Shown here piece after piece: positions 1 through 64,000 of a stretch of 64,000 nucleotides of DNA. The position numbers and the translations under genes are program-made. Numbering within the stretch: position 1 is the first letter of the stretch; each line of letters starts with the position of its first letter. The stretch lies in the NCBI GenBank assembly GCA_016792685.1, contig JAEULQ010000068.1, positions 32,177 through 96,176 of the forward strand, given 5' to 3'. Source of the DNA: Tabrizicola sp. (lineage in GTDB: Bacteria > Pseudomonadota > Alphaproteobacteria > Rhodobacterales > Rhodobacteraceae). The notes beneath the pieces are model-generated. The model saw nothing but the letters and a program-made list of their open reading frames with translations. It searched no databases and was not told the DNA's origin.

Positions 1-674
1 ATACTGGGGCTGACATGGTCCCTTCGAAGAACCGCCTCCTGACCACCATCGCCTACCAGCTGAAGGGCCAGCCCACCTATGCCCTCGAAGGCTCGATTTT
101 CATCGCCGGAGCGGTGGTCCAGTGGCTTCGCGACGGCCTCAAGATCATCCGCGAAGCCCGCGAAACCCAGCCCCTCGCCGAAGCCGCCGAGGAAGCGCAG
201 GGCGTGATCCTTGTCCCCGCCTTCACCGGTCTTGGCGCACCCTATTGGCGGCCCGATTGCCGGGGCGCGGTCTTTGGCCTGACCCGGAACTCCGGCCCTG
301 CCGAGCTTGCCCGGGCCGCGCTGGAGAGCGTCGGCTACCAGACCCGCGACCTTCTTGAGGCTATGCGGGCCGACTGGGGCGCGGCAGCGGATGGTGTCTT
401 GCGGGTCGACGGTGGCATGACAGCCAGCGACTGGACGATGCAGTTCCTGTCCGACATCCTGGGTGCCCCTGTCGACCGGCCCAAGGTGACTGAAACGACG
501 GCCCTCGGAGCGGCCTATCTGGCGGCAATGCAGGCAGGGGTGATCGGCGGGCCAGAGGAGTTTGCCAAGTCCTGGGCCCTTGACCGACGCTTTACCCCGC
601 AGATGGACCAAGCCACCCGCGCCGCGAAATATGCCCGGTGGGGCAAAGCGGTCGCCGCCACCATGAGTGTATGA
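1..674 (+). CDS. glpK: Glycerol kinase, C-terminal part (5' end outside window)
   Basis: Phosphorylates glycerol to glycerol 3-phosphate with ATP in the cytoplasm. Only about the last 223 codons are present; the reading frame is open from base 3 to the stop at 672-674. The text matches the second FGGY-kinase domain: [21 protein letters not shown], then [11 protein letters not shown] and the nucleotide-binding stretch [14 protein letters not shown] near the end. These are hallmark glycerol-kinase motifs. The internal ATG at 15 is not the true start because the family is about 500 residues long. Its stop overlaps the next start by 4 bp (ATGA), so it is translationally coupled to the iron-type dehydrogenase. 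Identification is firm, but what lies upstream cannot be seen. Confidence 0.93.
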
Positions 675-1798
675 CCCCGTTCGGGATCTCGTCGCCTGGC
701 CGCATCCTCTTTGGCCGGGGCCAGGCAGCGAACGCGCCCGCGCTGATCCGCGCCTTTGGTCCGCGCGGGATCATCGTCCATGGCGCGAACCGGGACCGTG
801 CCGCCTGGCTGATTGACGGGCTGGGGCCCGACACTCTGGCCCTGGCATGTGCGGGAGAGCCGACGATAACCGATCTGGAAACCGCTCTGACGATCGCGCG
901 GACCCACCGTCCGGATTGGGTCGCTGCCCTTGGTGGCGGCGCTGCGCTGGATCTGGGCAAGGCACTTGCCGGGTTGATCCCCGCCTCGGACGGGCCGATG
1001 GAGCATCTGGAAGTGGTCGGCAAGGGTCTGCCGCTGCGGGCTGGGCCCTTGCCCTTCATCGCGCTGCCCACCACGGCCGGAACCGGGGCGGAGGTCACGA
1101 AGAATGCGGTGATCGGCTTGCCCGAACTTGGCCGCAAGGTCAGCCTGCGCGACGAGCGGATGGTGGCGCGGCTGGCGATTGTCGACCCGGCCCTGACTGA
1201 TGGCTGCCCCAAGCCGGTAACGCTCGCCTCGGGTCTGGACGCGGTGACCCAGGTGATCGAGCCGTTTGTCTCTTCCAAGGCCACACCCTACACCGATGCG
1301 CTGGCCCGTCCCGCCGTCGCGATGGGGATGGCGGCGCTGATGCGGCTGATGCGCGGCGACGAACCGGAGGCTCGCGACCGGATGGCCTGGGTCAGCCTTT
1401 GTGGCGGGCTGGCGCTGGCGAATGCGGGGCTTGGGGCGGTACATGGGCTTGCGGGCGTGATCGGCGGCATGACCAGCGCGTCACATGGCGCGATCTGCGG
1501 TGCGCTTCTGGGGCCGGTGTTGACTGCCAACCGGGCGGCGTTGACCGGCCCAGATCGGGCCCGACTGGACGAGGTTTGCGCCGTCTTGGCCGAGGTGCTG
1601 GGTTCAACTGCTGCCGAAGCGCCGGAGGCCTTGCAGGCCTGGGCCTGGGCCGAAGGACTACCGGGACTGGCTGCCCAGGGGGTGAGCCCCGACATGCATC
1701 AGGGAATTGCACAGGCCGCGATGCAGGCGTCATCGATGAAGGCGAACCCGGTGGTGCTGGATGAGGCGGCGCTGCGGGCGATCCTGGAGGCAGCCTGA
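671..1798 (+). CDS. Iron-containing alcohol dehydrogenase family protein
   Basis: NAD(P)-dependent oxidoreductase of the group III (iron-activated) alcohol dehydrogenase family, 375 residues. The Rossmann-like half carries [12 protein letters not shown] (cofactor binding) and [12 protein letters not shown]. The metal half carries [10 protein letters not shown] and a later [17 protein letters not shown] with two histidines. The usual second metal ligand, His in the DAxTH motif, is Gln here (DAVTQ); Asp and the two later His are kept. The start at 671 is chosen because it overlaps the glpK stop as ATGA; an upstream in-frame start at 638 lies inside glpK. Coupling to glpK suggests a small alcohol or polyol substrate linked to glycerol use, which is inference. 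Maleylacetate reductase-like activity is an alternative. Confidence 0.88.
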
Positions 1799-1840
1799 GG
1801 GCGCGTGGGCCGATTGCCAAACCTGGCTTGCGCTGCGTCG

Positions 1841-2611
1841 TCAGGCCTCAAGGAAGACCCGGACGGTTTCCTCGAATTCGCGCGGCTTTTCGGCGTGCAG
1901 CCAATGGCCCGCCTCAGGGATCTTGGCGAAGCGGGCCTTCGGGAACAGAAGACGGATCGTTTCGCGGTGCTCGGGTCTGACATAAGTCGAAAGCGCGCCG
2001 GTCAGGAACAGGGCGGGGCGGTCGAAATGTCCTTGCGTTCCCGGCCAACCGACGATCTTCGGCATCTCGGCTTCCAGCACCTCAAGGTTCAGCCGCCAGC
2101 GTGGGGGATTCTGGCGCAGGTCAAGCGACTGCAGGAAGAAGGCGCGGAGCGCAGGGTCGTCGATTGCGGACGCAAGGGCGGCATCGGCTTCGGCCCGGGT
2201 GGTGATCCGGGTCAGGTCGAGCGCAGCCATGGCCCGGGCGTTACGGCTTTGGTCATGGGTATAAGCCACGGGCGCAATATCGGCGACGATCAGGCGGCGG
2301 ATGAGGTCCGGTCGCGTCAACGCAAGCTGCATCGCGGCCTTTCCACCCATCGAATGACCCAGAAGGTCCACAGGGGCGCCCAGGGTCTCGATCACCTCGG
2401 CCAGATCCTCGGCCATGTCGGGATAGGACTGAGAGGCCGCGCGCGGGCTTTCGCCGTGATTGCGCATGTCGACCGCCACGACCTCACGCCGGTCCGCCAG
2501 GCGACGCGCGATTACCCCCCAGTTTCGGCCCGAGCCGTAAAGGCCGTGCGCGATGACCAGGGTCGGGGCGTCAACGGTGAGACTGGCGGGATGGCGGATT
2601 GTGGCGAGCAT
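1841..2611 (-). CDS. Alpha/beta fold hydrolase (YbfF-like esterase)
   Basis: A 256-residue cytoplasmic serine hydrolase with the whole alpha/beta core. The oxyanion region is AHGLYGSGRNW near residue 22, the nucleophile elbow GHSMGG puts Ser at 87, and the catalytic His is at about 236 in EAGHWLH. The text most resembles the YbfF/esterase group that acts on short acyl esters, but the substrate cannot be read from sequence. It is convergent with the dehydrogenase gene, with 42 bases between the two stops. The ATG start fits the usual family N terminus, where the first strand (PTLVIAHG) follows within 20 residues. Confidence 0.85.
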   Translation of the reverse strand: MLATIRHPASLTVDAPTLVIAHGLYGSGRNWGVIARRLADRREVVAVDMRNHGESPRAASQSYPDMAEDLAEVIETLGAPVDLLGHSMGGKAAMQLALTRPDLIRRLIVADIAPVAYTHDQSRNARAMAALDLTRITTRAEADAALASAIDDPALRAFFLQSLDLRQNPPRWRLNLEVLEAEMPKIVGWPGTQGHFDRPALFLTGALSTYVRPEHRETIRLLFPKARFAKIPEAGHWLHAEKPREFEETVRVFLEA

Positions 2612-2707
2612 GCATTTTCCATAACGATTTGGAGCGCTTCAGGCCAGACAGGTTGAACACCGGCACAATCGCTTCTAGGTTCTGCATGGGCGTCAAAGGG
2701 GTGATGC

Positions 2708-3079
2708 ATGAGTGCGGTGACGATCCAGCAGATGGCGGATCGCGTGGCGCAGCTTCTTGAAGAGAGGCTGGGACTGGGAGGGCGTGACCTTTCGGCAAAG
2801 TTGAAGCGCGCCGGTCGGTCCTTGCCGAAGAAAGTCCGGGAAGGCGGCAAACTGCTGGCAACGTCGGCACAAAAGGCTCAGAACCCCAAGCTTTTGGGCC
2901 AGATCGACATGGGCGCCGTCACCGAAGCCTATGACGTCTGCCTCAAGCATCTGGTGGCCATCGATCCGGTCGGGCGCCGTCGTGACCATTTCGCCGGCAT
3001 GGTCGGTTCGGTTGGCCTTGGCGTGCTGGTCCTGCTGATCATCGTGATGGTTCTGCTGGCCTGGCGTGGCTATTTCTGA
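2708..3079 (+). CDS. Small conserved protein with one C-terminal membrane segment
   Basis: A 123-residue protein of unknown function. The N-terminal 90 residues are hydrophilic and basic, probably helical. Residues about 98-118 form one strongly hydrophobic segment (GLGVLVLLIIVMVLLAWRG), so it is probably a tail-anchored inner-membrane protein with a cytosolic basic domain. Its last 41 bases overlap the convergent DUF817 gene on the other strand. I know similar small proteins from Rhodobacteraceae but no function. The coding call rests on the coherent domain plus membrane-tail layout and the ATG at 2708. Confidence 0.6.
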   Translation: MSAVTIQQMADRVAQLLEERLGLGGRDLSAKLKRAGRSLPKKVREGGKLLATSAQKAQNPKLLGQIDMGAVTEAYDVCLKHLVAIDPVGRRRDHFAGMVGSVGLGVLVLLIIVMVLLAWRGYF

Positions 3080-3920
3080 GGTCGACTTCGTCCGGTGACA
3101 GCGCGCTGCGGCTGACCACGGTCACGGTCACGAAAGCCACATACAGCAAGAGATACCAGGAACCGAGTTTGGTCAGGCTGACGGACTGGCCCGGAAGCTG
3201 TCCGGAGTAGAGCCAGGTGCCGGTTGCCGTGCCGACGTTCTCGGCGATCCAAAGTGCTAGGGCTGCAAGACCTGCCGCGACGGGAAGTGGCATCCACCAG
3301 TGCCGGTCATGAATGCGGAACCAGATCCGCGTCCGGGCGTAAAGTACTACAGTTGCTGCGAAAAGCACGAGCCGGATGTCGGGCAGGAAATGGTGGGCGA
3401 AGAAGTTCACATAGATCGCCGCTGCCAGCAGAAAGGTCAGCCAAAGCGGCGGATAGGGGGCGAAGCGCATGTCGAAGATGCGGATGACCCGGGCGATGTA
3501 ACTGCCGACCGAGGCATACATGAACCCGGAAAACAGCGGCACTCCCATCAGCTTGAAGAGGCCTGGTTCAGGGTAGGACCAGGAACCCGCGTTCACCTTG
3601 AACCATTCCATCGCCGTTCCGGTCAGATGAAAAAGCAGGATGACGCGGGCTTCTTCCCAAGTCTCAAGCTTTCTCCAGAGGAACAATGCCTGCGTGGCGA
3701 TGGCGAAAAGAAAAAGCGCGTCGTAACGGTGAACGGGCCAGTCGGCATTCCAGAAGAGCCGGGTCGTGATGATCGCCACGAGAAGGAGCCCGCCGAGAAG
3801 GCAGGCCCATCCCTGTTTCAGGCCGAAAAGCACGAACTCGGCGATCGCAAAGGGCAGGCGTGCCCGGGCCCAGTCGCCCATACGGTGTTCCAGGCCGCGT
3901 GTCGTCTCTGTCGGGGTCAA
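3039..3920 (-). CDS. DUF817 family integral membrane protein
   Basis: A 293-residue multi-pass membrane protein with about eight hydrophobic segments. The text, including FHLTGTAMEWFKVNAGSW and GVPLFSGFMYASVGSY, is characteristic of the DUF817 family, whose function is unknown. It starts with TTG overlapping the stop of the upstream flavoprotein gene (TTGA, 3917-3920), so the two are probably one operon with coupled translation. An in-frame ATG at 3881 is an alternative start after the first 13 residues. Its 3' end overlaps the convergent small membrane-protein gene by 41 bp. Pairing with a methylamine-dehydrogenase-like enzyme could mean a transport or membrane role for its substrate, but that is inference. 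Confidence 0.85.
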   Translation of the reverse strand: MTPTETTRGLEHRMGDWARARLPFAIAEFVLFGLKQGWACLLGGLLLVAIITTRLFWNADWPVHRYDALFLFAIATQALFLWRKLETWEEARVILLFHLTGTAMEWFKVNAGSWSYPEPGLFKLMGVPLFSGFMYASVGSYIARVIRIFDMRFAPYPPLWLTFLLAAAIYVNFFAHHFLPDIRLVLFAATVVLYARTRIWFRIHDRHWWMPLPVAAGLAALALWIAENVGTATGTWLYSGQLPGQSVSLTKLGSWYLLLYVAFVTVTVVSRSALSPDEVDLRNSHARPAEPSR

Positions 3921-5941
3921 GCTTGAGCCCGGCCGAGAACAGGGCGTTCGCGCCGCGGTGCAGGAGCAGGCGTCAGATGCGCCCGCGCTGCCCCATGTGC
4001 GTCGTGGATCGCATGGGCGAACAATCCGGGCGCGCGGGCATCGCCGATGCGGCGCAGGCTTTGCAGTCCCAGTCCTTCAAGGGCCAGCCAAAGCCCATCC
4101 TGTGGCTCGCGCGAGGTGACGGGGATGAAGCTGCCGCAAGGTATCTCGGTGGTGCGCCCTGTATAGGCACAGGCGAGGAGTGCCCCTTCGGGAGTGAGAT
4201 CAGTCACGATCTGGCCGGTGCGGATCGTGACCCCGGCCTCGATCAGCCGGGCTTGCAGGCGGGACTGTTCGACCGTGTAGGCGGTCCATTCGGCAACCGA
4301 CCCGGCTGGCGTGACATAGGTCACATCATGACCGCGTGTTGCCAGAAGATCGGCAATTCCGGCGGCGAGGTGATAGCCCTCGTCATCGAAGATCACGACA
4401 GGTCCGGAAGAAATCGGCGCATTGTCGAGGACTTGGTCCGGAGTCACCGTGCGGGGATCGGCAAAGGAGGCAGCGCCACCGGGCAGGCTGCGGCCTCGTC
4501 CGTCGGCGCGCCACAGGCTGCCGGTTGCGATCATGACATGGCCAAGGCCGGTCTCGCGAATGTCTTCGGCAGTCATTGTGCTGCCAGGATAAAGCGTGAC
4601 CTGGGGAAGTTTCGACAGTTGGGATAGGCGCCAGTCGATGACCCTTCCCCATTCGGACAGGCCCGGAAGCCGGGCTTCGCGCAGGACGCGGCCGCCGGGT
4701 TCACCTGCCTCGGCCAGGACCACGGGAACGCCGCGTTTGCCCAGAGTCACCGCAGCCTCAAGCCCGGCGGGACCCGCGCCGACGATCAAGACGGGGTCGG
4801 CCTGCCCGATGATCGCGGGAACCCGTTCGGGGTGCCAGCCCTGCCGCCATTCCTCGCCCATGGTTGGGTTCTGGGTGCAGCGGATGGGGGCGCCGAGACC
4901 GTCGTGCGCGTAGCAGATGTTGCAGCCAATGCATTCGCGAATGTCTTCCATCCGGCCGTCGCGGATCTTGGCGGGCAGGAAGGGATCGGCGATGGAGGGC
5001 CTTGCTGCGCCTATGAAATCCAGGACACCGCGGCGCAGTTGGGAGAGCATCGTCTCGGGGCTGGTGAAACGGCCGACCGAAACGACGGGCCTGCCCGTGG
5101 TCGCGCGGACATGGGCGATATGGGTTTCAAGCGCGGCCTCCTTGACGAAGCGCGAGGGGCCCATCTCGGTGCCGTAGTCGGGGATTGTGACGTCGAAGAT
5201 ATCCACCAAGGGGGCAATGCGGCCCAGGAACTCGGCGCGGGCATCCTGGCCGCTGCCATCCTCATCCGTCACCTCGATCCGGATCGCGACGGCGGCACGG
5301 TCGCCTATCGCCTCACGGGTATCCTCCAGAAGCTCGCGGAGCAGCCGGGTGCGGTTCTCGAACGTGCCGCCATAGCCGTCTGATCGGCGGTTCAGGGCGG
5401 GGTCGAGAAACTGGGCCAGAAGGTAGGTATGGGCGGCATAGACATAGACGACGTCAAAACCTGCGGCCTTGGCACGAAGGGCCGCAGCCCGGTGCCAGTC
5501 ACGCAAGTTCTTGATATCCTGGCGGTCCATGCGCTGGTTCTGCCAGGGGGCGGTTTCAGCGAGGATGCTTTCCGGCCCAAGGCTTGGGACCCGGGACAGG
5601 ATATTCGCGCTGCGCCCGCCACCATGCCAAAGCTCGACCCCCGCTAGCGCACCATGGGCATGGACGGCCTCGGCCATGGCGGCCATGTTCGCAACATCGC
5701 CGTCATCCCATAGGCTGGCATAGGGGGCGGGCGTGTCGTCGGATGTGGGGTGGATCGAGCAATATTCACTGTTCACCACGCCCCAGCCGCCCTCGGCCTT
5801 GACCCCGCGCATGGCGGCGAGGGTGGCGGGATGCTGGTTGCCCATGCCGGTGCAATGCGGAACCTGCCAGAAACGGTTGGGGGCAGTGACCGGGCCGATC
5901 CTCAGCGGTTGGAACAGTGGGTCGAAGCGTGGATCGCGCAT
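3917..5941 (-). CDS. Trimethylamine-dehydrogenase-like flavoprotein (FMN/4Fe-4S/nucleotide-binding)
   Basis: A 674-residue oxidoreductase collinear with trimethylamine dehydrogenase: an old-yellow-enzyme TIM barrel (about 1-370), then NAD/FAD-type domains starting at VLIVGAGPAGLEAA. Cys30 in QVPHC matches the cysteine that binds FMN covalently. Tyr60, and Tyr168/His171 in VYVYAAHTY, match the catalytic set. Cys337, Cys340, Cys343 and Cys355 form the 4Fe-4S site (CIGCNICxxxxxxxxxxxC). The two tryptophans that complete the trimethylammonium box of the known enzyme are absent (regions PDYGTEMGPSRF and CYAHDGLGAP). The substrate is therefore probably another N-methyl amine such as a dimethylglycine- or N-methylproline-type compound, with electrons passed to an electron-transfer flavoprotein; this last point is inference from the family. 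Confidence 0.85.
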   Translation of the reverse strand: MRDPRFDPLFQPLRIGPVTAPNRFWQVPHCTGMGNQHPATLAAMRGVKAEGGWGVVNSEYCSIHPTSDDTPAPYASLWDDGDVANMAAMAEAVHAHGALAGVELWHGGGRSANILSRVPSLGPESILAETAPWQNQRMDRQDIKNLRDWHRAAALRAKAAGFDVVYVYAAHTYLLAQFLDPALNRRSDGYGGTFENRTRLLRELLEDTREAIGDRAAVAIRIEVTDEDGSGQDARAEFLGRIAPLVDIFDVTIPDYGTEMGPSRFVKEAALETHIAHVRATTGRPVVSVGRFTSPETMLSQLRRGVLDFIGAARPSIADPFLPAKIRDGRMEDIRECIGCNICYAHDGLGAPIRCTQNPTMGEEWRQGWHPERVPAIIGQADPVLIVGAGPAGLEAAVTLGKRGVPVVLAEAGEPGGRVLREARLPGLSEWGRVIDWRLSQLSKLPQVTLYPGSTMTAEDIRETGLGHVMIATGSLWRADGRGRSLPGGAASFADPRTVTPDQVLDNAPISSGPVVIFDDEGYHLAAGIADLLATRGHDVTYVTPAGSVAEWTAYTVEQSRLQARLIEAGVTIRTGQIVTDLTPEGALLACAYTGRTTEIPCGSFIPVTSREPQDGLWLALEGLGLQSLRRIGDARAPGLFAHAIHDAHGAARAHLTPAPAPRRERPVLGRAQA

Positions 5942-5960
5942 GGAGACCTCGGTTTGGCGT

Positions 5961-5980
5961 CACTGATTTGACGGTCAGTG
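5961..5980. promoter_or_regulatory. Inverted repeat just upstream of the flavoprotein gene, candidate operator
   Basis: CACTGA and TCAGTG half-sites separated by 8 bases lie 20 bp upstream of the flavoprotein start. The position would suit a repressor blocking transcription or translation of the flavoprotein-DUF817 pair. The arms are short, so chance is possible, and no regulator gene is adjacent. Confidence 0.3.
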
Positions 5981-6071
5981 GACGAGGAGGTCAAGGTCGG
6001 GAGTCCCGGGCCAAGGAGAGGCTGGTTGCAGTGAGGTGAAGCGCGGAATGAGCGAGTGCCCGGATCGCGGT

Positions 6072-6092
6072 GGGGCTTGGCCGCCAAGCCCC
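6072..6092. terminator. GC-rich hairpin in the gap 5942-6335, possible terminator of the glyA unit
   Basis: GGGGCTTGGC and GCCAAGCCCC face each other around one base, a 10-bp perfect stem. It lies downstream of the glyA/nucleotidyltransferase unit, which reads toward it. No T-run follows on either strand, so an intrinsic terminator is unproven. The rest of the 394-base gap holds the flavoprotein upstream region; open frames there look non-coding. Confidence 0.35.
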
Positions 6093-6335
6093 TGGAAACG
6101 CTGGGTTCATTGGCCTGATTTCGGAGAAGCAGGGCCTCCTTTCTGAGGCTCCTTGCGGCTTTCTTCCGTACCCATGTTGGTCCGAGTCCGGCTGCGGTAG
6201 TCGCGTCCGGCGAATCAGTGACGACGGGCCGTGAACAGTCGTCGGGTAGACGGCTGGTGTCACGCGGTCGTACGGCTTGGCTATGCGTCGCAAGAGACAG
6301 TTGGGCCAAAACGAAAAAGCGGGCGCTGGTCGGGA

Positions 6336-6950
6336 CTATCCGGGAGGCTGATCAGGCCAAGGGATGAACAGAAGCTCGGGCCAAAGCGCCATCTGGCGTT
6401 TGGCCTTGGCTTCGTGCGTGGCGCGGTTGTCGAGGGCCGGGTTCGGGGTCAGGCGGAAGCCGAAGATGTCGTCGAGGCCGTAGGGGGCGTAGATGTCGAG
6501 GCCTGTGGCGGTAAGGCGTGCGCCGACGCAATGGGTGCGAAGCGCGAAGAGGTCTATGGCCTGAGCCGAGCGGGTCAGTTGCGGATAGGGCTGGCCGAAG
6601 CGGCTGGGATACCACAGATGCACGCGGGCCTGGTTGCGCAGCTCGACCGGCGGGACTGGCGGGAAGGCCGCAGTGACGCGGGCGATGGCACGGTCTTCGG
6701 CCTCATAGCTGAGGTCGGGGTCGAAGTAGAAGAGATCGACGTCCTTGATCCCGTAAAGCCAGGGCCGTCCGGTCAGATGGTTCCAGACCTGGTTGTAGAT
6801 CGCGCCCGAGACGATCCAGGCGTCGGGGAGGTCGAGCCGCTGCAGGGTTTGCAGCCAGGCGGTCAGGTGCGGGCTTTGCGCGATGATCTCGCGCAAGGCC
6901 TTGTCTTGAGTTGCGGGGTCAAGCCCGGCGAAGCGGAGGTGGTGGCTCAC
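6336..6950 (-). CDS. Nucleotidyltransferase family protein (NTP_transf_6 / DUF925)
   Basis: A 204-residue protein of the COG3575/NTP_transf_6 group. The diagnostic stretch is [16 protein letters not shown] followed by [11 protein letters not shown], which resembles the paired acidic residues of a nucleotidyltransferase active site; [12 protein letters not shown] follows later. Family members have no firm biochemical role. It starts with GTG overlapping the glyA stop (GTGA), so it is the second gene of a glyA transcript. Such coupling to glyA may be incidental. An unrelated reading is unlikely given the whole-length family pattern. Confidence 0.85.
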
Positions 6951-8242
6951 AGACCCGGATAGATCGGGAAGCGCTGGCAGAGGGCTTCGACCTCGGCCTT
7001 GACCTTGGCTTCCACGGTGCCGTTTCCGTCTTCGCCATTCGCCGCAAGGCCTTCGACGACCTCGATGATCCAGCGGGCGATCTGGCGGAATTCGGCCTCG
7101 CCAAAGCCGCGTGTGGTGCCTGCCGGAGTGCCGAGGCGGACGCCCGAGGTGATCGTCGGCTTTTCGGTGTCGAAGGGAATGCCATTCTTGTTGCAGGTGA
7201 TATGGGCGCGGCCAAGGGCTTTCTCGGTCGCGTTGCCTTTCACGCCCTTCGGCCGCAGGTCAACCAGCATCAGATGGGTGTCGGTGCCGCCGGTGACGAT
7301 GTCGAGGCCACCCTTCATCAGCTCATCCGCCAGTGCCTGGGCGTTCTTGACCACCTGCTTCTGGTAGTCGACGAAGCCGGGACGCAGCGCCTCACCGAAG
7401 GCCACGGCCTTGGCGGCGATGACATGCATCAGGGGTCCGCCCTGGATGCCGGGGAAAATGGCCGAGTTGACCTTTTTCGCGATGTCCTCGTCGTTCGTCA
7501 GGATCATGCCGCCACGGGGGCCGCGAAGGGTCTTGTGGGTCGTGGTGGTCGCGACATGGGCATGCGGGAAGGGCGAGGGGTAGATGCCCGCGGCCACAAG
7601 GCCCGCGAAATGGGCCATGTCGACGAGGAGATAGGCGCCGACGGAATCGGCAATCTCGCGCATGCGCTTGAAGTCGATGATCCGGGGAATGGCCGAGCCG
7701 CCGGCGATGATCAGCTTCGGCTTGTGCTCGGTCGCAAGCTCGGAAAGCTGGTCGTAGTTCAGCGTGAGGTCCTGCTTGCGGACGCCGTACTGCACGGCAT
7801 GGAACCACTTGCCCGACTGGTTCGGGGCCGCGCCATGGGTCAGGTGGCCGCCGGCATCGAGCGACATGCCAAGGATGGTGTCACCGGGCTTGATCAGCGC
7901 CTGGAAGACGCCCTGGTTCGCCTGTGAGCCGGAATTCGGCTGGACGTTGGCAAAGCTGCAGCCAAAGAGCTTGCAGGCCCGCTCAATCGCCAGGTTTTCG
8001 GCCACGTCGACATACTGGCAGCCGCCGTAGTAGCGCTTGCCGGGATAACCTTCCGCGTATTTGTTGGTCATCACCGAGCCCTGCGCTTCCATCACGGCGC
8101 GGGAGACGATGTTTTCCGAGGCGATGAGCTCGATCTCATGCCGCTGGCGGCCAAGTTCCTGGGTGATGGCACCGAAAAGCTCGGGATCGCGCGAGGACAG
8201 GGGTTCGGTGAAGAAGCCGGTATCGCGGTGGGAAGCGTTCAT
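6947..8242 (-). CDS. glyA: Serine hydroxymethyltransferase
   Basis: Interconverts serine plus tetrahydrofolate with glycine plus 5,10-methylene-tetrahydrofolate, a PLP enzyme at the centre of one-carbon supply. It is 431 residues, the normal length. The PLP lysine is Lys237 in the hallmark [21 protein letters not shown] near residue 41, [13 protein letters not shown] near 62 and [13 protein letters not shown] near 208 are all intact. The start at 8242 gives the standard N terminus ([12 protein letters not shown]). It is divergent from nadK, with 209 bases between, and is followed by an overlapping nucleotidyltransferase-like gene. Confidence 0.97.
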
Positions 8243-8451
8243 CTTACTGTCCTCTGGGCGGTGAGTGTGCGGCGCTATTTAGACCACGGGTTAGCGACAG
8301 GAAAGGCAGGAAAGCGACCTGTTCCGCGATGGCCGCGAAATAATCTTGCTGGGCGGAAAGTGACGATGACGAAAGGAAACCGCAGGGCGGGGCTTGAGTT
8401 TGCTAGGCGGGGCGGCGAAGACTTTGCCAGCGTTGAAGGAAGTGCCAGGGC

Positions 8452-9219
8452 ATGAAGCGACAGCGGATCCGGTTCACGGCCTCGAAGGCCCCCGCAGCAG
8501 TGGCGGCCCTTGCTGCGCTGACCAAAGCCTATGGTCAATGCGAGGCCAGGTCTGCCGATGTGATCGTGGCGTTGGGCGGCGACGGATTCATGTTGCAGAC
8601 GCTGCATGCGGCCCATGGCCAGCGGCTGCCGGTCTACGGGATGAACTGCGGCACCATCGGGTTTCTGATGAACGCCTTTCTCGTCGAGGGGTTGCCGGCG
8701 CGTCTGGAAGCGGCGGAAGAGACGGTGATCAATCCGTTGGTGATGCGGGCCGAGACTGTGCGGGGCAAGGTGACGACGGCCCAGGCAATCAACGAGGTTT
8801 CGCTTTTGCGCCAGGGGCCGCAGGCGGCAAAGCTGCGCGTGCTGATCGATGGGCGCGAGCGGCTGGAGGAGCTGGTCTGCGACGGGGCCCTGGTCGCGAC
8901 GCCAGCGGGGTCGACGGCTTACAACTATTCGGCGCATGGGCCGATCCTGCCGATCGGTTCGGACGTGCTGGCGCTGACCGCGATGTCGGCCTTCCGGCCA
9001 AGACGCTGGCGAGGGGCGCTCTTGCCACGGACGGCCACAGTGCGCTTCGAGGTGATCGAACCGGAAAAACGGCCAGTGATGGCGGATGCCGATAGCCGGT
9101 CCTCGGTGCGCGATGTGGCGAGCGTCGAAGTGCGGTCCGACAATTCGGTCAGCCACCGGCTGCTGTTCGACCGCGGTCACGGACTTGAAGAACGGTTGAT
9201 CGGTGAGCAGTTCGTCTGA
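8452..9219 (+). CDS. nadK: NAD kinase
   Basis: Phosphorylates NAD to NADP in the cytoplasm. At 255 residues it is the short alphaproteobacterial form. The GGDG motif is at residues 42-45 (VALGGDGFMLQTLH), the catalytic-domain motif is NCGTIGFLMN, and INEVSLLR and TPAGSTAYNYSAHGPILPIGSD follow, all diagnostic. The ATG at 8452 is preceded by a weak GGAAGTG-like Shine-Dalgarno. It is divergent from glyA, and the two could share a regulatory region, although I see no clear operator there. It ends just before a pair of palindromes that probably terminate it. Confidence 0.95.
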   Translation: MKRQRIRFTASKAPAAVAALAALTKAYGQCEARSADVIVALGGDGFMLQTLHAAHGQRLPVYGMNCGTIGFLMNAFLVEGLPARLEAAEETVINPLVMRAETVRGKVTTAQAINEVSLLRQGPQAAKLRVLIDGRERLEELVCDGALVATPAGSTAYNYSAHGPILPIGSDVLALTAMSAFRPRRWRGALLPRTATVRFEVIEPEKRPVMADADSRSSVRDVASVEVRSDNSVSHRLLFDRGHGLEERLIGEQFV

Positions 9220-9227
9220 ACCGCTCG

Positions 9228-9271
9228 CCGGAAATCGTACGATTTCCGGACCGGAATTCTTCGAATTCCGG
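9228..9271. repeat. Tandem palindromes between convergent genes, likely bidirectional terminator
   Basis: Two adjacent palindromes fill the gap between nadK and the convergent response-regulator gene. The first centres on GTAC (GGAAATCGTACGATTTCC, 9230-9247, with flanking CC/GG). The second has arms CCGGAATTC/GAATTCCGG around TTC (9251-9271). Closely related units recur at 58158-58224, also between convergent genes, so this is an interspersed repeat family. Confidence 0.7.
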
Positions 9272-9281
9272 CGCCCCGGTG

Positions 9282-10706
9282 TCAGCTTGCCTTGGCGTTC
9301 CAGGCTTCGATCTTGCGGTAAAGCGTCGAGGGAGACACGTCCAGCACCCGGGCCGCCTTGGGAATTGATCCCCCATATTGGGCCAGTGTCGCCTCGATCA
9401 GGCGCCGTTCGGCTTCGGCCAGGGTAAGGCCGACCAGGCTTTCCGGCGCGGCCGCATCGGGGCCGAGGCTGGCAACGGGTGGCTGGTCCAGCTGCAGCGC
9501 TTCCTCGGTCAGGCCCGGCGGCAACATCTCGGGCGTCACCCAGCCGCCCTGGTTCAGCACAACGACATTGCGCATGACGTTCAGGAGCTGACGGACATTT
9601 CCTGGCCAGGGCAGGCTGGGCAAGAGGCTGCGGACCTGTGAGTCGAGGCCATGGAACTGGCGCCCTTCCTCTTGCGCAAAGCGGGAAAGGGCAGCTTCGG
9701 CGATCTCGAGCACGTCATTGCCGCGATCGCGCAAGGGCGGCATGTGGATCGGCACGACATAGAGCCGATAGTAGAGGTCCTCGCGGAAATGACCACGGCG
9801 GACGGCGTCGAGGGGATCGCGGTTGGTGGCGCAGACGATACGGACGTTGACCTTGCGGGGCCGGGTGGCGCCGACGGGTTGCACGGTCGACGTCTGCAGG
9901 AAGCGCAGGAGCTTGGTCTGCAGCGCCGGGGCCATCTCGCAGATTTCGTCCAGGAACAGCGTTCCGCCATCGGCCGCGGCGGCGGCGCCGGGCTTGTCGG
10001 AAATGGCGCCGGTAAAGCTGCCCTTCACATGGCCGAAGACCTCGCTTTCCAGCAGGTCCTGGGGAATGGCGCCGCAGTTGAGCGCAATGAACGGGCCCGA
10101 GGCGCGGCCGGAATTGGCATGGACGGCGAGGGCGCAAAGTTCCTTCCCGGTACCGCTTTCACCCGTGATGAAGACGGTCGCCATCGAGCGCGCGACGGAT
10201 GAAATCGTCGTATGGATCCGCCGCATTGCATCCGACGAGCCGATGAAGCCCGAAGACGCCTCGCTGACTGCGACGGGATCACGGGCACGCTGGACCGGAA
10301 CAGCTGGAGTGTCGCGAAGGTTGGCCTCGGCCAGAGCGTTCTGGACAGTGGCGAGAAAACGGCCCTCTTCGAAAGGCTTGACCAGGAAGTCATGCGCCCC
10401 GGCCCGCATCGCCTCGACCGCGCGGTTGACCGAACCGTTGGCGGTGATCGCGATGATGCGGGTCTCGGGTTCCTGGGTCAGTATGTCCTGCATGACCTCA
10501 AGCCCGTCCCGGTCGGGCAGGACGAGGTCGAGGAGCACGACTTGCGGGCGGTGGGTGCGAAACTGGGTGAGGCCGTCTTCGGCACTGCCGGCGACCACCA
10601 CACGGTGCCCGGCCGTCGCCAGGATCGAGCGGTAGACCATCTGAAGTGAGAGCGTGTCTTCGATTAGCAGAACCGAAGGCCGCGCGATGCCGTTTTGGGA
10701 TTTCAT
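9282..10706 (-). CDS. Sigma-54-dependent response regulator (NtrC family)
   Basis: A 474-residue activator with the classic three-part layout. The receiver domain (about 1-125) has acceptor Asp60 in VVLLDLVLPD and Lys in LVKPF. The AAA+ domain has GESGTGKE (Walker A), GGTLFLDEI (Walker B) and FREDLYYRL. The C-terminal Fis-type helix-turn-helix is AARVLDVSPSTLYRKI. The sigma54-contact loop, usually GAFTGA, reads GSFTGA here. Its ATG overlaps the stop of the upstream Hpt gene (ATGA), so phosphotransfer from that Hpt protein is the natural reading. No sensor kinase is nearby. The target genes are unknown; the architecture resembles LuxO-like regulators. Confidence 0.92.
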   Translation of the reverse strand: MKSQNGIARPSVLLIEDTLSLQMVYRSILATAGHRVVVAGSAEDGLTQFRTHRPQVVLLDLVLPDRDGLEVMQDILTQEPETRIIAITANGSVNRAVEAMRAGAHDFLVKPFEEGRFLATVQNALAEANLRDTPAVPVQRARDPVAVSEASSGFIGSSDAMRRIHTTISSVARSMATVFITGESGTGKELCALAVHANSGRASGPFIALNCGAIPQDLLESEVFGHVKGSFTGAISDKPGAAAAADGGTLFLDEICEMAPALQTKLLRFLQTSTVQPVGATRPRKVNVRIVCATNRDPLDAVRRGHFREDLYYRLYVVPIHMPPLRDRGNDVLEIAEAALSRFAQEEGRQFHGLDSQVRSLLPSLPWPGNVRQLLNVMRNVVVLNQGGWVTPEMLPPGLTEEALQLDQPPVASLGPDAAAPESLVGLTLAEAERRLIEATLAQYGGSIPKAARVLDVSPSTLYRKIEAWNAKAS

Positions 10707-11236
10707 GTTCCGGGATTACCTTGGGACTTTGTGGCGCGCACATAGGCGATAAGCGCCCGGAGTTCGCGGGTAAGCGGTGACAGGATGGTCCGCGAAGCGG
10801 CAAGGTCCTGTTGATGCGCGAGGGCATTCAATTCTTCGGCCATGGCTTGCAGTGAAAGCGCACCCACCGAACCGGAGAGGGAAATCAGCACATGGGTCGC
10901 TTCGCGCAGGCGTTTCCAGTCGGCGCTGGCCGTGCCCTGTTCCACCGAATGCAACACGGCGTCGAGATCTTCGGTCAGCCGCGCCAGAAGCTCTTGCGCC
11001 AGATCCGGTCCGGTCAGATCGAGAAGGTGGGTCAGGCGCGAGGTGTCAAACTCGCCGATTTCGGCAGCAAAGGGGTTGGGTTCCGCTGAAAGGCGGGCGA
11101 GGGCCTCTTCGATAACTGCCAGTTCAACCCGGTGGCTGGGGGTATCCACGAAAGCGGACAGGACCGACACCGCACGACGCAGGTCGGCAAGGGCCTCGGA
11201 CCGCGATCCGGCCGTGGAATCGCCGGGTCGGGTCAT
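10703..11236 (-). CDS. Hpt-domain phosphotransfer protein
   Basis: A 177-residue protein whose C-terminal half is a histidine-phosphotransfer domain. The acceptor His115 is in REATHVLISLSGSVGA, matching the HxLxGS motif of Hpt domains, followed by a helix with MAEELNALAHQ. The N-terminal part is a helical region of unknown role. I prefer the ATG at 11236: the upstream ATG at 11278 lies inside a 17-bp palindrome that looks regulatory. It overlaps the following sigma54 response-regulator gene by 4 bp, so the two proteins are probably made together and act in one phosphorelay fed by a kinase elsewhere. Confidence 0.8.
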   Translation of the reverse strand: MTRPGDSTAGSRSEALADLRRAVSVLSAFVDTPSHRVELAVIEEALARLSAEPNPFAAEIGEFDTSRLTHLLDLTGPDLAQELLARLTEDLDAVLHSVEQGTASADWKRLREATHVLISLSGSVGALSLQAMAEELNALAHQQDLAASRTILSPLTRELRALIAYVRATKSQGNPGT

Positions 11237-11263
11237 CGGCACACCGGGTAGGGGCGCGAAAAT

Positions 11264-11280
11264 CTTTGCATAATGCAAAG
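11264..11280. promoter_or_regulatory. 17-bp perfect palindrome CTTTGCATAATGCAAAG
   Basis: An 8+1+8 inverted repeat in the short gap between the 3' end of prpE and the Hpt gene. It shares the TTTGC/GCAAA word with the TTTGCAAA sites upstream of prpE, so the same regulator might bind both. It could control the Hpt/response-regulator pair. Confidence 0.45.
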
Positions 11281-11308
11281 TGTGACGCAGGATGCGGCCG
11301 CTGTCCAG

Positions 11309-13207
11309 TCACGCTTTGTCGGTGCCGCGCGCCAGTCCCAGGCCCTGCAGGGCCGCTGTGATCTCCTCCAGGATGGCTGGATCGTCGATCGTGGCGGGCA
11401 TTTTCCAGGGCTGGCTGTCGGCGATCTTGACCATAGTGCCGCGCAGGATCTTGCCCGAGCGGGTCTTGGGCAGCCGGTCCACCACCACGGCGCGCTTGAA
11501 GTCGGCAACCGGGCCGATCCGGTCACGCACCAGCTTGACGCATTCCTTGACCACCTCGTCATGCGGGCGGCTCGAGCCCTTGTTGAGGCAGAGGAAGCCG
11601 AGCGGCGACTGACCTTTCAGGTCATCGGCCACCCCGATCACCGCGCATTCTGCGACGTCCTTGTGGCTGGCCAGGACCTCCTCCATCGCGCCGGTGGACA
11701 GGCGGTGGCCAGCGACGTTGATGACATCATCGGTGCGGGCCATGATGTAGAGATAGCCATCCGCGTCGATATAGCCCGCGTCGCCGGTCTCGTAGTAGCC
11801 GGGGAAGTGGGTGAGGTAGGACTTGCGGAAGCGGTCTTCGGCATTCCACAGGGTCGGCAGCGTGCCGGGGGGCAGGGGCAGCTTGATCGCTATGGCGCCA
11901 AGAGTGCCGGGAGAGGTCGGGTGGCCGCCTTCGTCGAGAACCTGGACGTCGAAACCGGGCATGGGGACGGACGGCGAGCCGATCTTGACCGGCAGGTGTT
12001 CGATGCCAAGCGGGTTCGCGGCGATGGCATAGCCGGTTTCGGTCTGCCACCAGTGGTCGATCACGGGGACCTTTAGGTGGGCTTGCGCCCAGTGGATCGT
12101 GTCAGGATCGGCGCGTTCACCGGCGAGGTACAGCGCCTGGAGGGTCGGAAGCGGGGGAACGAGCTTGCCATCCGGATCGTCGCGCTTGATGGCCCGGAGA
12201 GCGGTGGGCGCGGTGAAGAAGCTGCGGACCTTGTGTTCGTTGATCACCCGCCAGAAGGCGGCGGCGTCGGGGGTGCCGACGGGTTTGCCTTCGTAGACGA
12301 TGGTGGTGCAACCCGCGATGAGAGGCGCATAGCAGATGTAGCTGTGGCCGACGACCCAGCCCACGTCGCTGGCGGCCCAGAAGACATCGCCCGCGCCGCA
12401 GTTGTAGATCGCCCGCATGGTCCAGTTGAGCGCGACAAGATGCCCGGCGGTCGGGCGGACGACGCCCTTCGGCGCGCCAGTCGTACCGGAGGTATAAAGG
12501 ATATAAGCCGGGTGGTTGCCTTCGACCGGGGTGCAGTCGGCGGGTTGGACGCCGTACTGGAATTCGTGCCAGGCCACGTCGCGGCCGGGGGTAAGCTTGG
12601 CCACCTCCTGCTCGCGCTGGAAGATCACACAGAAGTCGGGCTTGTGACTGGCCAGGTCGATGGCCGCGTCGAGAAGTGGCTTGTAGTGGACCACGCGGGA
12701 GGGTTCGATCCCGCAGCTGGCCGCGATGATGGCCTTGGGTGTGCAGTCATCGATCCGGACGGCCAGCTCGTTCGCAGCAAAGCCCCCGAAGACCACCGAA
12801 TGGATCGCACCCAGCCGGGCGCAGGCGAGCATCGCCTCCAGCGCCTCGGGGACCATCGGCATGTAGATGATGACGCGGTCGCCTTTCTGGACACCCTTGG
12901 CCTTCAACGCGCCGGCAAGCCGGGCGACGCGGTCCTGAAGTTCCGCGTAGGTGATGACGTGCTTGGTGCCGGTGACGGGGCTGTCGTGGATGATCGCAGG
13001 TTGCTTGCCGCGACCAGCGACGACGTGGCGGTCGACGGCGTTCCAGCAAGTGTTGACCTGAGCGTCGGTGAACCATTCGTAGAGGGGAGCACGGCTGTCA
13101 TCGAGCGCGCGGGTGGGTTTCTTCACCCAGTCGATACCGCCAGCTGCGGAAAGCCAGAAGCCCTCCGGGTCCTTCTGCCATTGGCTGTAGACCTGTGCGT
13201 AGCTCAT
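11309..13207 (-). CDS. prpE: Propionyl-CoA synthetase (PrpE-type acyl-CoA synthetase)
   Basis: Activates propionate to propionyl-CoA with ATP via an acyl-adenylate. The 632-residue protein has the ACAS N-terminal domain (DPEGFWLSAAGGIDW, DDSRAPLYEWF, NTCWNAVDRHV), AMP-binding core motif YILYTSGTTGAPKG, WWQTETG and ETGDAGY, and the C-terminal catalytic lysine motif LPKTRSGKILRG. The N-terminal text fits PrpE rather than acetyl-CoA synthetase Acs. The ATG at 13207 is chosen for its strong GGGGGAG Shine-Dalgarno; a start eight codons upstream lacks one. TTTGCAAA motifs upstream fit control by a short-chain acyl-CoA responsive regulator of the PccR kind known in Rhodobacter. Acetate may also be accepted. 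Confidence 0.93.
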   Translation of the reverse strand: MSYAQVYSQWQKDPEGFWLSAAGGIDWVKKPTRALDDSRAPLYEWFTDAQVNTCWNAVDRHVVAGRGKQPAIIHDSPVTGTKHVITYAELQDRVARLAGALKAKGVQKGDRVIIYMPMVPEALEAMLACARLGAIHSVVFGGFAANELAVRIDDCTPKAIIAASCGIEPSRVVHYKPLLDAAIDLASHKPDFCVIFQREQEVAKLTPGRDVAWHEFQYGVQPADCTPVEGNHPAYILYTSGTTGAPKGVVRPTAGHLVALNWTMRAIYNCGAGDVFWAASDVGWVVGHSYICYAPLIAGCTTIVYEGKPVGTPDAAAFWRVINEHKVRSFFTAPTALRAIKRDDPDGKLVPPLPTLQALYLAGERADPDTIHWAQAHLKVPVIDHWWQTETGYAIAANPLGIEHLPVKIGSPSVPMPGFDVQVLDEGGHPTSPGTLGAIAIKLPLPPGTLPTLWNAEDRFRKSYLTHFPGYYETGDAGYIDADGYLYIMARTDDVINVAGHRLSTGAMEEVLASHKDVAECAVIGVADDLKGQSPLGFLCLNKGSSRPHDEVVKECVKLVRDRIGPVADFKRAVVVDRLPKTRSGKILRGTMVKIADSQPWKMPATIDDPAILEEITAALQGLGLARGTDKA

Positions 13208-13297
13208 CGCGATCTCCCCCCGCTGATGCACTGACGCGGTGGTATGCGAAGGAATGCCGCCTGCGCAACGCTGTTACCGGTAGCAAGGTGCGACAGA

Positions 13298-13386
13298 TTT
13301 GCAGAATTTGCGTATGCCGAGGAGGAAAATTTGCAAATAATTGGTTGCTGGGGACTTTGGCAGGTCAAGTGCGCCAACTTTGCAAA
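13298..13386. promoter_or_regulatory. prpE upstream region with TTTGC/TTTGCAAA sites
   Basis: Two exact TTTGCAAA octamers (13330-13337 and 13379-13386) and a direct pair of TTTGC words nine bases apart (13298 and 13307) lie 90-180 bp upstream of prpE. In Rhodobacter sphaeroides the PccR (ScfR family) regulator recognises paired TTTGCAAA sites at a propionyl-CoA carboxylase gene. The pairing here is wider than the four-base spacer described there. Confidence 0.55.
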
Positions 13387-13394
13387 GAGCACAG

Positions 13395-13886
13395 TCAGTT
13401 CGTGGTGCGCCCAGGTCCGATAATGAGTCGGATCAGCAGCCCAATCGCGCCCCCGGCGACGATGAAGTACGCGGTGTCGAAGGCGAGCATCTTCCAGCCA
13501 TAGGGCGTCAGGATCCCGTCGACCTCACGTGCGGTCCAGAAGTGGAACGTCGGGTCTTGCGAGATCCGATAGCCGTTCAGTCGTCCGATAAGGATGGAGA
13601 TGGCCGCAATAATTGCAGAGATGCCCGCCCCCCAGGTCGCAGCCCTGGCCCAGGTCACTGGCTTGCCCATGACATGCCAGAGGACTGGTCCGACGAGGAC
13701 CCAGGCGACAAGAAAGGCTATTGGCAGTCCGATGATCGCGGCGAACGGCAACAGGCCAAGGATCTGGAACCACGAGCCTTGGCCAAGTTGCATCACCGTG
13801 ACGACGACCCAGCCGAGGAGAGCCGAGAGGATCATGGCTCTCTTGTGGTCGTTTGGAGAGTATGGGCCTTCCGGCCCCTCAACCAT
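13395..13886 (-). CDS. Four-pass membrane protein of unknown function
   Basis: A 163-residue integral membrane protein with four predicted hydrophobic segments (about 20-36, 43-65, 80-103 and 137-155) and short loops. I do not recognise the family. It starts 8 bp inside the 3' end of maeB on the same strand, so it is probably the distal gene of the maeB transcript and translationally coupled to it. An exporter or a small membrane anchor are both possible. No signal peptide, cysteine cluster or catalytic motif is visible. Confidence 0.7.
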   Translation of the reverse strand: MVEGPEGPYSPNDHKRAMILSALLGWVVVTVMQLGQGSWFQILGLLPFAAIIGLPIAFLVAWVLVGPVLWHVMGKPVTWARAATWGAGISAIIAAISILIGRLNGYRISQDPTFHFWTAREVDGILTPYGWKMLAFDTAYFIVAGGAIGLLIRLIIGPGRTTN

Positions 13887-16170
13887 AATGCGCGACGGGC
13901 GTCCCCGCGATGGCGGACATGTTCAGAAGTCCCCGGGCGGTGATCGCTGGGGTCACAACATGCGCCTTGTTGCCCATGCCCATCAGGATCGGTCCGACCT
14001 CAAGGCCCCCCGACTTGACCTTCAGGATGTTCCGCACGCCCGAGGCGACCTCGGACGAGGCGAAGACCAGCACGTTCGCCGCACCTTCATAGCGCGAGTT
14101 GGGCAGGAGGCGGTCGCGGATCGACTGGTCGAGGGCGGCGTCGATGTTCATCTCTCCCTCATAGGCGAAGTCGGGCTCGCGGGCGTCCAGAAGTTCCAGC
14201 GCCTCGCGCATCCGGCGGGCCGAGGCGGTGTCCATGTTGCCGAACTGCGACTGGGTGCAGAGCGCGATCTTGGGCGCAAGACCGAAGCGGCGGACATGGC
14301 GGGCGGCGCCGATGACCGTCTCCATGATCTGTTTCGGTGAGGGTTCGGGATGGACATGGGTGTCGGCAATGAAAAGCGGGCCGTCTTCCAGGATCATCAG
14401 GGAAAGGGCCCCCACCGGGTGCAACCCGCCGCGGGCGAGGATTTGGCGGACATAACCCAGGTGCCAATTGAACTGGCCAAACGTGCCGCAAATCAGGCTG
14501 TCGGCCTCTTCCCGCTGGACCATGATTGCGCCGATGGCGGTGGTGTTCGTGCGCATCACCGCGCGGGCCGTGTCCGGCGTTACACCCTGGCGGGCCATGA
14601 GCTCGTGGTAGGTGCCCCAGTAGTCGCGGTAGCGATGGTCGTTTTCGGGGTTTACCAGGTGGAAGTCGCGGCCCGGACGAATGGGCAGGCCATAGCGTTC
14701 GCAGCGCGCCTCGACCACTTCCGGGCGGCCGATCAGGATCGGGACGTCGGTGGTTTCCTCAAGCATCGCATTGGCGGCGCGCAGCACCCGTTCATCCTCG
14801 CCTTCTGCGAAAACGATGCGACGGGTTGCAAGTTTCGAGGCCTCGAAGACCGGACGCATGAGGAGCGCGGACTTGTAGACCGAGCCGTCGAGCTTGCGCT
14901 TGTAGGCGTCAAGGTCGGCGAGCGGCCGGGTCGCGACGCCGGTTTCCATCGCGGCGCGGGCCACGGCAGAAGCGACGACGCCGATCAGACGGGGGTCGAA
15001 AGGTTTCGGGATCAGGTAATCGGGGCCGAAACTGAGCGTCTCACCCCGGTAGGCGGCGGCAGCCTCGGCCGAGGTTGTGGCGCGGGCGAGGGCGGCGATG
15101 CCTTCGATGCAGGCAATCTCCATCGCGTCGTTGATCGTTGTCGCGCCAACGTCCAGCGCGCCGCGGAAGATGAAGGGGAAGCAGAGGACGTTGTTTACCT
15201 GGTTCGGGAAATCGCTGCGGCCGGTGGCGATGATCGCGCCTGGGGCGACCTCGCGGACCTGGTCGGGCAGGATTTCCGGGGTGGGGTTGGCCAGTGCAAA
15301 GACGATGGGATTGGGGGCCATGGCCTTGACCATATCCTGCGTCAGGACGCCGGGTCCGGAGAGGCCGAGGAAGAGGTCGGCACCATGGATCACATCGGCC
15401 AGGGTCGCGGGGGTGGTGCCCTGGGCGAAGGCGTCTTTTTGCGGGGTCATCTGGGCTTCACGCCCTTTGTAGACCAGCCCTTCAAGGTCGCAGAGCCAGA
15501 CGTTCTCACGCTTGACCCCAAGCTTGACCAGCATTTCGAGGCAGGCGATGCCTGCGGCGCCACCGCCGGTCGAGACCACCTTGATGTCTTCAAAGCGCTT
15601 GCCCGCGACGATCATCGCGTTGGTCGCGGCTGCGCCGACGACGATGGCCGTGCCATGCTGGTCGTCGTGGAAGACGGGGATATTCATCCGCTCACGGCAG
15701 AGCTTTTCGACGATGAAGCAGTCGGGGGCCTTGATGTCCTCAAGGTTCACCGCGCCGAAGGTCGGTTCCAGCGCACAGACGATTTCGGCCAGCTTGACTG
15801 GGTCGGGTTCGTTCACTTCGACGTCGAAGCAGTCGATGTTGGCGAATTTCTTGAAGAGAACGGCCTTGCCCTCCATCACCGGTTTCGAGGCGAGCGCCCC
15901 GATATTGCCAAGGCCAAGCACGGCGGTGCCGTTCGAGATGACGGCGACGAGGTTGCCTTTGGAGGTGTAGCGGCTGGCGGTCGAGGGGTCGGCCTTGATC
16001 TCAAGGCAGGCCTCGGCCACGCCGGGGCTGTAGGCACGGGCAAGGTCGCGGCCGTTGGCCAGCGGTTTCGTCGCGCGGATTTCCAGTTTCCCGGGCTTTG
16101 GAAACTCGTGATAATCCAGCGCCGCCTGCCGGGCCGCCTGCTTCGCCTCGTCATGCCGGTCGTCAGTCAT
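13879..16170 (-). CDS. maeB: NADP-dependent malic enzyme (malic + phosphotransacetylase-like domains)
   Basis: Oxidatively decarboxylates malate to pyruvate with NADP. At 763 residues it is the MaeB form. The malic-enzyme domain (about 1-430) carries YSPGVAEACLEI, FHDDQHGTAIV with metal-binding Asp residues, and GGGAAGIACLEML for NADP. The C-terminal half (about 435-763) is a phosphate acetyl/butyryl transferase-like domain, usually regulatory in this family, with FAEGEDERVLRAA and LICGTFGQF. A long perfect palindrome sits just upstream of the start and probably binds a regulator of central carbon flux. A four-pass membrane protein gene overlaps its 3' end. Confidence 0.95.
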   Translation of the reverse strand: MTDDRHDEAKQAARQAALDYHEFPKPGKLEIRATKPLANGRDLARAYSPGVAEACLEIKADPSTASRYTSKGNLVAVISNGTAVLGLGNIGALASKPVMEGKAVLFKKFANIDCFDVEVNEPDPVKLAEIVCALEPTFGAVNLEDIKAPDCFIVEKLCRERMNIPVFHDDQHGTAIVVGAAATNAMIVAGKRFEDIKVVSTGGGAAGIACLEMLVKLGVKRENVWLCDLEGLVYKGREAQMTPQKDAFAQGTTPATLADVIHGADLFLGLSGPGVLTQDMVKAMAPNPIVFALANPTPEILPDQVREVAPGAIIATGRSDFPNQVNNVLCFPFIFRGALDVGATTINDAMEIACIEGIAALARATTSAEAAAAYRGETLSFGPDYLIPKPFDPRLIGVVASAVARAAMETGVATRPLADLDAYKRKLDGSVYKSALLMRPVFEASKLATRRIVFAEGEDERVLRAANAMLEETTDVPILIGRPEVVEARCERYGLPIRPGRDFHLVNPENDHRYRDYWGTYHELMARQGVTPDTARAVMRTNTTAIGAIMVQREEADSLICGTFGQFNWHLGYVRQILARGGLHPVGALSLMILEDGPLFIADTHVHPEPSPKQIMETVIGAARHVRRFGLAPKIALCTQSQFGNMDTASARRMREALELLDAREPDFAYEGEMNIDAALDQSIRDRLLPNSRYEGAANVLVFASSEVASGVRNILKVKSGGLEVGPILMGMGNKAHVVTPAITARGLLNMSAIAGTPVAHYG

Positions 16171-16184
16171 CTGTCCCTCCTAAA

Positions 16185-16206
16185 GATGGTTTAACGTTAA
16201 ACCATC
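16185..16206. promoter_or_regulatory. 22-bp perfect palindrome upstream of maeB, candidate operator
   Basis: The core TGGTTTAACGTTAAACCA (16187-16204) extends one G-A/T-C pair step on each side to 22 bp without mismatch, centred on CG, 15 bp upstream of maeB. A CG-centred AT-rich palindrome is typical of LacI-family operators. CceR, a LacI-type central-carbon regulator of Rhodobacter, is one candidate. The rest of the 16171-16489 gap holds TTTTCCC/GGGAAAA words of no clear role. Confidence 0.6.
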
Positions 16207-16451
16207 CTGTCGCGTCGCGCTTTTGCTTGGTGCTCCAGCCGGTTGTTGCGCGGCCGGTCCCAGGTTTTCCCGGCAGAATGCCCGGAAACCCCGCGTATGG
16301 AAACAGGGGAAAACCCGCAAGTGTTTTCCCGTTAGGCAGTGGGATGCGCCACCCTGGGGTCAATAAAGTATTCCTTGTTTAGCAAGATATTGCATCCAAA
16401 CGACAGGATGTGATGATTTCTTTTAGAAAAGGATTGGACGTCGGGTTATAG

Positions 16452-16461
16452 AAGTATACTT
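16452..16461. promoter_or_regulatory. AAGTATACTT palindrome upstream of the GntR gene
   Basis: A perfect 10-bp palindrome around GTATAC, 29 bp upstream of the GntR-family gene. GTATAC-centred palindromes are common targets of FCD-type GntR regulators, so autoregulation is plausible. The short length leaves chance open. Confidence 0.35.
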
Positions 16462-16489
16462 TTATCAGGAATCGTCCATTGATGCTTGC

Positions 16490-17128
16490 ATGACCCGCGA
16501 CAGCCACCGCACTCGAATCCACGAAGTGATCCGCGCAAGGCTGCTGCGTGGCGAGATCGGGCCAGAGGTTCGACTGGTTGACCATGCTATTGCCGCCGAG
16601 ATGGGCGTCAGCCGGATGCCGGTCCGCGAGGCGCTGATGCAACTTGCCAGTGAGGGTTATCTGGTAAGCACCAGCCGGGGCTTTGCGCTTCCAGACTTGT
16701 CGCCCGATCGGATCGAAGAAGTCTTTGTCCTGCGCCGCCTTCTGGAGCCACATGCGGTGGCTTGTGTGGCCCGCGACCGGACAGGGGATGAACTGGACAC
16801 GATGCGGTTGGCGCTGGCGGCCGCGCGGGATGCCTTTGGGGATGTCGGGGCTTTTCACCGCGGGGCGGAGGGGTTCCGCAATGCCTGGGTGGGCGCCGTG
16901 CGCAATGGCGAGTTGCGCCAGGCGATCCAGCGCTATTCGGGGCAGGTCCAGTCCGTGCGCTTTGCGACGCCGCCCGATGCGCAAGCCCGCAGAACAATCG
17001 TTGAAGGCCTGGCAGCGCTGCTTGCAGCCTTCGAGGCGGGGGATGGGCTGCTGGCATCCGAGCGGATGCTGCGCTTCATCTTCGACGCCGAAGACAGTTT
17101 TCGCCGGACCGCCGGCATGGATGCTTGA
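16490..17128 (+). CDS. GntR-family transcriptional regulator (FadR/FCD subfamily)
   Basis: A 212-residue regulator. The N-terminal winged helix (about 5-70) reads IHEVIRARLLRGEI, LAxExGVSRMPVREAL-type text and LASEGYLVSTSRGFALP. The C-terminal all-helical FCD effector domain begins at LSPDRIEEVFVLRRLLEPHAV and holds scattered His/Asp residues for metal or ligand binding. It is followed 12 bases later by the cupin/VOC protein gene and then by the nucleoside-salvage genes, so it is a candidate regulator of one or both. The effector is unknown. Confidence 0.88.
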   Translation: MTRDSHRTRIHEVIRARLLRGEIGPEVRLVDHAIAAEMGVSRMPVREALMQLASEGYLVSTSRGFALPDLSPDRIEEVFVLRRLLEPHAVACVARDRTGDELDTMRLALAAARDAFGDVGAFHRGAEGFRNAWVGAVRNGELRQAIQRYSGQVQSVRFATPPDAQARRTIVEGLAALLAAFEAGDGLLASERMLRFIFDAEDSFRRTAGMDA

Positions 17129-17140
17129 GGGAGACCAGAG

Positions 17141-18217
17141 ATGACCGAAACCCGCGCCGAGATCCGGCTGCCGACGCAAGAGCTGCGCAACGACCTGCCC
17201 TTCTACACCAAGACGCTTGGCTTCCGGCTGGACATGATTTTTCCGGCCGACAACCCCTCGGTCGCGGTGCTGTCGGGCCATGGGGTGCGGCTGCGCATCG
17301 AGAAGGGCGCGGCAGAGGCACCGGGGACGCTGCGCATCCTGACCGACGATCCGGGCTTTGCCGGGGGGGCGAAGGCCCTGGTGGCGCCCAACGGGACCAA
17401 GGTGGAGGTGGACGAGCTGAACCCTCCGGTGGTGACACCCGCGACAGAGCACGCCTTTGTCGTGCGGCGGCTTGCTGACCAGGCGCCCTGGGTTATCGGG
17501 CGGGCGGGAATGGAGTATCGCGATCTGATCCCCAGCCGTTTGGGCGGCGCAATGATCGCGAGCCACATCCGGGTGCCGGATGGTCCGGTGCCGGACATGG
17601 TTCATTTCCACAAGGTGGGCTTCCAGCTGATCTTCTGCGTCGCGGGTTGGGTGGATGTTCTTTATGAGGATCAAGGCGGTATCCGCCGCATCCACGCGGG
17701 CGACTGCTTCATCCAGCCGCCGGGCATCCGTCACAAGGTGCTGCATTCCGAAGGCGTGCAAGTGGTGGAGATCGGGGTCCCGGCCGAGCATGTCACTGAG
17801 ATCGACCACCAGATGACACTGCCCACTCCCGACTACCGGCCGGAGCGGGAATGGGAAGGGCAGAGGTTCGTGCATGACATCGGCACGAAGGGGGTCTTCA
17901 GACCCTTCCGCATTCCCGGATTCGAGGCGCGCGACACAACGATCCATGAAAACACCAAAGGCGTGGCTTCGGTCATGGTGGCGCGACCTCTGGGCGAGGC
18001 CGCACCTTGGACGGTGCATGAAGGAGATATCCTTTTCACTTTCGTGATGTCGGGCGCAATGACGCTGGAAGGCGAGGGCAAAGAGCCCTACCGGCTTTCG
18101 CCCGGGGACGCCTTCGTCATCCCTCCGGGGATGGCGACGCGCTATAGCGACGCAACGGCGGACCTCGAACTTCTGGAAGTGACGCTGCCCGGCAATCCGG
18201 TGACGCGCGTGCTTTGA
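17141..18217 (+). CDS. Cupin protein with an N-terminal VOC/glyoxalase-like domain
   Basis: A 358-residue protein in three parts. Residues about 1-100 look like a glyoxalase/VOC half-domain (QELRNDLPFYTKTLGFRLDMIFPADNP). Residues about 130-215 form one cupin with HFHKVGFQLIFCVAGWVDV and a GDCFIQPPGIRHKVL histidine motif. Residues about 260-355 form a second cupin (DILFTFVMSGAMTL, GDAFVIPPGMATRYSD). One or both cupins could bind metal for dioxygenase- or isomerase-type chemistry. It follows the GntR gene by 12 bases and precedes cdd by 63 bases, suggesting a sugar or nucleoside-linked role. That is inference, and I do not recognise a named enzyme. Confidence 0.75.
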   Translation: MTETRAEIRLPTQELRNDLPFYTKTLGFRLDMIFPADNPSVAVLSGHGVRLRIEKGAAEAPGTLRILTDDPGFAGGAKALVAPNGTKVEVDELNPPVVTPATEHAFVVRRLADQAPWVIGRAGMEYRDLIPSRLGGAMIASHIRVPDGPVPDMVHFHKVGFQLIFCVAGWVDVLYEDQGGIRRIHAGDCFIQPPGIRHKVLHSEGVQVVEIGVPAEHVTEIDHQMTLPTPDYRPEREWEGQRFVHDIGTKGVFRPFRIPGFEARDTTIHENTKGVASVMVARPLGEAAPWTVHEGDILFTFVMSGAMTLEGEGKEPYRLSPGDAFVIPPGMATRYSDATADLELLEVTLPGNPVTRVL

Positions 18218-18252
18218 TCCGCTTGCAGAATGCGCGCGCTGGCCTCACACTC

Positions 18253-18266
18253 TGACCAAATGGTCA
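18253..18266. promoter_or_regulatory. TGACCA-AA-TGGTCA inverted repeat upstream of cdd
   Basis: Perfect 6-bp arms around AA lie 15 bp before the cdd start and abut its strong AAAGGAGGGG Shine-Dalgarno. A regulator bound here would sit on the ribosome-binding region or core promoter of the nucleoside-salvage genes, and could be the upstream GntR protein. Confidence 0.4.
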
Positions 18267-18280
18267 AAAGGAGGGGCGCT

Positions 18281-18673
18281 ATGACGCTTTTGGAGGCGGC
18301 GACGGCGGTCAGGGAGCGGGCCTATGCACCCTATTCGCGCTTCAAGGTTGGCGCGGCTCTGCGCAGCACGTCGGGTGCGGTGCATGTCGGCTGCAATGTC
18401 GAGAACGTGGCTTACCCGGAAGGCACCTGCGCCGAGGCCGGAGCCATCGCGGCGATGATCGCGGCGGGGGATAGCCGGATCGCCGAAGTCTGCGTGATTG
18501 CCGACAGCCCGGATCCGGTCCCGCCCTGCGGCGGCTGTCGGCAGAAGATCGCGGAATTCGCCGGGCAGGACGTGCGTGTCACGCTTTGCACCACGGATGG
18601 AAAGCAGAAGGTGATGACAGTGGCCGAACTTCTGCCGGGTGTCTTCACCGCCGCGCATATGGAGCGGACATGA
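18281..18673 (+). CDS. cdd: Cytidine deaminase
   Basis: Deaminates cytidine and deoxycytidine to uridine and deoxyuridine, a zinc enzyme of pyrimidine salvage. The 130-residue protein has the catalytic Cys50-Ala-Glu52 (GTCAEAGAI) and the second zinc pair Cys83/Cys86 in PPCGGCRQ. The N terminus YAPYSRFKVGAAL is standard. The ATG at 18281 is set by the AAAGGAGGGG ribosome-binding site six bases upstream, which excludes an in-frame ATG at 18230. It overlaps deoA by 4 bp (ATGA). Confidence 0.95.
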   Translation: MTLLEAATAVRERAYAPYSRFKVGAALRSTSGAVHVGCNVENVAYPEGTCAEAGAIAAMIAAGDSRIAEVCVIADSPDPVPPCGGCRQKIAEFAGQDVRVTLCTTDGKQKVMTVAELLPGVFTAAHMERT

Positions 18674-19980
18674 GCGACGCCCGCTCGATCATCGCCCGCA
18701 TCCGCGACGGAGGCACGCCGCCTTCCGAGGACCTGCGCTGGTTTGCCGCCGGTCTGGCCTCGGGCGCGGTCACGGATGCGCAAGCCGGGGCCTTTGCCAT
18801 GGCGGTGCTTCTGAAGGGTCTTTCCGAAGAGGGCCGGGTGGCGCTGACCACCGGCATGCGTGACAGTGGCAAGGTCATGGAATGGGACCTGCCCGGTCCG
18901 GTTGTGGACAAACACTCGACGGGCGGAATCGGGGACTGCACCTCGCTACTTCTGGCGCCGGCCTTGGCGGTCTGCGGGGCCTATGTGCCGATGATCTCGG
19001 GCCGGGGGCTGGGGCATACCGGCGGGACGCTGGACAAGCTGGAGGCGATCCCGGGCTTTCGGACCGGGCTGACAGAAAGCGCGTTCCGCAAGCAGATGGC
19101 CGAGGTGAAATGTGCCATCGTCGCGGCCTCCACCGATCTGGCCCCGGCAGACCGGCGGCTTTATGCGATCCGCGATGTGTCGGGGACGGTGGAATCGATC
19201 GACCTCATCACCGCGTCGATCCTGTCAAAGAAGCTGGCGGCGGGGCTGGAGGCGCTGGTGCTGGACGTCAAATGCGGCTCGGGGGCCTTCATGAAGACGC
19301 CAGAGCGGGCGGAGGCGCTGGCACGCTCGCTGGTCAAGACGGCGCAGGGGGCAGGCTGCATGACCTCGGCGCTCATCACCGACATGTCGCAACCCCTGGC
19401 CACTGCGGCAGGCAATGCGCTGGAAGTGATCGAGGTGATGGAGACGCTGACCGGTACCTCGGTCAACACGGCGCTCTGGGATGTGACCGTGGCGCTGGGG
19501 GGCGAGGTGCTGGCGCTGGCAGGACTGGCGAGCGATGCGGCGGACGGTGAAGCGCGGATCGCTCAGGCGCTGGAATCCGGCGCGGCGGCGGAATGTTTCG
19601 GGCGAATGGTCGTGGCCCAAGGGGGGCCTGCGGACTTCGTTGACCGCTGGCCTGACCGGCTGCCATCGGCGCCGGTGATGATGGAGGTTCCGGCGCTGGC
19701 TGACGGTTTCGTCACGGCGATCGACGGTGAGGCGCTGGGCCTAACGGTCGTGCATCTGGGTGGCGGGCGTCTGCGTGAGGGCGACCGGGTGAACCCCTCG
19801 GTCGGGCTGTCGGATCTGGCCGGGATCGGTGAGGAAACGGGCGCCGGAGTGCCCTTGGCCATGGTTCATTCCGTGACGGAAGATGCCGCACGTCAGGCTG
19901 TCAAGGCGGTGCAACTGGCCTATCGCATCGGGGATCGGGCGCCGGTCGAGCCTGAGCTGGTGCAGAAAAGGATCGGGTGA
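18670..19980 (+). CDS. deoA: Thymidine phosphorylase
   Basis: Phosphorolyses thymidine (and deoxyuridine) to the base plus 2-deoxyribose 1-phosphate. The 436-residue protein carries the signature VVDKHSTGGIGDCTSLLLAP, SGRGLGHTGGTLDKLEAIPG and KKLAAGLEALVLDVKCGSGAFM, all diagnostic of the thymidine/pyrimidine phosphorylase family. Residue choice favours DeoA over Pdp because of the neighbouring deoB, but Pdp-like breadth cannot be excluded. The start at 18670 overlaps the cdd stop, and deoB follows after 4 bases. Its product is the substrate of the next gene. Confidence 0.93.
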   Translation: MSDARSIIARIRDGGTPPSEDLRWFAAGLASGAVTDAQAGAFAMAVLLKGLSEEGRVALTTGMRDSGKVMEWDLPGPVVDKHSTGGIGDCTSLLLAPALAVCGAYVPMISGRGLGHTGGTLDKLEAIPGFRTGLTESAFRKQMAEVKCAIVAASTDLAPADRRLYAIRDVSGTVESIDLITASILSKKLAAGLEALVLDVKCGSGAFMKTPERAEALARSLVKTAQGAGCMTSALITDMSQPLATAAGNALEVIEVMETLTGTSVNTALWDVTVALGGEVLALAGLASDAADGEARIAQALESGAAAECFGRMVVAQGGPADFVDRWPDRLPSAPVMMEVPALADGFVTAIDGEALGLTVVHLGGGRLREGDRVNPSVGLSDLAGIGEETGAGVPLAMVHSVTEDAARQAVKAVQLAYRIGDRAPVEPELVQKRIG

Positions 19981-19984
19981 AGAG

Positions 19985-21187
19985 ATGACCCAAGGACGTG
20001 CTTTCCTGATCGTGATGGATTCTGTCGGCTGCGGCGGCGCGCCGGATGCCGAGGCCTTTGGCGATGCGGGCTCGAACACCCTTGCCCATATCGCAGCGGC
20101 CTGTGCCGAGGGCCGCGCAGAGAAAGGGCGGAGCGGTTTGCTGCAGATGCCGAACCTCGACCGGCTAGGCCTTGGGGCGGCAATCCGGCTGGCCTCGGGT
20201 GCCGCGACACCGGGTCTGGAGGCGCGGCCTGAGGGGCTTTGGGGTGCGGCGACGGAAGTGTCGAAGGGCAAAGATACGCCCTCGGGGCATTGGGAACTGG
20301 CCGGCGTGCCGGTCCCCTGGGACTGGACCTATTTTCCCGAGACCGTGCCTGCCTTCCCTGACGACATCGTGGCCGAGGTCTGCCGTCTGGCGGGGACTGA
20401 AGGTATCCTCGGGAACTGCCATGCCTCGGGCGTGCCGATCATCGCGGAGCATTGCGAAGAGCATCTCAGGACCGGCTGGCCGATCTGCTACACGTCCGCC
20501 GACAGCGTCTTCCAGATCGCCGCGCATGAAGAGGCCTTCGGGCTGGAGCGGCTTTTGAAGCTTTGCAAGGACCTCGCGCCGATGCTGCATGCCCGCAAGG
20601 TCGGGCGGGTCATCGCGCGGCCCTTCACCGGCACGCCAGGTGACTTCAAGCGCACCTCGAATCGCAAGGATTTCGCGATCGAGCCGCCTTCTCCTACGCT
20701 GCTGGACTGGGTCGCGGGAGCCGGGCGGGCGACCCATGGCATCGGCAAGATCGGTGACATCTTCTCGAGGCGGGGAATAGGCAAGCTCCACAAGGGCAAG
20801 AGCGATGCCGACCTTTTCGAACACCTTGTCCGGCTTGGGGCCGAGGCCGAGCCCGGTTCCTTGACCTTTGCGAACTTCGTGGAGTTCGACACGTTATACG
20901 GCCATCCCCGCGACGTTGCGGGCTATGCCCGGGCGCTAGAATGGTTCGATGCGGGCCTGCCCCGGTTTTTCGCACAGCTGAAGCCCGGGGACCTGGCGAT
21001 CTTCACCGCCGATCATGGCAATGACCCGACCTTTCGGGGCACCGAACACACGCGCGAACGGGTGCCGGTCGTGGGTTGGGGCGCGGGCCGCCGTGACGTC
21101 GGCTTGTGCGGCTTCGTCGATGTCGGCGCGAGCGTTGCGGCGCATCTGGGCGTGGCAGCACACGGTCCGGGGCGGAGTTTCCTGTGA
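19985..21187 (+). CDS. deoB: Phosphopentomutase
   Basis: Converts (deoxy)ribose 1-phosphate to the 5-phosphate with manganese, linking nucleoside breakdown to sugar metabolism. The 400-residue protein belongs to the alkaline-phosphatase-like superfamily. The metal and phospho-Thr region is near the N terminus (FLIVMDSVGCGGAPDA), followed by SKGKDTPSGHWELAG with the phosphorylated Thr and FTADHGNDPTFRGTEHTRERVP with Asp/His ligands. The start at 19985 lies 4 bases after the deoA stop with GAAGAG as ribosome-binding site. No deoC aldolase gene is seen in the window, so the ribose 5-phosphate route may be completed elsewhere. Confidence 0.95.
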   Translation: MTQGRAFLIVMDSVGCGGAPDAEAFGDAGSNTLAHIAAACAEGRAEKGRSGLLQMPNLDRLGLGAAIRLASGAATPGLEARPEGLWGAATEVSKGKDTPSGHWELAGVPVPWDWTYFPETVPAFPDDIVAEVCRLAGTEGILGNCHASGVPIIAEHCEEHLRTGWPICYTSADSVFQIAAHEEAFGLERLLKLCKDLAPMLHARKVGRVIARPFTGTPGDFKRTSNRKDFAIEPPSPTLLDWVAGAGRATHGIGKIGDIFSRRGIGKLHKGKSDADLFEHLVRLGAEAEPGSLTFANFVEFDTLYGHPRDVAGYARALEWFDAGLPRFFAQLKPGDLAIFTADHGNDPTFRGTEHTRERVPVVGWGAGRRDVGLCGFVDVGASVAAHLGVAAHGPGRSFL

Positions 21188-21195
21188 CACCCCGC

Positions 21196-21247
21196 CCGGG
21201 GGCGCTTCGCCCCCCGGACCCCCAGAGGATATTTGCACAAAGATGAA
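21196..21247. repeat. Hairpin plus conserved tail, Rhodobacteraceae-type intergenic repeat
   Basis: A stem CCGGGGGCG / CGCCCCCCGG around CTT (21196-21217) is followed by acccccagaggatatttg and an AAGATGAA tail. This hairpin-plus-tail pattern recurs between genes in many Rhodobacteraceae. It lies between deoB and add and may act as a partial terminator or mRNA-stability element inside the salvage operon. Confidence 0.6.
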
Positions 21248-21261
21248 ATGAGGAGTGTTTG

Positions 21262-22239
21262 ATGACGGGTCTGCCGAAGGTCGAATTGCATTTGCATCTG
21301 GAAGGGGCGGCGCCGCCTGCCTTCATTGCGGGGCTCGCGAAAGAGAAGCATCTGGACATATCCGGCGTCTTCGATGAACGCGGGCAGTACAAGTACAAGG
21401 ACTTCTGGGATTTCCTGAAAGTCTATGAGGCCGCGACTTCGGCCCTGAAGACGCCAGAGGACTATCACCGGCTGGTGCTGGCGGTTCTGGAGGAATCGGC
21501 GGCATCGGGCGTGGTCTATTCCGAGACCTTCCTCTCGCCCGATTTCTGTGGCGGGCGGGATGTGGTCGCTTGGAGGGAATACCTGCATGCGATGCAGGAG
21601 GCAGCGGATCAGGCCGATCGGCAGATGGGGATCACGCTGCGCGGCATCATCACCTGCATCCGGCATTTCGGGCCCGAGAAGGCGCGGGAAACGGCGCTTT
21701 GCGCCGCCGAGACGGCGGGGGACTGGATCGTGGGCTTCGGGATTGCGGGGGACGAGAAGATCGGCGCGCCCAAGGACTTCCGCTGGTCCTTCGATTGCGC
21801 GCGGGAGGCGGGGCTGCGCCTGACGGCCCATGCAGGCGAATGGGGCGGACCGACGTCGGTCCGGGATGCAGTGCGGGACCTTGAGGTCGAGCGGATCGGC
21901 CATGGGGTACGGGCGATCGAGGACCTGTCGCTGGTCGATGAACTGGCGGAAAAGGGCATCGTGCTCGAGGTCTGTCCGGGCTCGAACGTCACGCTTGGCG
22001 TCTTCCCAAGTTTCAAGGCGCATCCGATTGCAGAGCTTGACCGGCGAGGGGTGAAGGTCACGATCTCGACCGACGACCCGCCGTTCTTCCACACCACGAT
22101 GGCCCGCGAATACGAGGAGCTTCACCGCGCCTTCGACTGGGACGAAGGGCAATTCCGGCGGATCGCGCGGCAGTCGCTTGACGCGGCCTTCTGCGATGCC
22201 GATACCAAGACGAGGATCGCAAAGCTGCTGGAGGCCTGA
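21262..22239 (+). CDS. add: Adenosine deaminase
   Basis: Deaminates adenosine and deoxyadenosine to the inosine forms. The 325-residue metal-dependent amidohydrolase has zinc ligands His10/His12 in [10 protein letters not shown], the HAGEWGG motif with catalytic Glu region, GHGVRAIED, and the DD pair STDDPPFF. The ATG at 21262 follows a GAGGAG ribosome-binding site; an in-frame TTG one codon upstream is less likely. The family also contains adenine deaminases with similar motifs, so base versus nucleoside specificity is not certain, but the nucleoside neighbours favour adenosine. It ends 2 bases before upp. Confidence 0.88.
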
Positions 22240-22241
22240 GA

Positions 22242-22874
22242 ATGCTGGATCACCTGACCGTCGTGTCGCACCCCTTGGTCCAGCACAAGCTGACCCTGAT
22301 GCGCGAGAAGGACACCTCGACCGCCAGTTTCCGCAAGCTTCTGCGCGAGATCAGCCTGCTTCTGGCCTATGAGGTCACGCGCGAGCTGCCGATGACCACC
22401 AAGCGGATCGAGACCCCCTTGGAGGAGATGGACGCCCCGGTGATCGAGGGCAAGAAGCTCGCGCTCGTCTCGATCCTGCGGGCGGGCAATGGCCTTCTGG
22501 ACGGGATCCTGGAACTGGTCCCGGCGGCGCGGGTGGGCTTCGTCGGCCTCTACCGCGATCCGGAAACGCTGCAGCCGGTGCAATATTACTGCAAGCTGCC
22601 CGAGCATATGGAGGACCGGATCGCCATCGTCGTCGATCCGATGCTGGCGACGGGGAACTCCTCGGCGGCCGCCGTGTCGCTGCTGAAGCAGGCGGGGGCA
22701 AAGCAGATCCGCTTCCTCTGCCTTCTGGCCGCGCCGGAGGGGATCGCCCGGATGAAGGAAGCGCATCCCGATGTGCCGATCGTGACTGCGGCGGTGGACA
22801 GCCATCTGAACGATCACGGCTATATCGTGCCGGGCCTTGGCGATGCCGGGGACCGGATGTTCGGGACCAAGTGA
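22242..22874 (+). CDS. upp: Uracil phosphoribosyltransferase
   Basis: Makes UMP from uracil and PRPP, completing pyrimidine salvage that begins with cdd and deoA. The 210-residue protein is of standard length with the PRPP loop [10 protein letters not shown] at residues 131-140, [12 protein letters not shown] near 78 and the C-terminal uracil-binding [18 protein letters not shown]. It starts 2 bases after add and its stop overlaps the GTG of the SPOR-domain gene. Confidence 0.96.
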
Positions 22875-23452
22875 CCGGGCATCGCAACATGACGGGGCTC
22901 GGGTTGCGGGCGGGGTGGCCCTGGGCCTTGGCGGTTGCCTTGTCGGGCGGAACCGCCCAGGGGCAGGGGCTGAACCAGCCAGCCGAGATTCCTCCGGCCG
23001 ATTTCGCTGGGCAACAATATGTCGACAGCAGGGGATGCATGTTCGTCCGGGCTGGGACGGCGGATCAGGTGCTGTGGATCCCGAGGGTGACGCGCAGTGG
23101 CGCGCTGATGTGCGACAACCCTGTGTCGGGTGGACGCGCACTGGTTGAAGGCGAGACCACCGCTGCGGTCGCGCAGGACACTGCCGTCGAAGCTCCGGCA
23201 ACGCAGGAGAGTTCTGCCACCGGGGGCGTTTTCGTGGCGGTTGGCAGCTTTGCCTCGGCGGAAAACGTGACGAAGGCCGAAGGCCGGTTGGCCGAGCTTG
23301 GCTATAGTGTTGTCCGTGGGCGGCTGCAGGGGGGCAGCGCAAATCTGACCACGGTCTTTGCTGGCCCCTTCCCGGACGCCGATGCCGCGGCCAAAGCGCG
23401 GCAGACTCTGCGCGAGGGCGGGTTTCCCGATGCCATCGTCGTGGGCCCCTAG
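22871..23452 (+). CDS. Secreted SPOR-domain protein
   Basis: A 193-residue protein with an N-terminal signal peptide (hydrophobic [16 protein letters not shown]) and a C-terminal SPOR domain (about 118-193: [36 protein letters not shown]). SPOR domains bind denuded peptidoglycan at division sites, so it probably acts in the periplasm on the cell wall. The GTG at 22871 overlaps the upp stop; an ATG at 22889 is an equally good start that keeps the signal peptide. Its place at the end of the salvage genes looks incidental. Confidence 0.75.
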
Positions 23453-23464
23453 CCAGTCAGGGCG

Positions 23465-24487
23465 TTAGCCGCTGCAGATCCCCTGCAGGGCAAGCCATGC
23501 CTCGTCGGAAATCAGCGGCGTTTCCGACAAACCCTTGTAGGGATCATTCGTCACCAGTGTGCCCGTTGCCGTTCCGTCAGGATCGACCGCGACCGCATAG
23601 GGCGAGACCGGGATCTGCGCGGCTTCGAAGGCGGCAAGCACAGTGCTGTCGGGCAGGGCTGCGGGCGCTGTCCGCAGGGCGGCCTCACCGTAGCCGTTCA
23701 AGGCGCTGTCGGGCAGCTCGGCCGTCGTGAGGAGCCGGAAGGTAGCGGCAAGTCCGGCATGTTCGAGAAGCGGAATGATCGGGTCACGGGCCTTGGCGCG
23801 CAGTCTTTCGACCAGGGCAGCGCCTGCGGCTGCCTCGGGTCCGTTGGCCTGTTCGATCAGCCGTCGCGGCAGGATGATGACATCGCCGGGCAGGTTGAGC
23901 GGCTGCTCGACGCCTTCGGGCATCACATAGAGGATGGGCGTGTCCAGCGGCCCGAACACCCGTTCGGACAGGGCTGCCAGCGCCTGCAGGCCAAGCTGGT
24001 TGCGACAGTTGGCTCCGGTGACCCGGGCAAGATCGTCCAGCGCGCGCTGTCCGATTTCGGCTCGCTGCGCCAGGGGAACAACCGAGGCCGTGTGCCGGAC
24101 CAGGGCTCCGGGCAACCAGACAAGGGCGGCAAGCACAACGGCTGCGGCGGTTCCTGCCAAAAGGACACCCCGCAGGCGTCCGGGGCGGGACGTCGCGGAC
24201 TGCACGGCCTGACGCACCATGCCAAGGGCTGCGATCATCTCGGGGTCGGTCAGTTCCAGGCTTTCGGCGGCATCCGGCCCCGGCGCGAAGACCGGAGGCT
24301 CTTCGCCACGGTTGATCCGTTCAATGGCGGGAAGCGACCAGTGGCTGATGGCGGTTCCGGTCCTGGGATCGGAAAGGACGAGGGTCGCGTCCCCAAAATG
24401 GACGAGCACGTCACGCCGCTGGTCCTGCGGCGTCTCACGCCACAGTCCACCGCATTCAAGCCGTTGATACTTTTTCAGAGCCGTCAT
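23465..24487 (-). CDS. Single-pass membrane protein of unknown function
   Basis: A 340-residue protein. The first 100 residues are a cytoplasmic domain (MTALKKYQRLECGGLWRE, then SDPRTGTAISHWSLPAIERI). One hydrophobic segment lies at about 105-125 (GVLLAGTAAAVVLAALVWLPG). The rest is a periplasmic domain with ALAALSERVFGPLDTPILYVMPEG and DVIILPRRLIEQ, which resembles the metal-binding-free remnant of an M48-like peptidase fold; that resemblance is weak. The start at 24487 is preferred over one 20 codons upstream because the family-like N terminus begins there. It is convergent with the SPOR gene. I have seen similar proteins in Rhodobacteraceae, without assigned function. Confidence 0.65.
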   Translation of the reverse strand: MTALKKYQRLECGGLWRETPQDQRRDVLVHFGDATLVLSDPRTGTAISHWSLPAIERINRGEEPPVFAPGPDAAESLELTDPEMIAALGMVRQAVQSATSRPGRLRGVLLAGTAAAVVLAALVWLPGALVRHTASVVPLAQRAEIGQRALDDLARVTGANCRNQLGLQALAALSERVFGPLDTPILYVMPEGVEQPLNLPGDVIILPRRLIEQANGPEAAAGAALVERLRAKARDPIIPLLEHAGLAATFRLLTTAELPDSALNGYGEAALRTAPAALPDSTVLAAFEAAQIPVSPYAVAVDPDGTATGTLVTNDPYKGLSETPLISDEAWLALQGICSG

Positions 24488-24663
24488 CGGCTGCAAGGTC
24501 TCTGCCTGTTTTGCCGCCAGCTTATCCGGCCCGAAGCGCGGCGACAATCACCCCTCCGGCCTCAAGAGACGGCAGCGACCGGGATTTGCTGCCTTTGGTC
24601 GCGTTCGGGCTGGCAAGGCAGGCGGCTCTGGGCAAGATCAGTTCAGGCAAGCCGGAAGAGCAG

Positions 24664-25587
24664 ATGAGCGAAACGCAGAACCGAACCCTAGCCGCGGCAG
24701 GAGCCGTGCTGGTCTACGCAACCGTTATCGGATTCACTGACAACTATGTCCGGGTGATCGCCGAAGACGGCGGGTTGTGGCAGTTCCACGCCACCCGGAC
24801 CGCCATGGCGCTGGCCCTGCTTCTGGCCCTTGCCGCGCCCCTGGGGCTGAGACTGCGACCGCGCCGGTTTCGTGGCGTCCTTGCCCGGTCGGCCATTCAC
24901 GGTGCGGCCATGCTGATCTATTTCGGAGCGCTGGCTTTCCTGCCCGTGGCGCAGGTGGCGGCGGGCCTCTTTACCGCGCCGATCTTCGTGCTCTTGATCC
25001 AGCGTTTCATCTATGGCCGGCCGATCGGGTTTTGGCAGGCCCTGGCAGTGGGGATCGGGTTTGCGGGTGCCATCATCGTACTTGGCCCCGAGGCCTTGAA
25101 AGGGGCAAGCCTTGCCGCGACGTTGCCGGTCCTGGCCGGCGCGCTTTACGCGATGGGAAATATCGCCACGCGGCAATGGTGCGCCGAGGAATCCGCCGAG
25201 ACGCTACTTGGCGGTTTCTTCGCCATGCTTGGGGTATTGGGACTTGTCGGCATGGCCGTCCTCACGCTTTTTCCGGTTGAGCCCGGCACCGGGCCGTCCC
25301 AGTTCCTGCTGCGCGGGCCGGTCTGGCCGACGGGCAGTTTCCTTTTGTGGACCTTTGTCCAGGCGGCCGGTTCGCTGCTTGGCGTCGGACTGATGATCAA
25401 GGCGTACCAGATGGCCGAGGCCTCTCGTGTGTCGGTCTTCGAATATGTGATCCTGCCGACGTCGGCCTTCTGGACCTGGGCGATCTGGGGCGAGACGCTT
25501 GCCTGGTATTCCTGGATCGGCATGGCGCTGATCGTGGTTGCGGGCGTGATGATCGCCCGTCAGTCGCCCACCGCCTCGCGCCAGTGA
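24664..25587 (+). CDS. EamA-type DMT superfamily transporter
   Basis: A 307-residue inner-membrane protein with ten hydrophobic segments arranged as two five-helix EamA repeats, the drug/metabolite exporter layout. The second repeat begins near SLAATLPVLAGALYAMG and ends with SRVSVFEYVILPTSAFWTWAIWGE, a typical EamA signature. The substrate is unknown. The ATG at 24664 has GGAAGAG seven bases upstream. Its last 28 bases overlap the convergent thymidine kinase gene. Confidence 0.85.
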   Translation: MSETQNRTLAAAGAVLVYATVIGFTDNYVRVIAEDGGLWQFHATRTAMALALLLALAAPLGLRLRPRRFRGVLARSAIHGAAMLIYFGALAFLPVAQVAAGLFTAPIFVLLIQRFIYGRPIGFWQALAVGIGFAGAIIVLGPEALKGASLAATLPVLAGALYAMGNIATRQWCAEESAETLLGGFFAMLGVLGLVGMAVLTLFPVEPGTGPSQFLLRGPVWPTGSFLLWTFVQAAGSLLGVGLMIKAYQMAEASRVSVFEYVILPTSAFWTWAIWGETLAWYSWIGMALIVVAGVMIARQSPTASRQ

Positions 25588-26138
25588 CGGCGGCAGAGCG
25601 AGACATAGGTCTCGTTCCCGCCGATCACCACCTGGTCGCCCTCGCGCAGCGCTTTCCCATCGGGGCCCTTGCGGACGACCATGGTGGCCTTCTTCCCACA
25701 ATGGCAGATGGTGCGGACTTCACGCATCTCGTCGGCCCAGGCCAGAAGCGCGGCCGAGCCGGGAAAGAGGTTGCCCTGGAAATCGACCCGCAGGCCATAG
25801 GCCATCACCGGGACGCCCAGGTCATCGACGGCGCGGGCCAGTTGCCAGACCTGCTCCTTGGACAGAAACTGCGCCTCGTCGATGAAGACGCAGGCCACGG
25901 GGCCTTCGGCGAAGCGCGCCTTCAGCTTTTCGAACATGTCCTCGCCGGGTGCGAACGTGTCCGCCGCCTCGCCAATGCCGATCCGGCTGGCGATGCGGCC
26001 CTGTCCGGCACGGTTGTCGAACTGCGCGGTGATCAGATAGGTCTGCATGCCCCCCTCACGGTAGTTATGCGAGGCTTGCAGGAGCGAGGTCGATTTCCCC
26101 GCGTTCATGGTAGAGTAGTGGAAGTGGAGCTTGGCCAT
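25560..26138 (-). CDS. tdk: Thymidine kinase (type II)
   Basis: Phosphorylates thymidine to TMP. The 192-residue protein has P-loop STMNAGKST at residues 9-17, VFIDEAQFL (Walker B-like, with catalytic Glu), a lasso region near YVSLCRRHW and zinc-type cysteines CHC...CRRH. The ATG at 26138 gives the canonical N terminus MAKLHFHYSTMNAGKST; a longer frame upstream is non-homologous. It competes for the same substrate that DeoA degrades a few kilobases away, so the window codes for both the salvage and breakdown branches. Confidence 0.95.
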   Translation of the reverse strand: MAKLHFHYSTMNAGKSTSLLQASHNYREGGMQTYLITAQFDNRAGQGRIASRIGIGEAADTFAPGEDMFEKLKARFAEGPVACVFIDEAQFLSKEQVWQLARAVDDLGVPVMAYGLRVDFQGNLFPGSAALLAWADEMREVRTICHCGKKATMVVRKGPDGKALREGDQVVIGGNETYVSLCRRHWREAVGD

Positions 26139-26386
26139 GGCGCCAGCCCTAACCGATCGCCGGGCCGCGCCGCAAGCATTTCGCCTGCAGGTGCCGCCCG
26201 GCGACGGCAGGGAACCAATACTGAGTTGGGCTTTCGGGCCCGGAACGCGAAACTGGGGAATACGCCCGCACACTGGTCAAATACACAGGCCCGCCGCTTT
26301 GGATCGGCACCGCCGTCCCCCGGTTTCCGGGCAGATGCGGCGGGCCCAACTCTTGCCGGTGCTGGGGACACCGGCCACTCATAAAC

Positions 26387-26489
26387 GTTCCGGAGGTCCC
26401 GGAACCTCTTTATTCATGACAAAGCGTTCCCATCAGATTAATGGGAAAAAAATCATGTGTTTCCCCGCATCCGGAATGCGTCTGCGGGG
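26387..26489. other. Structured intergenic region between tdk and the CII-like gene
   Basis: The 366-base gap 26139-26504 separates divergent genes and has no credible coding frame. It holds a hairpin GTTCCGG/CCGGAAC (26387-26405), a TTCCCAT/ATGGGAA repeat before an A-run near 26427-26452, and a stem CCCCGCA/TGCGGGG (26463-26489) just before the CII-like gene. These could be 5' UTR structures of that gene. Confidence 0.4.
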
Positions 26490-26504
26490 CCAGTGGAGCC
26501 TGTG

Positions 26505-26957
26505 ATGACGATTGCGTCCTATTTGAAGAAACACACCGAAGCCCTGGTGAAGGACGTGGGCATCGAGTCTGCTTGCGAGATCACCGGCAAGTCGAAGGCG
26601 ACGCTTGGTCGCTACTACTCTGACAGCGACGAACACGATGACCGGTTCATGCCGATCGATGTGGTGGCCCAGCTAGAAGGGTCGAGCCGCTTTCCCCATG
26701 TCACTGCGGCCTTGGCCGATCTGCGCGGGATCACGCTGTCCTACGACGGGGAAAAGCGCAATGCGACCTCATCCGGGGTCAACCAGGACGTGGTCGCACT
26801 GGCGCAGCGGTTCGGGATGCTGATGGCCGAGTACAACCAGGCCATCGGCGACGGCAAGATCTCGATCAATGAGGCCAAGCGCCTGTTGCGCGAGACGCTG
26901 GCCATCCAGCAGGTTCTGCTGGAGATGAAGCTGAACCTTGAGGAAGAGGCCAGCTGA
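26505..26957 (+). CDS. Small helical protein resembling phage CII-type regulators
   Basis: A 150-residue protein. Residues about 5-40 (ASYLKKHTEALVKDVGIESACEITGKSKATLGRYY) read like a helix-turn-helix in which KSKATLGRYYS would be the recognition helix. This recalls the phage regulatory protein CII/CP76 family (PF06892). The rest is helical, with a C-terminal amphipathic segment (RLLRETLAIQQVLLEMKLNLEEEAS) that could multimerise. No integrase or other phage gene is near, so it is a domesticated or chromosomal member. It lies behind a leader with hairpins. Confidence 0.65.
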   Translation: MTIASYLKKHTEALVKDVGIESACEITGKSKATLGRYYSDSDEHDDRFMPIDVVAQLEGSSRFPHVTAALADLRGITLSYDGEKRNATSSGVNQDVVALAQRFGMLMAEYNQAIGDGKISINEAKRLLRETLAIQQVLLEMKLNLEEEAS

Positions 26958-26973
26958 TCGCTGGCCGCCAGGG

Positions 26974-27990
26974 TCAGAAACCTTCGAGCACGATCTTGCC
27001 GCGGGCTGTCCCGCTTTCCAGGAGGCGATGCGCCGCAATCAGGTTGGGCGCGTTGATCGGCTTTAGCACCTCGGTCAACGTGCTGCGGATCTTGCCGTCA
27101 TCGACAAGCTTTGCCACCGCGTCCAGCAGCCGCGCCTGATCTTCGATGTCTGTCGTGCCGAAGATCGACCGGGTGAACATCATCTCCCAATGGATCGACA
27201 CCGACTTGCGCTTGAAGATCGAGATGTCGACTGGGCCTTTCGGGTCGTCGATCAAAGCAAAGCGGCCCTGAACCGCGATGAGCGCCGCGATTTCGGTCAG
27301 GTGCTGGTCGGTTTCGGTGGTCGAGAAGACAAAGGCTGGGGCGCCGATCCCAAGGGCTGCGACCTGCTCGGCTAGGGGCTTGCGGTGGTTGATGACGTGA
27401 TGGGCGCCAAGCTCGCGCACCCAGGTCTCGGTTTCCGGGCGTGAGGCGGTGGCGATGATTGTCAGGTCGGTCAGTGCCCGCAGAAGCTGGATCGTGATCG
27501 ATCCGACTCCGCCCGCGCCGCCGATGACCAGGATCGCATTCGCGGCCCCCGGAACCGGGCGGCGGATGTCGAGCCGGTCGAACAGCGCCTCCCAAGCGGT
27601 GATCGCGGTCAGGGGCAGGGCTGCAGCCTCGGCGTCGGACAGGCTGGCGGGCTTGTGGCCGACAATGCGCTCATCGACCAAGTGGAACTCGGCATTGGCG
27701 CCGGGGCGGGTGATGGAACCGGCATAGTAGACCTGGTCGCCGGGGCGGAAGCGGGTGACGTCGGGCCCGACCTCCACCACTTCGCCGACCGCGTCCCAGC
27801 CCAGCACCTTCCACTGCCCCGGTTCCGGCGTTGCCGAACGGCGGACCTTGGTATCGACCGGGTTCACCGAGACGGCCCTGACGGCGACCAGAAGGTCGCG
27901 CCCCTGCGGCATCGGGCGGGGCAGGGTGATGTCCTGCAGGGCGTCGGCGCGGTCGATCGCTCCGGGGGTCTGATAGCCAATCGCTTTCAT
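26974..27990 (-). CDS. Zinc-type alcohol dehydrogenase family / quinone oxidoreductase
   Basis: A 338-residue NADPH-dependent MDR-superfamily enzyme: a GroES-like N-terminal domain (VSVNPVDTKVRR, LGWDAVGEVVEVGPDV, FRPGDQVYYAG) and a Rossmann domain with VIGGAGGVGSITIQLLRAL. The structural-zinc cysteines are missing, as in quinone oxidoreductases and the ZinC-type YLL-like group. Substrates are likely alpha,beta-unsaturated carbonyls or quinones. It is divergent from an HxlR regulator with an operator-like palindrome between them, an arrangement seen for electrophile- or quinone-responsive oxidoreductases. Confidence 0.87.
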   Translation of the reverse strand: MKAIGYQTPGAIDRADALQDITLPRPMPQGRDLLVAVRAVSVNPVDTKVRRSATPEPGQWKVLGWDAVGEVVEVGPDVTRFRPGDQVYYAGSITRPGANAEFHLVDERIVGHKPASLSDAEAAALPLTAITAWEALFDRLDIRRPVPGAANAILVIGGAGGVGSITIQLLRALTDLTIIATASRPETETWVRELGAHHVINHRKPLAEQVAALGIGAPAFVFSTTETDQHLTEIAALIAVQGRFALIDDPKGPVDISIFKRKSVSIHWEMMFTRSIFGTTDIEDQARLLDAVAKLVDDGKIRSTLTEVLKPINAPNLIAAHRLLESGTARGKIVLEGF

Positions 27991-28032
27991 GGTCTGATCC
28001 TTTGCTTGCTTCGGACCTCAGATGCGCCTTAT

Positions 28033-28082
28033 GCTCATAATGAGCAATACGCACAAAATAAGCCTATACTATCAAAAAGGAT
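28033..28082. promoter_or_regulatory. Intergenic operator-like repeats between the oxidoreductase and HxlR gene
   Basis: A perfect GCTCAT-A-ATGAGC palindrome (28033-28045) and a CTATC...GATAG inverted repeat (about 28067-28082) lie in the 98-base gap. The AT-rich sequence suits divergent promoters, and an HxlR dimer could bind either repeat to control both genes. Confidence 0.5.
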
Positions 28083-28088
28083 AGCACG

Positions 28089-28469
28089 ATGGCCAAACCC
28101 CGCTTCTCGCGCTTTGACTGCGCGCCCGGCTGTTCGGTCGAGGCGGCGATCGGGCTGATCGATGGCAAGTGGAAGTCGGTGATCCTCTACCACCTGATGA
28201 CCCAGGGGACGCTGCGCTTCGGGGCCCTCGGGCGGATCGTGAAGGCAACTCCGCGCATGCTGACCAATCAGTTGCGTGAGCTTGAGGAGGACGGGCTGAT
28301 CACACGCACGGTCTTTGCGCAGGTGCCGCCTCGGGTGGACTATGCCCTATCGCCGCTTGGCCGCAGCATGGAGCCGATCCTGCAGGCGTTGAAGCTTTGG
28401 GGGGATGCCAATCTTGGCCTTTACGGCAAGCCGACCGCGTCCGCGCTGGAAAGCCCGGACGCGGCCTGA
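28089..28469 (+). CDS. HxlR-family transcriptional regulator
   Basis: A 126-residue winged-helix protein with the family signature CSVEAAIGLIDGKWKSVILYHLMTQGTLRF, then LTNQLRELEEDGLI and YALSPLGRSMEPIL. Members are dimeric and often sense oxidants or electrophiles through the conserved early cysteine, here Cys14 or Cys18 in FDCAPGCSVE. It has a AAAAAGGA ribosome-binding site and is divergent from the oxidoreductase, which is its likely target. Confidence 0.9.
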   Translation: MAKPRFSRFDCAPGCSVEAAIGLIDGKWKSVILYHLMTQGTLRFGALGRIVKATPRMLTNQLRELEEDGLITRTVFAQVPPRVDYALSPLGRSMEPILQALKLWGDANLGLYGKPTASALESPDAA

Positions 28470-28472
28470 GGC

Positions 28473-29846
28473 CTAGCGGCTTTCGCGACGGGGCGCGAAG
28501 CTGCCGCCTTGCGGTTTGCCCTGTGCCGGGCGCTGGCCCTGAGGCTTGCCCTGACCGCCGGGGCGACCCTGGCCGGAGGGTTTGCCCTGACCGCGCGGCG
28601 CTTGCGGCTTTGCGGTCAGTTTCTGGCCCTGACGACCCCCGCCACCCGGACGCTGTCCGCGGTTCTGCCCGGGTTTCGGCGCGGCGGCGACGATATCGGC
28701 GGCCCAGGGCGCGCCACCCACGACGGGCAGCGGGGCCTTCAGAAGCTTCTCGATCGCCTGCAGCTCACCCATTTCGGCCGGCGCGCAGAAGCTGATCGAC
28801 GAGCCATCCGCCCCCGCCCGCGCCGTGCGGCCGATGCGGTGGACGTAGTTCTCCGGGACGTTCGGCATGTCGAAATTGTAGACGTGGCGAACGGTCGGGA
28901 TGTCGATCCCCCGCGCCGCGACGTCCGTGGCGACCAGCACGTCAAGCTCGCCACCCCGGAACTCGGCCAGGGTCCTGTCACGCTGGTTCTGGCTTTTGTT
29001 GCCGTGGATCGAGCCTACCTTGAAGCCCCAGACCGCCAGAAGCTTCATCAGTTTTTCCGAGCCATGTTTGGTGCGGCCAAAGACCAGCGCCTGCTCGCCC
29101 GGGTGCTTCTTCAGGTATTCTTCCAGAAGCCGCGCCTTGTCGCCGTTCGGGATGTAATGGACGCCCTGGCTGATCCGCTCCACCGGCTTGCCGGGCGGTG
29201 CCACCTGCACCTTGACAGGATCGCGCAGATAGGTGTCGGCGATTTCCGAGATGTCCTTGGGCATGGTCGCGCTGAACAGCAGCGTTTGCCGCTTCTGCGG
29301 GATGTGCTTGGCGATCTTCCGAAGGGAATGGATGAAGCCCATGTCCAGCATGTGGTCGGCCTCGTCCAGGACGAGATAGCCGCATTTCTCCAGGGACACG
29401 TCGCCGCGTTCCAGAAGGTCGATCAGACGGCCCGGCGTCGCGACCAGCACGTCAGTGCCCTTCGACAGCGCCTGCGCCTGCTTGAAGAGGGATGCGCCGC
29501 CAACGACCATCGTCACCTTGACGGCTGTGCCCTTGGTGAAGACCTCGAAATTGTCCTTGATCTGGCCAATCAGTTCACGCGTCGGCGCCAGGATCAGCGC
29601 GCGGACGTTCTTCGGGCCCGGCGGGTGGCCGATGTCCAGCAGGCGGTGAAGCAGCGGCAGGCCGAAAGCGGCGGTCTTGCCGGTGCCGGTCTGGGCCAGA
29701 CCCATCAGGTCGCGGCCTTGCATGATGTAGGGAATTGCCTGCGCCTGGATCGGCGTCGGCGTTTTAAGCGTGGTCTTTTCCAGCGCTTTCAGAATTTTCG
29801 GCGAAAGGCCGAGCTCGGCAAAGCCGGTCATGGGGTCGTCCATCAA
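28473..29846 (-). CDS. rhlE: DEAD-box RNA helicase (RhlE type)
   Basis: An ATP-dependent RNA helicase of 457 residues. The core is complete: FAELGLSPKILKAL Q-motif, AQTGTGKTAAF (Walker A), PTRELIGQI, VLDEADHMLDMGF (DEAD), SATMP, VATDVAARGIDIP and HRIGRTARAG. The last 80 residues are a low-complexity basic Gly/Gln/Pro/Arg tail (repeats of GQGKP/GQGRP), typical of RhlE and likely an extra RNA-binding surface. Its role is ribosome assembly or RNA turnover at low temperature. It is convergent with the HxlR gene with 3 bases between the stops. Confidence 0.92.
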   Translation of the reverse strand: MMDDPMTGFAELGLSPKILKALEKTTLKTPTPIQAQAIPYIMQGRDLMGLAQTGTGKTAAFGLPLLHRLLDIGHPPGPKNVRALILAPTRELIGQIKDNFEVFTKGTAVKVTMVVGGASLFKQAQALSKGTDVLVATPGRLIDLLERGDVSLEKCGYLVLDEADHMLDMGFIHSLRKIAKHIPQKRQTLLFSATMPKDISEIADTYLRDPVKVQVAPPGKPVERISQGVHYIPNGDKARLLEEYLKKHPGEQALVFGRTKHGSEKLMKLLAVWGFKVGSIHGNKSQNQRDRTLAEFRGGELDVLVATDVAARGIDIPTVRHVYNFDMPNVPENYVHRIGRTARAGADGSSISFCAPAEMGELQAIEKLLKAPLPVVGGAPWAADIVAAAPKPGQNRGQRPGGGGRQGQKLTAKPQAPRGQGKPSGQGRPGGQGKPQGQRPAQGKPQGGSFAPRRESR

Positions 29847-30170
29847 TCAGAGTGCCCGCAGCCCTCGCCCCGGACGCCTGTCCGGAACCGTGCCGCTGGC
29901 GGCGCCCCTGCGTGAATGTGGGAACCTCATGTCCGGGCCTTTCGGTGCTCACGCGGCACGGGCTTCGGACAGGGGGCAAATGGGTGTATTCTGGGCCCAA
30001 GTCAAGCTGATTGCCCGATTATTGCCGGGACTGGACGTTGTTGTCGCCGAAGCGTAACACTTCGCGCGTTCCTGTTGCTGGTAGCCGTCCTTTCCCGAAA
30101 GGCTGCGGCGCTGCTGCGTTTGGCTGCCAAGTCTCTTTGTTTTCAACCGCTTGCCTGGGTCCGTGTCAAC
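29847..30170. other. 324-base gap upstream of the RND pump genes
   Basis: It separates rhlE and the divergent pump operon and so must hold both promoters. A small CGAAG/CTTCG inverted repeat (30048-30064) could be an operator. An open frame continuing upstream from the membrane-fusion gene is present, but its text does not look like a protein and it has no signal peptide. No regulator gene is present. Confidence 0.35.
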
Positions 30171-31259
30171 ATGCCGAAGCTTCATCGAATAGCCGCTCTC
30201 TGCGTCAGTCTTGCTGCGGGTGCCTGGGTTCTGTCCGGCGAGTTCTCGTCCGTCGGCAGCGCCGAGGAGGCGGAGGGTAAGGAATCCCCTACGACCGAGA
30301 CCGAAAAGGCCCCGCTAGTGCGCACGGTGGCAGCGGTGGAGCCGACCTTCATCGACCATTCCCGCGCTATCCGGCTATCCGGCATCACTGCGGCGGACAA
30401 GCGTGTCAGCCTGGCTGCCCGGGCCGAAGGCGTGATCGCCACGCTGTCGCTTGAAAAGGGGGCCCCGGTTGAGGCCGGAGCGATCGTGATGACGCTGGAG
30501 GGCCCCGAGGCCGTTGCGCAGGAAAAGATCGCCGAAATCGCACTCGCCCAGAAAGAACGCGACCTTGAGGTTGCCGAGAAGCTCTTTGCGGGTGGCAGCA
30601 CGTCGGAAAGCAACCTGACCAATGCAAGGTCGGCCCGCGATGCGGCGCTGGCGGAACTCAACCGCGCGCAGGCATCGGCGGACCGTCTTGAGTTGAAGGT
30701 GCCGTTCTCGGGGATCGTAGACAGTCTGTCGGTCGAGCTTGGCGAGTGGGTCCAGACCGGCGCGCCGGTAGCGACGATCCTGTCGCTTGATCCGATCCTG
30801 GTGAAGGCGGAGGTCAGCGAAGTGGATCTGGCCAGCGTTTCGGTCGGCTCGACCGCGAAAGTCCGGCTGGTCAATGGGCAGGAGATGGACGGGACGATCC
30901 GCCTGGTTGCCCGCGAGGCTTCGGCCGAGACGCGGACCTACCCGGTCGAGATTGCCTTGCCGAACCCAGATCTGACGCTACCGTCCGGCATGACGGCCGA
31001 AGTCGCACTGTTCGCGGCCCCCGTGCGTGCTGTCGTGGTGCCGCGGTCGATCATCACCCTGTCCGAAACGGGCGAGCTTGGCCTGCGTGTCGTGGGCGCA
31101 GATGGTCTGGCCCAGTTCGCCACAGTCACGATCATCGACGATACGCCCGACGGGCTGGTCGTGACCGGCGTGCCTGAGGGCGTGCGCATCATCACGGCCG
31201 GACAGGATCTGGTGCGCAACGGCGAGCCAGTCGAAGTTGCCGCCGAGGTCGGGCAATGA
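30171..31259 (+). CDS. RND efflux membrane-fusion (periplasmic adaptor) subunit
   Basis: A 362-residue adaptor that links an inner-membrane RND pump to an outer-membrane channel. The N terminus MPKLHRIAALCVSLAAGAWVLS is a signal or anchor segment, which sets the start at 30171. The biotin-lipoyl-like domain (SLAARAEGVIATLSLEKGAPVEAG and VPFSGIVDSLSVELGEWVQTG) brackets a helical hairpin of about 65 residues. A beta-barrel domain (LVKAEVSEVDLASVSVGSTAKVRL) follows. Its stop overlaps the pump start by 4 bp. No outer-membrane TolC-like gene is nearby. Confidence 0.9.
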   Translation: MPKLHRIAALCVSLAAGAWVLSGEFSSVGSAEEAEGKESPTTETEKAPLVRTVAAVEPTFIDHSRAIRLSGITAADKRVSLAARAEGVIATLSLEKGAPVEAGAIVMTLEGPEAVAQEKIAEIALAQKERDLEVAEKLFAGGSTSESNLTNARSARDAALAELNRAQASADRLELKVPFSGIVDSLSVELGEWVQTGAPVATILSLDPILVKAEVSEVDLASVSVGSTAKVRLVNGQEMDGTIRLVAREASAETRTYPVEIALPNPDLTLPSGMTAEVALFAAPVRAVVVPRSIITLSETGELGLRVVGADGLAQFATVTIIDDTPDGLVVTGVPEGVRIITAGQDLVRNGEPVEVAAEVGQ

Positions 31260-34200
31260 AACTTGTCGAAACCGCCATTGCGAATGCCAGGCTGACGATC
31301 TCGGTCCTGCTGTTCCTGATGCTGGCCGGCGCGATGGCCTATGTGAACATTCCGAAAGAGGCCGAGCCGGACATCAAGATTCCGGTGATGTATGTCAGCA
31401 TGCATTATTCCGGAATCTCGCCGGAGGATTCCGAACGCCTTTTGTTGCGCCCGATGGAAACGGCGCTGAAATCGATCACCGGAATCAAGAAGATGACCTC
31501 GAGCGCCTATCAGGGCGGGGGCAACGTGGTGATCGAGTTCCAGGCCGGCGCCGATTTGAAGAAGGCGCTGGATGATGTCCGCAACAAGGTGGATCAGGCC
31601 CGGCCCGAGTTGCCCGATGGCGCTGATGAGCCGACCGTCAACGAGATCAACCTGTCCGAGTTTCCCATCCTGGTCATCACCCTGTCTGGGGATGTGCCCG
31701 AGCGTGTCCTGGCTAAGGCCGGGCGCGAGCTGCGCGACAGGATCGAAGAAGTCTCGTCGGTTCTGAATGCCGAACTGCAGGGCGTTCGCGACGACCAGGT
31801 CGAAGTGGTGATCGACCCCGGCAAGCTTGCGACCTATGGCCTGCGTCCCGATATCCTGATTGCGGGTTTTGCCGCCGGAAACCAGCTGGTGGCCGCCGGT
31901 GAGCTTGAGGGCGCCGAAGGGCGCTATGCGATCAAGGTGCCCTCGCTGCTCGAGACCGTCGAGGATGTGGCCAATCTGCCCGTCGTTTCGACCAGCACCG
32001 CCACAGTCCGCGTTCGCGACATCGCCGAGATCCGTCCGACCCTGAAAGAGCCACAGACGGTGACCCGGCTTGATGGCGCCCCGGCCATTGCGATCGAGGT
32101 CTCGAAACGGGCCGGCGCGAACCTGATCGAGACGGTCGATGAAGTGAAGGCCGTGGCGGAAGAGTTCAAGGCACTGCTTCCCGAAGGCACGGTAGTCAGT
32201 TTCAGCCAGGACAAGTCGACGGATATCCGGCAGCTTCTTTTCGATCTGCAGAACTCGGTCCTGACTGCAGTCATCCTGGTCTTCATCGTCATCCTTTACG
32301 CCCTTTCGGTACGGTCCTCCTTGCTGATCGGCCTGGCGATCCCGGCGTCCTTCCTGATGGGGATGCTGGCCCTGTCGCTCTGGGGATATACCGTCAATAT
32401 CGTGGTTCTCTTCTCGCTGATCCTGGCGGTGGGGATGCTGGTCGATGACGCGATCATCGTCACCGAATATGCCGAACGTCGGATGAACGAGGGGATGGAG
32501 AAGCGCGCGGCTTTTGCCATGGCCTCGCACAAGATGACCGGACCGGTGGTTGCGGCCACCATGACCCGGGTTGCGGCCTTCTCGCCCTTGCTGTTCTGGC
32601 CGGGGATCGTCGGCGAGTTCATGAAATACCTGCCGATCACGCTGATCGTCACGCTTTCGGCCTCGCTTGTCTATGCGTTGATCTTCGTGCCCACGCTTGG
32701 CGCAATCATCTCCAAACCCTTCAAGCATCCGCCCGAACACAAGGACGGGGCCTATATGTGGGTCGTGGGCAAGGCCGTGCGGCACCCCTGGACCGTGCTG
32801 GTCCTTGCCGTGGGTCTGCTCGTTGCCGTGCCCTATACCTACACCCAGGTCGGGAAGGGCACCGAATTCTTCCCGGACGTCGAACCCGAGTTCGGCCTTC
32901 TCTACGTCAAGGCGCGCGGCAACCTGTCCATTGCCGAAAAGGATGCCCTTGTTGCCCAGGCCGAGGCCCGCATCCTTGGCTGGCCGGGGGTCGAGACGGT
33001 CTATACACGCTCCGGGGCGGGCGGCGGTCAGGGCAACGAAGTGGATGCCGACGTCATCGGCGTCATCCAGTACGAGTTCGTGGACTGGCGTGAGCGCAAG
33101 AGCGCCAACGCAATCCTTGCCGATCTGCGGACTGCGATGGTCGGGATTCCCGGGGTCGATATCCAGGTTTCGGTGCCGCAGGCCGGCCCTCCGACCGGCA
33201 AGGCGATCCAGATCCAGCTGTCGGCGGATGACCCGACCTACCTGAACCAGGTTGCGGCCGAAGTGGCCGATCGGCTGGCCGCAGTTCCGGATGTCATCGA
33301 CATCTCGAACGGGCTGCCGCCGCCGGGTGTCGACTGGGAGCTGCAGGTCGACCGCGCGGCCGCTGCGCGATACGGCATCGCGCCGTCGACCGTGGGGGCC
33401 ATGGTACAACTTGTGACCGGGGGGCTGAAGCTTTCCGACTATCGCCCGGCCGGGGCGGATGACGCAGTGGACATCGTGCTGCGCTTGCCCTCGGACCAGC
33501 GGACGATCTCGGCCCTGGATCAGTTGCGCATCCAGACGGCACAGGGATCGGTGCCGATCTCGAACTTCGTCACCCGCAAGGCTGCCCCCACAACGGGGAC
33601 GCTGACCCGGATCGACAGCGCCCGGACAGTGACAGTGCAGGCCGGCATCCGCGAAGGCGTGCAGGCCGATCAGGTCTATGCCAAGATCACCGAGGCGATG
33701 GACGCGGCCAATCTGGAGCAGTACGGCATCCGCTGGAAGCTTGCGGGTGAAGACGAAGAACAGGCCGAGGCCATGGCCTTCCTCGCCAATGCCTTTGTCG
33801 CAGCGATCTTCCTGATCTTTGCGGTGCTTTTGGCCCAGTTCAACAATTTCACCTCGGTCGGGCTGGTGCTTTCGGCGGTCGTCATGTCGACCATCGGGGT
33901 GTTCCTGGGCCTGATGATCATGGGCCAGCCTTTCAGCGTGGTCATGACCGGGATCGGTGTCATCGCGCTGGCCGGTGTTGTGGTGAACAACAACATCGTG
34001 CTGATCGACACCTATGATACCCTGCGGCGTGAGGGGAAGCCGAAGATCGAGGCGATCCTGCAGACCTGCCGCGAAAGGGCGCGGCCCGTGGTCCTGACCG
34101 CGTTGACGGCGATCCTGGGGGTGTTGCCCATCGCCTTCGGCCTGAACATGGAGCTCTTGAACCATGAGGTGACGATCGGCGCGCCCTCGACCCAATGGTG

Positions 34201-34405
34201 GATCGCGCTGTCCTCGGCCATCGTCTACGGCCTGGCCTTTGCGACCGGCCTGACGCTGATCGTCATCCCCTCGCTGCTGATGCTGGTTACCCGGGCCGAC
34301 AACCCGAAGCCCTGGTTCTGGCAGCGTGAGAAGCGGCGGGCGTGGTACGCCCAACACCGCCCCGAAAAGCTCCGGGGTCGGGGCAGGGCGCAGCCGGCGG
34401 AATAG
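31256..34405 (+). CDS. RND-family efflux transporter permease
   Basis: A 1049-residue AcrB/MexB-type proton antiporter. Twelve membrane segments and two large periplasmic loops are evident: MKLVETAIANARLTISVLLFLML start helix, PEAEPDI-like KEAEPDIKIPV, TM4 text LILAVGMLVDDAIIV with the paired Asp of proton relay, and the second-half GVVVNNNIVLIDTY. The N-terminal motif places it nearer the HAE1 group. The substrate (drug, bile, lipid or dye) cannot be read. It is coupled to the adaptor gene (ATGA overlap) and convergent with the PPOX gene, stop to stop with no gap. Confidence 0.92.
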   Translation: MKLVETAIANARLTISVLLFLMLAGAMAYVNIPKEAEPDIKIPVMYVSMHYSGISPEDSERLLLRPMETALKSITGIKKMTSSAYQGGGNVVIEFQAGADLKKALDDVRNKVDQARPELPDGADEPTVNEINLSEFPILVITLSGDVPERVLAKAGRELRDRIEEVSSVLNAELQGVRDDQVEVVIDPGKLATYGLRPDILIAGFAAGNQLVAAGELEGAEGRYAIKVPSLLETVEDVANLPVVSTSTATVRVRDIAEIRPTLKEPQTVTRLDGAPAIAIEVSKRAGANLIETVDEVKAVAEEFKALLPEGTVVSFSQDKSTDIRQLLFDLQNSVLTAVILVFIVILYALSVRSSLLIGLAIPASFLMGMLALSLWGYTVNIVVLFSLILAVGMLVDDAIIVTEYAERRMNEGMEKRAAFAMASHKMTGPVVAATMTRVAAFSPLLFWPGIVGEFMKYLPITLIVTLSASLVYALIFVPTLGAIISKPFKHPPEHKDGAYMWVVGKAVRHPWTVLVLAVGLLVAVPYTYTQVGKGTEFFPDVEPEFGLLYVKARGNLSIAEKDALVAQAEARILGWPGVETVYTRSGAGGGQGNEVDADVIGVIQYEFVDWRERKSANAILADLRTAMVGIPGVDIQVSVPQAGPPTGKAIQIQLSADDPTYLNQVAAEVADRLAAVPDVIDISNGLPPPGVDWELQVDRAAAARYGIAPSTVGAMVQLVTGGLKLSDYRPAGADDAVDIVLRLPSDQRTISALDQLRIQTAQGSVPISNFVTRKAAPTTGTLTRIDSARTVTVQAGIREGVQADQVYAKITEAMDAANLEQYGIRWKLAGEDEEQAEAMAFLANAFVAAIFLIFAVLLAQFNNFTSVGLVLSAVVMSTIGVFLGLMIMGQPFSVVMTGIGVIALAGVVVNNNIVLIDTYDTLRREGKPKIEAILQTCRERARPVVLTALTAILGVLPIAFGLNMELLNHEVTIGAPSTQWWIALSSAIVYGLAFATGLTLIVIPSLLMLVTRADNPKPWFWQREKRRAWYAQHRPEKLRGRGRAQPAE

Positions 34406-35056
34406 TCAGTACATCGAGCGGCGATAGTCGTCTTCAAGCCCTTCGTCGATCCGTTGCATTTCTGCAGGATCCTGCGGCGCGCCTGTCGTCTGGTCGAGGA
34501 TCATCTTCACCAGTGAAGGCATTTCCTTGCGGTCCTGCCGTGCTTCGGGGTCCCACAGGCGCGAGCGCCGGAAAGCCTTGGCACAGTGCAGAAAGACTTC
34601 GGTCACCCGCACAATGATGGCAAGCGTCGGTACTCGGTCGTTGACCGCCATGACCTGCAGGATATCGGGGTCGACTGTCAGGCTGGCCTGACCGTTCACC
34701 CGCAACGTGTCGTCAAATCCGGGGACCATGAACAAAAGCCCGACATTCGGATTGGCCAGGATGTTCGACAAGGTGTCCAGGCGGTTGTTCCCTGGCCGGT
34801 CCGGGATCGCCAGATTGCGGTCGTCCAGCACCTGCACAAAGCCTGCCGGGTCTCCGCGCGGGCTGACATCGGCCTTGCCGTCGCCGCCTTGCGTGCCGAT
34901 GCACAGGAAAGGAGCACGACGGATGAATTCCCTTGCGTGGGCGTCCAGCGCCGTCAGGGATTTCCGCGCGGCAAGATCATGGGTCGGGGGGTAAAGTGCG
35001 CGAAGGGCGGCTTCATCGGGGACTGAAAAGTCCGGCCGGGGCACAAGTCCTGTCAT
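34406..35056 (-). CDS. FMN-dependent PPOX-type flavoprotein (MSMEG_1061-like)
   Basis: A 216-residue split-barrel flavoprotein related to pyridoxamine-phosphate oxidase. The FMN-binding pattern is FLCIGTQGGDGKADVSPRGDPAGFVQVLDD with NRLDTLSNILANPNVGLLFMVPG, typical of the MSMEG_1061 subgroup. Such proteins bind FMN or F420-like cofactors; the substrate is unknown. Its stop directly abuts the RND pump stop on the other strand. ATG at 35056 is the plain start. Confidence 0.85.
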   Translation of the reverse strand: MTGLVPRPDFSVPDEAALRALYPPTHDLAARKSLTALDAHAREFIRRAPFLCIGTQGGDGKADVSPRGDPAGFVQVLDDRNLAIPDRPGNNRLDTLSNILANPNVGLLFMVPGFDDTLRVNGQASLTVDPDILQVMAVNDRVPTLAIIVRVTEVFLHCAKAFRRSRLWDPEARQDRKEMPSLVKMILDQTTGAPQDPAEMQRIDEGLEDDYRRSMY

Positions 35057-35103
35057 CTTTGGTCCTGCTGATCAGTGGGGACGTGAAGACCCTGACAGCA
35101 AGT

Positions 35104-35136
35104 TGGAAAAAGAAAAAGGGACGGCGATGCCGTCCC
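35104..35136 (-). terminator. Rho-independent terminator of tRNA-Ala
   Basis: On the minus strand a perfect stem GGGACGGC/GCCGTCCC with a three-base loop (35118-35136) is followed by TTTTTCTTTTT. It lies 16 bases past the tRNA 3' end, so it ends the tRNA transcript. Confidence 0.9.
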
Positions 35137-35152
35137 GCTTTCAGTTTCTCTT

Positions 35153-35228
<76 letters not shown>

Positions 35229-35329
35229 ACCGGAGAGAACCGCGCCGTTGCCGCCGCGATGCCGGGTGTTTAGGGGAGGTCGCCGGGGCGTGCAAGGGGA
35301 AAAATCCACCTTGCTCCCCGGCTTTTCCC

Positions 35330-35665
35330 TTAAACTTCTTCCTCGTCGCCCGGCACGTCGGCGAGGTCGTCGAGCGACACGTTGTCGTCGGCGTCGTCTT
35401 CCAGAAGATCGTCATCCATCTCGGTATCGTCGGCGACCGCGCCGTCCAGGAGGACGTCTTCGGCCTCCAGATCCTCGACCAGGACATCGTCATCCTTTTC
35501 GGGAACCGCGCGCGAAATGACCGAGGCCGCCATCTTGCGGCGAACGGATTCGATATCCACGATCTCGCCCGTGTAGGGGCTGACGATCGGTGTCCGGTTC
35601 AGGTCATAGAAGCGCTTGCCGGTCGTCGGGCAAATCCGCTTCGTGCCCCATTCTGCTTTGGGCAT
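35330..35665 (-). CDS. FYDLN acid-domain protein (TIGR02300 family)
   Basis: A 111-residue protein: a conserved head MPKAEWGTKRICPTTGKRFYDLN (the FYDLN signature), a linker, and a very acidic tail rich in Asp and Glu (DDDLLEDDADDN). The family is restricted mostly to alphaproteobacteria and has no known function. The second of two ATGs (35665) is chosen because the AAAGGG ribosome-binding site is correctly spaced from it and touches the first. It lies just upstream of tRNA-Ala on the same strand, an order I recall from related genomes. Confidence 0.9.
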   Translation of the reverse strand: MPKAEWGTKRICPTTGKRFYDLNRTPIVSPYTGEIVDIESVRRKMAASVISRAVPEKDDDVLVEDLEAEDVLLDGAVADDTEMDDDLLEDDADDNVSLDDLADVPGDEEEV

Positions 35666-35790
35666 GGTCATCCCTTTGAGTGGTCTGTGAGCCAGGAAAA
35701 CTGCCGCTTGCCACAGGTGCAGGCGAGTGTCAAAGCCTTTTGTGTGCCTGTGGAACTGGCTATGGTTGCTACAGGTTTCAAGGGGTCTTC

Positions 35791-36483
35791 ATGCCGGTTC
35801 TTCCAGGGTCGCCGCCGGTCGAGGTGCATCTGAAAAGGTCAGCCCGGGCGCGGCGATTCTCGCTTCGGGTGTCGCGGCTGGACGGGAAGGTCACGCTCTC
35901 GATGCCGCTCCGGGCGCGCGAGGGTGAGGCGCTGGCCTTCCTGCGCGGCCACGAGGGCTGGCTCAGGGAAACACTGCAGGCGATGCCCGAGTCGGCCCTG
36001 CGGCCGGTTGGTCTGGGCATGGTCATCCCGGTCGAAGGGCGCGAGCTGCGGGTGGCGCCGGGCGCGGGCCGCGGCGTGAGGGTCGAGGGTGACGACCTCT
36101 TGGTGCCAGGCGATCCCGCGACTGCGGGTGCACGGGTGTCGGCCTGGCTGAAGACCTTGGCCCGGGACCGGCTGGCCCGGGCCTCGACCCATTATGCCGG
36201 GCTGGTCGGGCGCAGCTATGCGACGCTGGCGTTGCGCGACACCCGGTCGCGTTGGGGCTCCTGCTCGCCCGATGGCAGGCTCATGTATTCCTGGCGGCTG
36301 ATTATGGCCCCGCCGCAGGTGCTGGGTTATGTCGCCGCACATGAGGTCGCCCATCTGGTCGAGCTGAACCATTCCCCGGCCTATTGGGAGGTGGTCAGCC
36401 GCATTTGCCCGGACTGGCAGGAGCACCGCGCCTGGCTCCGCGCGAATGGTCAGGTGTTGCACCGGCTGCGCTTTCAGGATTGA
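35791..36483 (+). CDS. YgjP/SprT-like zinc metallopeptidase (DUF45)
   Basis: A 230-residue protein with the DUF45/WLM pattern: VEVHLKRSARARRFSLRVSRLDGKVTLSMP at the start, RWGSCSPDGRLMYSWRLIMAPP in the middle, and the zinc site HEVAH (His184, Glu185, His188) with the third ligand His194 in ELNHSPAYW. Family members are cytosolic peptidases or peptidase-like proteins with unclear targets. The start at 35791 fits the N terminus of relatives. A GntR gene begins 3 bases after its stop, so the two probably share a transcript. Confidence 0.85.
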   Translation: MPVLPGSPPVEVHLKRSARARRFSLRVSRLDGKVTLSMPLRAREGEALAFLRGHEGWLRETLQAMPESALRPVGLGMVIPVEGRELRVAPGAGRGVRVEGDDLLVPGDPATAGARVSAWLKTLARDRLARASTHYAGLVGRSYATLALRDTRSRWGSCSPDGRLMYSWRLIMAPPQVLGYVAAHEVAHLVELNHSPAYWEVVSRICPDWQEHRAWLRANGQVLHRLRFQD

Positions 36484-36486
36484 CCC

Positions 36487-37164
36487 GTGGCGGGCCGAAG
36501 TGTTTCCCTTCCGCCCATGGTAACCCCCCGCCCGACCGATCCCAACGCCGCCGCGCACGAGAGGCTCTACCGCTCGCTTCGCCAGCAGGTCATGCATGGC
36601 GAGCTGGAGCCGGGCCATCCGCTGACGCTGCGGGGTCTGGGGAAGACCTACGGTGTGTCGATGACCCCCGCGCGTGAGGCGGTGCGGAGACTGGTGGCCG
36701 AAGGCGCGCTGACGCTGTCCTCCTCTGGCCGGATTTCGACGCCCGAGCTGTCGCCGGAGCGGATCGAGGAGCTTGCCGCGATCCGGGCGCTGCTGGAACC
36801 GGAAATGGCCGCACGCGCGCTGCCCCGCGCCCATTTCGCGCTGATCGAGCGGCTGACTGCGATCAACATGGCCAACGGAGAAGCGGCGGTGAGGGGCGAT
36901 GCGGTGACCTATGTCCGCACCAACCTGGAGTTCCACCGCACGCTCTACCTGCGCGCCCAAACCCCGGCGATGCTGGCGATGTGTGAGACGGTCTGGCTGC
37001 AGCTCGGGCCGACGATGCGGGCAGTCTATGCGAAGGTGAAGCGGAGGGAGCCGCCTCAGCACCACCGGATGATCCTGGCGGCCCTGAAGGCGGGGGATGA
37101 GCCGGGCTTGAGGCTTGCGGTGCGGACCGATGTGACCCAGGGGCTGCGGCATCTGGCGGGGTAG
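36487..37164 (+). CDS. GntR-family regulator (FCD subfamily)
   Basis: A 225-residue regulator. The winged helix (about 20-85) includes LYRSLRQQVMHGELEPG, KTYGVSMTPAREAVRRLVAEGALTL. The FCD domain starts at ELSPERIEELAAIRALLEPEMAARAL. The GTG at 36487 or an ATG at 36517 could start it; neither has a clear ribosome-binding site, and coupling to the upstream peptidase stop 3 bases away favours GTG. A GTCCA/TGGAC-type repeat directly follows the stop. Targets are unknown. Confidence 0.87.
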   Translation: MAGRSVSLPPMVTPRPTDPNAAAHERLYRSLRQQVMHGELEPGHPLTLRGLGKTYGVSMTPAREAVRRLVAEGALTLSSSGRISTPELSPERIEELAAIRALLEPEMAARALPRAHFALIERLTAINMANGEAAVRGDAVTYVRTNLEFHRTLYLRAQTPAMLAMCETVWLQLGPTMRAVYAKVKRREPPQHHRMILAALKAGDEPGLRLAVRTDVTQGLRHLAG

Positions 37165-37179
37165 TGTCCAGGGTGGACA
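37165..37179. promoter_or_regulatory. TGTCCA-GGG-TGGACA inverted repeat after the GntR gene
   Basis: It begins at the base after the GntR stop and lies 15 bp before the lipoprotein gene. It shares the core GTCCAC/GTGGAC word with a stronger palindrome at 61255-61273, suggesting one regulator binds both. It could be an operator for the lipoprotein gene. Confidence 0.35.
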
Positions 37180-37193
37180 GAATGTGAGTATTT

Positions 37194-37688
37194 ATGGAAA
37201 TCAATAGGTTGAACGTGGCCATTTACCGTTTCTTGGGAATTGCCGCCGTGATAAGCAGCCTGTCTGGTTGCACGACGGCAGGGGCTTTGCATGACTATCT
37301 GTCCGAAGTTTTTCCGTCCGGCTCTGCGATCAAGATCACCGACACCTGCGGCGGTACGCTTGGCCTGTCGGCCGCTGTGGCGGTCATTGAAGTCAGTCTT
37401 CCCGGGGGTGCCCCGCCTCTCAACGAAGAGAGTTTAGCGACGGAGACCGGCCGTTGGACGCGCCAGGAGTCGCTCCAAGAGTTTATTGAACAACACGCCG
37501 AGCCGGCCGGGATCGGGGTGACTGTGGGAGATGGGAAAGACTGTTTGCTCGACCTCCGAGATGATGCTGAAGCCTTGCTTTTTGAACCGTCGCCTGGGTT
37601 CTACTATCGATCGAATAACCAGATGGTCGTCATCATGCTGCCCGATAGCGAGCCGGGCAGGGGCGTAGTGTTTGCACAGGGGCGATGA
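37194..37688 (+). CDS. Putative lipoprotein of unknown function
   Basis: A 164-residue protein with a lipoprotein signal: positive start MEINRLNVAIYRF, hydrophobic core and lipobox LSGC with the lipidated Cys at residue 26. The mature part has no recognised domain but contains two further cysteines. The DNA is visibly less GC-rich than its neighbours and has few codon-end G/C, which suggests recent acquisition or low expression. It would be anchored in the inner or outer membrane facing the periplasm. Confidence 0.6.
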   Translation: MEINRLNVAIYRFLGIAAVISSLSGCTTAGALHDYLSEVFPSGSAIKITDTCGGTLGLSAAVAVIEVSLPGGAPPLNEESLATETGRWTRQESLQEFIEQHAEPAGIGVTVGDGKDCLLDLRDDAEALLFEPSPGFYYRSNNQMVVIMLPDSEPGRGVVFAQGR

Positions 37689-37796
37689 ACCGCGTCCGCG
37701 CTGTGCACGCACGCACAGTGCGCATGTGCGGCTGCGCCTTTGTCGTGACGCGCCTTTGCCCCATGTTCAATGCAGTCGAAGTCTTGGGAGAGACCC

Positions 37797-38708
37797 ATGT
37801 CTATCCGCCCCGTCATCGAGACCCGCCGTGCCAGCCCCCATATCGAGGGCGCAGGCGTTCATTTGCACCGCGCCTTCGGGTTCCAGGACCCGACCGAAGC
37901 GGACCCGTTCCTGCTGTTTGACGATTTCCGGGGCGACCATCCCAGGGATTACTCGGCTGGCTTCCCCTGGCACCCGCATCGGGGCATCGAGACGATCACC
38001 TATGTGCTGGCGGGGACCGTCGAGCATGGCGATAGCCTTGGCAACCGGGGGATCCTCGGGCCGGGGTCGTTGCAGCTGATGACGGCTGGGCGGGGCATCC
38101 TGCACCAGGAGATGCCGAAGGGTGATGACAAGGGCCGGATGCATGGCTTCCAGCTGTGGGGCAACCTGCCACGCGCCCTGAAGATGACGGCGCCACGATA
38201 TCAGGACATGCCGTCCGAGGCGCTGCCCGAGCGGCATGAGGATGACGGCACGTCGATCCGCGTGGTGATCGGCGACTATCGCGGGGTGAAAAGCCCGGTC
38301 GATGGGATTGCCGCCGACCCGCAGTATCTGGACATCTATGTGCCTGCGGGCAAGCGGAAGACCTTCAAGGTCGACACCCGCCGCCGGGCCTTTGCATACG
38401 TCTTCGAGGGCGCTGGAAACTTCCGTGACGCGGCACGGCCCGAGGGCGTGCTCCTGGAGAAGGAAGTGAAGGGGCAAGAGGTCAATATCCGTGACCTTTC
38501 CGGCAACCGGACGCTGGTGCGCTTTGGTGCGGGCGACGAAGTGACGGTGACGGCGGGCCCGGAGGGAGTGCGGTTCCTCTTGATCTCGGGCGCGCCGATC
38601 GAGGAGCCGGTGGCCTGGGCCGGGCCGATCGTGATGAACAGCGAGGCCGAGCTGCGCCAGGCTTTCGCAGAACTGCGCAACGGGACGTTCATCCGTCCGG
38701 CGCACTAA
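37797..38708 (+). CDS. Pirin family protein
   Basis: A 303-residue bicupin of the pirin family. The N-terminal cupin has the metal-binding pattern FPWHPHRGIETITYVLAGTVEHGDS and LMTAGRGILHQEMP with His and Glu ligands. The C-terminal cupin ends in RFLLISGAPIEEPVAWAGPIVMN, the standard family ending. Some pirins act as quercetin dioxygenases or redox sensors; the role here is unknown. The ATG at 37797 has GGGAGAG seven bases upstream, excluding an upstream ATG at 37770. Confidence 0.92.
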   Translation: MSIRPVIETRRASPHIEGAGVHLHRAFGFQDPTEADPFLLFDDFRGDHPRDYSAGFPWHPHRGIETITYVLAGTVEHGDSLGNRGILGPGSLQLMTAGRGILHQEMPKGDDKGRMHGFQLWGNLPRALKMTAPRYQDMPSEALPERHEDDGTSIRVVIGDYRGVKSPVDGIAADPQYLDIYVPAGKRKTFKVDTRRRAFAYVFEGAGNFRDAARPEGVLLEKEVKGQEVNIRDLSGNRTLVRFGAGDEVTVTAGPEGVRFLLISGAPIEEPVAWAGPIVMNSEAELRQAFAELRNGTFIRPAH

Positions 38709-38824
38709 GGCCGGAGGCGGCTGGTCCGACTGGATTCGGCCGCCATCGGTTACCGCCACGCTCCGGCTTGCATCCCTCGCGCTGACCGGCGAGATTGCGG
38801 TCGGCGTGAGGCAGAGGGCAAAAA

Positions 38825-39580
38825 GTGGCCGAGACATACAACAAGGCCCGGGGGCTGAATTATTACAGGTTTCTCAAGAGCCTGCACCGACAGGTCCTGT
38901 TCGACTGGTATCTTGAGGTGGGATGTCGGGCGGGGCTGTCCTTTGCCCCGGTCCGAGGCAAGACGATAGCCGTTGACCCGTACTTCCGGGCCGAGCTGAA
39001 CATCATCGGCCAGAAGCCTGCGCTGCATGTGTTTCAGGCGACAAGCGACGATTTCTTTGCCGGCGGCTTTCTGCGCCGCAATGGCATAAAGCTCGGCGCG
39101 GCCTTCCTGGATGGGATGCATCTGTTCGAATACCTGCTGCGCGACTTCATCAACACCGAGGCGAACGCGGACCCGAATGGCGTAATCATGCTGCATGACT
39201 GCGTGCCCTTCAGTTTCGAGATGACCACGCGGGACCTCGAGAACCTGCCGAATGGGCCCTGGACCGGGGATGTGTGGAAGCTGATCCCGATCCTGCAGGC
39301 CTATCGGCCCGACCTGAAGCTGACAGTGCTTGACTGCCGGCCGACCGGAGTGGTCTGCATCAGTAACCTGAACCCGAAAAGCCAGGTGCTGAGGAAGCGT
39401 TACGAAAAGATCGTCGCGGAGTATCTGGAAACGGACATCGAAGCCTTCGGGGTGGAGAGGTTCTTTTCCTCGTTCGCCTTCACCAGTGCGCTTGAGATGA
39501 AGGCGGAGGGCTTTGCCCTGTTCCGGCCGGTCGAACTGGACGCCGGACAGGCGCTGCAGCCCCGGCGCGTCACGCCATAA
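38825..39580 (+). CDS. Methyltransferase-24-like protein, paralogue of the fusion protein at 42613-44178
   Basis: A 251-residue protein that reads as a class I SAM-binding fold: WYLEVGCRAGLSF (motif I), AVDPYF, AAFLDGMHLFEYLLRDF and VIMLHDCVPF. The DG.H...HD pattern is typical of Methyltransf_24-like proteins found in surface-glycan clusters. It aligns along almost its full length, at roughly half identical residues, with the first 215 residues of the protein at 42613-44178. GTG start with AGGG ahead. It is convergent with lpdA. The acceptor is unknown. Confidence 0.75.
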   Translation: MAETYNKARGLNYYRFLKSLHRQVLFDWYLEVGCRAGLSFAPVRGKTIAVDPYFRAELNIIGQKPALHVFQATSDDFFAGGFLRRNGIKLGAAFLDGMHLFEYLLRDFINTEANADPNGVIMLHDCVPFSFEMTTRDLENLPNGPWTGDVWKLIPILQAYRPDLKLTVLDCRPTGVVCISNLNPKSQVLRKRYEKIVAEYLETDIEAFGVERFFSSFAFTSALEMKAEGFALFRPVELDAGQALQPRRVTP

Positions 39581-39619
39581 GACAGGCGGCCCGGGACGCG
39601 GGCCGCCCAAGGCCTGGGG

Positions 39620-41008
39620 TCAGGCGTGAATTGCGCCGTCGCCACAGGCAAGGGCCGCTTCGCGCACCGCTTCGCTGTAGGTCGGATGGGCATGGCAGGT
39701 CAGCGCCAGATCCTGGGCGGAAGCGCCGAATTCCATTGCGACGCAAACCTCGTGGATCAGGTCTCCTGCCGAGGGGCCGATGATATGGGCCCCGAGGATG
39801 CGGTCGGTGGCGGCGTCTGCGAGGATCTTCACGAAGCCCTCGGCCTGGAAGACGGCCTTGGCGCGGGCATTGCCCATGAAGGGGAACTTGCCGACCTTGT
39901 AGGCGCGGCCTTCCTCCTTGAGCTGTTCCTCGGTCTTGCCGACGTTCGCCACCTCGGGCGTGGTGTAGATCACGCCGGGGATCACCCCGTAGTTCACGTG
40001 GCCATGCTTGCCGGCGAGGATTTCGGCCACGGCCATGCCTTCGTCTTCCGCCTTGTGGGCAAGCATCGGTCCGGCAATGGCGTCGCCGATGGCGTAGAGG
40101 CCGGGGATATTGGTCTGGAAATGCGCGTCGGTCTTGACGGTGCCGCGGGGCCCCATCTCGACGCCGAGCGCCTCAAGGCCGAGGCCCGCCGTGTAGGGTT
40201 TGCGCCCGGTGGCGACGAGAACGATTTCGGCGTCGAGGGACGCCTCGGTGTCGTTCTTCTTCAGCTTGTAGGCGACCGTGGCGCCCTTCTTGCCCTTTGT
40301 CACCGACTGCACGGCGGCGCCGAGGATGAACTTCAGGCCCTGTTTGGACAGGATGCGCTGGAAGCTCTTGGCGACTTCGGCGTCCATGCCGGGAGTGATC
40401 GCGTAAAGATATTCGACCACGGTGACCTCGGTCCCAAGGCGGGCATAAACCGAGCCCATCTCAAGGCCGATGACGCCTGCACCGATGACGACCATGGTCT
40501 TGGGGATCTTGCCGAGGGTCAGGGCGCCCGTGGAGGTGACGATCGTCTCCTCATCCACGGTGACACCGGGGAGGCTTGAGGCCTCGGACCCGGTGGCGAT
40601 GACGATGTTCTTGGCGGAATGCACCTCGTCGCCGACCTTGACCTGTCCCGGGGCGGGGATCGTGCCCCAGCCTTTCAGCCAGGTCACCTTGTTCTTCTTG
40701 AACAGGAACTCGATCCCCTTGGTGTTGCCGGAGACGACGTCGGCCTTGTAGTCCTGCATCTTGGCCCAGTCGACCTTCGGAGCCCCGCCCATCAGGCCCA
40801 TCTTCTCGAAATTCTCATGCGTCTCGTGCAGCATATGCGTCGCGTGAAGGAGCGCCTTGGACGGGATGCAGCCGACATTGAGGCAGGTGCCGCCAAGCGT
40901 CTCGCGCCCCTCGACGACAGCGACCTTCTGGCCAAGCTGGGCTGCGCGGATCGCGGCAACGTAACCGCCGGGGCCGGCGCCGATGAAGATGGTGTCGAAT
41001 TCTGCCAT
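39620..41008 (-). CDS. lpdA: Dihydrolipoyl dehydrogenase (E3)
   Basis: Reoxidises dihydrolipoamide of the 2-oxoglutarate dehydrogenase complex with NAD. The 462-residue flavoprotein has FAD motif [18 protein letters not shown], redox disulfide Cys42/Cys47 in [19 protein letters not shown] motif [13 protein letters not shown] and the C-terminal active His-Glu region HAHPTYSE. It is the last gene of the unidirectional sucC-to-lpdA run, but four accessory genes separate it from sucB. A MAPEG gene lies 30 bases upstream. Confidence 0.97.
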
Positions 41009-41038
41009 GGGTCAGGTCCTTGGGTGGTGGGGATCGGG

Positions 41039-41434
41039 TCAGATCAGGCTGGCCAAGATCATTGTGAGGGTTGCAAAGAAGCCTACGCCCCAGATCGCCG
41101 AGCGCCAAGGGCGCCAGCCGAAAGCATAGGCGGGGATATAGAGGACGCGCGCCGCGAGGTAGGCCCAGGCGGCATATTGTGTGACATTCGTGGACTGGTC
41201 GCCGAGGGTCACAACGACCACGGCCAGGGTGAAGAGGATCAGCCCTTCGAAATGATTGTTCATCGCACGCTGCAACCGGCCGGTCAGGATCGACAGCGGG
41301 CGGGAAGGTGGGGTGTCGCGTGGGCTGGAAGTGTAGCCGGTCCCGAGCTCGATGTTGGCCGGAATGGCGAAGAGGTGAAACTGGACGGCCTGCAGAAGGC
41401 CCGCAAGGGCGAGGGCGGTAAGTTCGGACGTCAT
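41039..41434 (-). CDS. MAPEG family membrane protein
   Basis: A 131-residue, four-helix membrane protein of the MAPEG group (eicosanoid/glutathione metabolism fold). The text ELTALALAGLLQAVQFHLF, NHFEGLILFTLAVVVVTL with the conserved acidic residue, ARVLYIPAYAFGW and RSAIWGVGFFATL is typical of bacterial members. Function in bacteria is mostly unknown. Its ATG overlaps the upstream glycosyltransferase stop by 4 bp and lpdA follows after 30 bases, so it is part of the same transcript. Confidence 0.88.
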   Translation of the reverse strand: MTSELTALALAGLLQAVQFHLFAIPANIELGTGYTSSPRDTPPSRPLSILTGRLQRAMNNHFEGLILFTLAVVVVTLGDQSTNVTQYAAWAYLAARVLYIPAYAFGWRPWRSAIWGVGFFATLTMILASLI

Positions 41435-42402
41435 GCGCGGGCTCCCTTGGTCCAGCGGCGGATGGTCTGAGGCGTGAGGATCGCTTGGCGGCGGGCTTCG
41501 AACCAGGCGACGCAGCCAGCCTCGGCCTCGGCGACCCCTGGCAGGGTGCGAAGGCGGGCAAGCTCGACCTCGACTTCCGGCCAGCGGCGGAGGATGCTGT
41601 GATCCTGGCCCTCGTTCCGGTTGGCGCGGCGATGCCAGTTCGAGCCGAGTTGGTATTTGTCCGAGGGCCGCCCCGCCCCCCAACCGCGATCGTTCTTCAA
41701 GAGGAACACGTCTGTAGAGCGGATGGCATAATGGTTCACGGTAGCACCGCCGCGCATGGCCGTTGCGACGGGGCGGTAGCGCGCACGAGGCGGGCCAAGG
41801 AGTTGATCGGAGGCCAACGGCTCGCCCGCCGCGTTCACAGCGATGGGCGCGGCGATGCGGGGTGCGGTCGGCATGTGTTCCGATGCATTCTTGAAGCAGC
41901 GGAACCGGAAGAGCGACTTGAACTTGACGGTTTCCTCCTCGACCTCTGCTTCGCAGGCCGTGAAGGCACGCAGGGTCTCGCCCGGCCAGGTGGCATGGCC
42001 GTTGTCGCCGAAAGAGCGCCAGGGCAGAGCGATGGCATGGGCCTCGCCTGCGCGGGCGACAAGCGGGGCGACCGGCGCCGCACCGGGGGCGATGTTCAGG
42101 AACTCGTCGCTGTCGAGATGGGCGAGCCATTCGGCAGCTCCTGGCCGCAGGTGCTCCATGGCGCGCAGAATGCCGCGTGCTTGGGGCATGACCTCGGTTC
42201 CGGGGTTCGGCAGATGGTCAAGTGCCCCTGCCTCCGCCAGCCGATCCAGGAGAAGATCGGAGCCGTCGGTGCAGTCGTTGGAGCAGACGACGATGGGGCC
42301 GAAGCCGATGACCCGGTGATAGGCGAGCCATTCGAGGATGTGGATCCCCTCGTTGCGCATGCAACTGGCAATGGCGACCGGTGCGGATCCTGCCGGAGTC
42401 AT
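41431..42402 (-). CDS. Glycosyltransferase family 2 protein (Glyco_tranf_2_4 type)
   Basis: A 323-residue GT-A fold protein. The N-terminal motif is ASCMRNEGIHILEWLAYHRVIGF with VVCSNDCTDGSD, characteristic of PF13704. The metal-binding DxD-type site is HLDSDEFL at about residue 95. A later NHYAIRSTDVFLLKND stretch fits the acceptor domain of the family. It probably adds a sugar to a surface polysaccharide or lipid. The ATG at 42402 is chosen because the motif begins right after it. It overlaps the MAPEG gene by 4 bp. Confidence 0.82.
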   Translation of the reverse strand: MTPAGSAPVAIASCMRNEGIHILEWLAYHRVIGFGPIVVCSNDCTDGSDLLLDRLAEAGALDHLPNPGTEVMPQARGILRAMEHLRPGAAEWLAHLDSDEFLNIAPGAAPVAPLVARAGEAHAIALPWRSFGDNGHATWPGETLRAFTACEAEVEEETVKFKSLFRFRCFKNASEHMPTAPRIAAPIAVNAAGEPLASDQLLGPPRARYRPVATAMRGGATVNHYAIRSTDVFLLKNDRGWGAGRPSDKYQLGSNWHRRANRNEGQDHSILRRWPEVEVELARLRTLPGVAEAEAGCVAWFEARRQAILTPQTIRRWTKGARA

Positions 42403-42612
42403 TTGGGCATCACCTGTGCAGCGGACAGCGGCCGAAAGGTCGCAGCGCCTGCAAGGCAACCCGCCGGCATTCCCGATGAAGCGCCCGGTTGATGGCGCAA
42501 GTCGACCATTCCCTGCCACATGATGGCTTTACCAGCGGACAGGCGGGAAATGGCGGCATGGCCACCCTGCAACAGGTGGCCGCCGCAATCCGGCTCGGTT
42601 TGGGGCATGACG

Positions 42613-44178
42613 CTAGACCGCCCGTTTCGCATTGCTGGCCTTGTTCGCTGCGGCTTCGAGGAAACTCTGGAAACTGTGGTTTTTGGCCAGTGCGGCGATG
42701 TTGGCGAAAACCTTTTCGACGGCCTGTTTCGTCGGCCGTGCATTGAGGTCGAAATAGTGGGTGCCCAGGATCAGCGGATCGGACATCGGTTCGGAGAAGA
42801 CGGGCTTTCCATGCAGATAGGCTTTCAGGAAGCGCGGGAATTCAGAGTATTCCCCAAACATGTAGTGAATGTTCAGAACCCCGCCTTGTCCTTTCAGGAT
42901 GTCCGACAAGGACCGCCCAAAGGTACCGTGCGGCGCGACCGAGGCAGTCCCGGATTCTTGCATGGGGCCAAGCTCCGCCCGTCTGCGGTCATTCAAGGAC
43001 CCGAAGAAGAGAGGCGGCATTTCGTTGTAGTCAAGCGCCACGGGTTCGGCGGGAAAGATGTGCGGGCCGAACTGGATGCGCTCATGCAGGTCCTGCGGAA
43101 GAAAGGCATAGGCCGGCGCATTTGTCGGGTTCAGATCGAGAAAGACATCATAGCTGCTGACCAGTCGGCGCCGGACGCGACGCTTGGGCTTGCGCCACAG
43201 GGTCTTGCCTGTGCCGTCGAGGTATTGCTCGGTCTGGATGCCAACCCGAATGCGCCCGTTTTCGACCGGATCGGAGATGGCGTGTACGCCGACATAGACG
43301 TCCATCTCGTGGCCGACGGGGCGCTGGATGCCTGCGGCCAGATCCTTGGCGAAATCCCTGAGCACGCGGTGGCCGTAGTGGAGCGTCACATCATGACAGG
43401 TCAGGCTCGCGGTGGTTTGGGGTTTTGCCGCGATGACCGGGGGGGCTGCAAGCTCCGGGTCCGGCAGAACCTCCTGAGCCGCCGCCTGAAAGGCCGGGAA
43501 CCCAGCAGCGGCGACTTCGGCCGCATCCACATAGGCAAAGCTCTGGAAGAAGCGTTCAACGCCGAAGGCTTCCAGCGACAGGTCTTTGTACTGGTCGACG
43601 ATCCGGTCGTAGTTGCTTTTGAGGGTCTGGTTCCTGGGGGAAAGGTTGGTGATGATCACCAGTCCTGTAGGTGCGCAATTCAGCACCTGAATCGTCAGAT
43701 CGGGGCGGTATTCCTGCAGGATCGGGATCAGCTTCCAGACATCGCCGGTCCAGGCCCCTCGGGGAATGTTGTCCAGATCACGCGTGGTCATGCCGTGTCC
43801 GAACGGAATGCAGTCATGCAGCGCGATGACCGATTGCGGGGTTCCGGCGGCTTCGGCGTTCATGAAGTCGCGCAGCAGGAACTCGAACAGGTGCATGCCG
43901 TCGAGGAAACTGAACGCAGGCTTGGCCTTCAGCGATTTGAGATGTCCCGCAGCGAAGAAATCATCGCTGGGCTGCTGGAACATATGCAGCTGAGGTTTGT
44001 TGCGGCTGATATCGTAGCGGATACGGAACTTTGGGTCGACCGCGATCGAGGGGCTGCTGCATTTCTCAAGCGAGCGGCCGGTCTGCGACCCGACCTCAAG
44101 ATACCATGCAAACCGGAGCTTCTGGTGCAGGGCGTCGAGGAAGTCGCGGTAATCCATGCCTTTGGCGGCGACGAACAT
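42613..44178 (-). CDS. Fusion protein: methyltransferase-24-like domain plus GT-B-like glycosyltransferase domain
   Basis: A 521-residue two-part protein. Residues about 1-235 repeat the methyltransferase-like domain of the gene at 38825-39580 (WYLEVGSQTGRSL, AVDPKF, FLDGMHLFEFLLRDF, ALHDCIPFGHGMTTRDLD). Residues about 285-521 look like the last half of a GT-B glycosyltransferase: RVGIQTEQYLDG, LFFGSLNDRRR and IHYMFGEYSEFPRFLKAYLHGKPVFSEPMSDP, as in spore-coat or capsule enzymes. A linker rich in Ala and Pro joins them. ATG at 44178 has AGGAG seven bases upstream. Likely role: methylation and glycosylation of one surface glycan. Confidence 0.78.
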   Translation of the reverse strand: MFVAAKGMDYRDFLDALHQKLRFAWYLEVGSQTGRSLEKCSSPSIAVDPKFRIRYDISRNKPQLHMFQQPSDDFFAAGHLKSLKAKPAFSFLDGMHLFEFLLRDFMNAEAAGTPQSVIALHDCIPFGHGMTTRDLDNIPRGAWTGDVWKLIPILQEYRPDLTIQVLNCAPTGLVIITNLSPRNQTLKSNYDRIVDQYKDLSLEAFGVERFFQSFAYVDAAEVAAAGFPAFQAAAQEVLPDPELAAPPVIAAKPQTTASLTCHDVTLHYGHRVLRDFAKDLAAGIQRPVGHEMDVYVGVHAISDPVENGRIRVGIQTEQYLDGTGKTLWRKPKRRVRRRLVSSYDVFLDLNPTNAPAYAFLPQDLHERIQFGPHIFPAEPVALDYNEMPPLFFGSLNDRRRAELGPMQESGTASVAPHGTFGRSLSDILKGQGGVLNIHYMFGEYSEFPRFLKAYLHGKPVFSEPMSDPLILGTHYFDLNARPTKQAVEKVFANIAALAKNHSFQSFLEAAANKASNAKRAV

Positions 44179-44272
44179 CAAGAGCTCCTGTTCCTGGTAA
44201 CACGGCGGCCAGCGGAGATCGGATGCCCTCCGGTGTCAAGTCCACGCGCGCGGCGGGATTGGCGGTCCCGGG

Positions 44273-44680
44273 TCATTCGAATGTCCCCGGCAGTTTCAGG
44301 TCCAGGACAGTGAGGTTGAGCTGGAAGTAGCGTTGTTGCCAGTCGGGGTTGGCGTCGCAGAGTTGCCGGACATCCTCGAATGATGTGTCGGGGGCAGGGA
44401 GAAGGGCCTCGGGCTTTGCGGCCGCGGTGAAGGCCGCAATGGCCTCGTCCGGGACATCTTGAGCGGCCAGGATCGCGGCGGCGGCGGTGGTGTCGCGCTG
44501 CCAGTTGGTCAGGATCTGGGCATGGATCGCAGGGTCGAGGGCGGAGCAGGTGAGGAAGACGCGATGCTCGGCGATCGCCTGCGAGAGAAGGATATCGGCC
44601 GCGGGGGTGCCGGTCGGGATGACCTGGGCAGTGGCCTGGGTGGTGAAGGCGAGGGCCAGCAGGAAGCCCCCCACCCCCAT
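44273..44680 (-). CDS. Small secreted protein of unknown function
   Basis: A 135-residue protein with signal peptide MGVGGFLLALAFTTQATAQ and a mature part holding two cysteines (TCSALDPAI, RQLCDANPDW). I recall similar secreted proteins in Rhodobacteraceae but not a function. The frame stays open further upstream, but that part is translated from a GC-rich intergenic repeat. The start at 44680 is therefore preferred; its apparent ribosome-binding site GGGGAAGGG belongs to the same repeat. Confidence 0.65.
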   Translation of the reverse strand: MGVGGFLLALAFTTQATAQVIPTGTPAADILLSQAIAEHRVFLTCSALDPAIHAQILTNWQRDTTAAAAILAAQDVPDEAIAAFTAAAKPEALLPAPDTSFEDVRQLCDANPDWQQRYFQLNLTVLDLKLPGTFE

Positions 44681-44742
44681 CCCTTCCCCACGAGGGGGAG
44701 GGGAGGCGCTTGGTCCGCGGGCGGTGGGGGTGGGGTGGGTCA
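44681..44742. repeat. C/G-block intergenic repeat (CCCTTCCCC...GGGGGAGGGG)
   Basis: Imperfect inverted C-rich and G-rich blocks (44681-44704) followed by GGTGGGGGTGGGG. This type of repeat is widespread between alphaproteobacterial genes. Here it lies directly at the start of the secreted-protein gene and supplies its Shine-Dalgarno-like sequence. Confidence 0.6.
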
Positions 44743-44768
44743 TGTGGGGTCCGGGATGGGGTTGGTGT

Positions 44769-44826
44769 AGGGTGCGCTACAGCGCACCCGTGGTCGGGGT
44801 CGATGGCGTGCATTAGCGCACCCTAC
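44769..44826. repeat. TAGGGTGCGC / GCGCACCCTA intergenic repeat
   Basis: GGGTGCGCT-AC-AGCGCACCC forms a hairpin (44770-44789), and a third half AGCGCACCCTA follows (44815-44825), so the outer TAGGGTGCGCT can also pair with it. The same word recurs at 62357-62379. It lies between the secreted-protein and membrane-protein genes in the TCA run. Confidence 0.6.
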
Positions 44827-44832
44827 GACCCT

Positions 44833-45180
44833 TCAAGAACTTCCTCGCGGCGACCTCCAAGCCATCCACAAACAATAGAGCACCACCAAGGACATAAGAC
44901 CTGCCCAGATGTAGGGGCGGGTTGATTTGTCGTAGGCTAGGTATGCTGGTTGGTCCTGCAGTTTTGCCAAACCGACGAAGATCAAGGAGAGTAAGGAGCA
45001 CAAAGCAGCAAGCCAAGAATACATCTCTCGGGGATTCCGCTTGATGTAGTCATTCCGTTCATCTTTCGACATCTCGCGCCAACGCTTTCGTGACCCCTTC
45101 GCATCCTGCATTACAGGAGGCGACGCTGGCTGGCTTGCCTCTGGATCATTCTTCAAAGGCTCGCGATCCGATGGAAGCAT
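44833..45180 (-). CDS. Two-pass membrane protein, AT-richer than its neighbours
   Basis: A 115-residue protein with a hydrophilic, basic front (residues 1-50: GSRKRWREMSKDERNDYIKRNPREM) and two membrane segments (about 53-70 and 88-107). No family recognised. Base composition is visibly poorer in GC than the flanking suc genes, suggesting acquisition. It sits between sucB (19 bases upstream on the transcript) and the repeat region. Given the immunity-like genes nearby, a membrane immunity role is possible but only by context. Confidence 0.55.
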   Translation of the reverse strand: MLPSDREPLKNDPEASQPASPPVMQDAKGSRKRWREMSKDERNDYIKRNPREMYSWLAALCSLLSLIFVGLAKLQDQPAYLAYDKSTRPYIWAGLMSLVVLYCLWMAWRSPRGSS

Positions 45181-45199
45181 AACTCGCGCTCCTCTACTC

Positions 45200-46414
45200 T
45201 CACAAATCCATCAACAGCCGACGTGGGTCCTCCAGCGCCTCTTTCACTCGCACCAGGAACGTCACCGCGCCCTTGCCGTCGACGATGCGGTGGTCGTAGC
45301 TGAGCGCAAGGTACATCATCGGGCGGATGACGATCTGGCCCCCGACGACAACCGGGCGGTCCTGGATCTTGTGCATGCCGAGGATGCCGGACTGCGGGGG
45401 GTTGAGGATGGGGGAGGACATCAGGCTGCCGTAGACGCCGCCGTTCGAGATGGTGAATGAGCCGCCCTGCATCTCGGCCATCGACAGTTTCCCGTCGCGG
45501 GCGCGGAGGCCGAGTTCGGCGATCTTCTTTTCGATGGCGGCGAAGCCCATCTGGTCGGCGTCGCGGACCACGGGGACGACGAGGCCCGAGGGGGTGCCGA
45601 CCGCCACGCCCATGTGGACGTAGTTCTTGTAGACGATGTCCTGGCCGTCGATCTCGGCGTTGACCTCCGGCACTTCCTTCAGCGCGTGGCAGCAGGCTTT
45701 CACGAAGAAGGACATGAAGCCCATCTTTACGCCGTGCTTCTTCTCGAAGGCGTCCTTGTAGGTGTTGCGGAGTTCCATGATGCCGGACATGTCGACCTCG
45801 TTATAGGTCGTGAGCATCGCGGCGGTGTTCTGGGCGTCCTTGAGGCGGCGGGCGATAGTGGCGCGAAGGCGGGTCATCTTGACCCGTTCCTCACGCGCCG
45901 CGTCCTCGGCCGGGATCGGCGCGCGGGGCAGCGCGGCGGGGGCCGGAGCCGGGGCGGCGGCCGCCGCAGCAGCGCCAGAGGCACCTGCGACAGTGCGGGC
46001 CACATCTTCCTTCATGATGCGTCCATCACGCCCGGTGCCCTGGACCTGATCCGGGGTGAGGTTCGCTTCGGCCATCGCCTTCTTCGCGGCGGGCGCGTCC
46101 TCGACGGCTTTGGCGGGGGCCGGCGTCGGGGCAGCTTCGGCCTTGGCTTCAGCTTTCGGCGCGGGGGCGGCTGCGGCGGCGCCCTCGGTCACGATCGCAA
46201 GCCGCGCATTTGCGGCGACGGTCGTGCCTTCGGGCGCAAGGATTTCGGCCAGGACCCCGGTCACCGGGCTTGGCACTTCGACCGAGACTTTGTCGGTCTC
46301 GAGCTCGCAGAGCATTTCGTCCTGCTTCACCGCGTCGCCCGGCTTCTTGAACCAGGTGGACACGGTGGCCTCGGACACGGATTCGCCAAGGGCGGGTACC
46401 ATCACGTCAGTCAT
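45200..46414 (-). CDS. sucB: Dihydrolipoamide succinyltransferase (E2 of 2-oxoglutarate dehydrogenase)
   Basis: Transfers the succinyl group from E1 to CoA. The 404-residue protein has one lipoyl domain with Lys42 in [14 protein letters not shown], an Ala/Pro/Glu-rich linker, a peripheral-subunit-binding domain ([29 protein letters not shown]), a second Ala-rich linker and the catalytic domain with His375 in SYDHRIVDG. Complete. In relatives it follows sucA closely; here two Imm11-like genes lie between. Confidence 0.97.
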
Positions 46415-46485
46415 GTCTTGTTTCCTTTTTCGGAAAAGTCGCGCCGGGGTTCTTGACTATCCGGCTATTCGGGAGCTGGCCCATC

Positions 46486-47157
46486 TCAGACCAACCCTTG
46501 TTCAAAGAAGTCCAGCTTCTGGATCTTCCCTTTGCGGAACGCTTGATACAGGTCTTCGGAGCAGAACCATTCGTCGCCGTAGTCGGCTGCCCGCCAGAGG
46601 TGACGGCCCTGCACCACCGCAGCGTTGATGGCCAGCTTGTTGGCCGACGCCGCGGAATAGAAAGGCACCGGAAAGCCAGGCTTGCCGACCCAGTTCGGGT
46701 TGACGCCGCTCGGATACCAGGGTGATTTCTCGACGTTGATTGACCCCACCAGGTCTGCACCCCAGCCCAGGCCAAAGTACCGATGCTCGGCAGCGCGGCC
46801 ATCCTTGTAGGTGACCGGGATTTCCGCAGTGAACGCGTGGACACCCGGTTCGAGCGTCTCGATGGCGGAACGGACGGTCTCGCTTACGGCGACCCAGCCG
46901 ATCGCGTTTTGCAGGATGTGCGGCAGGGCCTTGATCCCATAGGCCTCTCGCAGGGCGCTTGGCACCAGGGCGCCTTTCTCAAGCGACTTGCGGTCTGCGC
47001 ACCATTGGCCGACCCGGGGCTGATGGAACGACGCGATAACGGCCTTGCGGTCGACGTCGCTGTCGAAGACCGGACTGGCGGCCTTCGTGGGCTGAGGGCA
47101 AAAGCGGTAGACCTTGGTGCTGATGGCCATGCGCGGGGCGTCCTCAAACTGGGTCAT
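46486..47157 (-). CDS. Imm11/DUF1629-like protein, second of a tandem pair
   Basis: A 223-residue protein about half identical to the gene just upstream (for example LPHILQNAIGWVAVSE, LEPGVHAFTAEIPVTYKDGR, EHRYFGLGWGADL). The pattern of an N-terminal VSETVR...LEPGVHxF block, a middle region, then HLWRAxDYxxEWFCSEDLYQAFRK recalls the Imm11 (DUF1629) immunity family of polymorphic toxins. This match is from memory and moderate. The start at 47157 uses an AGGGG site; MAISTKVYRF at 47130 aligns with the paralogue start. No toxin gene is adjacent. It lies between sucA and sucB. Confidence 0.65.
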   Translation of the reverse strand: MTQFEDAPRMAISTKVYRFCPQPTKAASPVFDSDVDRKAVIASFHQPRVGQWCADRKSLEKGALVPSALREAYGIKALPHILQNAIGWVAVSETVRSAIETLEPGVHAFTAEIPVTYKDGRAAEHRYFGLGWGADLVGSINVEKSPWYPSGVNPNWVGKPGFPVPFYSAASANKLAINAAVVQGRHLWRAADYGDEWFCSEDLYQAFRKGKIQKLDFFEQGLV

Positions 47158-47158
47158 G

Positions 47159-47812
47159 TCAGACCAGCCCCTGTTCATGGAAGGTCAGGTGGCGGACCTT
47201 GTACTTGCGGAACGCCTCGCGCAGGGCTTCGGAGCAGAACCAGGTCCCTGCCACGCTATAGTCGATTGCCCGCCAGAGGTGGTGCCCGTCAACGACCGAG
47301 GCATTGATCGCCAGCAGGTTTGCACCCCCGCAGGAATAGAAGGGGACGCCCTTGAAGTAAGGGTTCGTTGCCAGTTCCGGATTGATCCCCCTGGGATACC
47401 AGGGCGAGCGCTCGACATTGATGGTGCCCGTCAGGTCGGCCCCCCAGCCCAAGCCAAAGTAGCGATGCTCGGAGGGGCGACCGTCCTTGTAGGTGACGCG
47501 AATTTCCGGCGTGAAGGCATGGACGCCCGGCTCAAGCGTCTCAAGGACGCTGCACACCGTCTCGCTGACGGCAACCCAGCCCACAGCACCACTCAGGATG
47601 TGGGGCAGGGTCTTGATGCCATATCCCTCGCGGATTGTCTTCGGAACCAGCGCCCCGTGTTCAAGCGACCGCCGATCCCCGCACCATTGCCCGACTGTCG
47701 GCTGATGAAAGCTTGCAACGACGTCGTTTCGCGAAACGTCGCCGTCGAAGACCGGATTTCCGGACTTCGTGGTGTCGGTCTTGAACAGGTAGACCTTCGG
47801 GTCCTTGGCCAT
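47159..47812 (-). CDS. Imm11/DUF1629-like protein, first of a tandem pair
   Basis: A 217-residue protein starting MAKDPKVYLFKTDTTKSGNPVFDGDV. It shows the same motif order as its neighbour: FHQPTVGQWCGDRRSLEHGALVP, LPHILSGAVGWVAVSETV, LEPGVHAFTPEIRVTYKDGR, FGLGWGADLTGTINVERSPWYP and HLWRAIDYSVAGTWFCSEALREAFRK. The ending fits the VSEALRxA(I/F) core of Imm11-type immunity proteins. It follows sucA by 31 bases and overlaps or abuts the second copy. Both are orphans without a toxin nearby. Function otherwise unknown. Confidence 0.65.
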   Translation of the reverse strand: MAKDPKVYLFKTDTTKSGNPVFDGDVSRNDVVASFHQPTVGQWCGDRRSLEHGALVPKTIREGYGIKTLPHILSGAVGWVAVSETVCSVLETLEPGVHAFTPEIRVTYKDGRPSEHRYFGLGWGADLTGTINVERSPWYPRGINPELATNPYFKGVPFYSCGGANLLAINASVVDGHHLWRAIDYSVAGTWFCSEALREAFRKYKVRHLTFHEQGLV

Positions 47813-47843
47813 TCGTCGTTACTCCTGCGTCCTCTTCATGATC

Positions 47844-50810
47844 TCAGCCAAGCCCAAGGGCCTGGGCGACGAGGGTTTGCTGTTCATACTTGTGGCGGGA
47901 GGCGAGGCCCGTGGCGGGCGACGCGCTGGCCTTGCGGCCGGCATAGGACATCCGGGTGGTCTTGCCGCGGATCTTGGTCAGGATCGTCTCGATTTCAGGC
48001 TCGATGAAGGACCAGGCGCCCTGGTTCTTCGGCTCTTCCTGGCACCAGACGAATTCGGCCTTCGGGAAACGGCCAAGCTCTTGCGTGAGCGAGATCGTCG
48101 GCACCGGGTAAAGCTGTTCGATGCGCAGGAGATAGGTGTCTTCGAGACCCTGCGCATCACGTTCGGCCAGAAGGTCGTAGTAGACCTTGCCCGAGCAGAG
48201 GACGACGCGCTTGATCTTGTCGTCGGCCTTGAGCTTGGCGGTCGAGTTGCCCTTTTGCGCGTCGTCCCACAGGACGCGGTGGAAGGTTGAGCCATCGGTG
48301 AAATCCTCGGCCCGGCTGATTGCCATCGGATGACGAAGAAGCGACTTCGGCGTCATCAGGATCAGCGGTTTCCGGTAAGTCCGATGGAGTTGGCGGCGCA
48401 GAATGTGGAAGTAGTTCGCCGGGGTCGTGCAGTTGGCGACGATCCAGTTGTCCTCGGCGCTGAGCTGGAGGAAGCGCTCCAGGCGAGCGGAGGAGTGTTC
48501 CGGGCCCTGTCCCTCGAACCCATGGGGCAGAAGGACGACAAGGCCGGACATGCGCAGCCACTTGCTCTCGCCCGAGTTCACGAACTGGTCGAACATGATC
48601 TGCGCGCCGTTGGCGAAGTCGCCGAACTGGGCCTCCCAGAGGGTGAGCGCGTTCGGTTCCGAGAGCGAGTAGCCGTACTCGAACCCGAGGACAGCGTATT
48701 CCGAGAGCATCGAGTCGATGACCTCATACCGCGCCTGGCCGGGGCGGATGTGGTTCAGCGGGTAGTGGCGTTCCTCGGTCGTCTGGTCGATCCAGCCAGA
48801 GTGGCGCTGGGAGAAGGTGCCGCGGGTGCAGTCCTGCCCCGAGAGGCGGACCGGGAAGCCTTCCAGCTGCAGCGAACCGAAGGCCAGCGCCTCGGCCGTG
48901 GCCCAGTCGAAGCCTTGACCTTTTGCAAACATCTCCCGCTTGGCTTCCAGCTGGCGGCCCACGGTCTTGTGCAAATCGAACCCGTCGGGCACGCGGGTCA
49001 AGGCCGCACCCACCTCGGCCAGGGTTTCGGCCTTGATCCAGGTTTCGCCACGCTGGTAGTTGTTCAGATCCTTGGTCTGCAGGTTCTTCCAGCGACCATC
49101 CAGCCAGTCGGCCTTGTTTGGCAGGAAAGCCTTGCCGGCCTCGAACTCCTCGTTGAGGCGGGCCTGGAAGGCGGCCTTCATGTCCTCGATCTCGCCCTCG
49201 GGGATCAGGCCATCCTTGACCAGACGCTCGGTGTAAAGCTGAAGCGTGGTCTTCTGCTTGCGGATACGGTTGTACATCGCCGGGTTAGTAAACATCGGCT
49301 CGTCGCCTTCGTTGTGACCAAAGCGGCGGTAGCAGAAGATGTCGATGACCACGTCCTTGTGGAACTTCTGACGGAACTCGGTCGCGACCTTGGCGGCGTG
49401 GACCACCGCCTCCGGGTCGTCACCGTTGACGTGGAAGATCGGCGCCTCGACCATGAGCGCAATGTCGGTCGGGTAAGGCGAGGTGCGGCTGAAGGCCGGG
49501 GCGGTGGTAAAGCCGATCTGGTTGTTGACGATGATATGGATGCAGCCGCCGGTGCGGTGGCCCTTGATGCCTGACAGTTGCAGGCACTCCGCCACCACGC
49601 CCTGACCGGCAAAGGCCGCATCACCGTGGAGAAGGATCGGCAGGCAGGCGATGCGCTCGGCGGTGTCGTTCATCTGGTCCTGCTTGGCGCGGACCTTGCC
49701 CAGGACGACCGGGTTTACGGCCTCCAAGTGGCTTGGGTTAGCCGTCAGCGAAAGGTGGACCTTGTTGCCGTCGAACTCGCGGTCCGACGAGGCGCCGAGG
49801 TGGTACTTCACGTCGCCCGAACCATCCACGTCCTCGGGCTTGTAGGAGCCGCCCTGGAATTCGTGGAAGATCGCCCGGTAGGGTTTCTGCATCACGTTCG
49901 CCAGGATGTTCAGGCGCCCGCGGTGCGGCATGCCGATGATGATGTCCTTCACCCCCAAAGCGCCACCGCGCTTGATGATCGCCTCCATCGCGGGGATTAC
50001 CGCTTCGCCGCCATCAAGGCCAAAGCGCTTGGTGCCCATGTATTTGACATGGAGAAATTTCTCGTAGCCCTCGGCCTCGACGAGCTTGTTCAGGATCGCC
50101 TTGCGGCCCTCGCGGGTGAACTGGATTTCCTTGCCGTAGCCTTCGATCCGCTCTTTCAGCCAGGCGGCCTGTTCGGGGTCCGAGATATGCATGTACTGGA
50201 GCGCGAAAGTGCCGCAGTAGGTGCGTTTCACGATGTCGATGATCTGCCGCATCGAGGCATGGGTCAGGCCCAGGACGTTGTCGATGAAGATCGGCCGGTC
50301 CATGTCGGCCTCGGTAAAGCCATAGGACGCCGGGTCAAGCTCGGGGTGGCTGCCGCGTTCGGCAAGGCCCAGCGGGTCGAGGTCGGCGGCGAGGTGGCCG
50401 CGGATCCGGTAGGCGCGGATGATCATCAGGGCGCGGATGCTGTCGAGCACCGCGCGTTGGATCTGTTCTTGGCTAAGGGCGACGCCCGCATCGGCCGCCT
50501 TGGCGGCGATCTTTTCGCCGGCCGCCTTTGCCTCTTTCGCGGGCGAGGCCGCCCATTCGCCGGTCAGCGCGCCGGTCAGGTCGTCCTGCGGGGCAGGTGG
50601 CCAGTCCGGCCGGGACCAACTTGGCCCGCTTGCGGCGCGCTTGGCGTCGACTTCACTGTCCCCGAGGGCCCTGAAGAACTCAGCCCATGCGGCATCGACG
50701 CTGTTCGGGTCGGTAGCATAGCGAGCGTGGAGCTGGTCGACATAGTCTGCGTTGGCGCCGTCGAGGAAGGACGAGGCGTGGAATTGCGAGTTTGGGGATT
50801 GTTCGGTCAT
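47844..50810 (-). CDS. sucA: 2-oxoglutarate dehydrogenase E1 component
   Basis: Decarboxylates 2-oxoglutarate with thiamine diphosphate and passes the succinyl group to SucB lipoyl. The 988-residue protein is complete: N-terminal E2-binding segment (SFLDGANADYVDQLHARYATDPNSVDAAWAEFF), MPHRGRLNILANV, HGDAAFAGQGVVAECLQLS with the ThDP metal ligand region, IVNNQIGFTT and the C-terminal EEPKNQGAWSF. The ATG at 50810 follows GAGGTAACTCC. The GT2 gene ends 100 bases upstream, an interruption of the usual sucD-sucA junction. Confidence 0.97.
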   Translation of the reverse strand: MTEQSPNSQFHASSFLDGANADYVDQLHARYATDPNSVDAAWAEFFRALGDSEVDAKRAASGPSWSRPDWPPAPQDDLTGALTGEWAASPAKEAKAAGEKIAAKAADAGVALSQEQIQRAVLDSIRALMIIRAYRIRGHLAADLDPLGLAERGSHPELDPASYGFTEADMDRPIFIDNVLGLTHASMRQIIDIVKRTYCGTFALQYMHISDPEQAAWLKERIEGYGKEIQFTREGRKAILNKLVEAEGYEKFLHVKYMGTKRFGLDGGEAVIPAMEAIIKRGGALGVKDIIIGMPHRGRLNILANVMQKPYRAIFHEFQGGSYKPEDVDGSGDVKYHLGASSDREFDGNKVHLSLTANPSHLEAVNPVVLGKVRAKQDQMNDTAERIACLPILLHGDAAFAGQGVVAECLQLSGIKGHRTGGCIHIIVNNQIGFTTAPAFSRTSPYPTDIALMVEAPIFHVNGDDPEAVVHAAKVATEFRQKFHKDVVIDIFCYRRFGHNEGDEPMFTNPAMYNRIRKQKTTLQLYTERLVKDGLIPEGEIEDMKAAFQARLNEEFEAGKAFLPNKADWLDGRWKNLQTKDLNNYQRGETWIKAETLAEVGAALTRVPDGFDLHKTVGRQLEAKREMFAKGQGFDWATAEALAFGSLQLEGFPVRLSGQDCTRGTFSQRHSGWIDQTTEERHYPLNHIRPGQARYEVIDSMLSEYAVLGFEYGYSLSEPNALTLWEAQFGDFANGAQIMFDQFVNSGESKWLRMSGLVVLLPHGFEGQGPEHSSARLERFLQLSAEDNWIVANCTTPANYFHILRRQLHRTYRKPLILMTPKSLLRHPMAISRAEDFTDGSTFHRVLWDDAQKGNSTAKLKADDKIKRVVLCSGKVYYDLLAERDAQGLEDTYLLRIEQLYPVPTISLTQELGRFPKAEFVWCQEEPKNQGAWSFIEPEIETILTKIRGKTTRMSYAGRKASASPATGLASRHKYEQQTLVAQALGLG

Positions 50811-50910
50811 GGAGTTACCTCGGAGGGAGGGGGGGTCGTGGCAGTTGGCGCCAGGGGTACCAGGCAATGCCGCGTCCTAGCGACAGTCAGTAAGATCTCT
50901 TGTAGGGGGG

Positions 50911-52080
50911 TCATGTTGCGGCACTCCCGGCATCTGGGGGCTGGGCGCCGGGGCCAGGCCTTGGCACTGGTGTGCCCCAAAGCAGCATGGCTTGCCGTCG
51001 CTCGTACCAGGCTTGCACCGTCTCGCGCGATTGTAGCAAAAGCCCAGGCAGCCAGAGACCTGCATAAAGCGCGCCACGGAACTGCGGGAAGGTAAAGCGG
51101 CCCTTCAGCCCATCCTTCAGGAACTCTGCCAGGCAGCGGCGCAGCCACAGGAGCACGATGGCGGGCAGATCACGCAGCGGTTTTCGGGTGTTCTTCCGAG
51201 CAAAATAGGAAATGTTCAGGATCGTCAGCGCGGTCAGTTCGAAGCGCTTCATTCGCGAGACTGGTGTTTCCGCATGGTAGAGGAAAGCATCGTCGGCCAG
51301 AAGGTTCCGTCCATGCCGAAGGAACCGGTACGATGCATCGCGGTCCTCACCGGGCGAATAGGACAGAAGTCCGCCATCAAAGAGTTCGGCCACGGCGACC
51401 TTGCGACGCACGGTCAGCGTGCAGCCCCCGATGAAGGTATTGGGCTGCGTCTTGGGCGGCAGGGGCAGATGCTCCCAGCGTTTCCAGAGCGGACCGTCAT
51501 AGGCGATGAAGTTGCCTTCGACGGACATCATCAGAATCTCGCGATAGATGAATCGCTTCAGCCAGGACGACTGACGGGTCGCCTCTTGCATGTTGCGCTC
51601 TTCAATCTGCGATGCGACCACCTGGTCGGCGACCAACTCCGGTTTCCTCAAGGTCATTGAGGCCTCGACCGCCGCGATAGTTTCATCGCCGTCGGCCTCG
51701 TAGACGGCTAGAATCTTCTCGGCGCAATCGGGATGCATGAAACTGTCATCGTCGATCATGACAAGGATATCGGCCGTCGCTGCGCGGATGCCCAGGTTGC
51801 GCTGAGCGGATGTCGAACGCCGCGTGGCTGGCAGATAGGTCAGTGGCACGCCCGCCGGGGCGGTCAGCGCTTGGATCAACGCATGGTGGTCGCGCCAGGC
51901 GTCGCTTGCATCGACGATCACGATTTCCGTCGGTGGCCGCGTCTGGGCCAGGGCACATAGGACGCAGAACTCTAGGATCTTCGGTCGGTCAAGCGTAACG
52001 ACGCACAGCGACCAAGTCAGCCGTGCCGGGTGGTCGCCCGATCCCGCCGCTGCCTCCGACTGATTGCCTGTCTCGGACAT
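50911..52080 (-). CDS. Glycosyltransferase family 2 protein
   Basis: A 389-residue GT-A enzyme. Strand motifs LCVVTLDRP and EIVIVDASD bind the nucleotide; the metal site is Asp110-112 in VMIDDDSF; and the acceptor site has GEDRDASYRFLRHG. Two C-terminal hydrophobic stretches (about 300-320 and 345-360) suggest membrane association. It probably builds a surface glycan. Its ATG lies only 4 bases after the stop of the sucD-tail remnant (52085-52285), so the remnant could act as a coupled leader frame. It sits between sucD and sucA. Confidence 0.85.
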   Translation of the reverse strand: MSETGNQSEAAAGSGDHPARLTWSLCVVTLDRPKILEFCVLCALAQTRPPTEIVIVDASDAWRDHHALIQALTAPAGVPLTYLPATRRSTSAQRNLGIRAATADILVMIDDDSFMHPDCAEKILAVYEADGDETIAAVEASMTLRKPELVADQVVASQIEERNMQEATRQSSWLKRFIYREILMMSVEGNFIAYDGPLWKRWEHLPLPPKTQPNTFIGGCTLTVRRKVAVAELFDGGLLSYSPGEDRDASYRFLRHGRNLLADDAFLYHAETPVSRMKRFELTALTILNISYFARKNTRKPLRDLPAIVLLWLRRCLAEFLKDGLKGRFTFPQFRGALYAGLWLPGLLLQSRETVQAWYERRQAMLLWGTPVPRPGPGAQPPDAGSAAT

Positions 52081-52084
52081 ATCG

Positions 52085-52285
52085 TCAGCCGATCGCCTTG
52101 AGCACCGCTTCGCCCGGGGCCGCCGGGCTGTCGGTGGCCCCGACCCCGGCGATTTTCATCGCTTCGATCTTCGAGCCCGCATCGCCTTTGCCGCCCGCCA
52201 CGATAGCCCGGGCGTGGCCCATGCGGCGGCCGTGGGGTGTGGTGTGAGCCGCGATGAAACCGGCGGTGGGGGATCGATTGGTCAT
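52085..52285 (-). pseudogene. Duplicated 3' end of sucD fused to a sucA-like translation start
   Basis: A 66-codon open frame. After MTNRS, its text [30 protein letters not shown]... follows the last 60 residues of SucD ([30 protein letters not shown]...), roughly 85 percent identical at DNA level by eye. The part includes the phospho-His loop but no CoA- or nucleotide-binding half, so it cannot be a working subunit. The bases around its ATG, GAGGTAACCCCATGACC, match the sucA start GAGGTAACTCCATGACC except for one base. It reads as a joint left by duplication or insertion. Confidence 0.8.
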
Positions 52286-52325
52286 GGGGTTACCTCAAAC
52301 CAGTGAAAGCGGGACAGTGCGACGT

Positions 52326-53093
52326 TCACAGCCCGGCCTTGCGGGAAAGCGTGCGGACAAGGCGGGTCGTCAGCCTCTGGCTGCGGCCCATCGGCGGCAG
52401 GTCCTTGGTGGACAGGGTGGGCAGGTCAGGCAGCGCAGCAAGCGACTGGAGCGATCGGACCCTCTCGTAGCCGAAGCGTTCGAAGTCTTCGGCATAGACC
52501 GTCTCAATCAGGGCGAGGGTTTCATCGGTCGGGACGGGCGCGGCCTCGATGCCCCGCCAGCGCCCGACGTTCTTTACAGCAATATGCCTCGGGCCGTCGC
52601 TCTTGCCGTCAAGCTCATCGAGATACGGGATAACCTGATCAAGCCCATCCTCCAGTCGGAAGATCCGTGATCCTTCGGGCACAAAGCTGGACATCGGGGC
52701 AAAGTGTCCGCCGTAACGAAAGCTGTCGGAAAGAACCCAGCTCGTCGCCTCCTGGAACCAGGTGTTGAAATCGGTATTGAGCGGCAGATACCGGTGGTGG
52801 TCGCGCGCGAAACAGAAGGCACTGATCACGCGCCGCACTGGGTGACGGACGACCGCAAATGACGAGCTAAGCCATTCGGAGGGAATCATGTGCTTGAGCG
52901 TCGCTGCGGGCATATGGATCGGCGAGGTCCGGGACCAGCGTTGCTGAGGTTCCAACTTGAACCGGTCCGGCTCGCGCAGGGCGATGGGGCCGAAACGCTC
53001 CATCAAGTAAGAGTCCACCGACACGCCGCCGCATTTCGGCACGTGGGCAAAGTAGTGCAGCTTGGCGCCGATCCGGAAGATGGGCATGCGCAT
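52326..53093 (-). CDS. Sulfotransferase family protein
   Basis: A 255-residue protein of the Sulfotransfer_2-like group that transfers sulfate from PAPS. The 5'-phosphosulfate loop is HVPKCGGVSVDSYL (residues 17-30, the PKxGGxS motif). The 3'-phosphate motif is SFAVVRHPVRRVISAF (about 78-93), with RHP typical. Likely acceptors are surface polysaccharides or lipids made by the neighbouring glycosyltransferases, which is inference. It lies 17 bases after sucD and before the sucD-tail remnant. Confidence 0.85.
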   Translation of the reverse strand: MRMPIFRIGAKLHYFAHVPKCGGVSVDSYLMERFGPIALREPDRFKLEPQQRWSRTSPIHMPAATLKHMIPSEWLSSSFAVVRHPVRRVISAFCFARDHHRYLPLNTDFNTWFQEATSWVLSDSFRYGGHFAPMSSFVPEGSRIFRLEDGLDQVIPYLDELDGKSDGPRHIAVKNVGRWRGIEAAPVPTDETLALIETVYAEDFERFGYERVRSLQSLAALPDLPTLSTKDLPPMGRSQRLTTRLVRTLSRKAGL

Positions 53094-53110
53094 TTCCCCG
53101 GTGGGGCTCC

Positions 53111-53995
53111 CTACCCCTTGATCGCCTTCAGCACCGCCTCGCCCAGGCCCGCCGGGCTGTCGGCGACCACGATCCCGGCGCTCTTCATCGCTTCGATCTT
53201 CGAGCCCGCGTCACCCTTGCCACCTGCGACGATCGCACCGGCGTGGCCCATGCGGCGGCCGGGGGGGGCGGTGCGGCCGGCGATGAAGCCGGCGGTGGGT
53301 TTCCAGCGGCCGCGCTTCTTTTCGTCGGCCAGGAACTGGGCGGCGTCTTCTTCGGCGGCGCCGCCGATCTCACCGATCATGATGATCGAATGGGTGTCAG
53401 GGTCGGCGAGGAACATCTCCAGCACGTCGATGTGTTCGGTCCCCTTGATCGGGTCGCCGCCGATGCCGACAGCGGTCGACTGGCCAAGTCCCACGTCGGT
53501 CGTCTGCTTCACAGCCTCATAGGTAAGCGTGCCCGAGCGCGACACAACCCCGACCGAGCCCTTGGAGAAGATGGAACCCGGCATGATGCCGATCTTGCAT
53601 TCGCCGGGGGTCAGCACGCCGGGGCAATTCGGGCCGATCAGCCGCGACTTCGAATTGATGAGGGCGCGCTTCACCTTCATCATGTCGAGGACCGGGATGC
53701 CTTCGGTGATGCAGACGATCAGGGGGATCTCGGCGTCGATGGCTTCCAGGATCGAGTCCGCCGCGAAGGGCGGGGGGACGTAGATCGCGGTCGCATTCGC
53801 GCCGGTCTTCGCGACCGCATCATGGACGCTGTCGAAGACGGGAAGGCCGAGGTGTTCGGTTCCTCCCTTGCCGGGGGTCACGCCGCCGACCATCTGGGTG
53901 CCATAGGCAATGGCCTGTTCGGAGTGGAAGGTGCCCTGGCTGCCAGTGAAGCCCTGGCAGATGACTTTCGTTGCCTTGTTGACGAGAACGGCCAT
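53111..53995 (-). CDS. sucD: Succinyl-CoA synthetase alpha subunit
   Basis: With SucC converts succinyl-CoA to succinate with substrate-level phosphorylation. The 294-residue protein has the CoA-binding start [32 protein letters not shown], the middle [20 protein letters not shown] and phospho-His251 in MGHAGAIV. The ATG at 53995 gives the canonical [12 protein letters not shown]; a longer frame runs upstream without homology. It is separated from sucC by two accessory genes and a remnant of its own 5' end. Confidence 0.97.
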
Positions 53996-54067
53996 CGGGG
54001 CCTCCTTCAGGAATGATCGGTCAGGTTGAGGGCCAGGCCCGCAGGCCTGACCCAGTTGCATGGGGCC

Positions 54068-54547
54068 TCAGCCGCCCGCGAACTTGAAATGCCAGGCCGA
54101 AGTGCCCTCGCCCTCGCAGGTCGGGGTCGGCCCGCCGGAATGCAGGGTTGCGACTGCGCCATTCGACAGGGTCTTCTGCATGCAGCCATCCGCATCGGTG
54201 CCCTCGGCGGTGATCTCGATCCCGGTATTGCCGCCCATCATGAAGAGGTTGAAGGCCATCTCGGCGTCGCCGGTGCCGATGGCGCTGCTTTCAACATGGC
54301 AGTAGCCGACATCCTTGGTCACAACGCCCGAAGTCGGCCCGGCAGGGGGCATGAAATTGGTGACGCCGGCAGCGGCATCCTCGGCCGAGGTCCAGTCATA
54401 ATCGGCAAGTTGGGCCACGGTGGTATCGGCCTTGCCTTCCCCCAGCATGCAGAAGCCGATTCCGTCGATCATCTGGTAGACGGGATCCGGGTCCTGCGCG
54501 AAGGCGGGGGTGGCGGCGAGGGCGGCAAGCAGAACAAGCTTTTTCAT
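54068..54547 (-). CDS. Secreted protein of unknown function
   Basis: A 159-residue protein with a clear Sec signal peptide MKKLVLLAALAATPAFAQ (cut after AFA). The mature part holds four cysteines (GIGFCMLG, GYCHVESS, DGCMQKT, TPTCEGEG), compatible with two disulfides in the periplasm. I recognise it only as a conserved Rhodobacteraceae-type secreted protein. It lies between the sucD 5' remnant and the full sucD. Confidence 0.7.
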   Translation of the reverse strand: MKKLVLLAALAATPAFAQDPDPVYQMIDGIGFCMLGEGKADTTVAQLADYDWTSAEDAAAGVTNFMPPAGPTSGVVTKDVGYCHVESSAIGTGDAEMAFNLFMMGGNTGIEITAEGTDADGCMQKTLSNGAVATLHSGGPTPTCEGEGTSAWHFKFAGG

Positions 54548-54645
54548 GCGAGTTATGTCCCTTTTCCGAGTGTCAGTTTCTTGGTCAGTCAGTGTCAGGT
54601 GCGGGTCAGTGGCAGGCTGGTCAGTCTTGCAGGCAAAGCGTCGTC

Positions 54646-54753
54646 TCAGTGGTCTCTTGGGCCGAACGGCGCGGGTTCGGAGTGGAAGGTGCCTTGGCTG
54701 CCGGTGAAGCCCTGGCAGATGACTTTTGTGGACTTGTTGACGAGGACGGACAT
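54646..54753 (-). pseudogene. Duplicated 5' end of sucD (first 26 codons)
   Basis: From the ATG at 54753 the frame reads [20 protein letters not shown] and continues to FHSE, matching residues 1-26 of SucD with two amino-acid changes. By eye 71 of 78 bases are identical (54676-54753 against 53918-53995). After codon 26 the similarity stops abruptly and the frame runs into unrelated sequence for nine codons. It starts 1 base after the STM3941-like gene. It cannot encode a functional subunit and is best read as a remnant of a duplication at the sucC-sucD junction. Confidence 0.85.
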
Positions 54754-54754
54754 G

Positions 54755-55318
54755 TCACTCTCCTGCTGACGGTTTTGACCCTGTGGGTCCAATAGGGGCG
54801 GCCTTGGCAGCGAGCCAATGGTCATGCAGCGTCGCATAAAGCTGTTCGTTGGAAAGGCTTAGCACACTGGCATTTAGAGTTACGCCCGGCCCTGCGGCCT
54901 TTGCCTCGGCCCAGTTTGCAAGGCGGTTTGCTGGGTGGCGTCGTGTTTTCGCTACCGTTTCATTGGCTAAATCGACTTTGACGTACCGGTTGCCGCTTAG
55001 GCTTACACTCCGAACATCGGTGACCAAGCTCCACGGAATCTCGTCCGGTGAATAGGCGGGATAAGTGAAGCCAACCTTGGTCAAGACAAGCGCCGTTCTG
55101 GCGCCGAAGAGAAGCTTCCAGAGCATCGCTGCACAGCCGAGGCCGAAGAAGCCTATGGTGACCCAACCCGCAACTGGCGCATAGTAACCGCGTCGCGTCT
55201 CGGTGAAGTCGACGGTAACCAGCCATATCCCGAACATCACTAGCAAAGCCGATCCCCCGAGCAACAGCGCCAGCTTGCGGGTCGAGAATGCAATCCTCAT
55301 GGGGTGGGTCCCGGTCAT
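54755..55318 (-). CDS. STM3941-like membrane protein
   Basis: A protein of about 187 residues with two membrane segments near the N terminus (about 14-35 and 47-68) and a soluble C-terminal domain ([37 protein letters not shown]), a PH-like pattern. This layout matches the STM3941 family, small proteins often found as orphans near toxin-immunity loci. Base composition is visibly AT-richer than the suc genes. Start codon is uncertain: ATG at 55318 or at 55300 ([14 protein letters not shown], closest to family starts). It lies between sucC and the sucD remnant. Confidence 0.65.
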
Positions 55319-55355
55319 GGTAGTCACCAGGCCAGAGCCGATTGTATCGCGCCGT

Positions 55356-56549
55356 TCACCCGCGCACCGCCTTCACGATCTTCTCGGCCCCGTCCTTCAG
55401 GTCGTCGGCGGCGATGACGTTCAGGCCGGACTTGCGGATGATGTCCTTGCCAAGTTCGACGTTGGTGCCTTCCAGACGCACGACCAGCGGGACCTTGAGG
55501 CCCACTTCCTTGACGGCCGCGATCACGCCCTCGGCGATGATGTCGCAGCGCATGATGCCGCCGAAGATGTTGACGAGGATGCCCTTCACGTTCGGGTCAC
55601 TGGTGATGATCTTGAAGGCCTCGGTCACCTTTTCCTTGGTGGCGCCGCCGCCGACGTCAAGGAAGTTGGCAGGCTCGGCGCCGTAAAGCTTGATGATGTC
55701 CATCGTGGCCATGGCCAACCCTGCGCCGTTGACCATGCAGCCGATCTCGCCATCCAGAGCGATGTAGTTCAGGTCGAACTTCGAGGCGGCGAGTTCTTTC
55801 GGATCTTCCTCGGTCTCATCGCGCAGCGCGGCGATGTCGGGGTGGCGATAGATCGCGTTGCCGTCAAAGCCCATCTTGGCGTCGAGGAGGCGGAGGGTGC
55901 CGTCCTTCAACACGCAGAAGGGGTTGATCTCCAGCATGTCCATGTCCTTGTCGAGGAACAGCTGGTAGAGCTTTTTCACGATCCCGACGCAGGATTTGAC
56001 CTGCGCGCCAGTGAGCCCGAGCGCAAAGGCGACGCGGCGACCGTGGAAGTCCTGCAAGCCCGTGGCCGGGTCGATGGTGAAGGTGTGGATCTTCTCGGGC
56101 GTGTCGTGGGCGACGTCCTCGATCGACATGCCGCCTTCGGTCGAGGCGACGATCGAGATGCGCGAGGTGCCGCGGTCGATCAGGAAGGCCAGGTAGAATT
56201 CCCGGTCGATGTCGGAGCCGTCTTCGATGTAGATGCGGTTGACCTGCTTGCCTGCGGGGCCGGTCTGGATGGTGACGAGGGTGCGGCCCAGCATCTGGCG
56301 GGCAAACTCGGCGGCTTCACCGACCGAGCGGGCGAGGCGGACGCCGCCCTTTTCCCCGGCCTCAGGTTCCTTGAAGTGGCCCTTGCCGCGGCCCCCGGCG
56401 TGGATCTGCGACTTGACCACCCAGAGGGGACCGTCAAGCTCTCCCGCGGCGGTCTTGGCGTCTTCGGCCTTCAGGACGACACGGCCGTCCGAGACCGGGA
56501 TGCCGTAGCTGCGCAAAAGCTCTTTCGCCTGGTATTCGTGAATATTCAT
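55356..56549 (-). CDS. sucC: Succinyl-CoA synthetase beta subunit
   Basis: Nucleotide-binding partner of SucD. The 397-residue protein starts [19 protein letters not shown] and has the ATP-grasp pattern ([40 protein letters not shown]) and the C-terminal CoA-ligase part [28 protein letters not shown]. It is the first gene of the minus-strand run. The long upstream region with three TGTGATCAC sites probably carries the promoter of the whole cluster. Confidence 0.97.
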
Positions 56550-56668
56550 GAGGCGGATCCCTTAGGTATGAAGGCCCGGAAGTGGTCTTCGCGGTTCTGG
56601 CATGAGTTGCCGCCTGTTCCAAATGGCAAATGCCCATTAATCGCAGGTAAACCAAAGAAAATGAATGA

Positions 56669-56720
56669 TGTGATCACAATCCTGAAAAGTGTGATCACTA
56701 GACGGAAACGTGTGATCACA
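56669..56720. promoter_or_regulatory. Three TGTGATCAC palindromes spaced exactly 21 bp
   Basis: TGTGATCACA (56669-56678), TGTGATCACT (56690-56699) and TGTGATCACA (56711-56720) have centres 21 bp apart, two helical turns. They lie 120-171 bp upstream of sucC and 106-157 bp upstream of the divergent aminotransferase. Regular phasing implies cooperative binding by one dimeric regulator, whose identity I cannot tell. The half-sites abut, so it is not a standard CRP site (TGTGA-N6-TCACA). Confidence 0.7.
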
Positions 56721-56825
56721 TGATACCGGTAACGTCGATTCCGGCTGCGAATCAAGCCTGCGGAGACCAGATTGACAAGGATCGGGCCGGCTGCGAAGGC
56801 TGATGCCAGCAATCCGGAGGCCGTC

Positions 56826-58154
56826 ATGCCGCGCCCAAGCGCCAACGATATCACCCAGGGACCGCTGCCCAAGATCAGCCACGGCAAGGGGGTCTATCTG
56901 TGGGATGTCGCGGGGCGACAATACATCGACGGCTCGGGCGGGCCGGCGGTCTTCTCTGTCGGCCACGGCGATGCACGGGTCAACGCTGCCGTTGCGGCGC
57001 AGATGGGGAAGGTGGCCTACGGCTATCGTTATCTTTTCACGACCGATCCCCTGGAGGAGATGAGCGAGATCATCACCCGGGCCACCGGGTTGGCGGACAT
57101 GGTCTACACGACCAGCGGGTCCGAAGCAGTGGAAAGTGCGGTCAAGATTGCGTTGCAGTATCATTATGACCGGGGCGAGCCCGGCCGGGTGAAATTCATC
57201 GCGCGGAAGCGGTCCTGGCACGGCAACACGCTGATGGCGACAGCGCTGTCGGGGTTCGAGGATCGCCAGCGGGCCTTTGCCGGCGCCCTGCCCGCAGTCG
57301 GGCGGGTGAGCGCGGCCAATGCCTATCGGTTGCCGGCAGGTGTGAGCCGCGAGGGGCTTGTCGCGTATCTGGCGGCGGAGCTGGAGGCAGAGATCCAGCG
57401 ACTGGGGCCAGAGACGGTAGCGGGGTTCATCTTCGAGCCGGTGGTGGGGGCGGCTGGGGGCGCCCTGCCCGCGCCGGAGGGCTATGCGACCGCAATGGCC
57501 GAGGTGTGCCGTCGCCATGGTGTCCTGGTGATCTGCGACGAGGTGATGTGTGGCTCGGGCCGGACCGGGGTCTGGCGGGCCTCGGAAGAGGACGGGATCA
57601 CGGCGGATATCATCACGGTGGCGAAGTCGTTGTCCGGCGGATACCTGCCCCTCGGCGCGGCGGTCTACACGCAGGAGATTGCCGATGTGATGGCGGCAGG
57701 GCATGGCGGGCCGCTGACGGGGCATACCTATACCGGGCACACGGCCTGCCTTGCGGCGGGCGTGGCGGTGCAGAAGATCATCGCGGAAGAGGGGCTTCTG
57801 GCGCGCATCAGGGACAAGGGCCCGCGCTGGCAGGCCGATCTGCGGGCACGGATGGCGCATCTGCCGCAGGTGGGCGACGTGCGGGGACGGGGCTATTTCA
57901 TCGGGGTAGAGATCGTGGCGGACCCGGAGACCAAGGCACCCTACGACGCATCGCTTGGGGTCAACGCCCGCATCCGGGCGGAAGGCCTGAAGCGGGGATT
58001 GATCTGCTACCCGTCCGGCGGCCATGTCGATGGCGCGGCGGGTGATACGGTGATCCTTGCGCCACCCTTCAACGCGACAGACGCCGAGCTGGACGAGATT
58101 GCCGACAAGCTGGTGGCGACGCTGGAGACGGTGCTCCACGGACTGCCGGTCTAG
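56826..58154 (+). CDS. Class III (omega) aminotransferase
   Basis: A 442-residue PLP aminotransferase. The family signature is VLVICDEVMCGSGRTG with Asp238, then ITVAKSLSGGYLPLGA with the PLP lysine Lys267. Also visible are YTTSGSEAVESAVKIAL and SWHGNTLMATALSG for PLP phosphate, and GPLTGHTYTGHTAC. Members transfer amino groups from omega-amino acids, beta-alanine, taurine or polyamines to pyruvate or oxoglutarate; specificity is unclear. The ATG at 56826 has GGAGG six bases upstream, excluding one at 56772. It may share the TGTGATCAC control region with sucC. Confidence 0.9.
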   Translation: MPRPSANDITQGPLPKISHGKGVYLWDVAGRQYIDGSGGPAVFSVGHGDARVNAAVAAQMGKVAYGYRYLFTTDPLEEMSEIITRATGLADMVYTTSGSEAVESAVKIALQYHYDRGEPGRVKFIARKRSWHGNTLMATALSGFEDRQRAFAGALPAVGRVSAANAYRLPAGVSREGLVAYLAAELEAEIQRLGPETVAGFIFEPVVGAAGGALPAPEGYATAMAEVCRRHGVLVICDEVMCGSGRTGVWRASEEDGITADIITVAKSLSGGYLPLGAAVYTQEIADVMAAGHGGPLTGHTYTGHTACLAAGVAVQKIIAEEGLLARIRDKGPRWQADLRARMAHLPQVGDVRGRGYFIGVEIVADPETKAPYDASLGVNARIRAEGLKRGLICYPSGGHVDGAAGDTVILAPPFNATDAELDEIADKLVATLETVLHGLPV

Positions 58155-58157
58155 GAG

Positions 58158-58224
58158 CCGGAATTCGTACGAATTCCGGACCGGAGCCCGTACGGGCTCC
58201 GTGCCGATTTCCGCAGGAAATCGG
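58158..58224. repeat. Cluster of three palindromes between convergent genes
   Basis: GGAATTCGTACGAATTCC with flanking CC/GG (58158-58179), CGGAGCCCGTACGGGCTCCG (58182-58201) and CGATTTCC-GCA-GGAAATCG (58205-58223). The arms repeat those at 9228-9271 with the same CGTACG centre. It probably works as a bidirectional terminator for the aminotransferase and the secreted-protein gene. Confidence 0.7.
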
Positions 58225-58235
58225 GGGCTGGCGGA

Positions 58236-59420
58236 TCAGTTCAGGAACACCGCGAACAGCATCGCGTCGCCCTGAACGAAATCCTCGAAGTCCCGCCAGG
58301 ATTGCATGCCCATCTGCGGGCCCTTCTCGGCATAGGGCAGCAACCCCTCGCCCTGGATCCAGGTGACAAGGTCGACGGCGGGCGGGTTCTCGAAGGCCTT
58401 CTTCAGGTTGATCCCGGCTTCGGCCCCGAAACGCCAGTGTGGGATCAGGACTTCACCCTTCAGAAGCCTCTCGGCATCCGAAAGGACGGCCTGCCAGCGC
58501 TCGCCGGTCCCGGGGGGCATCCTAAGGCCAAGCCCGGAGACCTGGTTCTCGTTCGGTACCCATTCGCCCTTGTTGTCGGCCTCAAGCGCCACGAGCGACC
58601 AGAAGCGGCGGTTTTCCTGGATCATCGACAGGAAGTGGCCATGGGCGTCCTGAGCCAGTGCCGGATCGGGGGTCTTGGACAGTGCGTGCAGAACCATCGC
58701 TGCCCGGTCGACCTGGCGGCCGAACATCATGTCCATCGCATTGTTCGGCGGTGTGTCACCCCAAAGCGCATAGATCGCCTTGGAGCTGTCAATCACGCGC
58801 TGGATCGCGGGTTCAGGGTCATAGGCCAGCGCGACTGAACTGAAGCCCGACAGGAAATGGGTATAGGCCGAAAGCCAGGCTGCATCGGCGGTATCGAAAG
58901 TGATGACCGGGTCCTGTACATCGACCCCGAACATGCGCCCGCCGCCAAGCGCCATTCCCGTGACCGCGCCGATGTCTTCTCCTTCGTCTCGGGTGCCGTT
59001 CCGGTTGATGTCGAACCAGAGATCGGTCATCCGGATATCCAGCGCGAAAGGCTTGTCTCCAAGTTGAGCGATCGCTGCGCGTGAGGCCTCCATGTCGGCA
59101 TCAAGCGCGGTGATCAGAGTGGTGAAATCGGCCGGCGCAAAGGGGCGGGCATCGGGGTTTTCCGGGATTGGCAGGCGCAGGATGGGCAACTCCGACCAGT
59201 CGGCCTGCACCCCGGTCTCCCAGCGCAGTTGCAGCGCTGCCTCGACCCCGCCAAGAAAGCGCAGGCCCGCAAGGGCGAAGAGCTCTTCATTGGTGGGAGA
59301 TGGCAAGGTTGCCAGACGGGCCTCGGTCGCTGCAAGCCCGCTGCGACCGATTTCTTCCGAGATTGTCTCGGCCGCGGCTGAGGTGGTGGCGGCGAGGAAA
59401 ACGAGCGAGAGGATGCGCAT
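58236..59420 (-). CDS. Secreted protein with an EF-hand-like loop, function unknown
   Basis: A 394-residue protein with signal peptide MRILSLVFLAATTSAAAE. The mature protein is mostly helical. At about residue 140 it holds FDINRNGTRDEGE, a DxNxNGxxDxxE calcium-binding loop as in EF-hand/dockerin modules. The rest (GMALGGGRMFGVDVQDPVITFDTADAAWLSAYTHFL, FGRQVDRAAMVLHAL) matches no family I can name. It should be periplasmic or exported. It is convergent with the aminotransferase gene. Confidence 0.7.
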   Translation of the reverse strand: MRILSLVFLAATTSAAAETISEEIGRSGLAATEARLATLPSPTNEELFALAGLRFLGGVEAALQLRWETGVQADWSELPILRLPIPENPDARPFAPADFTTLITALDADMEASRAAIAQLGDKPFALDIRMTDLWFDINRNGTRDEGEDIGAVTGMALGGGRMFGVDVQDPVITFDTADAAWLSAYTHFLSGFSSVALAYDPEPAIQRVIDSSKAIYALWGDTPPNNAMDMMFGRQVDRAAMVLHALSKTPDPALAQDAHGHFLSMIQENRRFWSLVALEADNKGEWVPNENQVSGLGLRMPPGTGERWQAVLSDAERLLKGEVLIPHWRFGAEAGINLKKAFENPPAVDLVTWIQGEGLLPYAEKGPQMGMQSWRDFEDFVQGDAMLFAVFLN

Positions 59421-59535
59421 GGAAAGCTCCTTCTTTCCAAGTGAGTTTGCGGGGCTGACCGACGTCTGGCAAGTCTGGAAGGCCGGATGCAGCGGCAGAC
59501 TTTACGCCTGTCTGTCGCTCACGTAAGTATCCCAG

Positions 59536-60399
59536 ATGCGCCATATCATTTCCCTGTCAACGATCCCGCCCCGGTTCGCGAAAATCGCGCCTGCGCTGAA
59601 ATCGCTTCTGGCCCAGACCTCGCGACCCGAGGCGATCGAGCTTTACATTCCGCGGACCTACCGGCGGTTCCCGCAATGGGGCGGAGCCTTGCCGGAGGTG
59701 CCCGAAGGGGTGCGGATCGTGCGGGTGGATGAGGATCTTGGTCCCGCGACCAAGATCCTGCCCGCCGCTCTGGCCTACCGGGGGCAAGATGTCGAGCTTT
59801 TGTACGTCGATGACGACATCGTCTTCGAGAAGGACTGGGCACAGGCCAGCCTGGATTTGCGCAAGGCGCATCCCGAGGCTGCGGTCTGCGCGGCCGGGGT
59901 GACCATGCAGCGCGTCGGGCGGAACTGGGTTGCCACCGCTCCGCTGCCAAGGGCGGTCCTTGCGCCCTTGGGCTATATGCAGCTGGGCTTTCACATCCGC
60001 GGGCTTCTGAGCAAAGCCTTTGCCCGGAAGAAAGACACAGGGGTGCTGTCGACACCGTTCCGCAAGATTGATCGGTCCGGCTATGTGGATATCGCCGAAG
60101 GATATGGCGGAGTGGCCTTGAGGCCGGACTTCCTGGATGATGCAGCCTTTGCCATCCCGCCGGTTTTGTGGACGGTGGACGATGTCTGGCTATCGGGCCA
60201 TCTGGCTCGACGCGGCATCCCGATCTGGGCGGACAAGACGCTCAACAAAGCCCGGGCGGTGCTGGAAGTCTCGCGCACGCAGTCGCTGTTCCGTGCGGTG
60301 ATTGACGGGGCTGACCGGGATACGGCCAACCAAGCCTGCATCGACTATATGCGGGCGACCTACGGGATCTGGGGCGGCGAGGCCACCCAGAGGACCTGA
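59536..60399 (+). CDS. Glycosyltransferase, GT-A fold
   Basis: A 287-residue protein starting MRHIISLSTIPPRF. ALKSLLAQTSRPEAIELYIPRTYRR is the nucleotide-binding part, VELLYVDDDIVF has the metal-binding Asp92-94, and VLWTVDDVWLSGHLARRG looks like the acceptor/catalytic acidic site. It fits the group of glycan-modifying family 2 relatives common in marine alphaproteobacteria. Its last 40 bases overlap the convergent methyltransferase gene. Confidence 0.8.
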   Translation: MRHIISLSTIPPRFAKIAPALKSLLAQTSRPEAIELYIPRTYRRFPQWGGALPEVPEGVRIVRVDEDLGPATKILPAALAYRGQDVELLYVDDDIVFEKDWAQASLDLRKAHPEAAVCAAGVTMQRVGRNWVATAPLPRAVLAPLGYMQLGFHIRGLLSKAFARKKDTGVLSTPFRKIDRSGYVDIAEGYGGVALRPDFLDDAAFAIPPVLWTVDDVWLSGHLARRGIPIWADKTLNKARAVLEVSRTQSLFRAVIDGADRDTANQACIDYMRATYGIWGGEATQRT

Positions 60400-61028
60400 C
60401 CGCGGGGCAGAAGCACGGGCTTGCGGGTCGGGATGAACCCGGCCGCGCGGACGGCGGCGGCGACCGAGGCTTCACTGACGTGATAGGGTGGACGATCGGG
60501 GTGGGTGACCACTCCGTCGGGCTGGCGCGTTGCCGCTGACCCCTCTGGTGCAAGGAACACGGTGAAAAGGCAGGCGCGGAGCCTTGGGAAGCGGCGGAGG
60601 TTCTGCAGCGCCGGGGCCAGGGTGGGTGCGGGCAGGTGGGTGAAGACGCCAAAGGCGATGGCGAGGGTGATCGTCGCAGGGACGCCAGGGTAGGCGAAAT
60701 CGGTGTCTTCAATCAGGTGGTCCTCGGGCAGCGCCTCGGGGTTGGCGAGCTCGTGAAGCCGCCCATGCCGCATCAGGGCGAGAGAGGCATCGGTGCCCCA
60801 GTAGTGGCCGGGTTTCAGGTAGGGGACGGCGAGGTGGCCGAGGCGGAGCGAACCGCAGCCGATGTCGAGGAGGTGGTCCTCGGGGGTCATGCCCTCGGCC
60901 TGAAGGGCAGCCATCTGGACGCGGGCCGTCTCGCCCCAGCGGCCGCCGACGATGTCGCGGTGGCGGCCCTTGGCGATGGCCTCGTCATAAAAGCCGGGGG
61001 CGAGGTAGGGGGACGCGAGCCTGGTCAG
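60360..61028 (-). CDS. Class I SAM-dependent methyltransferase
   Basis: A protein of up to 222 residues. SAM motif I is HLLDIGCGSLRLGHLAVPYL, followed by HYWGTDASLALM and AIAFGVFTHLPAP. The first ATG in frame (60914) starts too late: the preceding text FYDEAIAKGRHRDIVGGRW matches the usual N terminus of this group. The only start-like codon ahead of it is CTG at 61028, whose last two bases overlap the TGA of the upstream small gene, giving a CTGA overlap. The true start is therefore uncertain (CTG, or an ATG at 60914 with loss of 38 residues). Confidence 0.72.
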   Translation of the reverse strand: MTRLASPYLAPGFYDEAIAKGRHRDIVGGRWGETARVQMAALQAEGMTPEDHLLDIGCGSLRLGHLAVPYLKPGHYWGTDASLALMRHGRLHELANPEALPEDHLIEDTDFAYPGVPATITLAIAFGVFTHLPAPTLAPALQNLRRFPRLRACLFTVFLAPEGSAATRQPDGVVTHPDRPPYHVSEASVAAAVRAAGFIPTRKPVLLPRGQVLWVASPPQIP

Positions 61029-61189
61029 GCTTTCGGGTCCTTCTTCGCGGCGGCCTTCAGGCGGGCCAGGAGCTCTTCCTTGGTCTCGCGCGGCGGGGTG
61101 GTCGATTTCGGCGCGCCCTTCTGGGCGTGGTCGGGGCCGCGAGGGGCGCGGCGGGCCCCCTTGGGGTTGCCGGATTTGGAGTAGTCCAT
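61025..61189 (-). CDS. Small basic conserved protein (54 residues)
   Basis: Reads MDYSKSGNPKGARRAPRGPD... and ends KEELLARLKAAAKKDPKA. I recognise this pattern as a small protein conserved in Rhodobacteraceae; its function is unknown. It is rich in Lys, Arg and Pro and probably unstructured at the front with one helix at the end. It is too short for most gene calls but has an ATG at 61189 preceded by GGGAGAG. The methyltransferase frame overlaps its stop. Confidence 0.75.
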   Translation of the reverse strand: MDYSKSGNPKGARRAPRGPDHAQKGAPKSTTPPRETKEELLARLKAAAKKDPKA

Positions 61190-61254
61190 GGGTCTCTCCC
61201 GGAGCTGATGGTCAGGGGATGCCGGATTCGGGGGCCGGGGGCAAGGGGGTGGAG

Positions 61255-61273
61255 TTTGTCCACGGTGGACAAA
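61255..61273. promoter_or_regulatory. Palindrome TTTGTCCACGGTGGACAAA
   Basis: Perfect 9+1+9 inverted repeat in the 319-base gap 61190-61508, 66 bp upstream of the small basic-protein gene. The core GTCCAC/GTGGAC also occurs at 37165-37179. Likely an operator of an unknown regulator. The rest of the gap shows no other structure and no credible gene. Confidence 0.5.
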
Positions 61274-61508
61274 GTCTGATCCGTGAGGGATTCCAGTGGG
61301 TTGGCTTTGGGCGTTAGGGTGGTGTTAAGGACTGGTGACAGTCAGGAGTTCCCCTCATGTCGGCCTGTCGGCGCCTAAGGTCGGAATGTGACTGGCGCTT
61401 TGAGCCCGCTATGACCGATGCTGTGCGGCACACAAAGGTCTGATATGAAAGCGTCGACAAACTGTCCTTCTTTTTGCGGTGGCAACAGAAACTTCGGAGG
61501 GGCCGAGT

Positions 61509-62246
61509 ATGCATGAACCGAAAGGACGTCTGATCGATGTATACGGACTTCCCAACGATGGTTTTGGGCAACCTCAGACGGTTCTCATGCTAGATCAACT
61601 TACCCACCTTCCTGAGACCGGGGATGTCCTTCAGGTGGCAGATCGTCACGTGTCGGTTGCAAAGGTTGATGGGCAACGGATGCGAGACTGCCTGACGAGT
61701 TGGCCGATGAGTGGCCTTGGCGGTATCTCAGTGCTTGTCAACGCGCCGACGGACGAACTGTTAGCGTTAGTAAGCTATCCAAACTTTCTTTGGGTTACTT
61801 GGGCACCAAAGAACAGTTCACCTTGGCATTTCGCGGCAGACGACCTTCCCACCTTCACGCGACTGAACGAAGACTGGAACGCTCATCCAAAGGATGTGGG
61901 TCTCAGGCTCGAAGAAAGCGGAAACGAGTTGATTGCTCGCATGAAACCGAATCCCTACGCTTACCGCCAATTCGAGAACGTCCACGAAATCGCTGTAAGC
62001 TTCCTAAATTGCTCTCGCTATCGCGTGACATCAGTAAACGACGAAGGCTGGTATTTGGGTCACTGCCGTTTCAGCGGGCTTGCACCAAATTGGGGTGAGT
62101 TCTACGAAGTTTCGGGCAATACCCGAGACAACATGAACTCTACTTCTTGGATCAAGATGAAAGGCGTCGGGGCAAAGCATTTTCATTTCTACCTGAAAGA
62201 TGAAACCCTCGAAATCAAAGCACAAGACTGGGTGCTAAGATTCTAA
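61509..62246 (+). CDS. Orphan protein of unknown function in AT-richer DNA
   Basis: A 245-residue soluble protein (MHEPKGRLIDVYGLPNDGFGQPQ...). No domain recognised. It has many Trp and aromatic residues (WVTWAPKNSSPWHFAADD, NEDWNAHPKDVG), no signal peptide and no membrane segment. Base composition and codon use are visibly poorer in GC than mdh and the flanking genes, a sign of recent transfer. ATG at 61509 follows GGAGGGG. An immunity-type role is one possibility from size and context only. Confidence 0.6.
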   Translation: MHEPKGRLIDVYGLPNDGFGQPQTVLMLDQLTHLPETGDVLQVADRHVSVAKVDGQRMRDCLTSWPMSGLGGISVLVNAPTDELLALVSYPNFLWVTWAPKNSSPWHFAADDLPTFTRLNEDWNAHPKDVGLRLEESGNELIARMKPNPYAYRQFENVHEIAVSFLNCSRYRVTSVNDEGWYLGHCRFSGLAPNWGEFYEVSGNTRDNMNSTSWIKMKGVGAKHFHFYLKDETLEIKAQDWVLRF

Positions 62247-62283
62247 AGGCTGCCTTTCGGAAGACGACCTCCAACGGCAGCAA

Positions 62284-62404
62284 TGTCCGCAGGGCGGACG
62301 CTCATCGGGAGTTTTGTGGTGCTGCCGGTCTGGCTGGATGGCTGGGCCGGATGACAGGGTGCGCAAAGGATGCGCACCCTTGGGGAGTCGGGCTTAAGCC
62401 CGAC
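62284..62404. repeat. Intergenic hairpin repeats downstream of mdh
   Basis: GTCCGC-AGG-GCGGAC (62284-62298), GGGTGCGCA-AAGGA-TGCGCACCC (62357-62379) and the perfect palindrome GTCGGGCTTAAGCCCGAC (62387-62404). The last one is 13 bases after the mdh stop on its strand and probably forms part of its terminator. The GGGTGCGC word is shared with 44770-44789. Confidence 0.6.
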
Positions 62405-62417
62405 CTACGATCGTGTC

Positions 62418-63422
<1,005 letters not shown>

Positions 63423-63460
63423 TTAAACGGCGTCTGTCCAGCACCGGAATCGGGTTTGGT

Positions 63461-63472
63461 ATACAATTGTAT
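63461..63472. promoter_or_regulatory. ATACAATTGTAT palindrome between mdh and the permease gene
   Basis: A perfect 12-bp palindrome 80 bp upstream of mdh and 64 bp upstream of the divergent permease gene. TTGTAT-type palindromes are common targets of FCD-family GntR regulators. It could also supply the -10 element of the permease promoter. Confidence 0.4.
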
Positions 63473-63536
63473 GCGAAATTTTGCCGCTTCCGGCCGGCGA
63501 GGATAGGGGTTAGCGGTAACGCTTGCGGAGGACGTC

Positions 63537-64000
63537 ATGGAAGACTTGGGATTCTGGCTGGCAGCGATCGGCGCGGCGACGCTGGTGGGAATGGGCAAGG
63601 GTGGCGTGCCGATCGTGGGCATGCTGGCGGTTCCGATCATGGCGCTGGTGATGAACCCGATCGTCGCTGCCGGGATGCTGTTGCCGGTCTATGTGGTCTC
63701 GGATGTCTTCGGGCTTTACGCCTATCGCCATGCCTTTGACCGGCGGGTGCTGGCGATCCTGGTGCCTGGGGCGGTCTTTGGCATCGGGGTCGGCTGGGCG
63801 ACGGCTTCGGTCGTGTCGGAGGCCGCGGTGACGCTGCTGGTCGGCCTGATCGGGCTTGCCTTCGCACTGAACCTGATCCTGAGACGGCCTGCGGTGGCGG
63901 AACCGAAGCGGGCCGAGGTGGCGCCGGGGCTGCTCTGGGGCGCTGTGACTGGGTTCACGAGCTTTGTCAGCCATGCAGGCGCGCCGCCCTATCAGGTCTA
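63537..64000 (+). CDS. TauE/SafE family sulfite/organosulfonate permease, 3' end cut by window
   Basis: The first 154 codons of an integral membrane exporter. Text MEDLGFWLAAIGAATLVGMGKGGVPIVG and LLPVYVVSDVFGLYAYRHAF, then a helix pair ILVPGAVFGIGVGWATA and LLVGLIGLAFALNLIL, then the second TauE half beginning GLLWGAVTGFTSFVSHAGAPPYQVY, matches the family well. It carries sulfite, sulfonates or related anions; specificity unknown. ATG at 63537 has GGAGGAC upstream. The frame is open to the last base of the window. Confidence 0.88.
   Translation, partial: MEDLGFWLAAIGAATLVGMGKGGVPIVGMLAVPIMALVMNPIVAAGMLLPVYVVSDVFGLYAYRHAFDRRVLAILVPGAVFGIGVGWATASVVSEAAVTLLVGLIGLAFALNLILRRPAVAEPKRAEVAPGLLWGAVTGFTSFVSHAGAPPYQV

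What the first reader, a model, noticed from the sequence alone, without database searches (positions are those of the whole stretch)
39620..56549. TCA operon with accessory genes inserted at every junction
Seen: from sucC to lpdA, 17 kb on one strand, the five core genes sucC, sucD, sucA, sucB and lpdA alternate with eleven accessory genes, all in the same direction, and there is no junction without cargo. The cargo is of recognisable kinds: glycosyltransferases, a sulfotransferase, a methyltransferase fusion, immunity-like proteins, small membrane or secreted proteins and a MAPEG protein. Known: in many alphaproteobacteria these five genes lie close together. Inference: gene junctions of a strongly expressed housekeeping operon serve as repeated landing sites for genes that profit from steady expression without their own promoter.
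Basis: partly seen in the sequence, partly recalled or inferred. Interest (0 to 1): 0.78.

Follow-up and report, generated by a model that had tools for sequence, protein, structure and literature searches.

The report
Swappable genes inside energy-metabolism operon
In this bacterium and its family, the spaces between essential citric-acid-cycle genes hold changing accessory genes, and in some genomes broken-off ends of the essential genes mark where versions from different species were probably spliced together.

Summary
On the minus strand sucC, sucD, sucA, sucB and lpd stand in that order, and eleven co-directed accessory ORFs fill all four junctions. Of 115 family loci with all five genes, only this one has 450 bp or more at every junction. 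Core order never changes; junction content does, even between sister species 95.8% identical in nuo/sdh genes. MAPEG is an old operon member, not cargo.

Seams of this kind were found in 7 of 139 suc loci. Pooled, they differ from the intact gene at silent sites more than self-duplication and decay predicts (P = 0.0013). Cargo families of the junctions each keep to one junction.

Best reading: cargo rides as junction alleles through recombination in flanking core genes, and faulty joining stacks two alleles. Free landing sites for promoterless genes are only partly supported; expression benefit is untested.

Inserted genes in suc and sdh operons were published for Roseobacter in 2012 (PMC3305630). 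New here: the seams, junction-bound families, and Tabrizicola, nuo, atp and ribosomal cases.

The parts
55356..56549 (-). sucC, core
   Evidence: Pfam ATP-grasp_2 E 4.6e-73, Ligase_CoA
54755..55300 (-). C-D cargo 1: membrane protein, STM3941 family (the ORF may start at 55318 or 55327)
   Evidence: NCBIfam NF041635 E 1.1e-20; last 102 bp 90% identical to the stretch directly before sucD in L011
54675..54753 (-). sucD 5' remnant (nt 1-79), seam between the two C-D cargo genes
   Evidence: blastn 91.1% to own sucD, E 7e-27; alignment
54068..54547 (-). C-D cargo 2: 159-aa protein with signal-peptide-like start (by eye), family found only at this junction
   Evidence: 16 places in 12 of 32 whole genomes, 15 between sucC and sucD and one after sucC at a contig end
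53111..53995 (-). sucD, core, intact
   Evidence: Pfam CoA_binding E 2.4e-32, Ligase_CoA
52326..53093 (-). D-A cargo 1: sulfotransferase
   Evidence: Pfam Sulfotransfer_2 E 1.1e-8; relatives after sucD in L091 (= L225) and L018
52091..52270 (-). sucD 3' remnant (nt 697-876; its ORF runs on to the stop at 52085), seam between the two D-A cargo genes
   Evidence: blastn 85.0% to own sucD, E 1.5e-54
50911..52080 (-). D-A cargo 2: GT2 glycosyltransferase
   Evidence: Pfam Glycos_transf_2 E 4.4e-15; relatives in D-A of 5 genus loci
47844..50810 (-). sucA, core (ORF call starts at 50867; ATG at 50810)
   Evidence: Pfam E1_dh, Transket_pyr, OxoGdeHyase_C
47159..47812 (-). A-B cargo: Imm11-family protein, copy 1
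   Evidence: Pfam Imm11 E 4.1e-12
46486..47178 (-). A-B cargo: Imm11-family protein, copy 2 (69% aa identity to copy 1)
   Evidence: Pfam Imm11 E 4.8e-13; in 31 other genus genomes only matches of E 2e-7 or weaker, in 4 genomes
45200..46414 (-). sucB, core
   Evidence: Pfam 2-oxoacid_dh E 1.2e-85
44833..45180 (-). B-lpd cargo: 115-aa membrane-like ORF
   Evidence: weak DUF4131 E 0.001, below its cut-off; no relative at E 1e-6 in the other suc loci searched
44273..44680 (-). B-lpd: 135-aa protein with signal-peptide-like start (by eye), genus-wide
   Evidence: in B-lpd of 15 of 17 spanned genus loci
42613..44178 (-). B-lpd cargo: 521-aa protein, methyltransferase-like N-terminus; C-terminus glycosyltransferase-like only by eye
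   Evidence: Methyltransf_24 E 0.0092, below cut-off; relatives in B-lpd of 4 genus loci
41431..42402 (-). B-lpd cargo: glycosyltransferase Glyco_tranf_2_4
   Evidence: Pfam E 6.8e-16; relatives in B-lpd of 10 genus loci
41039..41434 (-). MAPEG protein, ancestral operon member
   Evidence: Pfam MAPEG E 3.4e-25; 17 of 17 genus loci and 90 of 99 other family loci
39620..41008 (-). lpd (E3), core
   Evidence: Pfam Pyr_redox_2 E 1.6e-69

Best explanation
The spaces between core genes hold junction alleles: accessory genes flanked by highly conserved core genes that serve as homology arms. Incoming DNA from a relative pairs with the resident operon through a core gene. When both ends recombine cleanly, the junction content is swapped or emptied. 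When one end joins illegitimately inside or near the next core gene (homology-facilitated illegitimate recombination, or unequal exchange between two alleles), both cargo genes are kept, separated by a broken end of a core gene. Here C-D reads [STM3941 gene]-[sucD 5' scrap]-[159-aa gene]-sucD, and D-A reads sucD-[sulfotransferase]-[sucD 3' scrap]-[GT]. Shown: fixed core order, variable content that is mostly bound to its junction, seams, and species-like silent divergence of the seams. Inferred: the molecular route, the vehicle (a gene transfer agent is one candidate), and any selection for co-expression.
For: Both arrangements nested in W exist singly in relatives. The STM3941 gene leads straight into sucD in L011, and a GT of the same family follows sucD in L002, L008 and L015; the 159-aa gene precedes sucD in L016 and L018, and the sulfotransferase follows sucD in L018 and L091. 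W's cargo on the two sides of each seam is unrelated by BLASTP (E 0.42 and 7.5). L112 has sucC-X-[sucD 5']-[sucC 3']-X'-sucD with X and X' unrelated. L227 has a C-D seam before the same gene family as W and L020. Silent-site excess: pooled pN 0.104, pS 0.357; self-duplication with neutral decay predicts 61% nonsynonymous differences, 48% observed, P = 0.0013, 0.003 with L043 included. W's 3' remnant differs from W's sucD by dS 0.40, as sucD of seven other loci does over that stretch (0.33-0.58). At D-A, G003 and G031 differ by a whole GT gene and the near flanks drop to 90.3% against 95.3% further off. GTA_TIM (PF13547) is in 29 of 32 genus genomes.
Against: Seams are seen in only 7 of 139 suc loci, so most loaded junctions show none. 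The flank dip appears at D-A only: C-D (95.0 vs 95.2) and B-lpd (94.0 vs 95.8) show little, and the all-pairs comparison shows an effect at D-A alone. The D-A dip (89.4% over 900 bp) is just under the 5th percentile of background windows (90.1) but above their minimum (84.7). W's operon shows no single donor along its length. L043's lpd scrap (dN 0.09, dS 0.13) fits a recent self-duplication, and L112's sucC scrap alone (0.27, 0.50) fits decay as well. Tandem copies of the 159-aa family (L003, L016, L018) show that plain duplication also happens. PF13547 was not found in the window's own, incomplete genome. Four of the 15 directional hits are in a nuo junction tangled with a paralogue; without nuo it is 11 to 0 at 1e-6 and 12 to 1 at 1e-3. 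The sdh hit in L207 and the ribosomal hit in L220 concern ORFs that I did not identify.
Confidence: 0.64

Rival explanations
1. Vertical operon with local tandem duplication and loss: cargo and seams arose inside each lineage by duplicating pieces of the operon, which then decayed or were deleted.
For: Tandem copies in L003, L016, L018, L038, L048 and the Imm11 pair; L043's lpd scrap looks recent and self-derived; junction-bound families also follow from vertical descent.
Against: Cargo on the two sides of a seam is unrelated in W and in L112. Silent-site divergence of the seams is species-like. A similar C-D content (72% of its length alignable) occurs in G031 and G027, which are far apart in the nuo/sdh tree.
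Confidence: 0.18
2. One reading: promoterless genes repeatedly insert by non-homologous routes into any junction of a highly expressed operon and are kept for the expression.
For: 183 of 186 called cargo ORFs co-directed; loaded junctions in other housekeeping operons too; RT-PCR co-transcription of some inserts in Ruegeria pomeroyi (PMC3305630, passages and section 11).
Against: 18 of 18 multi-member families keep to one junction; the 159-aa family was found nowhere else in 32 genomes; seams made of core-gene ends point to core-gene recombination. The first capture of each family could still have happened this way.
Confidence: 0.13
3. The cargo is functionally tied to the TCA enzymes (assembly, regulation) and varies only because it evolves fast.
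For: MAPEG and the 135-aa protein are stable neighbours.
Against: Pfam matches of the cargo are glycosyltransferases, sulfotransferase, Imm11, cupin, glyoxalase, hydrolase and domains of unknown function; the C-D junction is 5 bp in 5 of 21 genus loci.
Confidence: 0.05

Closest known systems
Non-conserved genes inside sucCD, sucAB and sdhCDAB operons of Roseobacter (PMC3305630, 2012; passages and section 11 read)
   Same: Same operons, variable poorly conserved inserts between core genes, some shown co-transcribed and detected as proteins; the high-expression hypothesis is stated there as an open question.
   Different: That paper calls inserts in sucCD exclusive to Roseobacter; the parts I read give no insertion mechanism. 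Here inserts occur in Tabrizicola and across the family sample, also in nuo, atp and ribosomal operons, with core-gene seams.
Type VI secretion effector-immunity arrays in Vibrio cholerae (PMC5361080, 2017; passages and section 13 read)
   Same: Conserved anchor, incoming variable gene, older gene kept and pushed aside; homology-facilitated illegitimate recombination proposed, with shifted 3' ends of older effectors.
   Different: There the anchor belongs to a secretion cluster and the cargo is a toxin-immunity pair; here anchors are metabolic core genes, several junctions of one operon are involved and cargo is mixed.
Merodiploids made by transformation in Streptococcus pneumoniae (PMC3784515; abstract and outline read)
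   Same: A short incoming fragment can give a recombinant chromosome that keeps both copies of a region around an essential gene.
   Different: Those duplications are about 100-900 kb and use repeats; the seams here are under 200 bp.
Integron cassette arrays (recalled)
   Same: Promoterless cargo stacked behind a shared promoter.
   Different: No integrase among Pfam matches of W's cargo; attC sites were not searched for. Order is set by core genes.

Membership tests
Variable-insert TCA operon as in Roseobacter (PMC3305630) | Conserved sucC-sucD-sucA-sucB core order | tested here: met
   Order kept in all 138 of 139 family loci that hold more than one core gene
Variable-insert TCA operon as in Roseobacter (PMC3305630) | Non-conserved co-directed genes between core genes, differing between relatives | tested here: met
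Variable-insert TCA operon as in Roseobacter (PMC3305630) | Co-transcription of insert and core | not testable with these tools
   No RNA data; the consensus terminator scan found 12 sites against 13.6 in shuffles, which decides nothing
Homology-facilitated illegitimate recombination product | A broken or duplicated end of the anchor gene beside the new content | tested here: met
   W, L020, L053, L112, L153, L227 and own sdhB; breakpoints were not checked for microhomology
Homology-facilitated illegitimate recombination product | The two copies come from different lineages | tested here: met
   Silent-site excess, pooled P = 0.0013, W alone P = 0.025; L043 does not fit
Homology-facilitated illegitimate recombination product | Mosaic tract in the core gene beside the change | tested here: inconclusive
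   Suggested at D-A of G003/G031, not at C-D
Integron or site-specific integrative element | Recombinase gene | tested here: not met
   None among Pfam matches of W's cargo or among 25 of the 33 families matched by 53 cargo representatives
Integron or site-specific integrative element | One fixed attachment site | tested here: not met
   sucD 5' scraps end at different positions in W, L020, L053, L153 and L227; attC-like sites were not searched for
Gene-transfer-agent delivery | GTA genes in the lineage | tested here: inconclusive
   PF13547 in 29 of 32 genus genomes, absent from the incomplete own genome; delivery untested

The most novel reading that the evidence does not exclude
Housekeeping operons of Rhodobacteraceae work as addressed cassette arrays without an integrase: each conserved core gene is both a working gene and the address by which one junction's accessory genes are exchanged, stacked and emptied between species, probably delivered in small packets by gene transfer agents. 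Long duplicated ends loop out again, so only short seams survive.
Probability: 0.3. Interest if true: 0.76.

Novelty: new variant of a known kind. Interest (0 to 1): 0.57.

Why it matters
It offers a readable record (core-gene scraps) of how accessory genes can enter essential operons without mobile elements, bears on a question left open in 2012, and predicts that conserved gene pairs can serve as exchange sites for the genes between them. If gene transfer agents carry the DNA, their part in gene exchange becomes testable at defined loci.

Tried and rejected
Ruled out or set aside. (a) The second sucB-like stretch in the A-B interval of most other genera is the second lipoyl domain of sucB by my reading of its position and match; these rows were dropped from the counts. 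(b) Hits of the 194-aa nuo ORF to nearby copies look like a tandem paralogue and were dropped from the count: 22 upstream-3', 5 upstream-5', 1 downstream-5' on the operon strand and 1 on the other strand. Kept, they would add 23 to the reverse placements and 5 to the predicted ones, so the test leans on that exclusion for nuo. (c) That one event split a resident sucD into both W remnants: it fits, but two one-sided events fit as well. The sister clade of W (G029, G030) carries the 159-aa gene, and G030 the sulfotransferase, so which allele is resident is undecided. (d) Relocation of the suc operon away from sdh/mdh: the same upstream genes and an mdh-like gene (by eye) are present in W and relatives. 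(e) A donor scan of W along the operon gave a mosaic with no clear donor. (f) Promoter and terminator scans equal shuffles. (g) An idea that overlapping or very short junctions never take cargo is wrong: nuo junctions that overlap in most genomes, and the 5-bp C-D junction, are loaded in others. (h) No structure prediction was run. Gene names in the nuo, atp, sdh and ribosomal sets are recalled from order and length, not from a call. The C-D states for one search were set by hand, and no shuffle control was run on them.
Full report
What is there. The five core genes lie on the minus strand between 56549 and 39620 in the order sucC, sucD, sucA, sucB, lpd. Eleven accessory ORFs fill the four junctions, all in the same direction. 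The junctions measure 1360, 2243, 1429 and 4191 bp. The window is part of a draft genome of 3.58 Mb in 136 contigs, 88.9% complete.

How unusual it is. Core order is unbroken in all 138 family loci (of 139) that hold more than one of the five genes. Junction lengths vary widely. C-D reaches 450 bp or more in 16 of 26 genus loci, 49 of 110 loci elsewhere in the family and 1 of 19 loci of other alphaproteobacterial families. D-A does so in 11 of 22, 65 of 108 and 2 of 17. A-B does so in 1 of 19, 0 of 104 and 0 of 17; the single case is this window. B-lpd, which holds the old MAPEG gene in this family, does so in 18 of 18, 96 of 99 and 4 of 12. Of 115 family loci with all five genes, only this one passes at every junction.

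Which cargo is old. Tblastn of the eleven proteins against the suc loci (E 1e-6) finds MAPEG before lpd in 17 of 17 spanned genus loci and 90 of 99 others, and the 135-aa protein in 15 of 17 genus loci and none elsewhere. The rest are patchy: Glyco_tranf_2_4 in 10 genus loci, the 159-aa protein in 9, the D-A glycosyltransferase in 5, the 521-aa protein in 4 (B-lpd), the sulfotransferase in 2 (plus 1 at a contig end), the STM3941 protein in 2. The Imm11 pair and the 115-aa ORF were found in none. In 31 other genomes of the genus the Imm11 protein had only matches at E 2e-7 or weaker, in 4 genomes.

Turnover. On a tree of 18 genomes built from nuo and sdh genes, the C-D content needs 10 changes, and five other traits (loaded or empty C-D, loaded or empty D-A, D-A glycosyltransferase, 521-aa protein, B-lpd glycosyltransferase) need 4 or 5 each (states set by hand, no shuffle control). 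The sister species G003 and G031 are 95.8% identical in those genes, yet C-D is 5 against 377 bp, D-A 1180 against 39 and B-lpd 1502 against 3769. A similar C-D content (72% of its length alignable) is shared by G031 and G027, only 83.3% identical in nuo/sdh.

Cargo is mostly bound to its junction. Clustering 186 called ORFs gave 18 multi-member families besides the 55-ORF cluster that holds MAPEG, and each keeps to one junction. The 159-aa family was sought in 32 whole genomes: 16 places in 12 genomes. By coordinates, 15 lie between sucC and sucD; the 16th (G008) follows sucC and a sucD-start scrap and the contig ends before sucD. Exceptions: relatives of the 521-aa protein lie after lpd in three genus loci and before sucC in three others, one sulfotransferase relative lies before sucC, and W has a relative of the 521-aa protein's first half just after lpd on the other strand (56% over 227 aa).

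The seams. Two truncated sucD copies sit in the window: nt 1-79 (91%) between the two C-D cargo genes and nt 697-876 (85%) between the two D-A cargo genes. The stretch before the 5' scrap matches the stretch directly before sucD in L011, and the gene after the 3' scrap belongs to the family that follows sucD in L002, L008 and L015; the inner pair belongs to families that flank sucD in L018. The cargo genes on the two sides of each seam are unrelated. Thus two junction alleles look nested. Similar scraps occur in L020, L053, L112, L153, L227 (sucD 5'), L112 (sucC 3') and L043 (lpd 3'), and after sdhB in the window's own genome. In the suc operon that is 7 of 139 loci. The 1e-6 line was drawn after seeing the list. 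Rows for sucB upstream and for the 194-aa nuo paralogue were dropped first, and 4 of the 15 come from a nuo junction tangled with that paralogue; without nuo it is 11 to 0, or 12 to 1.

Where the second copy came from. If a gene end is copied within a genome and then decays, silent differences per site should build up about twice as fast as amino-acid-changing ones, because only the intact copy is constrained. Pooled over eight scraps (L043 left out; L227, L156, L207, L220 and the nuo scraps not used) the silent share is larger: 60 nonsynonymous and 67 synonymous differences, 48% nonsynonymous against 61% expected, P = 0.0013; with L043 P = 0.003; W alone P = 0.025. The 3' scrap of W is as far from W's own sucD at silent sites (dS 0.40) as sucD of seven other loci is over the same stretch (0.33-0.58). 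Most of the divergence was therefore probably gathered while both copies were working genes in different lineages. That the scraps are themselves under selection as peptides is not excluded, and the test treats differences as independent.

Recombination tracts: mixed. Around D-A the G003/G031 identity falls to 90.3% near the junction against 95.3% further away, but not around C-D (95.0 vs 95.2) and little around B-lpd (94.0 vs 95.8); over all pairs only D-A shows the effect. The 900-bp D-A flank (89.4%) lies just under the 5th percentile of background windows (90.1%), whose minimum is 84.7%. At genus-level divergence such tracts are hard to see.

Not only this operon. In the same genus sdhA-sdhB is 605-3747 bp in 20 loci; atpG-atpD is about 20 bp in 14 of 20 genomes and 385-825 bp in 6; 8 of 14 nuo junctions exceed 500 bp in some genome; and 3 of 19 junctions in the ribosomal set are variable while 16 stay under 150 bp (gene names by order, recalled). 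Some junctions stay tight in every genome seen, but others that overlap or are a few bases long in most genomes are loaded in a few, so tightness alone does not protect a junction.

Mechanism. Core genes about 90% identical across the genus act as homology arms. Clean exchange swaps or empties a junction; one-sided exchange with an illegitimate end stacks two alleles and leaves a core-gene scrap. Seams under 200 bp may be the survivors, because longer direct repeats would recombine and loop out the cargo (inference). No recombinase was found among the cargo. A gene transfer agent is a plausible vehicle: PF13547 is in 29 of 32 genus genomes though not in this incomplete one, and no suc junction measured exceeds 4.3 kb, about the packet size recalled for the Rhodobacter capsulatus agent.

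Cargo is coding. Pairwise dN/dS is 0.10 for the closest sulfotransferase pair, 0.13-0.20 for the three closest pairs of the 159-aa protein, 0.20-0.30 for the genus pairs shown of the two B-lpd enzymes, and 0.26 between the two Imm11 copies; core genes lie at 0.04-0.10. The 135-aa protein gives 0.22-0.46 and the D-A glycosyltransferase 0.34-0.47, and two of its relatives (L008, L015) hold a stop inside the aligned stretch. Silent sites are near saturation in several pairs.

Prior knowledge. PMC3305630 (2012; passages and one section read) reported variable inserted genes in sucCD, between sucCD and sucAB, and in sdhCDAB of Roseobacter, showed by RT-PCR that some are co-transcribed and that one is independently transcribed, and asked whether they are opportunistic genes profiting from high expression. 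It held the sucCD inserts to be exclusive to Roseobacter; the present data extend them. PMC5361080 (passages and section 13 read) proposed homology-facilitated illegitimate recombination for stacked immunity genes. My searches, of which I saw the listings, showed no paper on core-gene seams in housekeeping operons; the library holds open-access papers only.

Noticed in passing
38825-39580 (+): A convergent Methyltransf_24-like gene just after lpd, 56% identical over 227 aa to the first half of the 521-aa cargo protein in the B-lpd junction; three genus loci have a relative of that protein after lpd.
   Followed up: partly
46486-47812: A tandem pair of Imm11 (predicted immunity) proteins in the sucA-sucB junction, the only A-B junction of 450 bp or more in 123 family loci; no toxin partner was looked for.
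   Followed up: partly
L188 (own genome, sdh locus): A 3' scrap of sdhB (nt 662-760, 94%) 765 bp after sdhB, so the same kind of seam occurs at a second operon of this genome.
   Followed up: partly
L024, L026, L027, L030 and most later loci up to L060, sucB start: Most other genera carry a second lipoyl-like stretch at the sucB start (A-B interval about 300-380 bp); the window's genus lacks it.
   Followed up: no
L003, L004, L013, L014, D-A junction: A similar short inverted repeat followed by T-rich sequence directly after sucD in genomes that are scattered on the tree.
   Followed up: no
L069-L087, nuo locus, 194-aa ORF: An ORF in the nuo region with repeated partial copies nearby; could be a further exchange hot spot or a fast-evolving repeat gene.
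   Followed up: no
ribosomal set L208-L221: Variable inserts between (by order, names recalled) rplW and rplB and between rplP and rpmC, inside an otherwise tight ribosomal operon.
   Followed up: no
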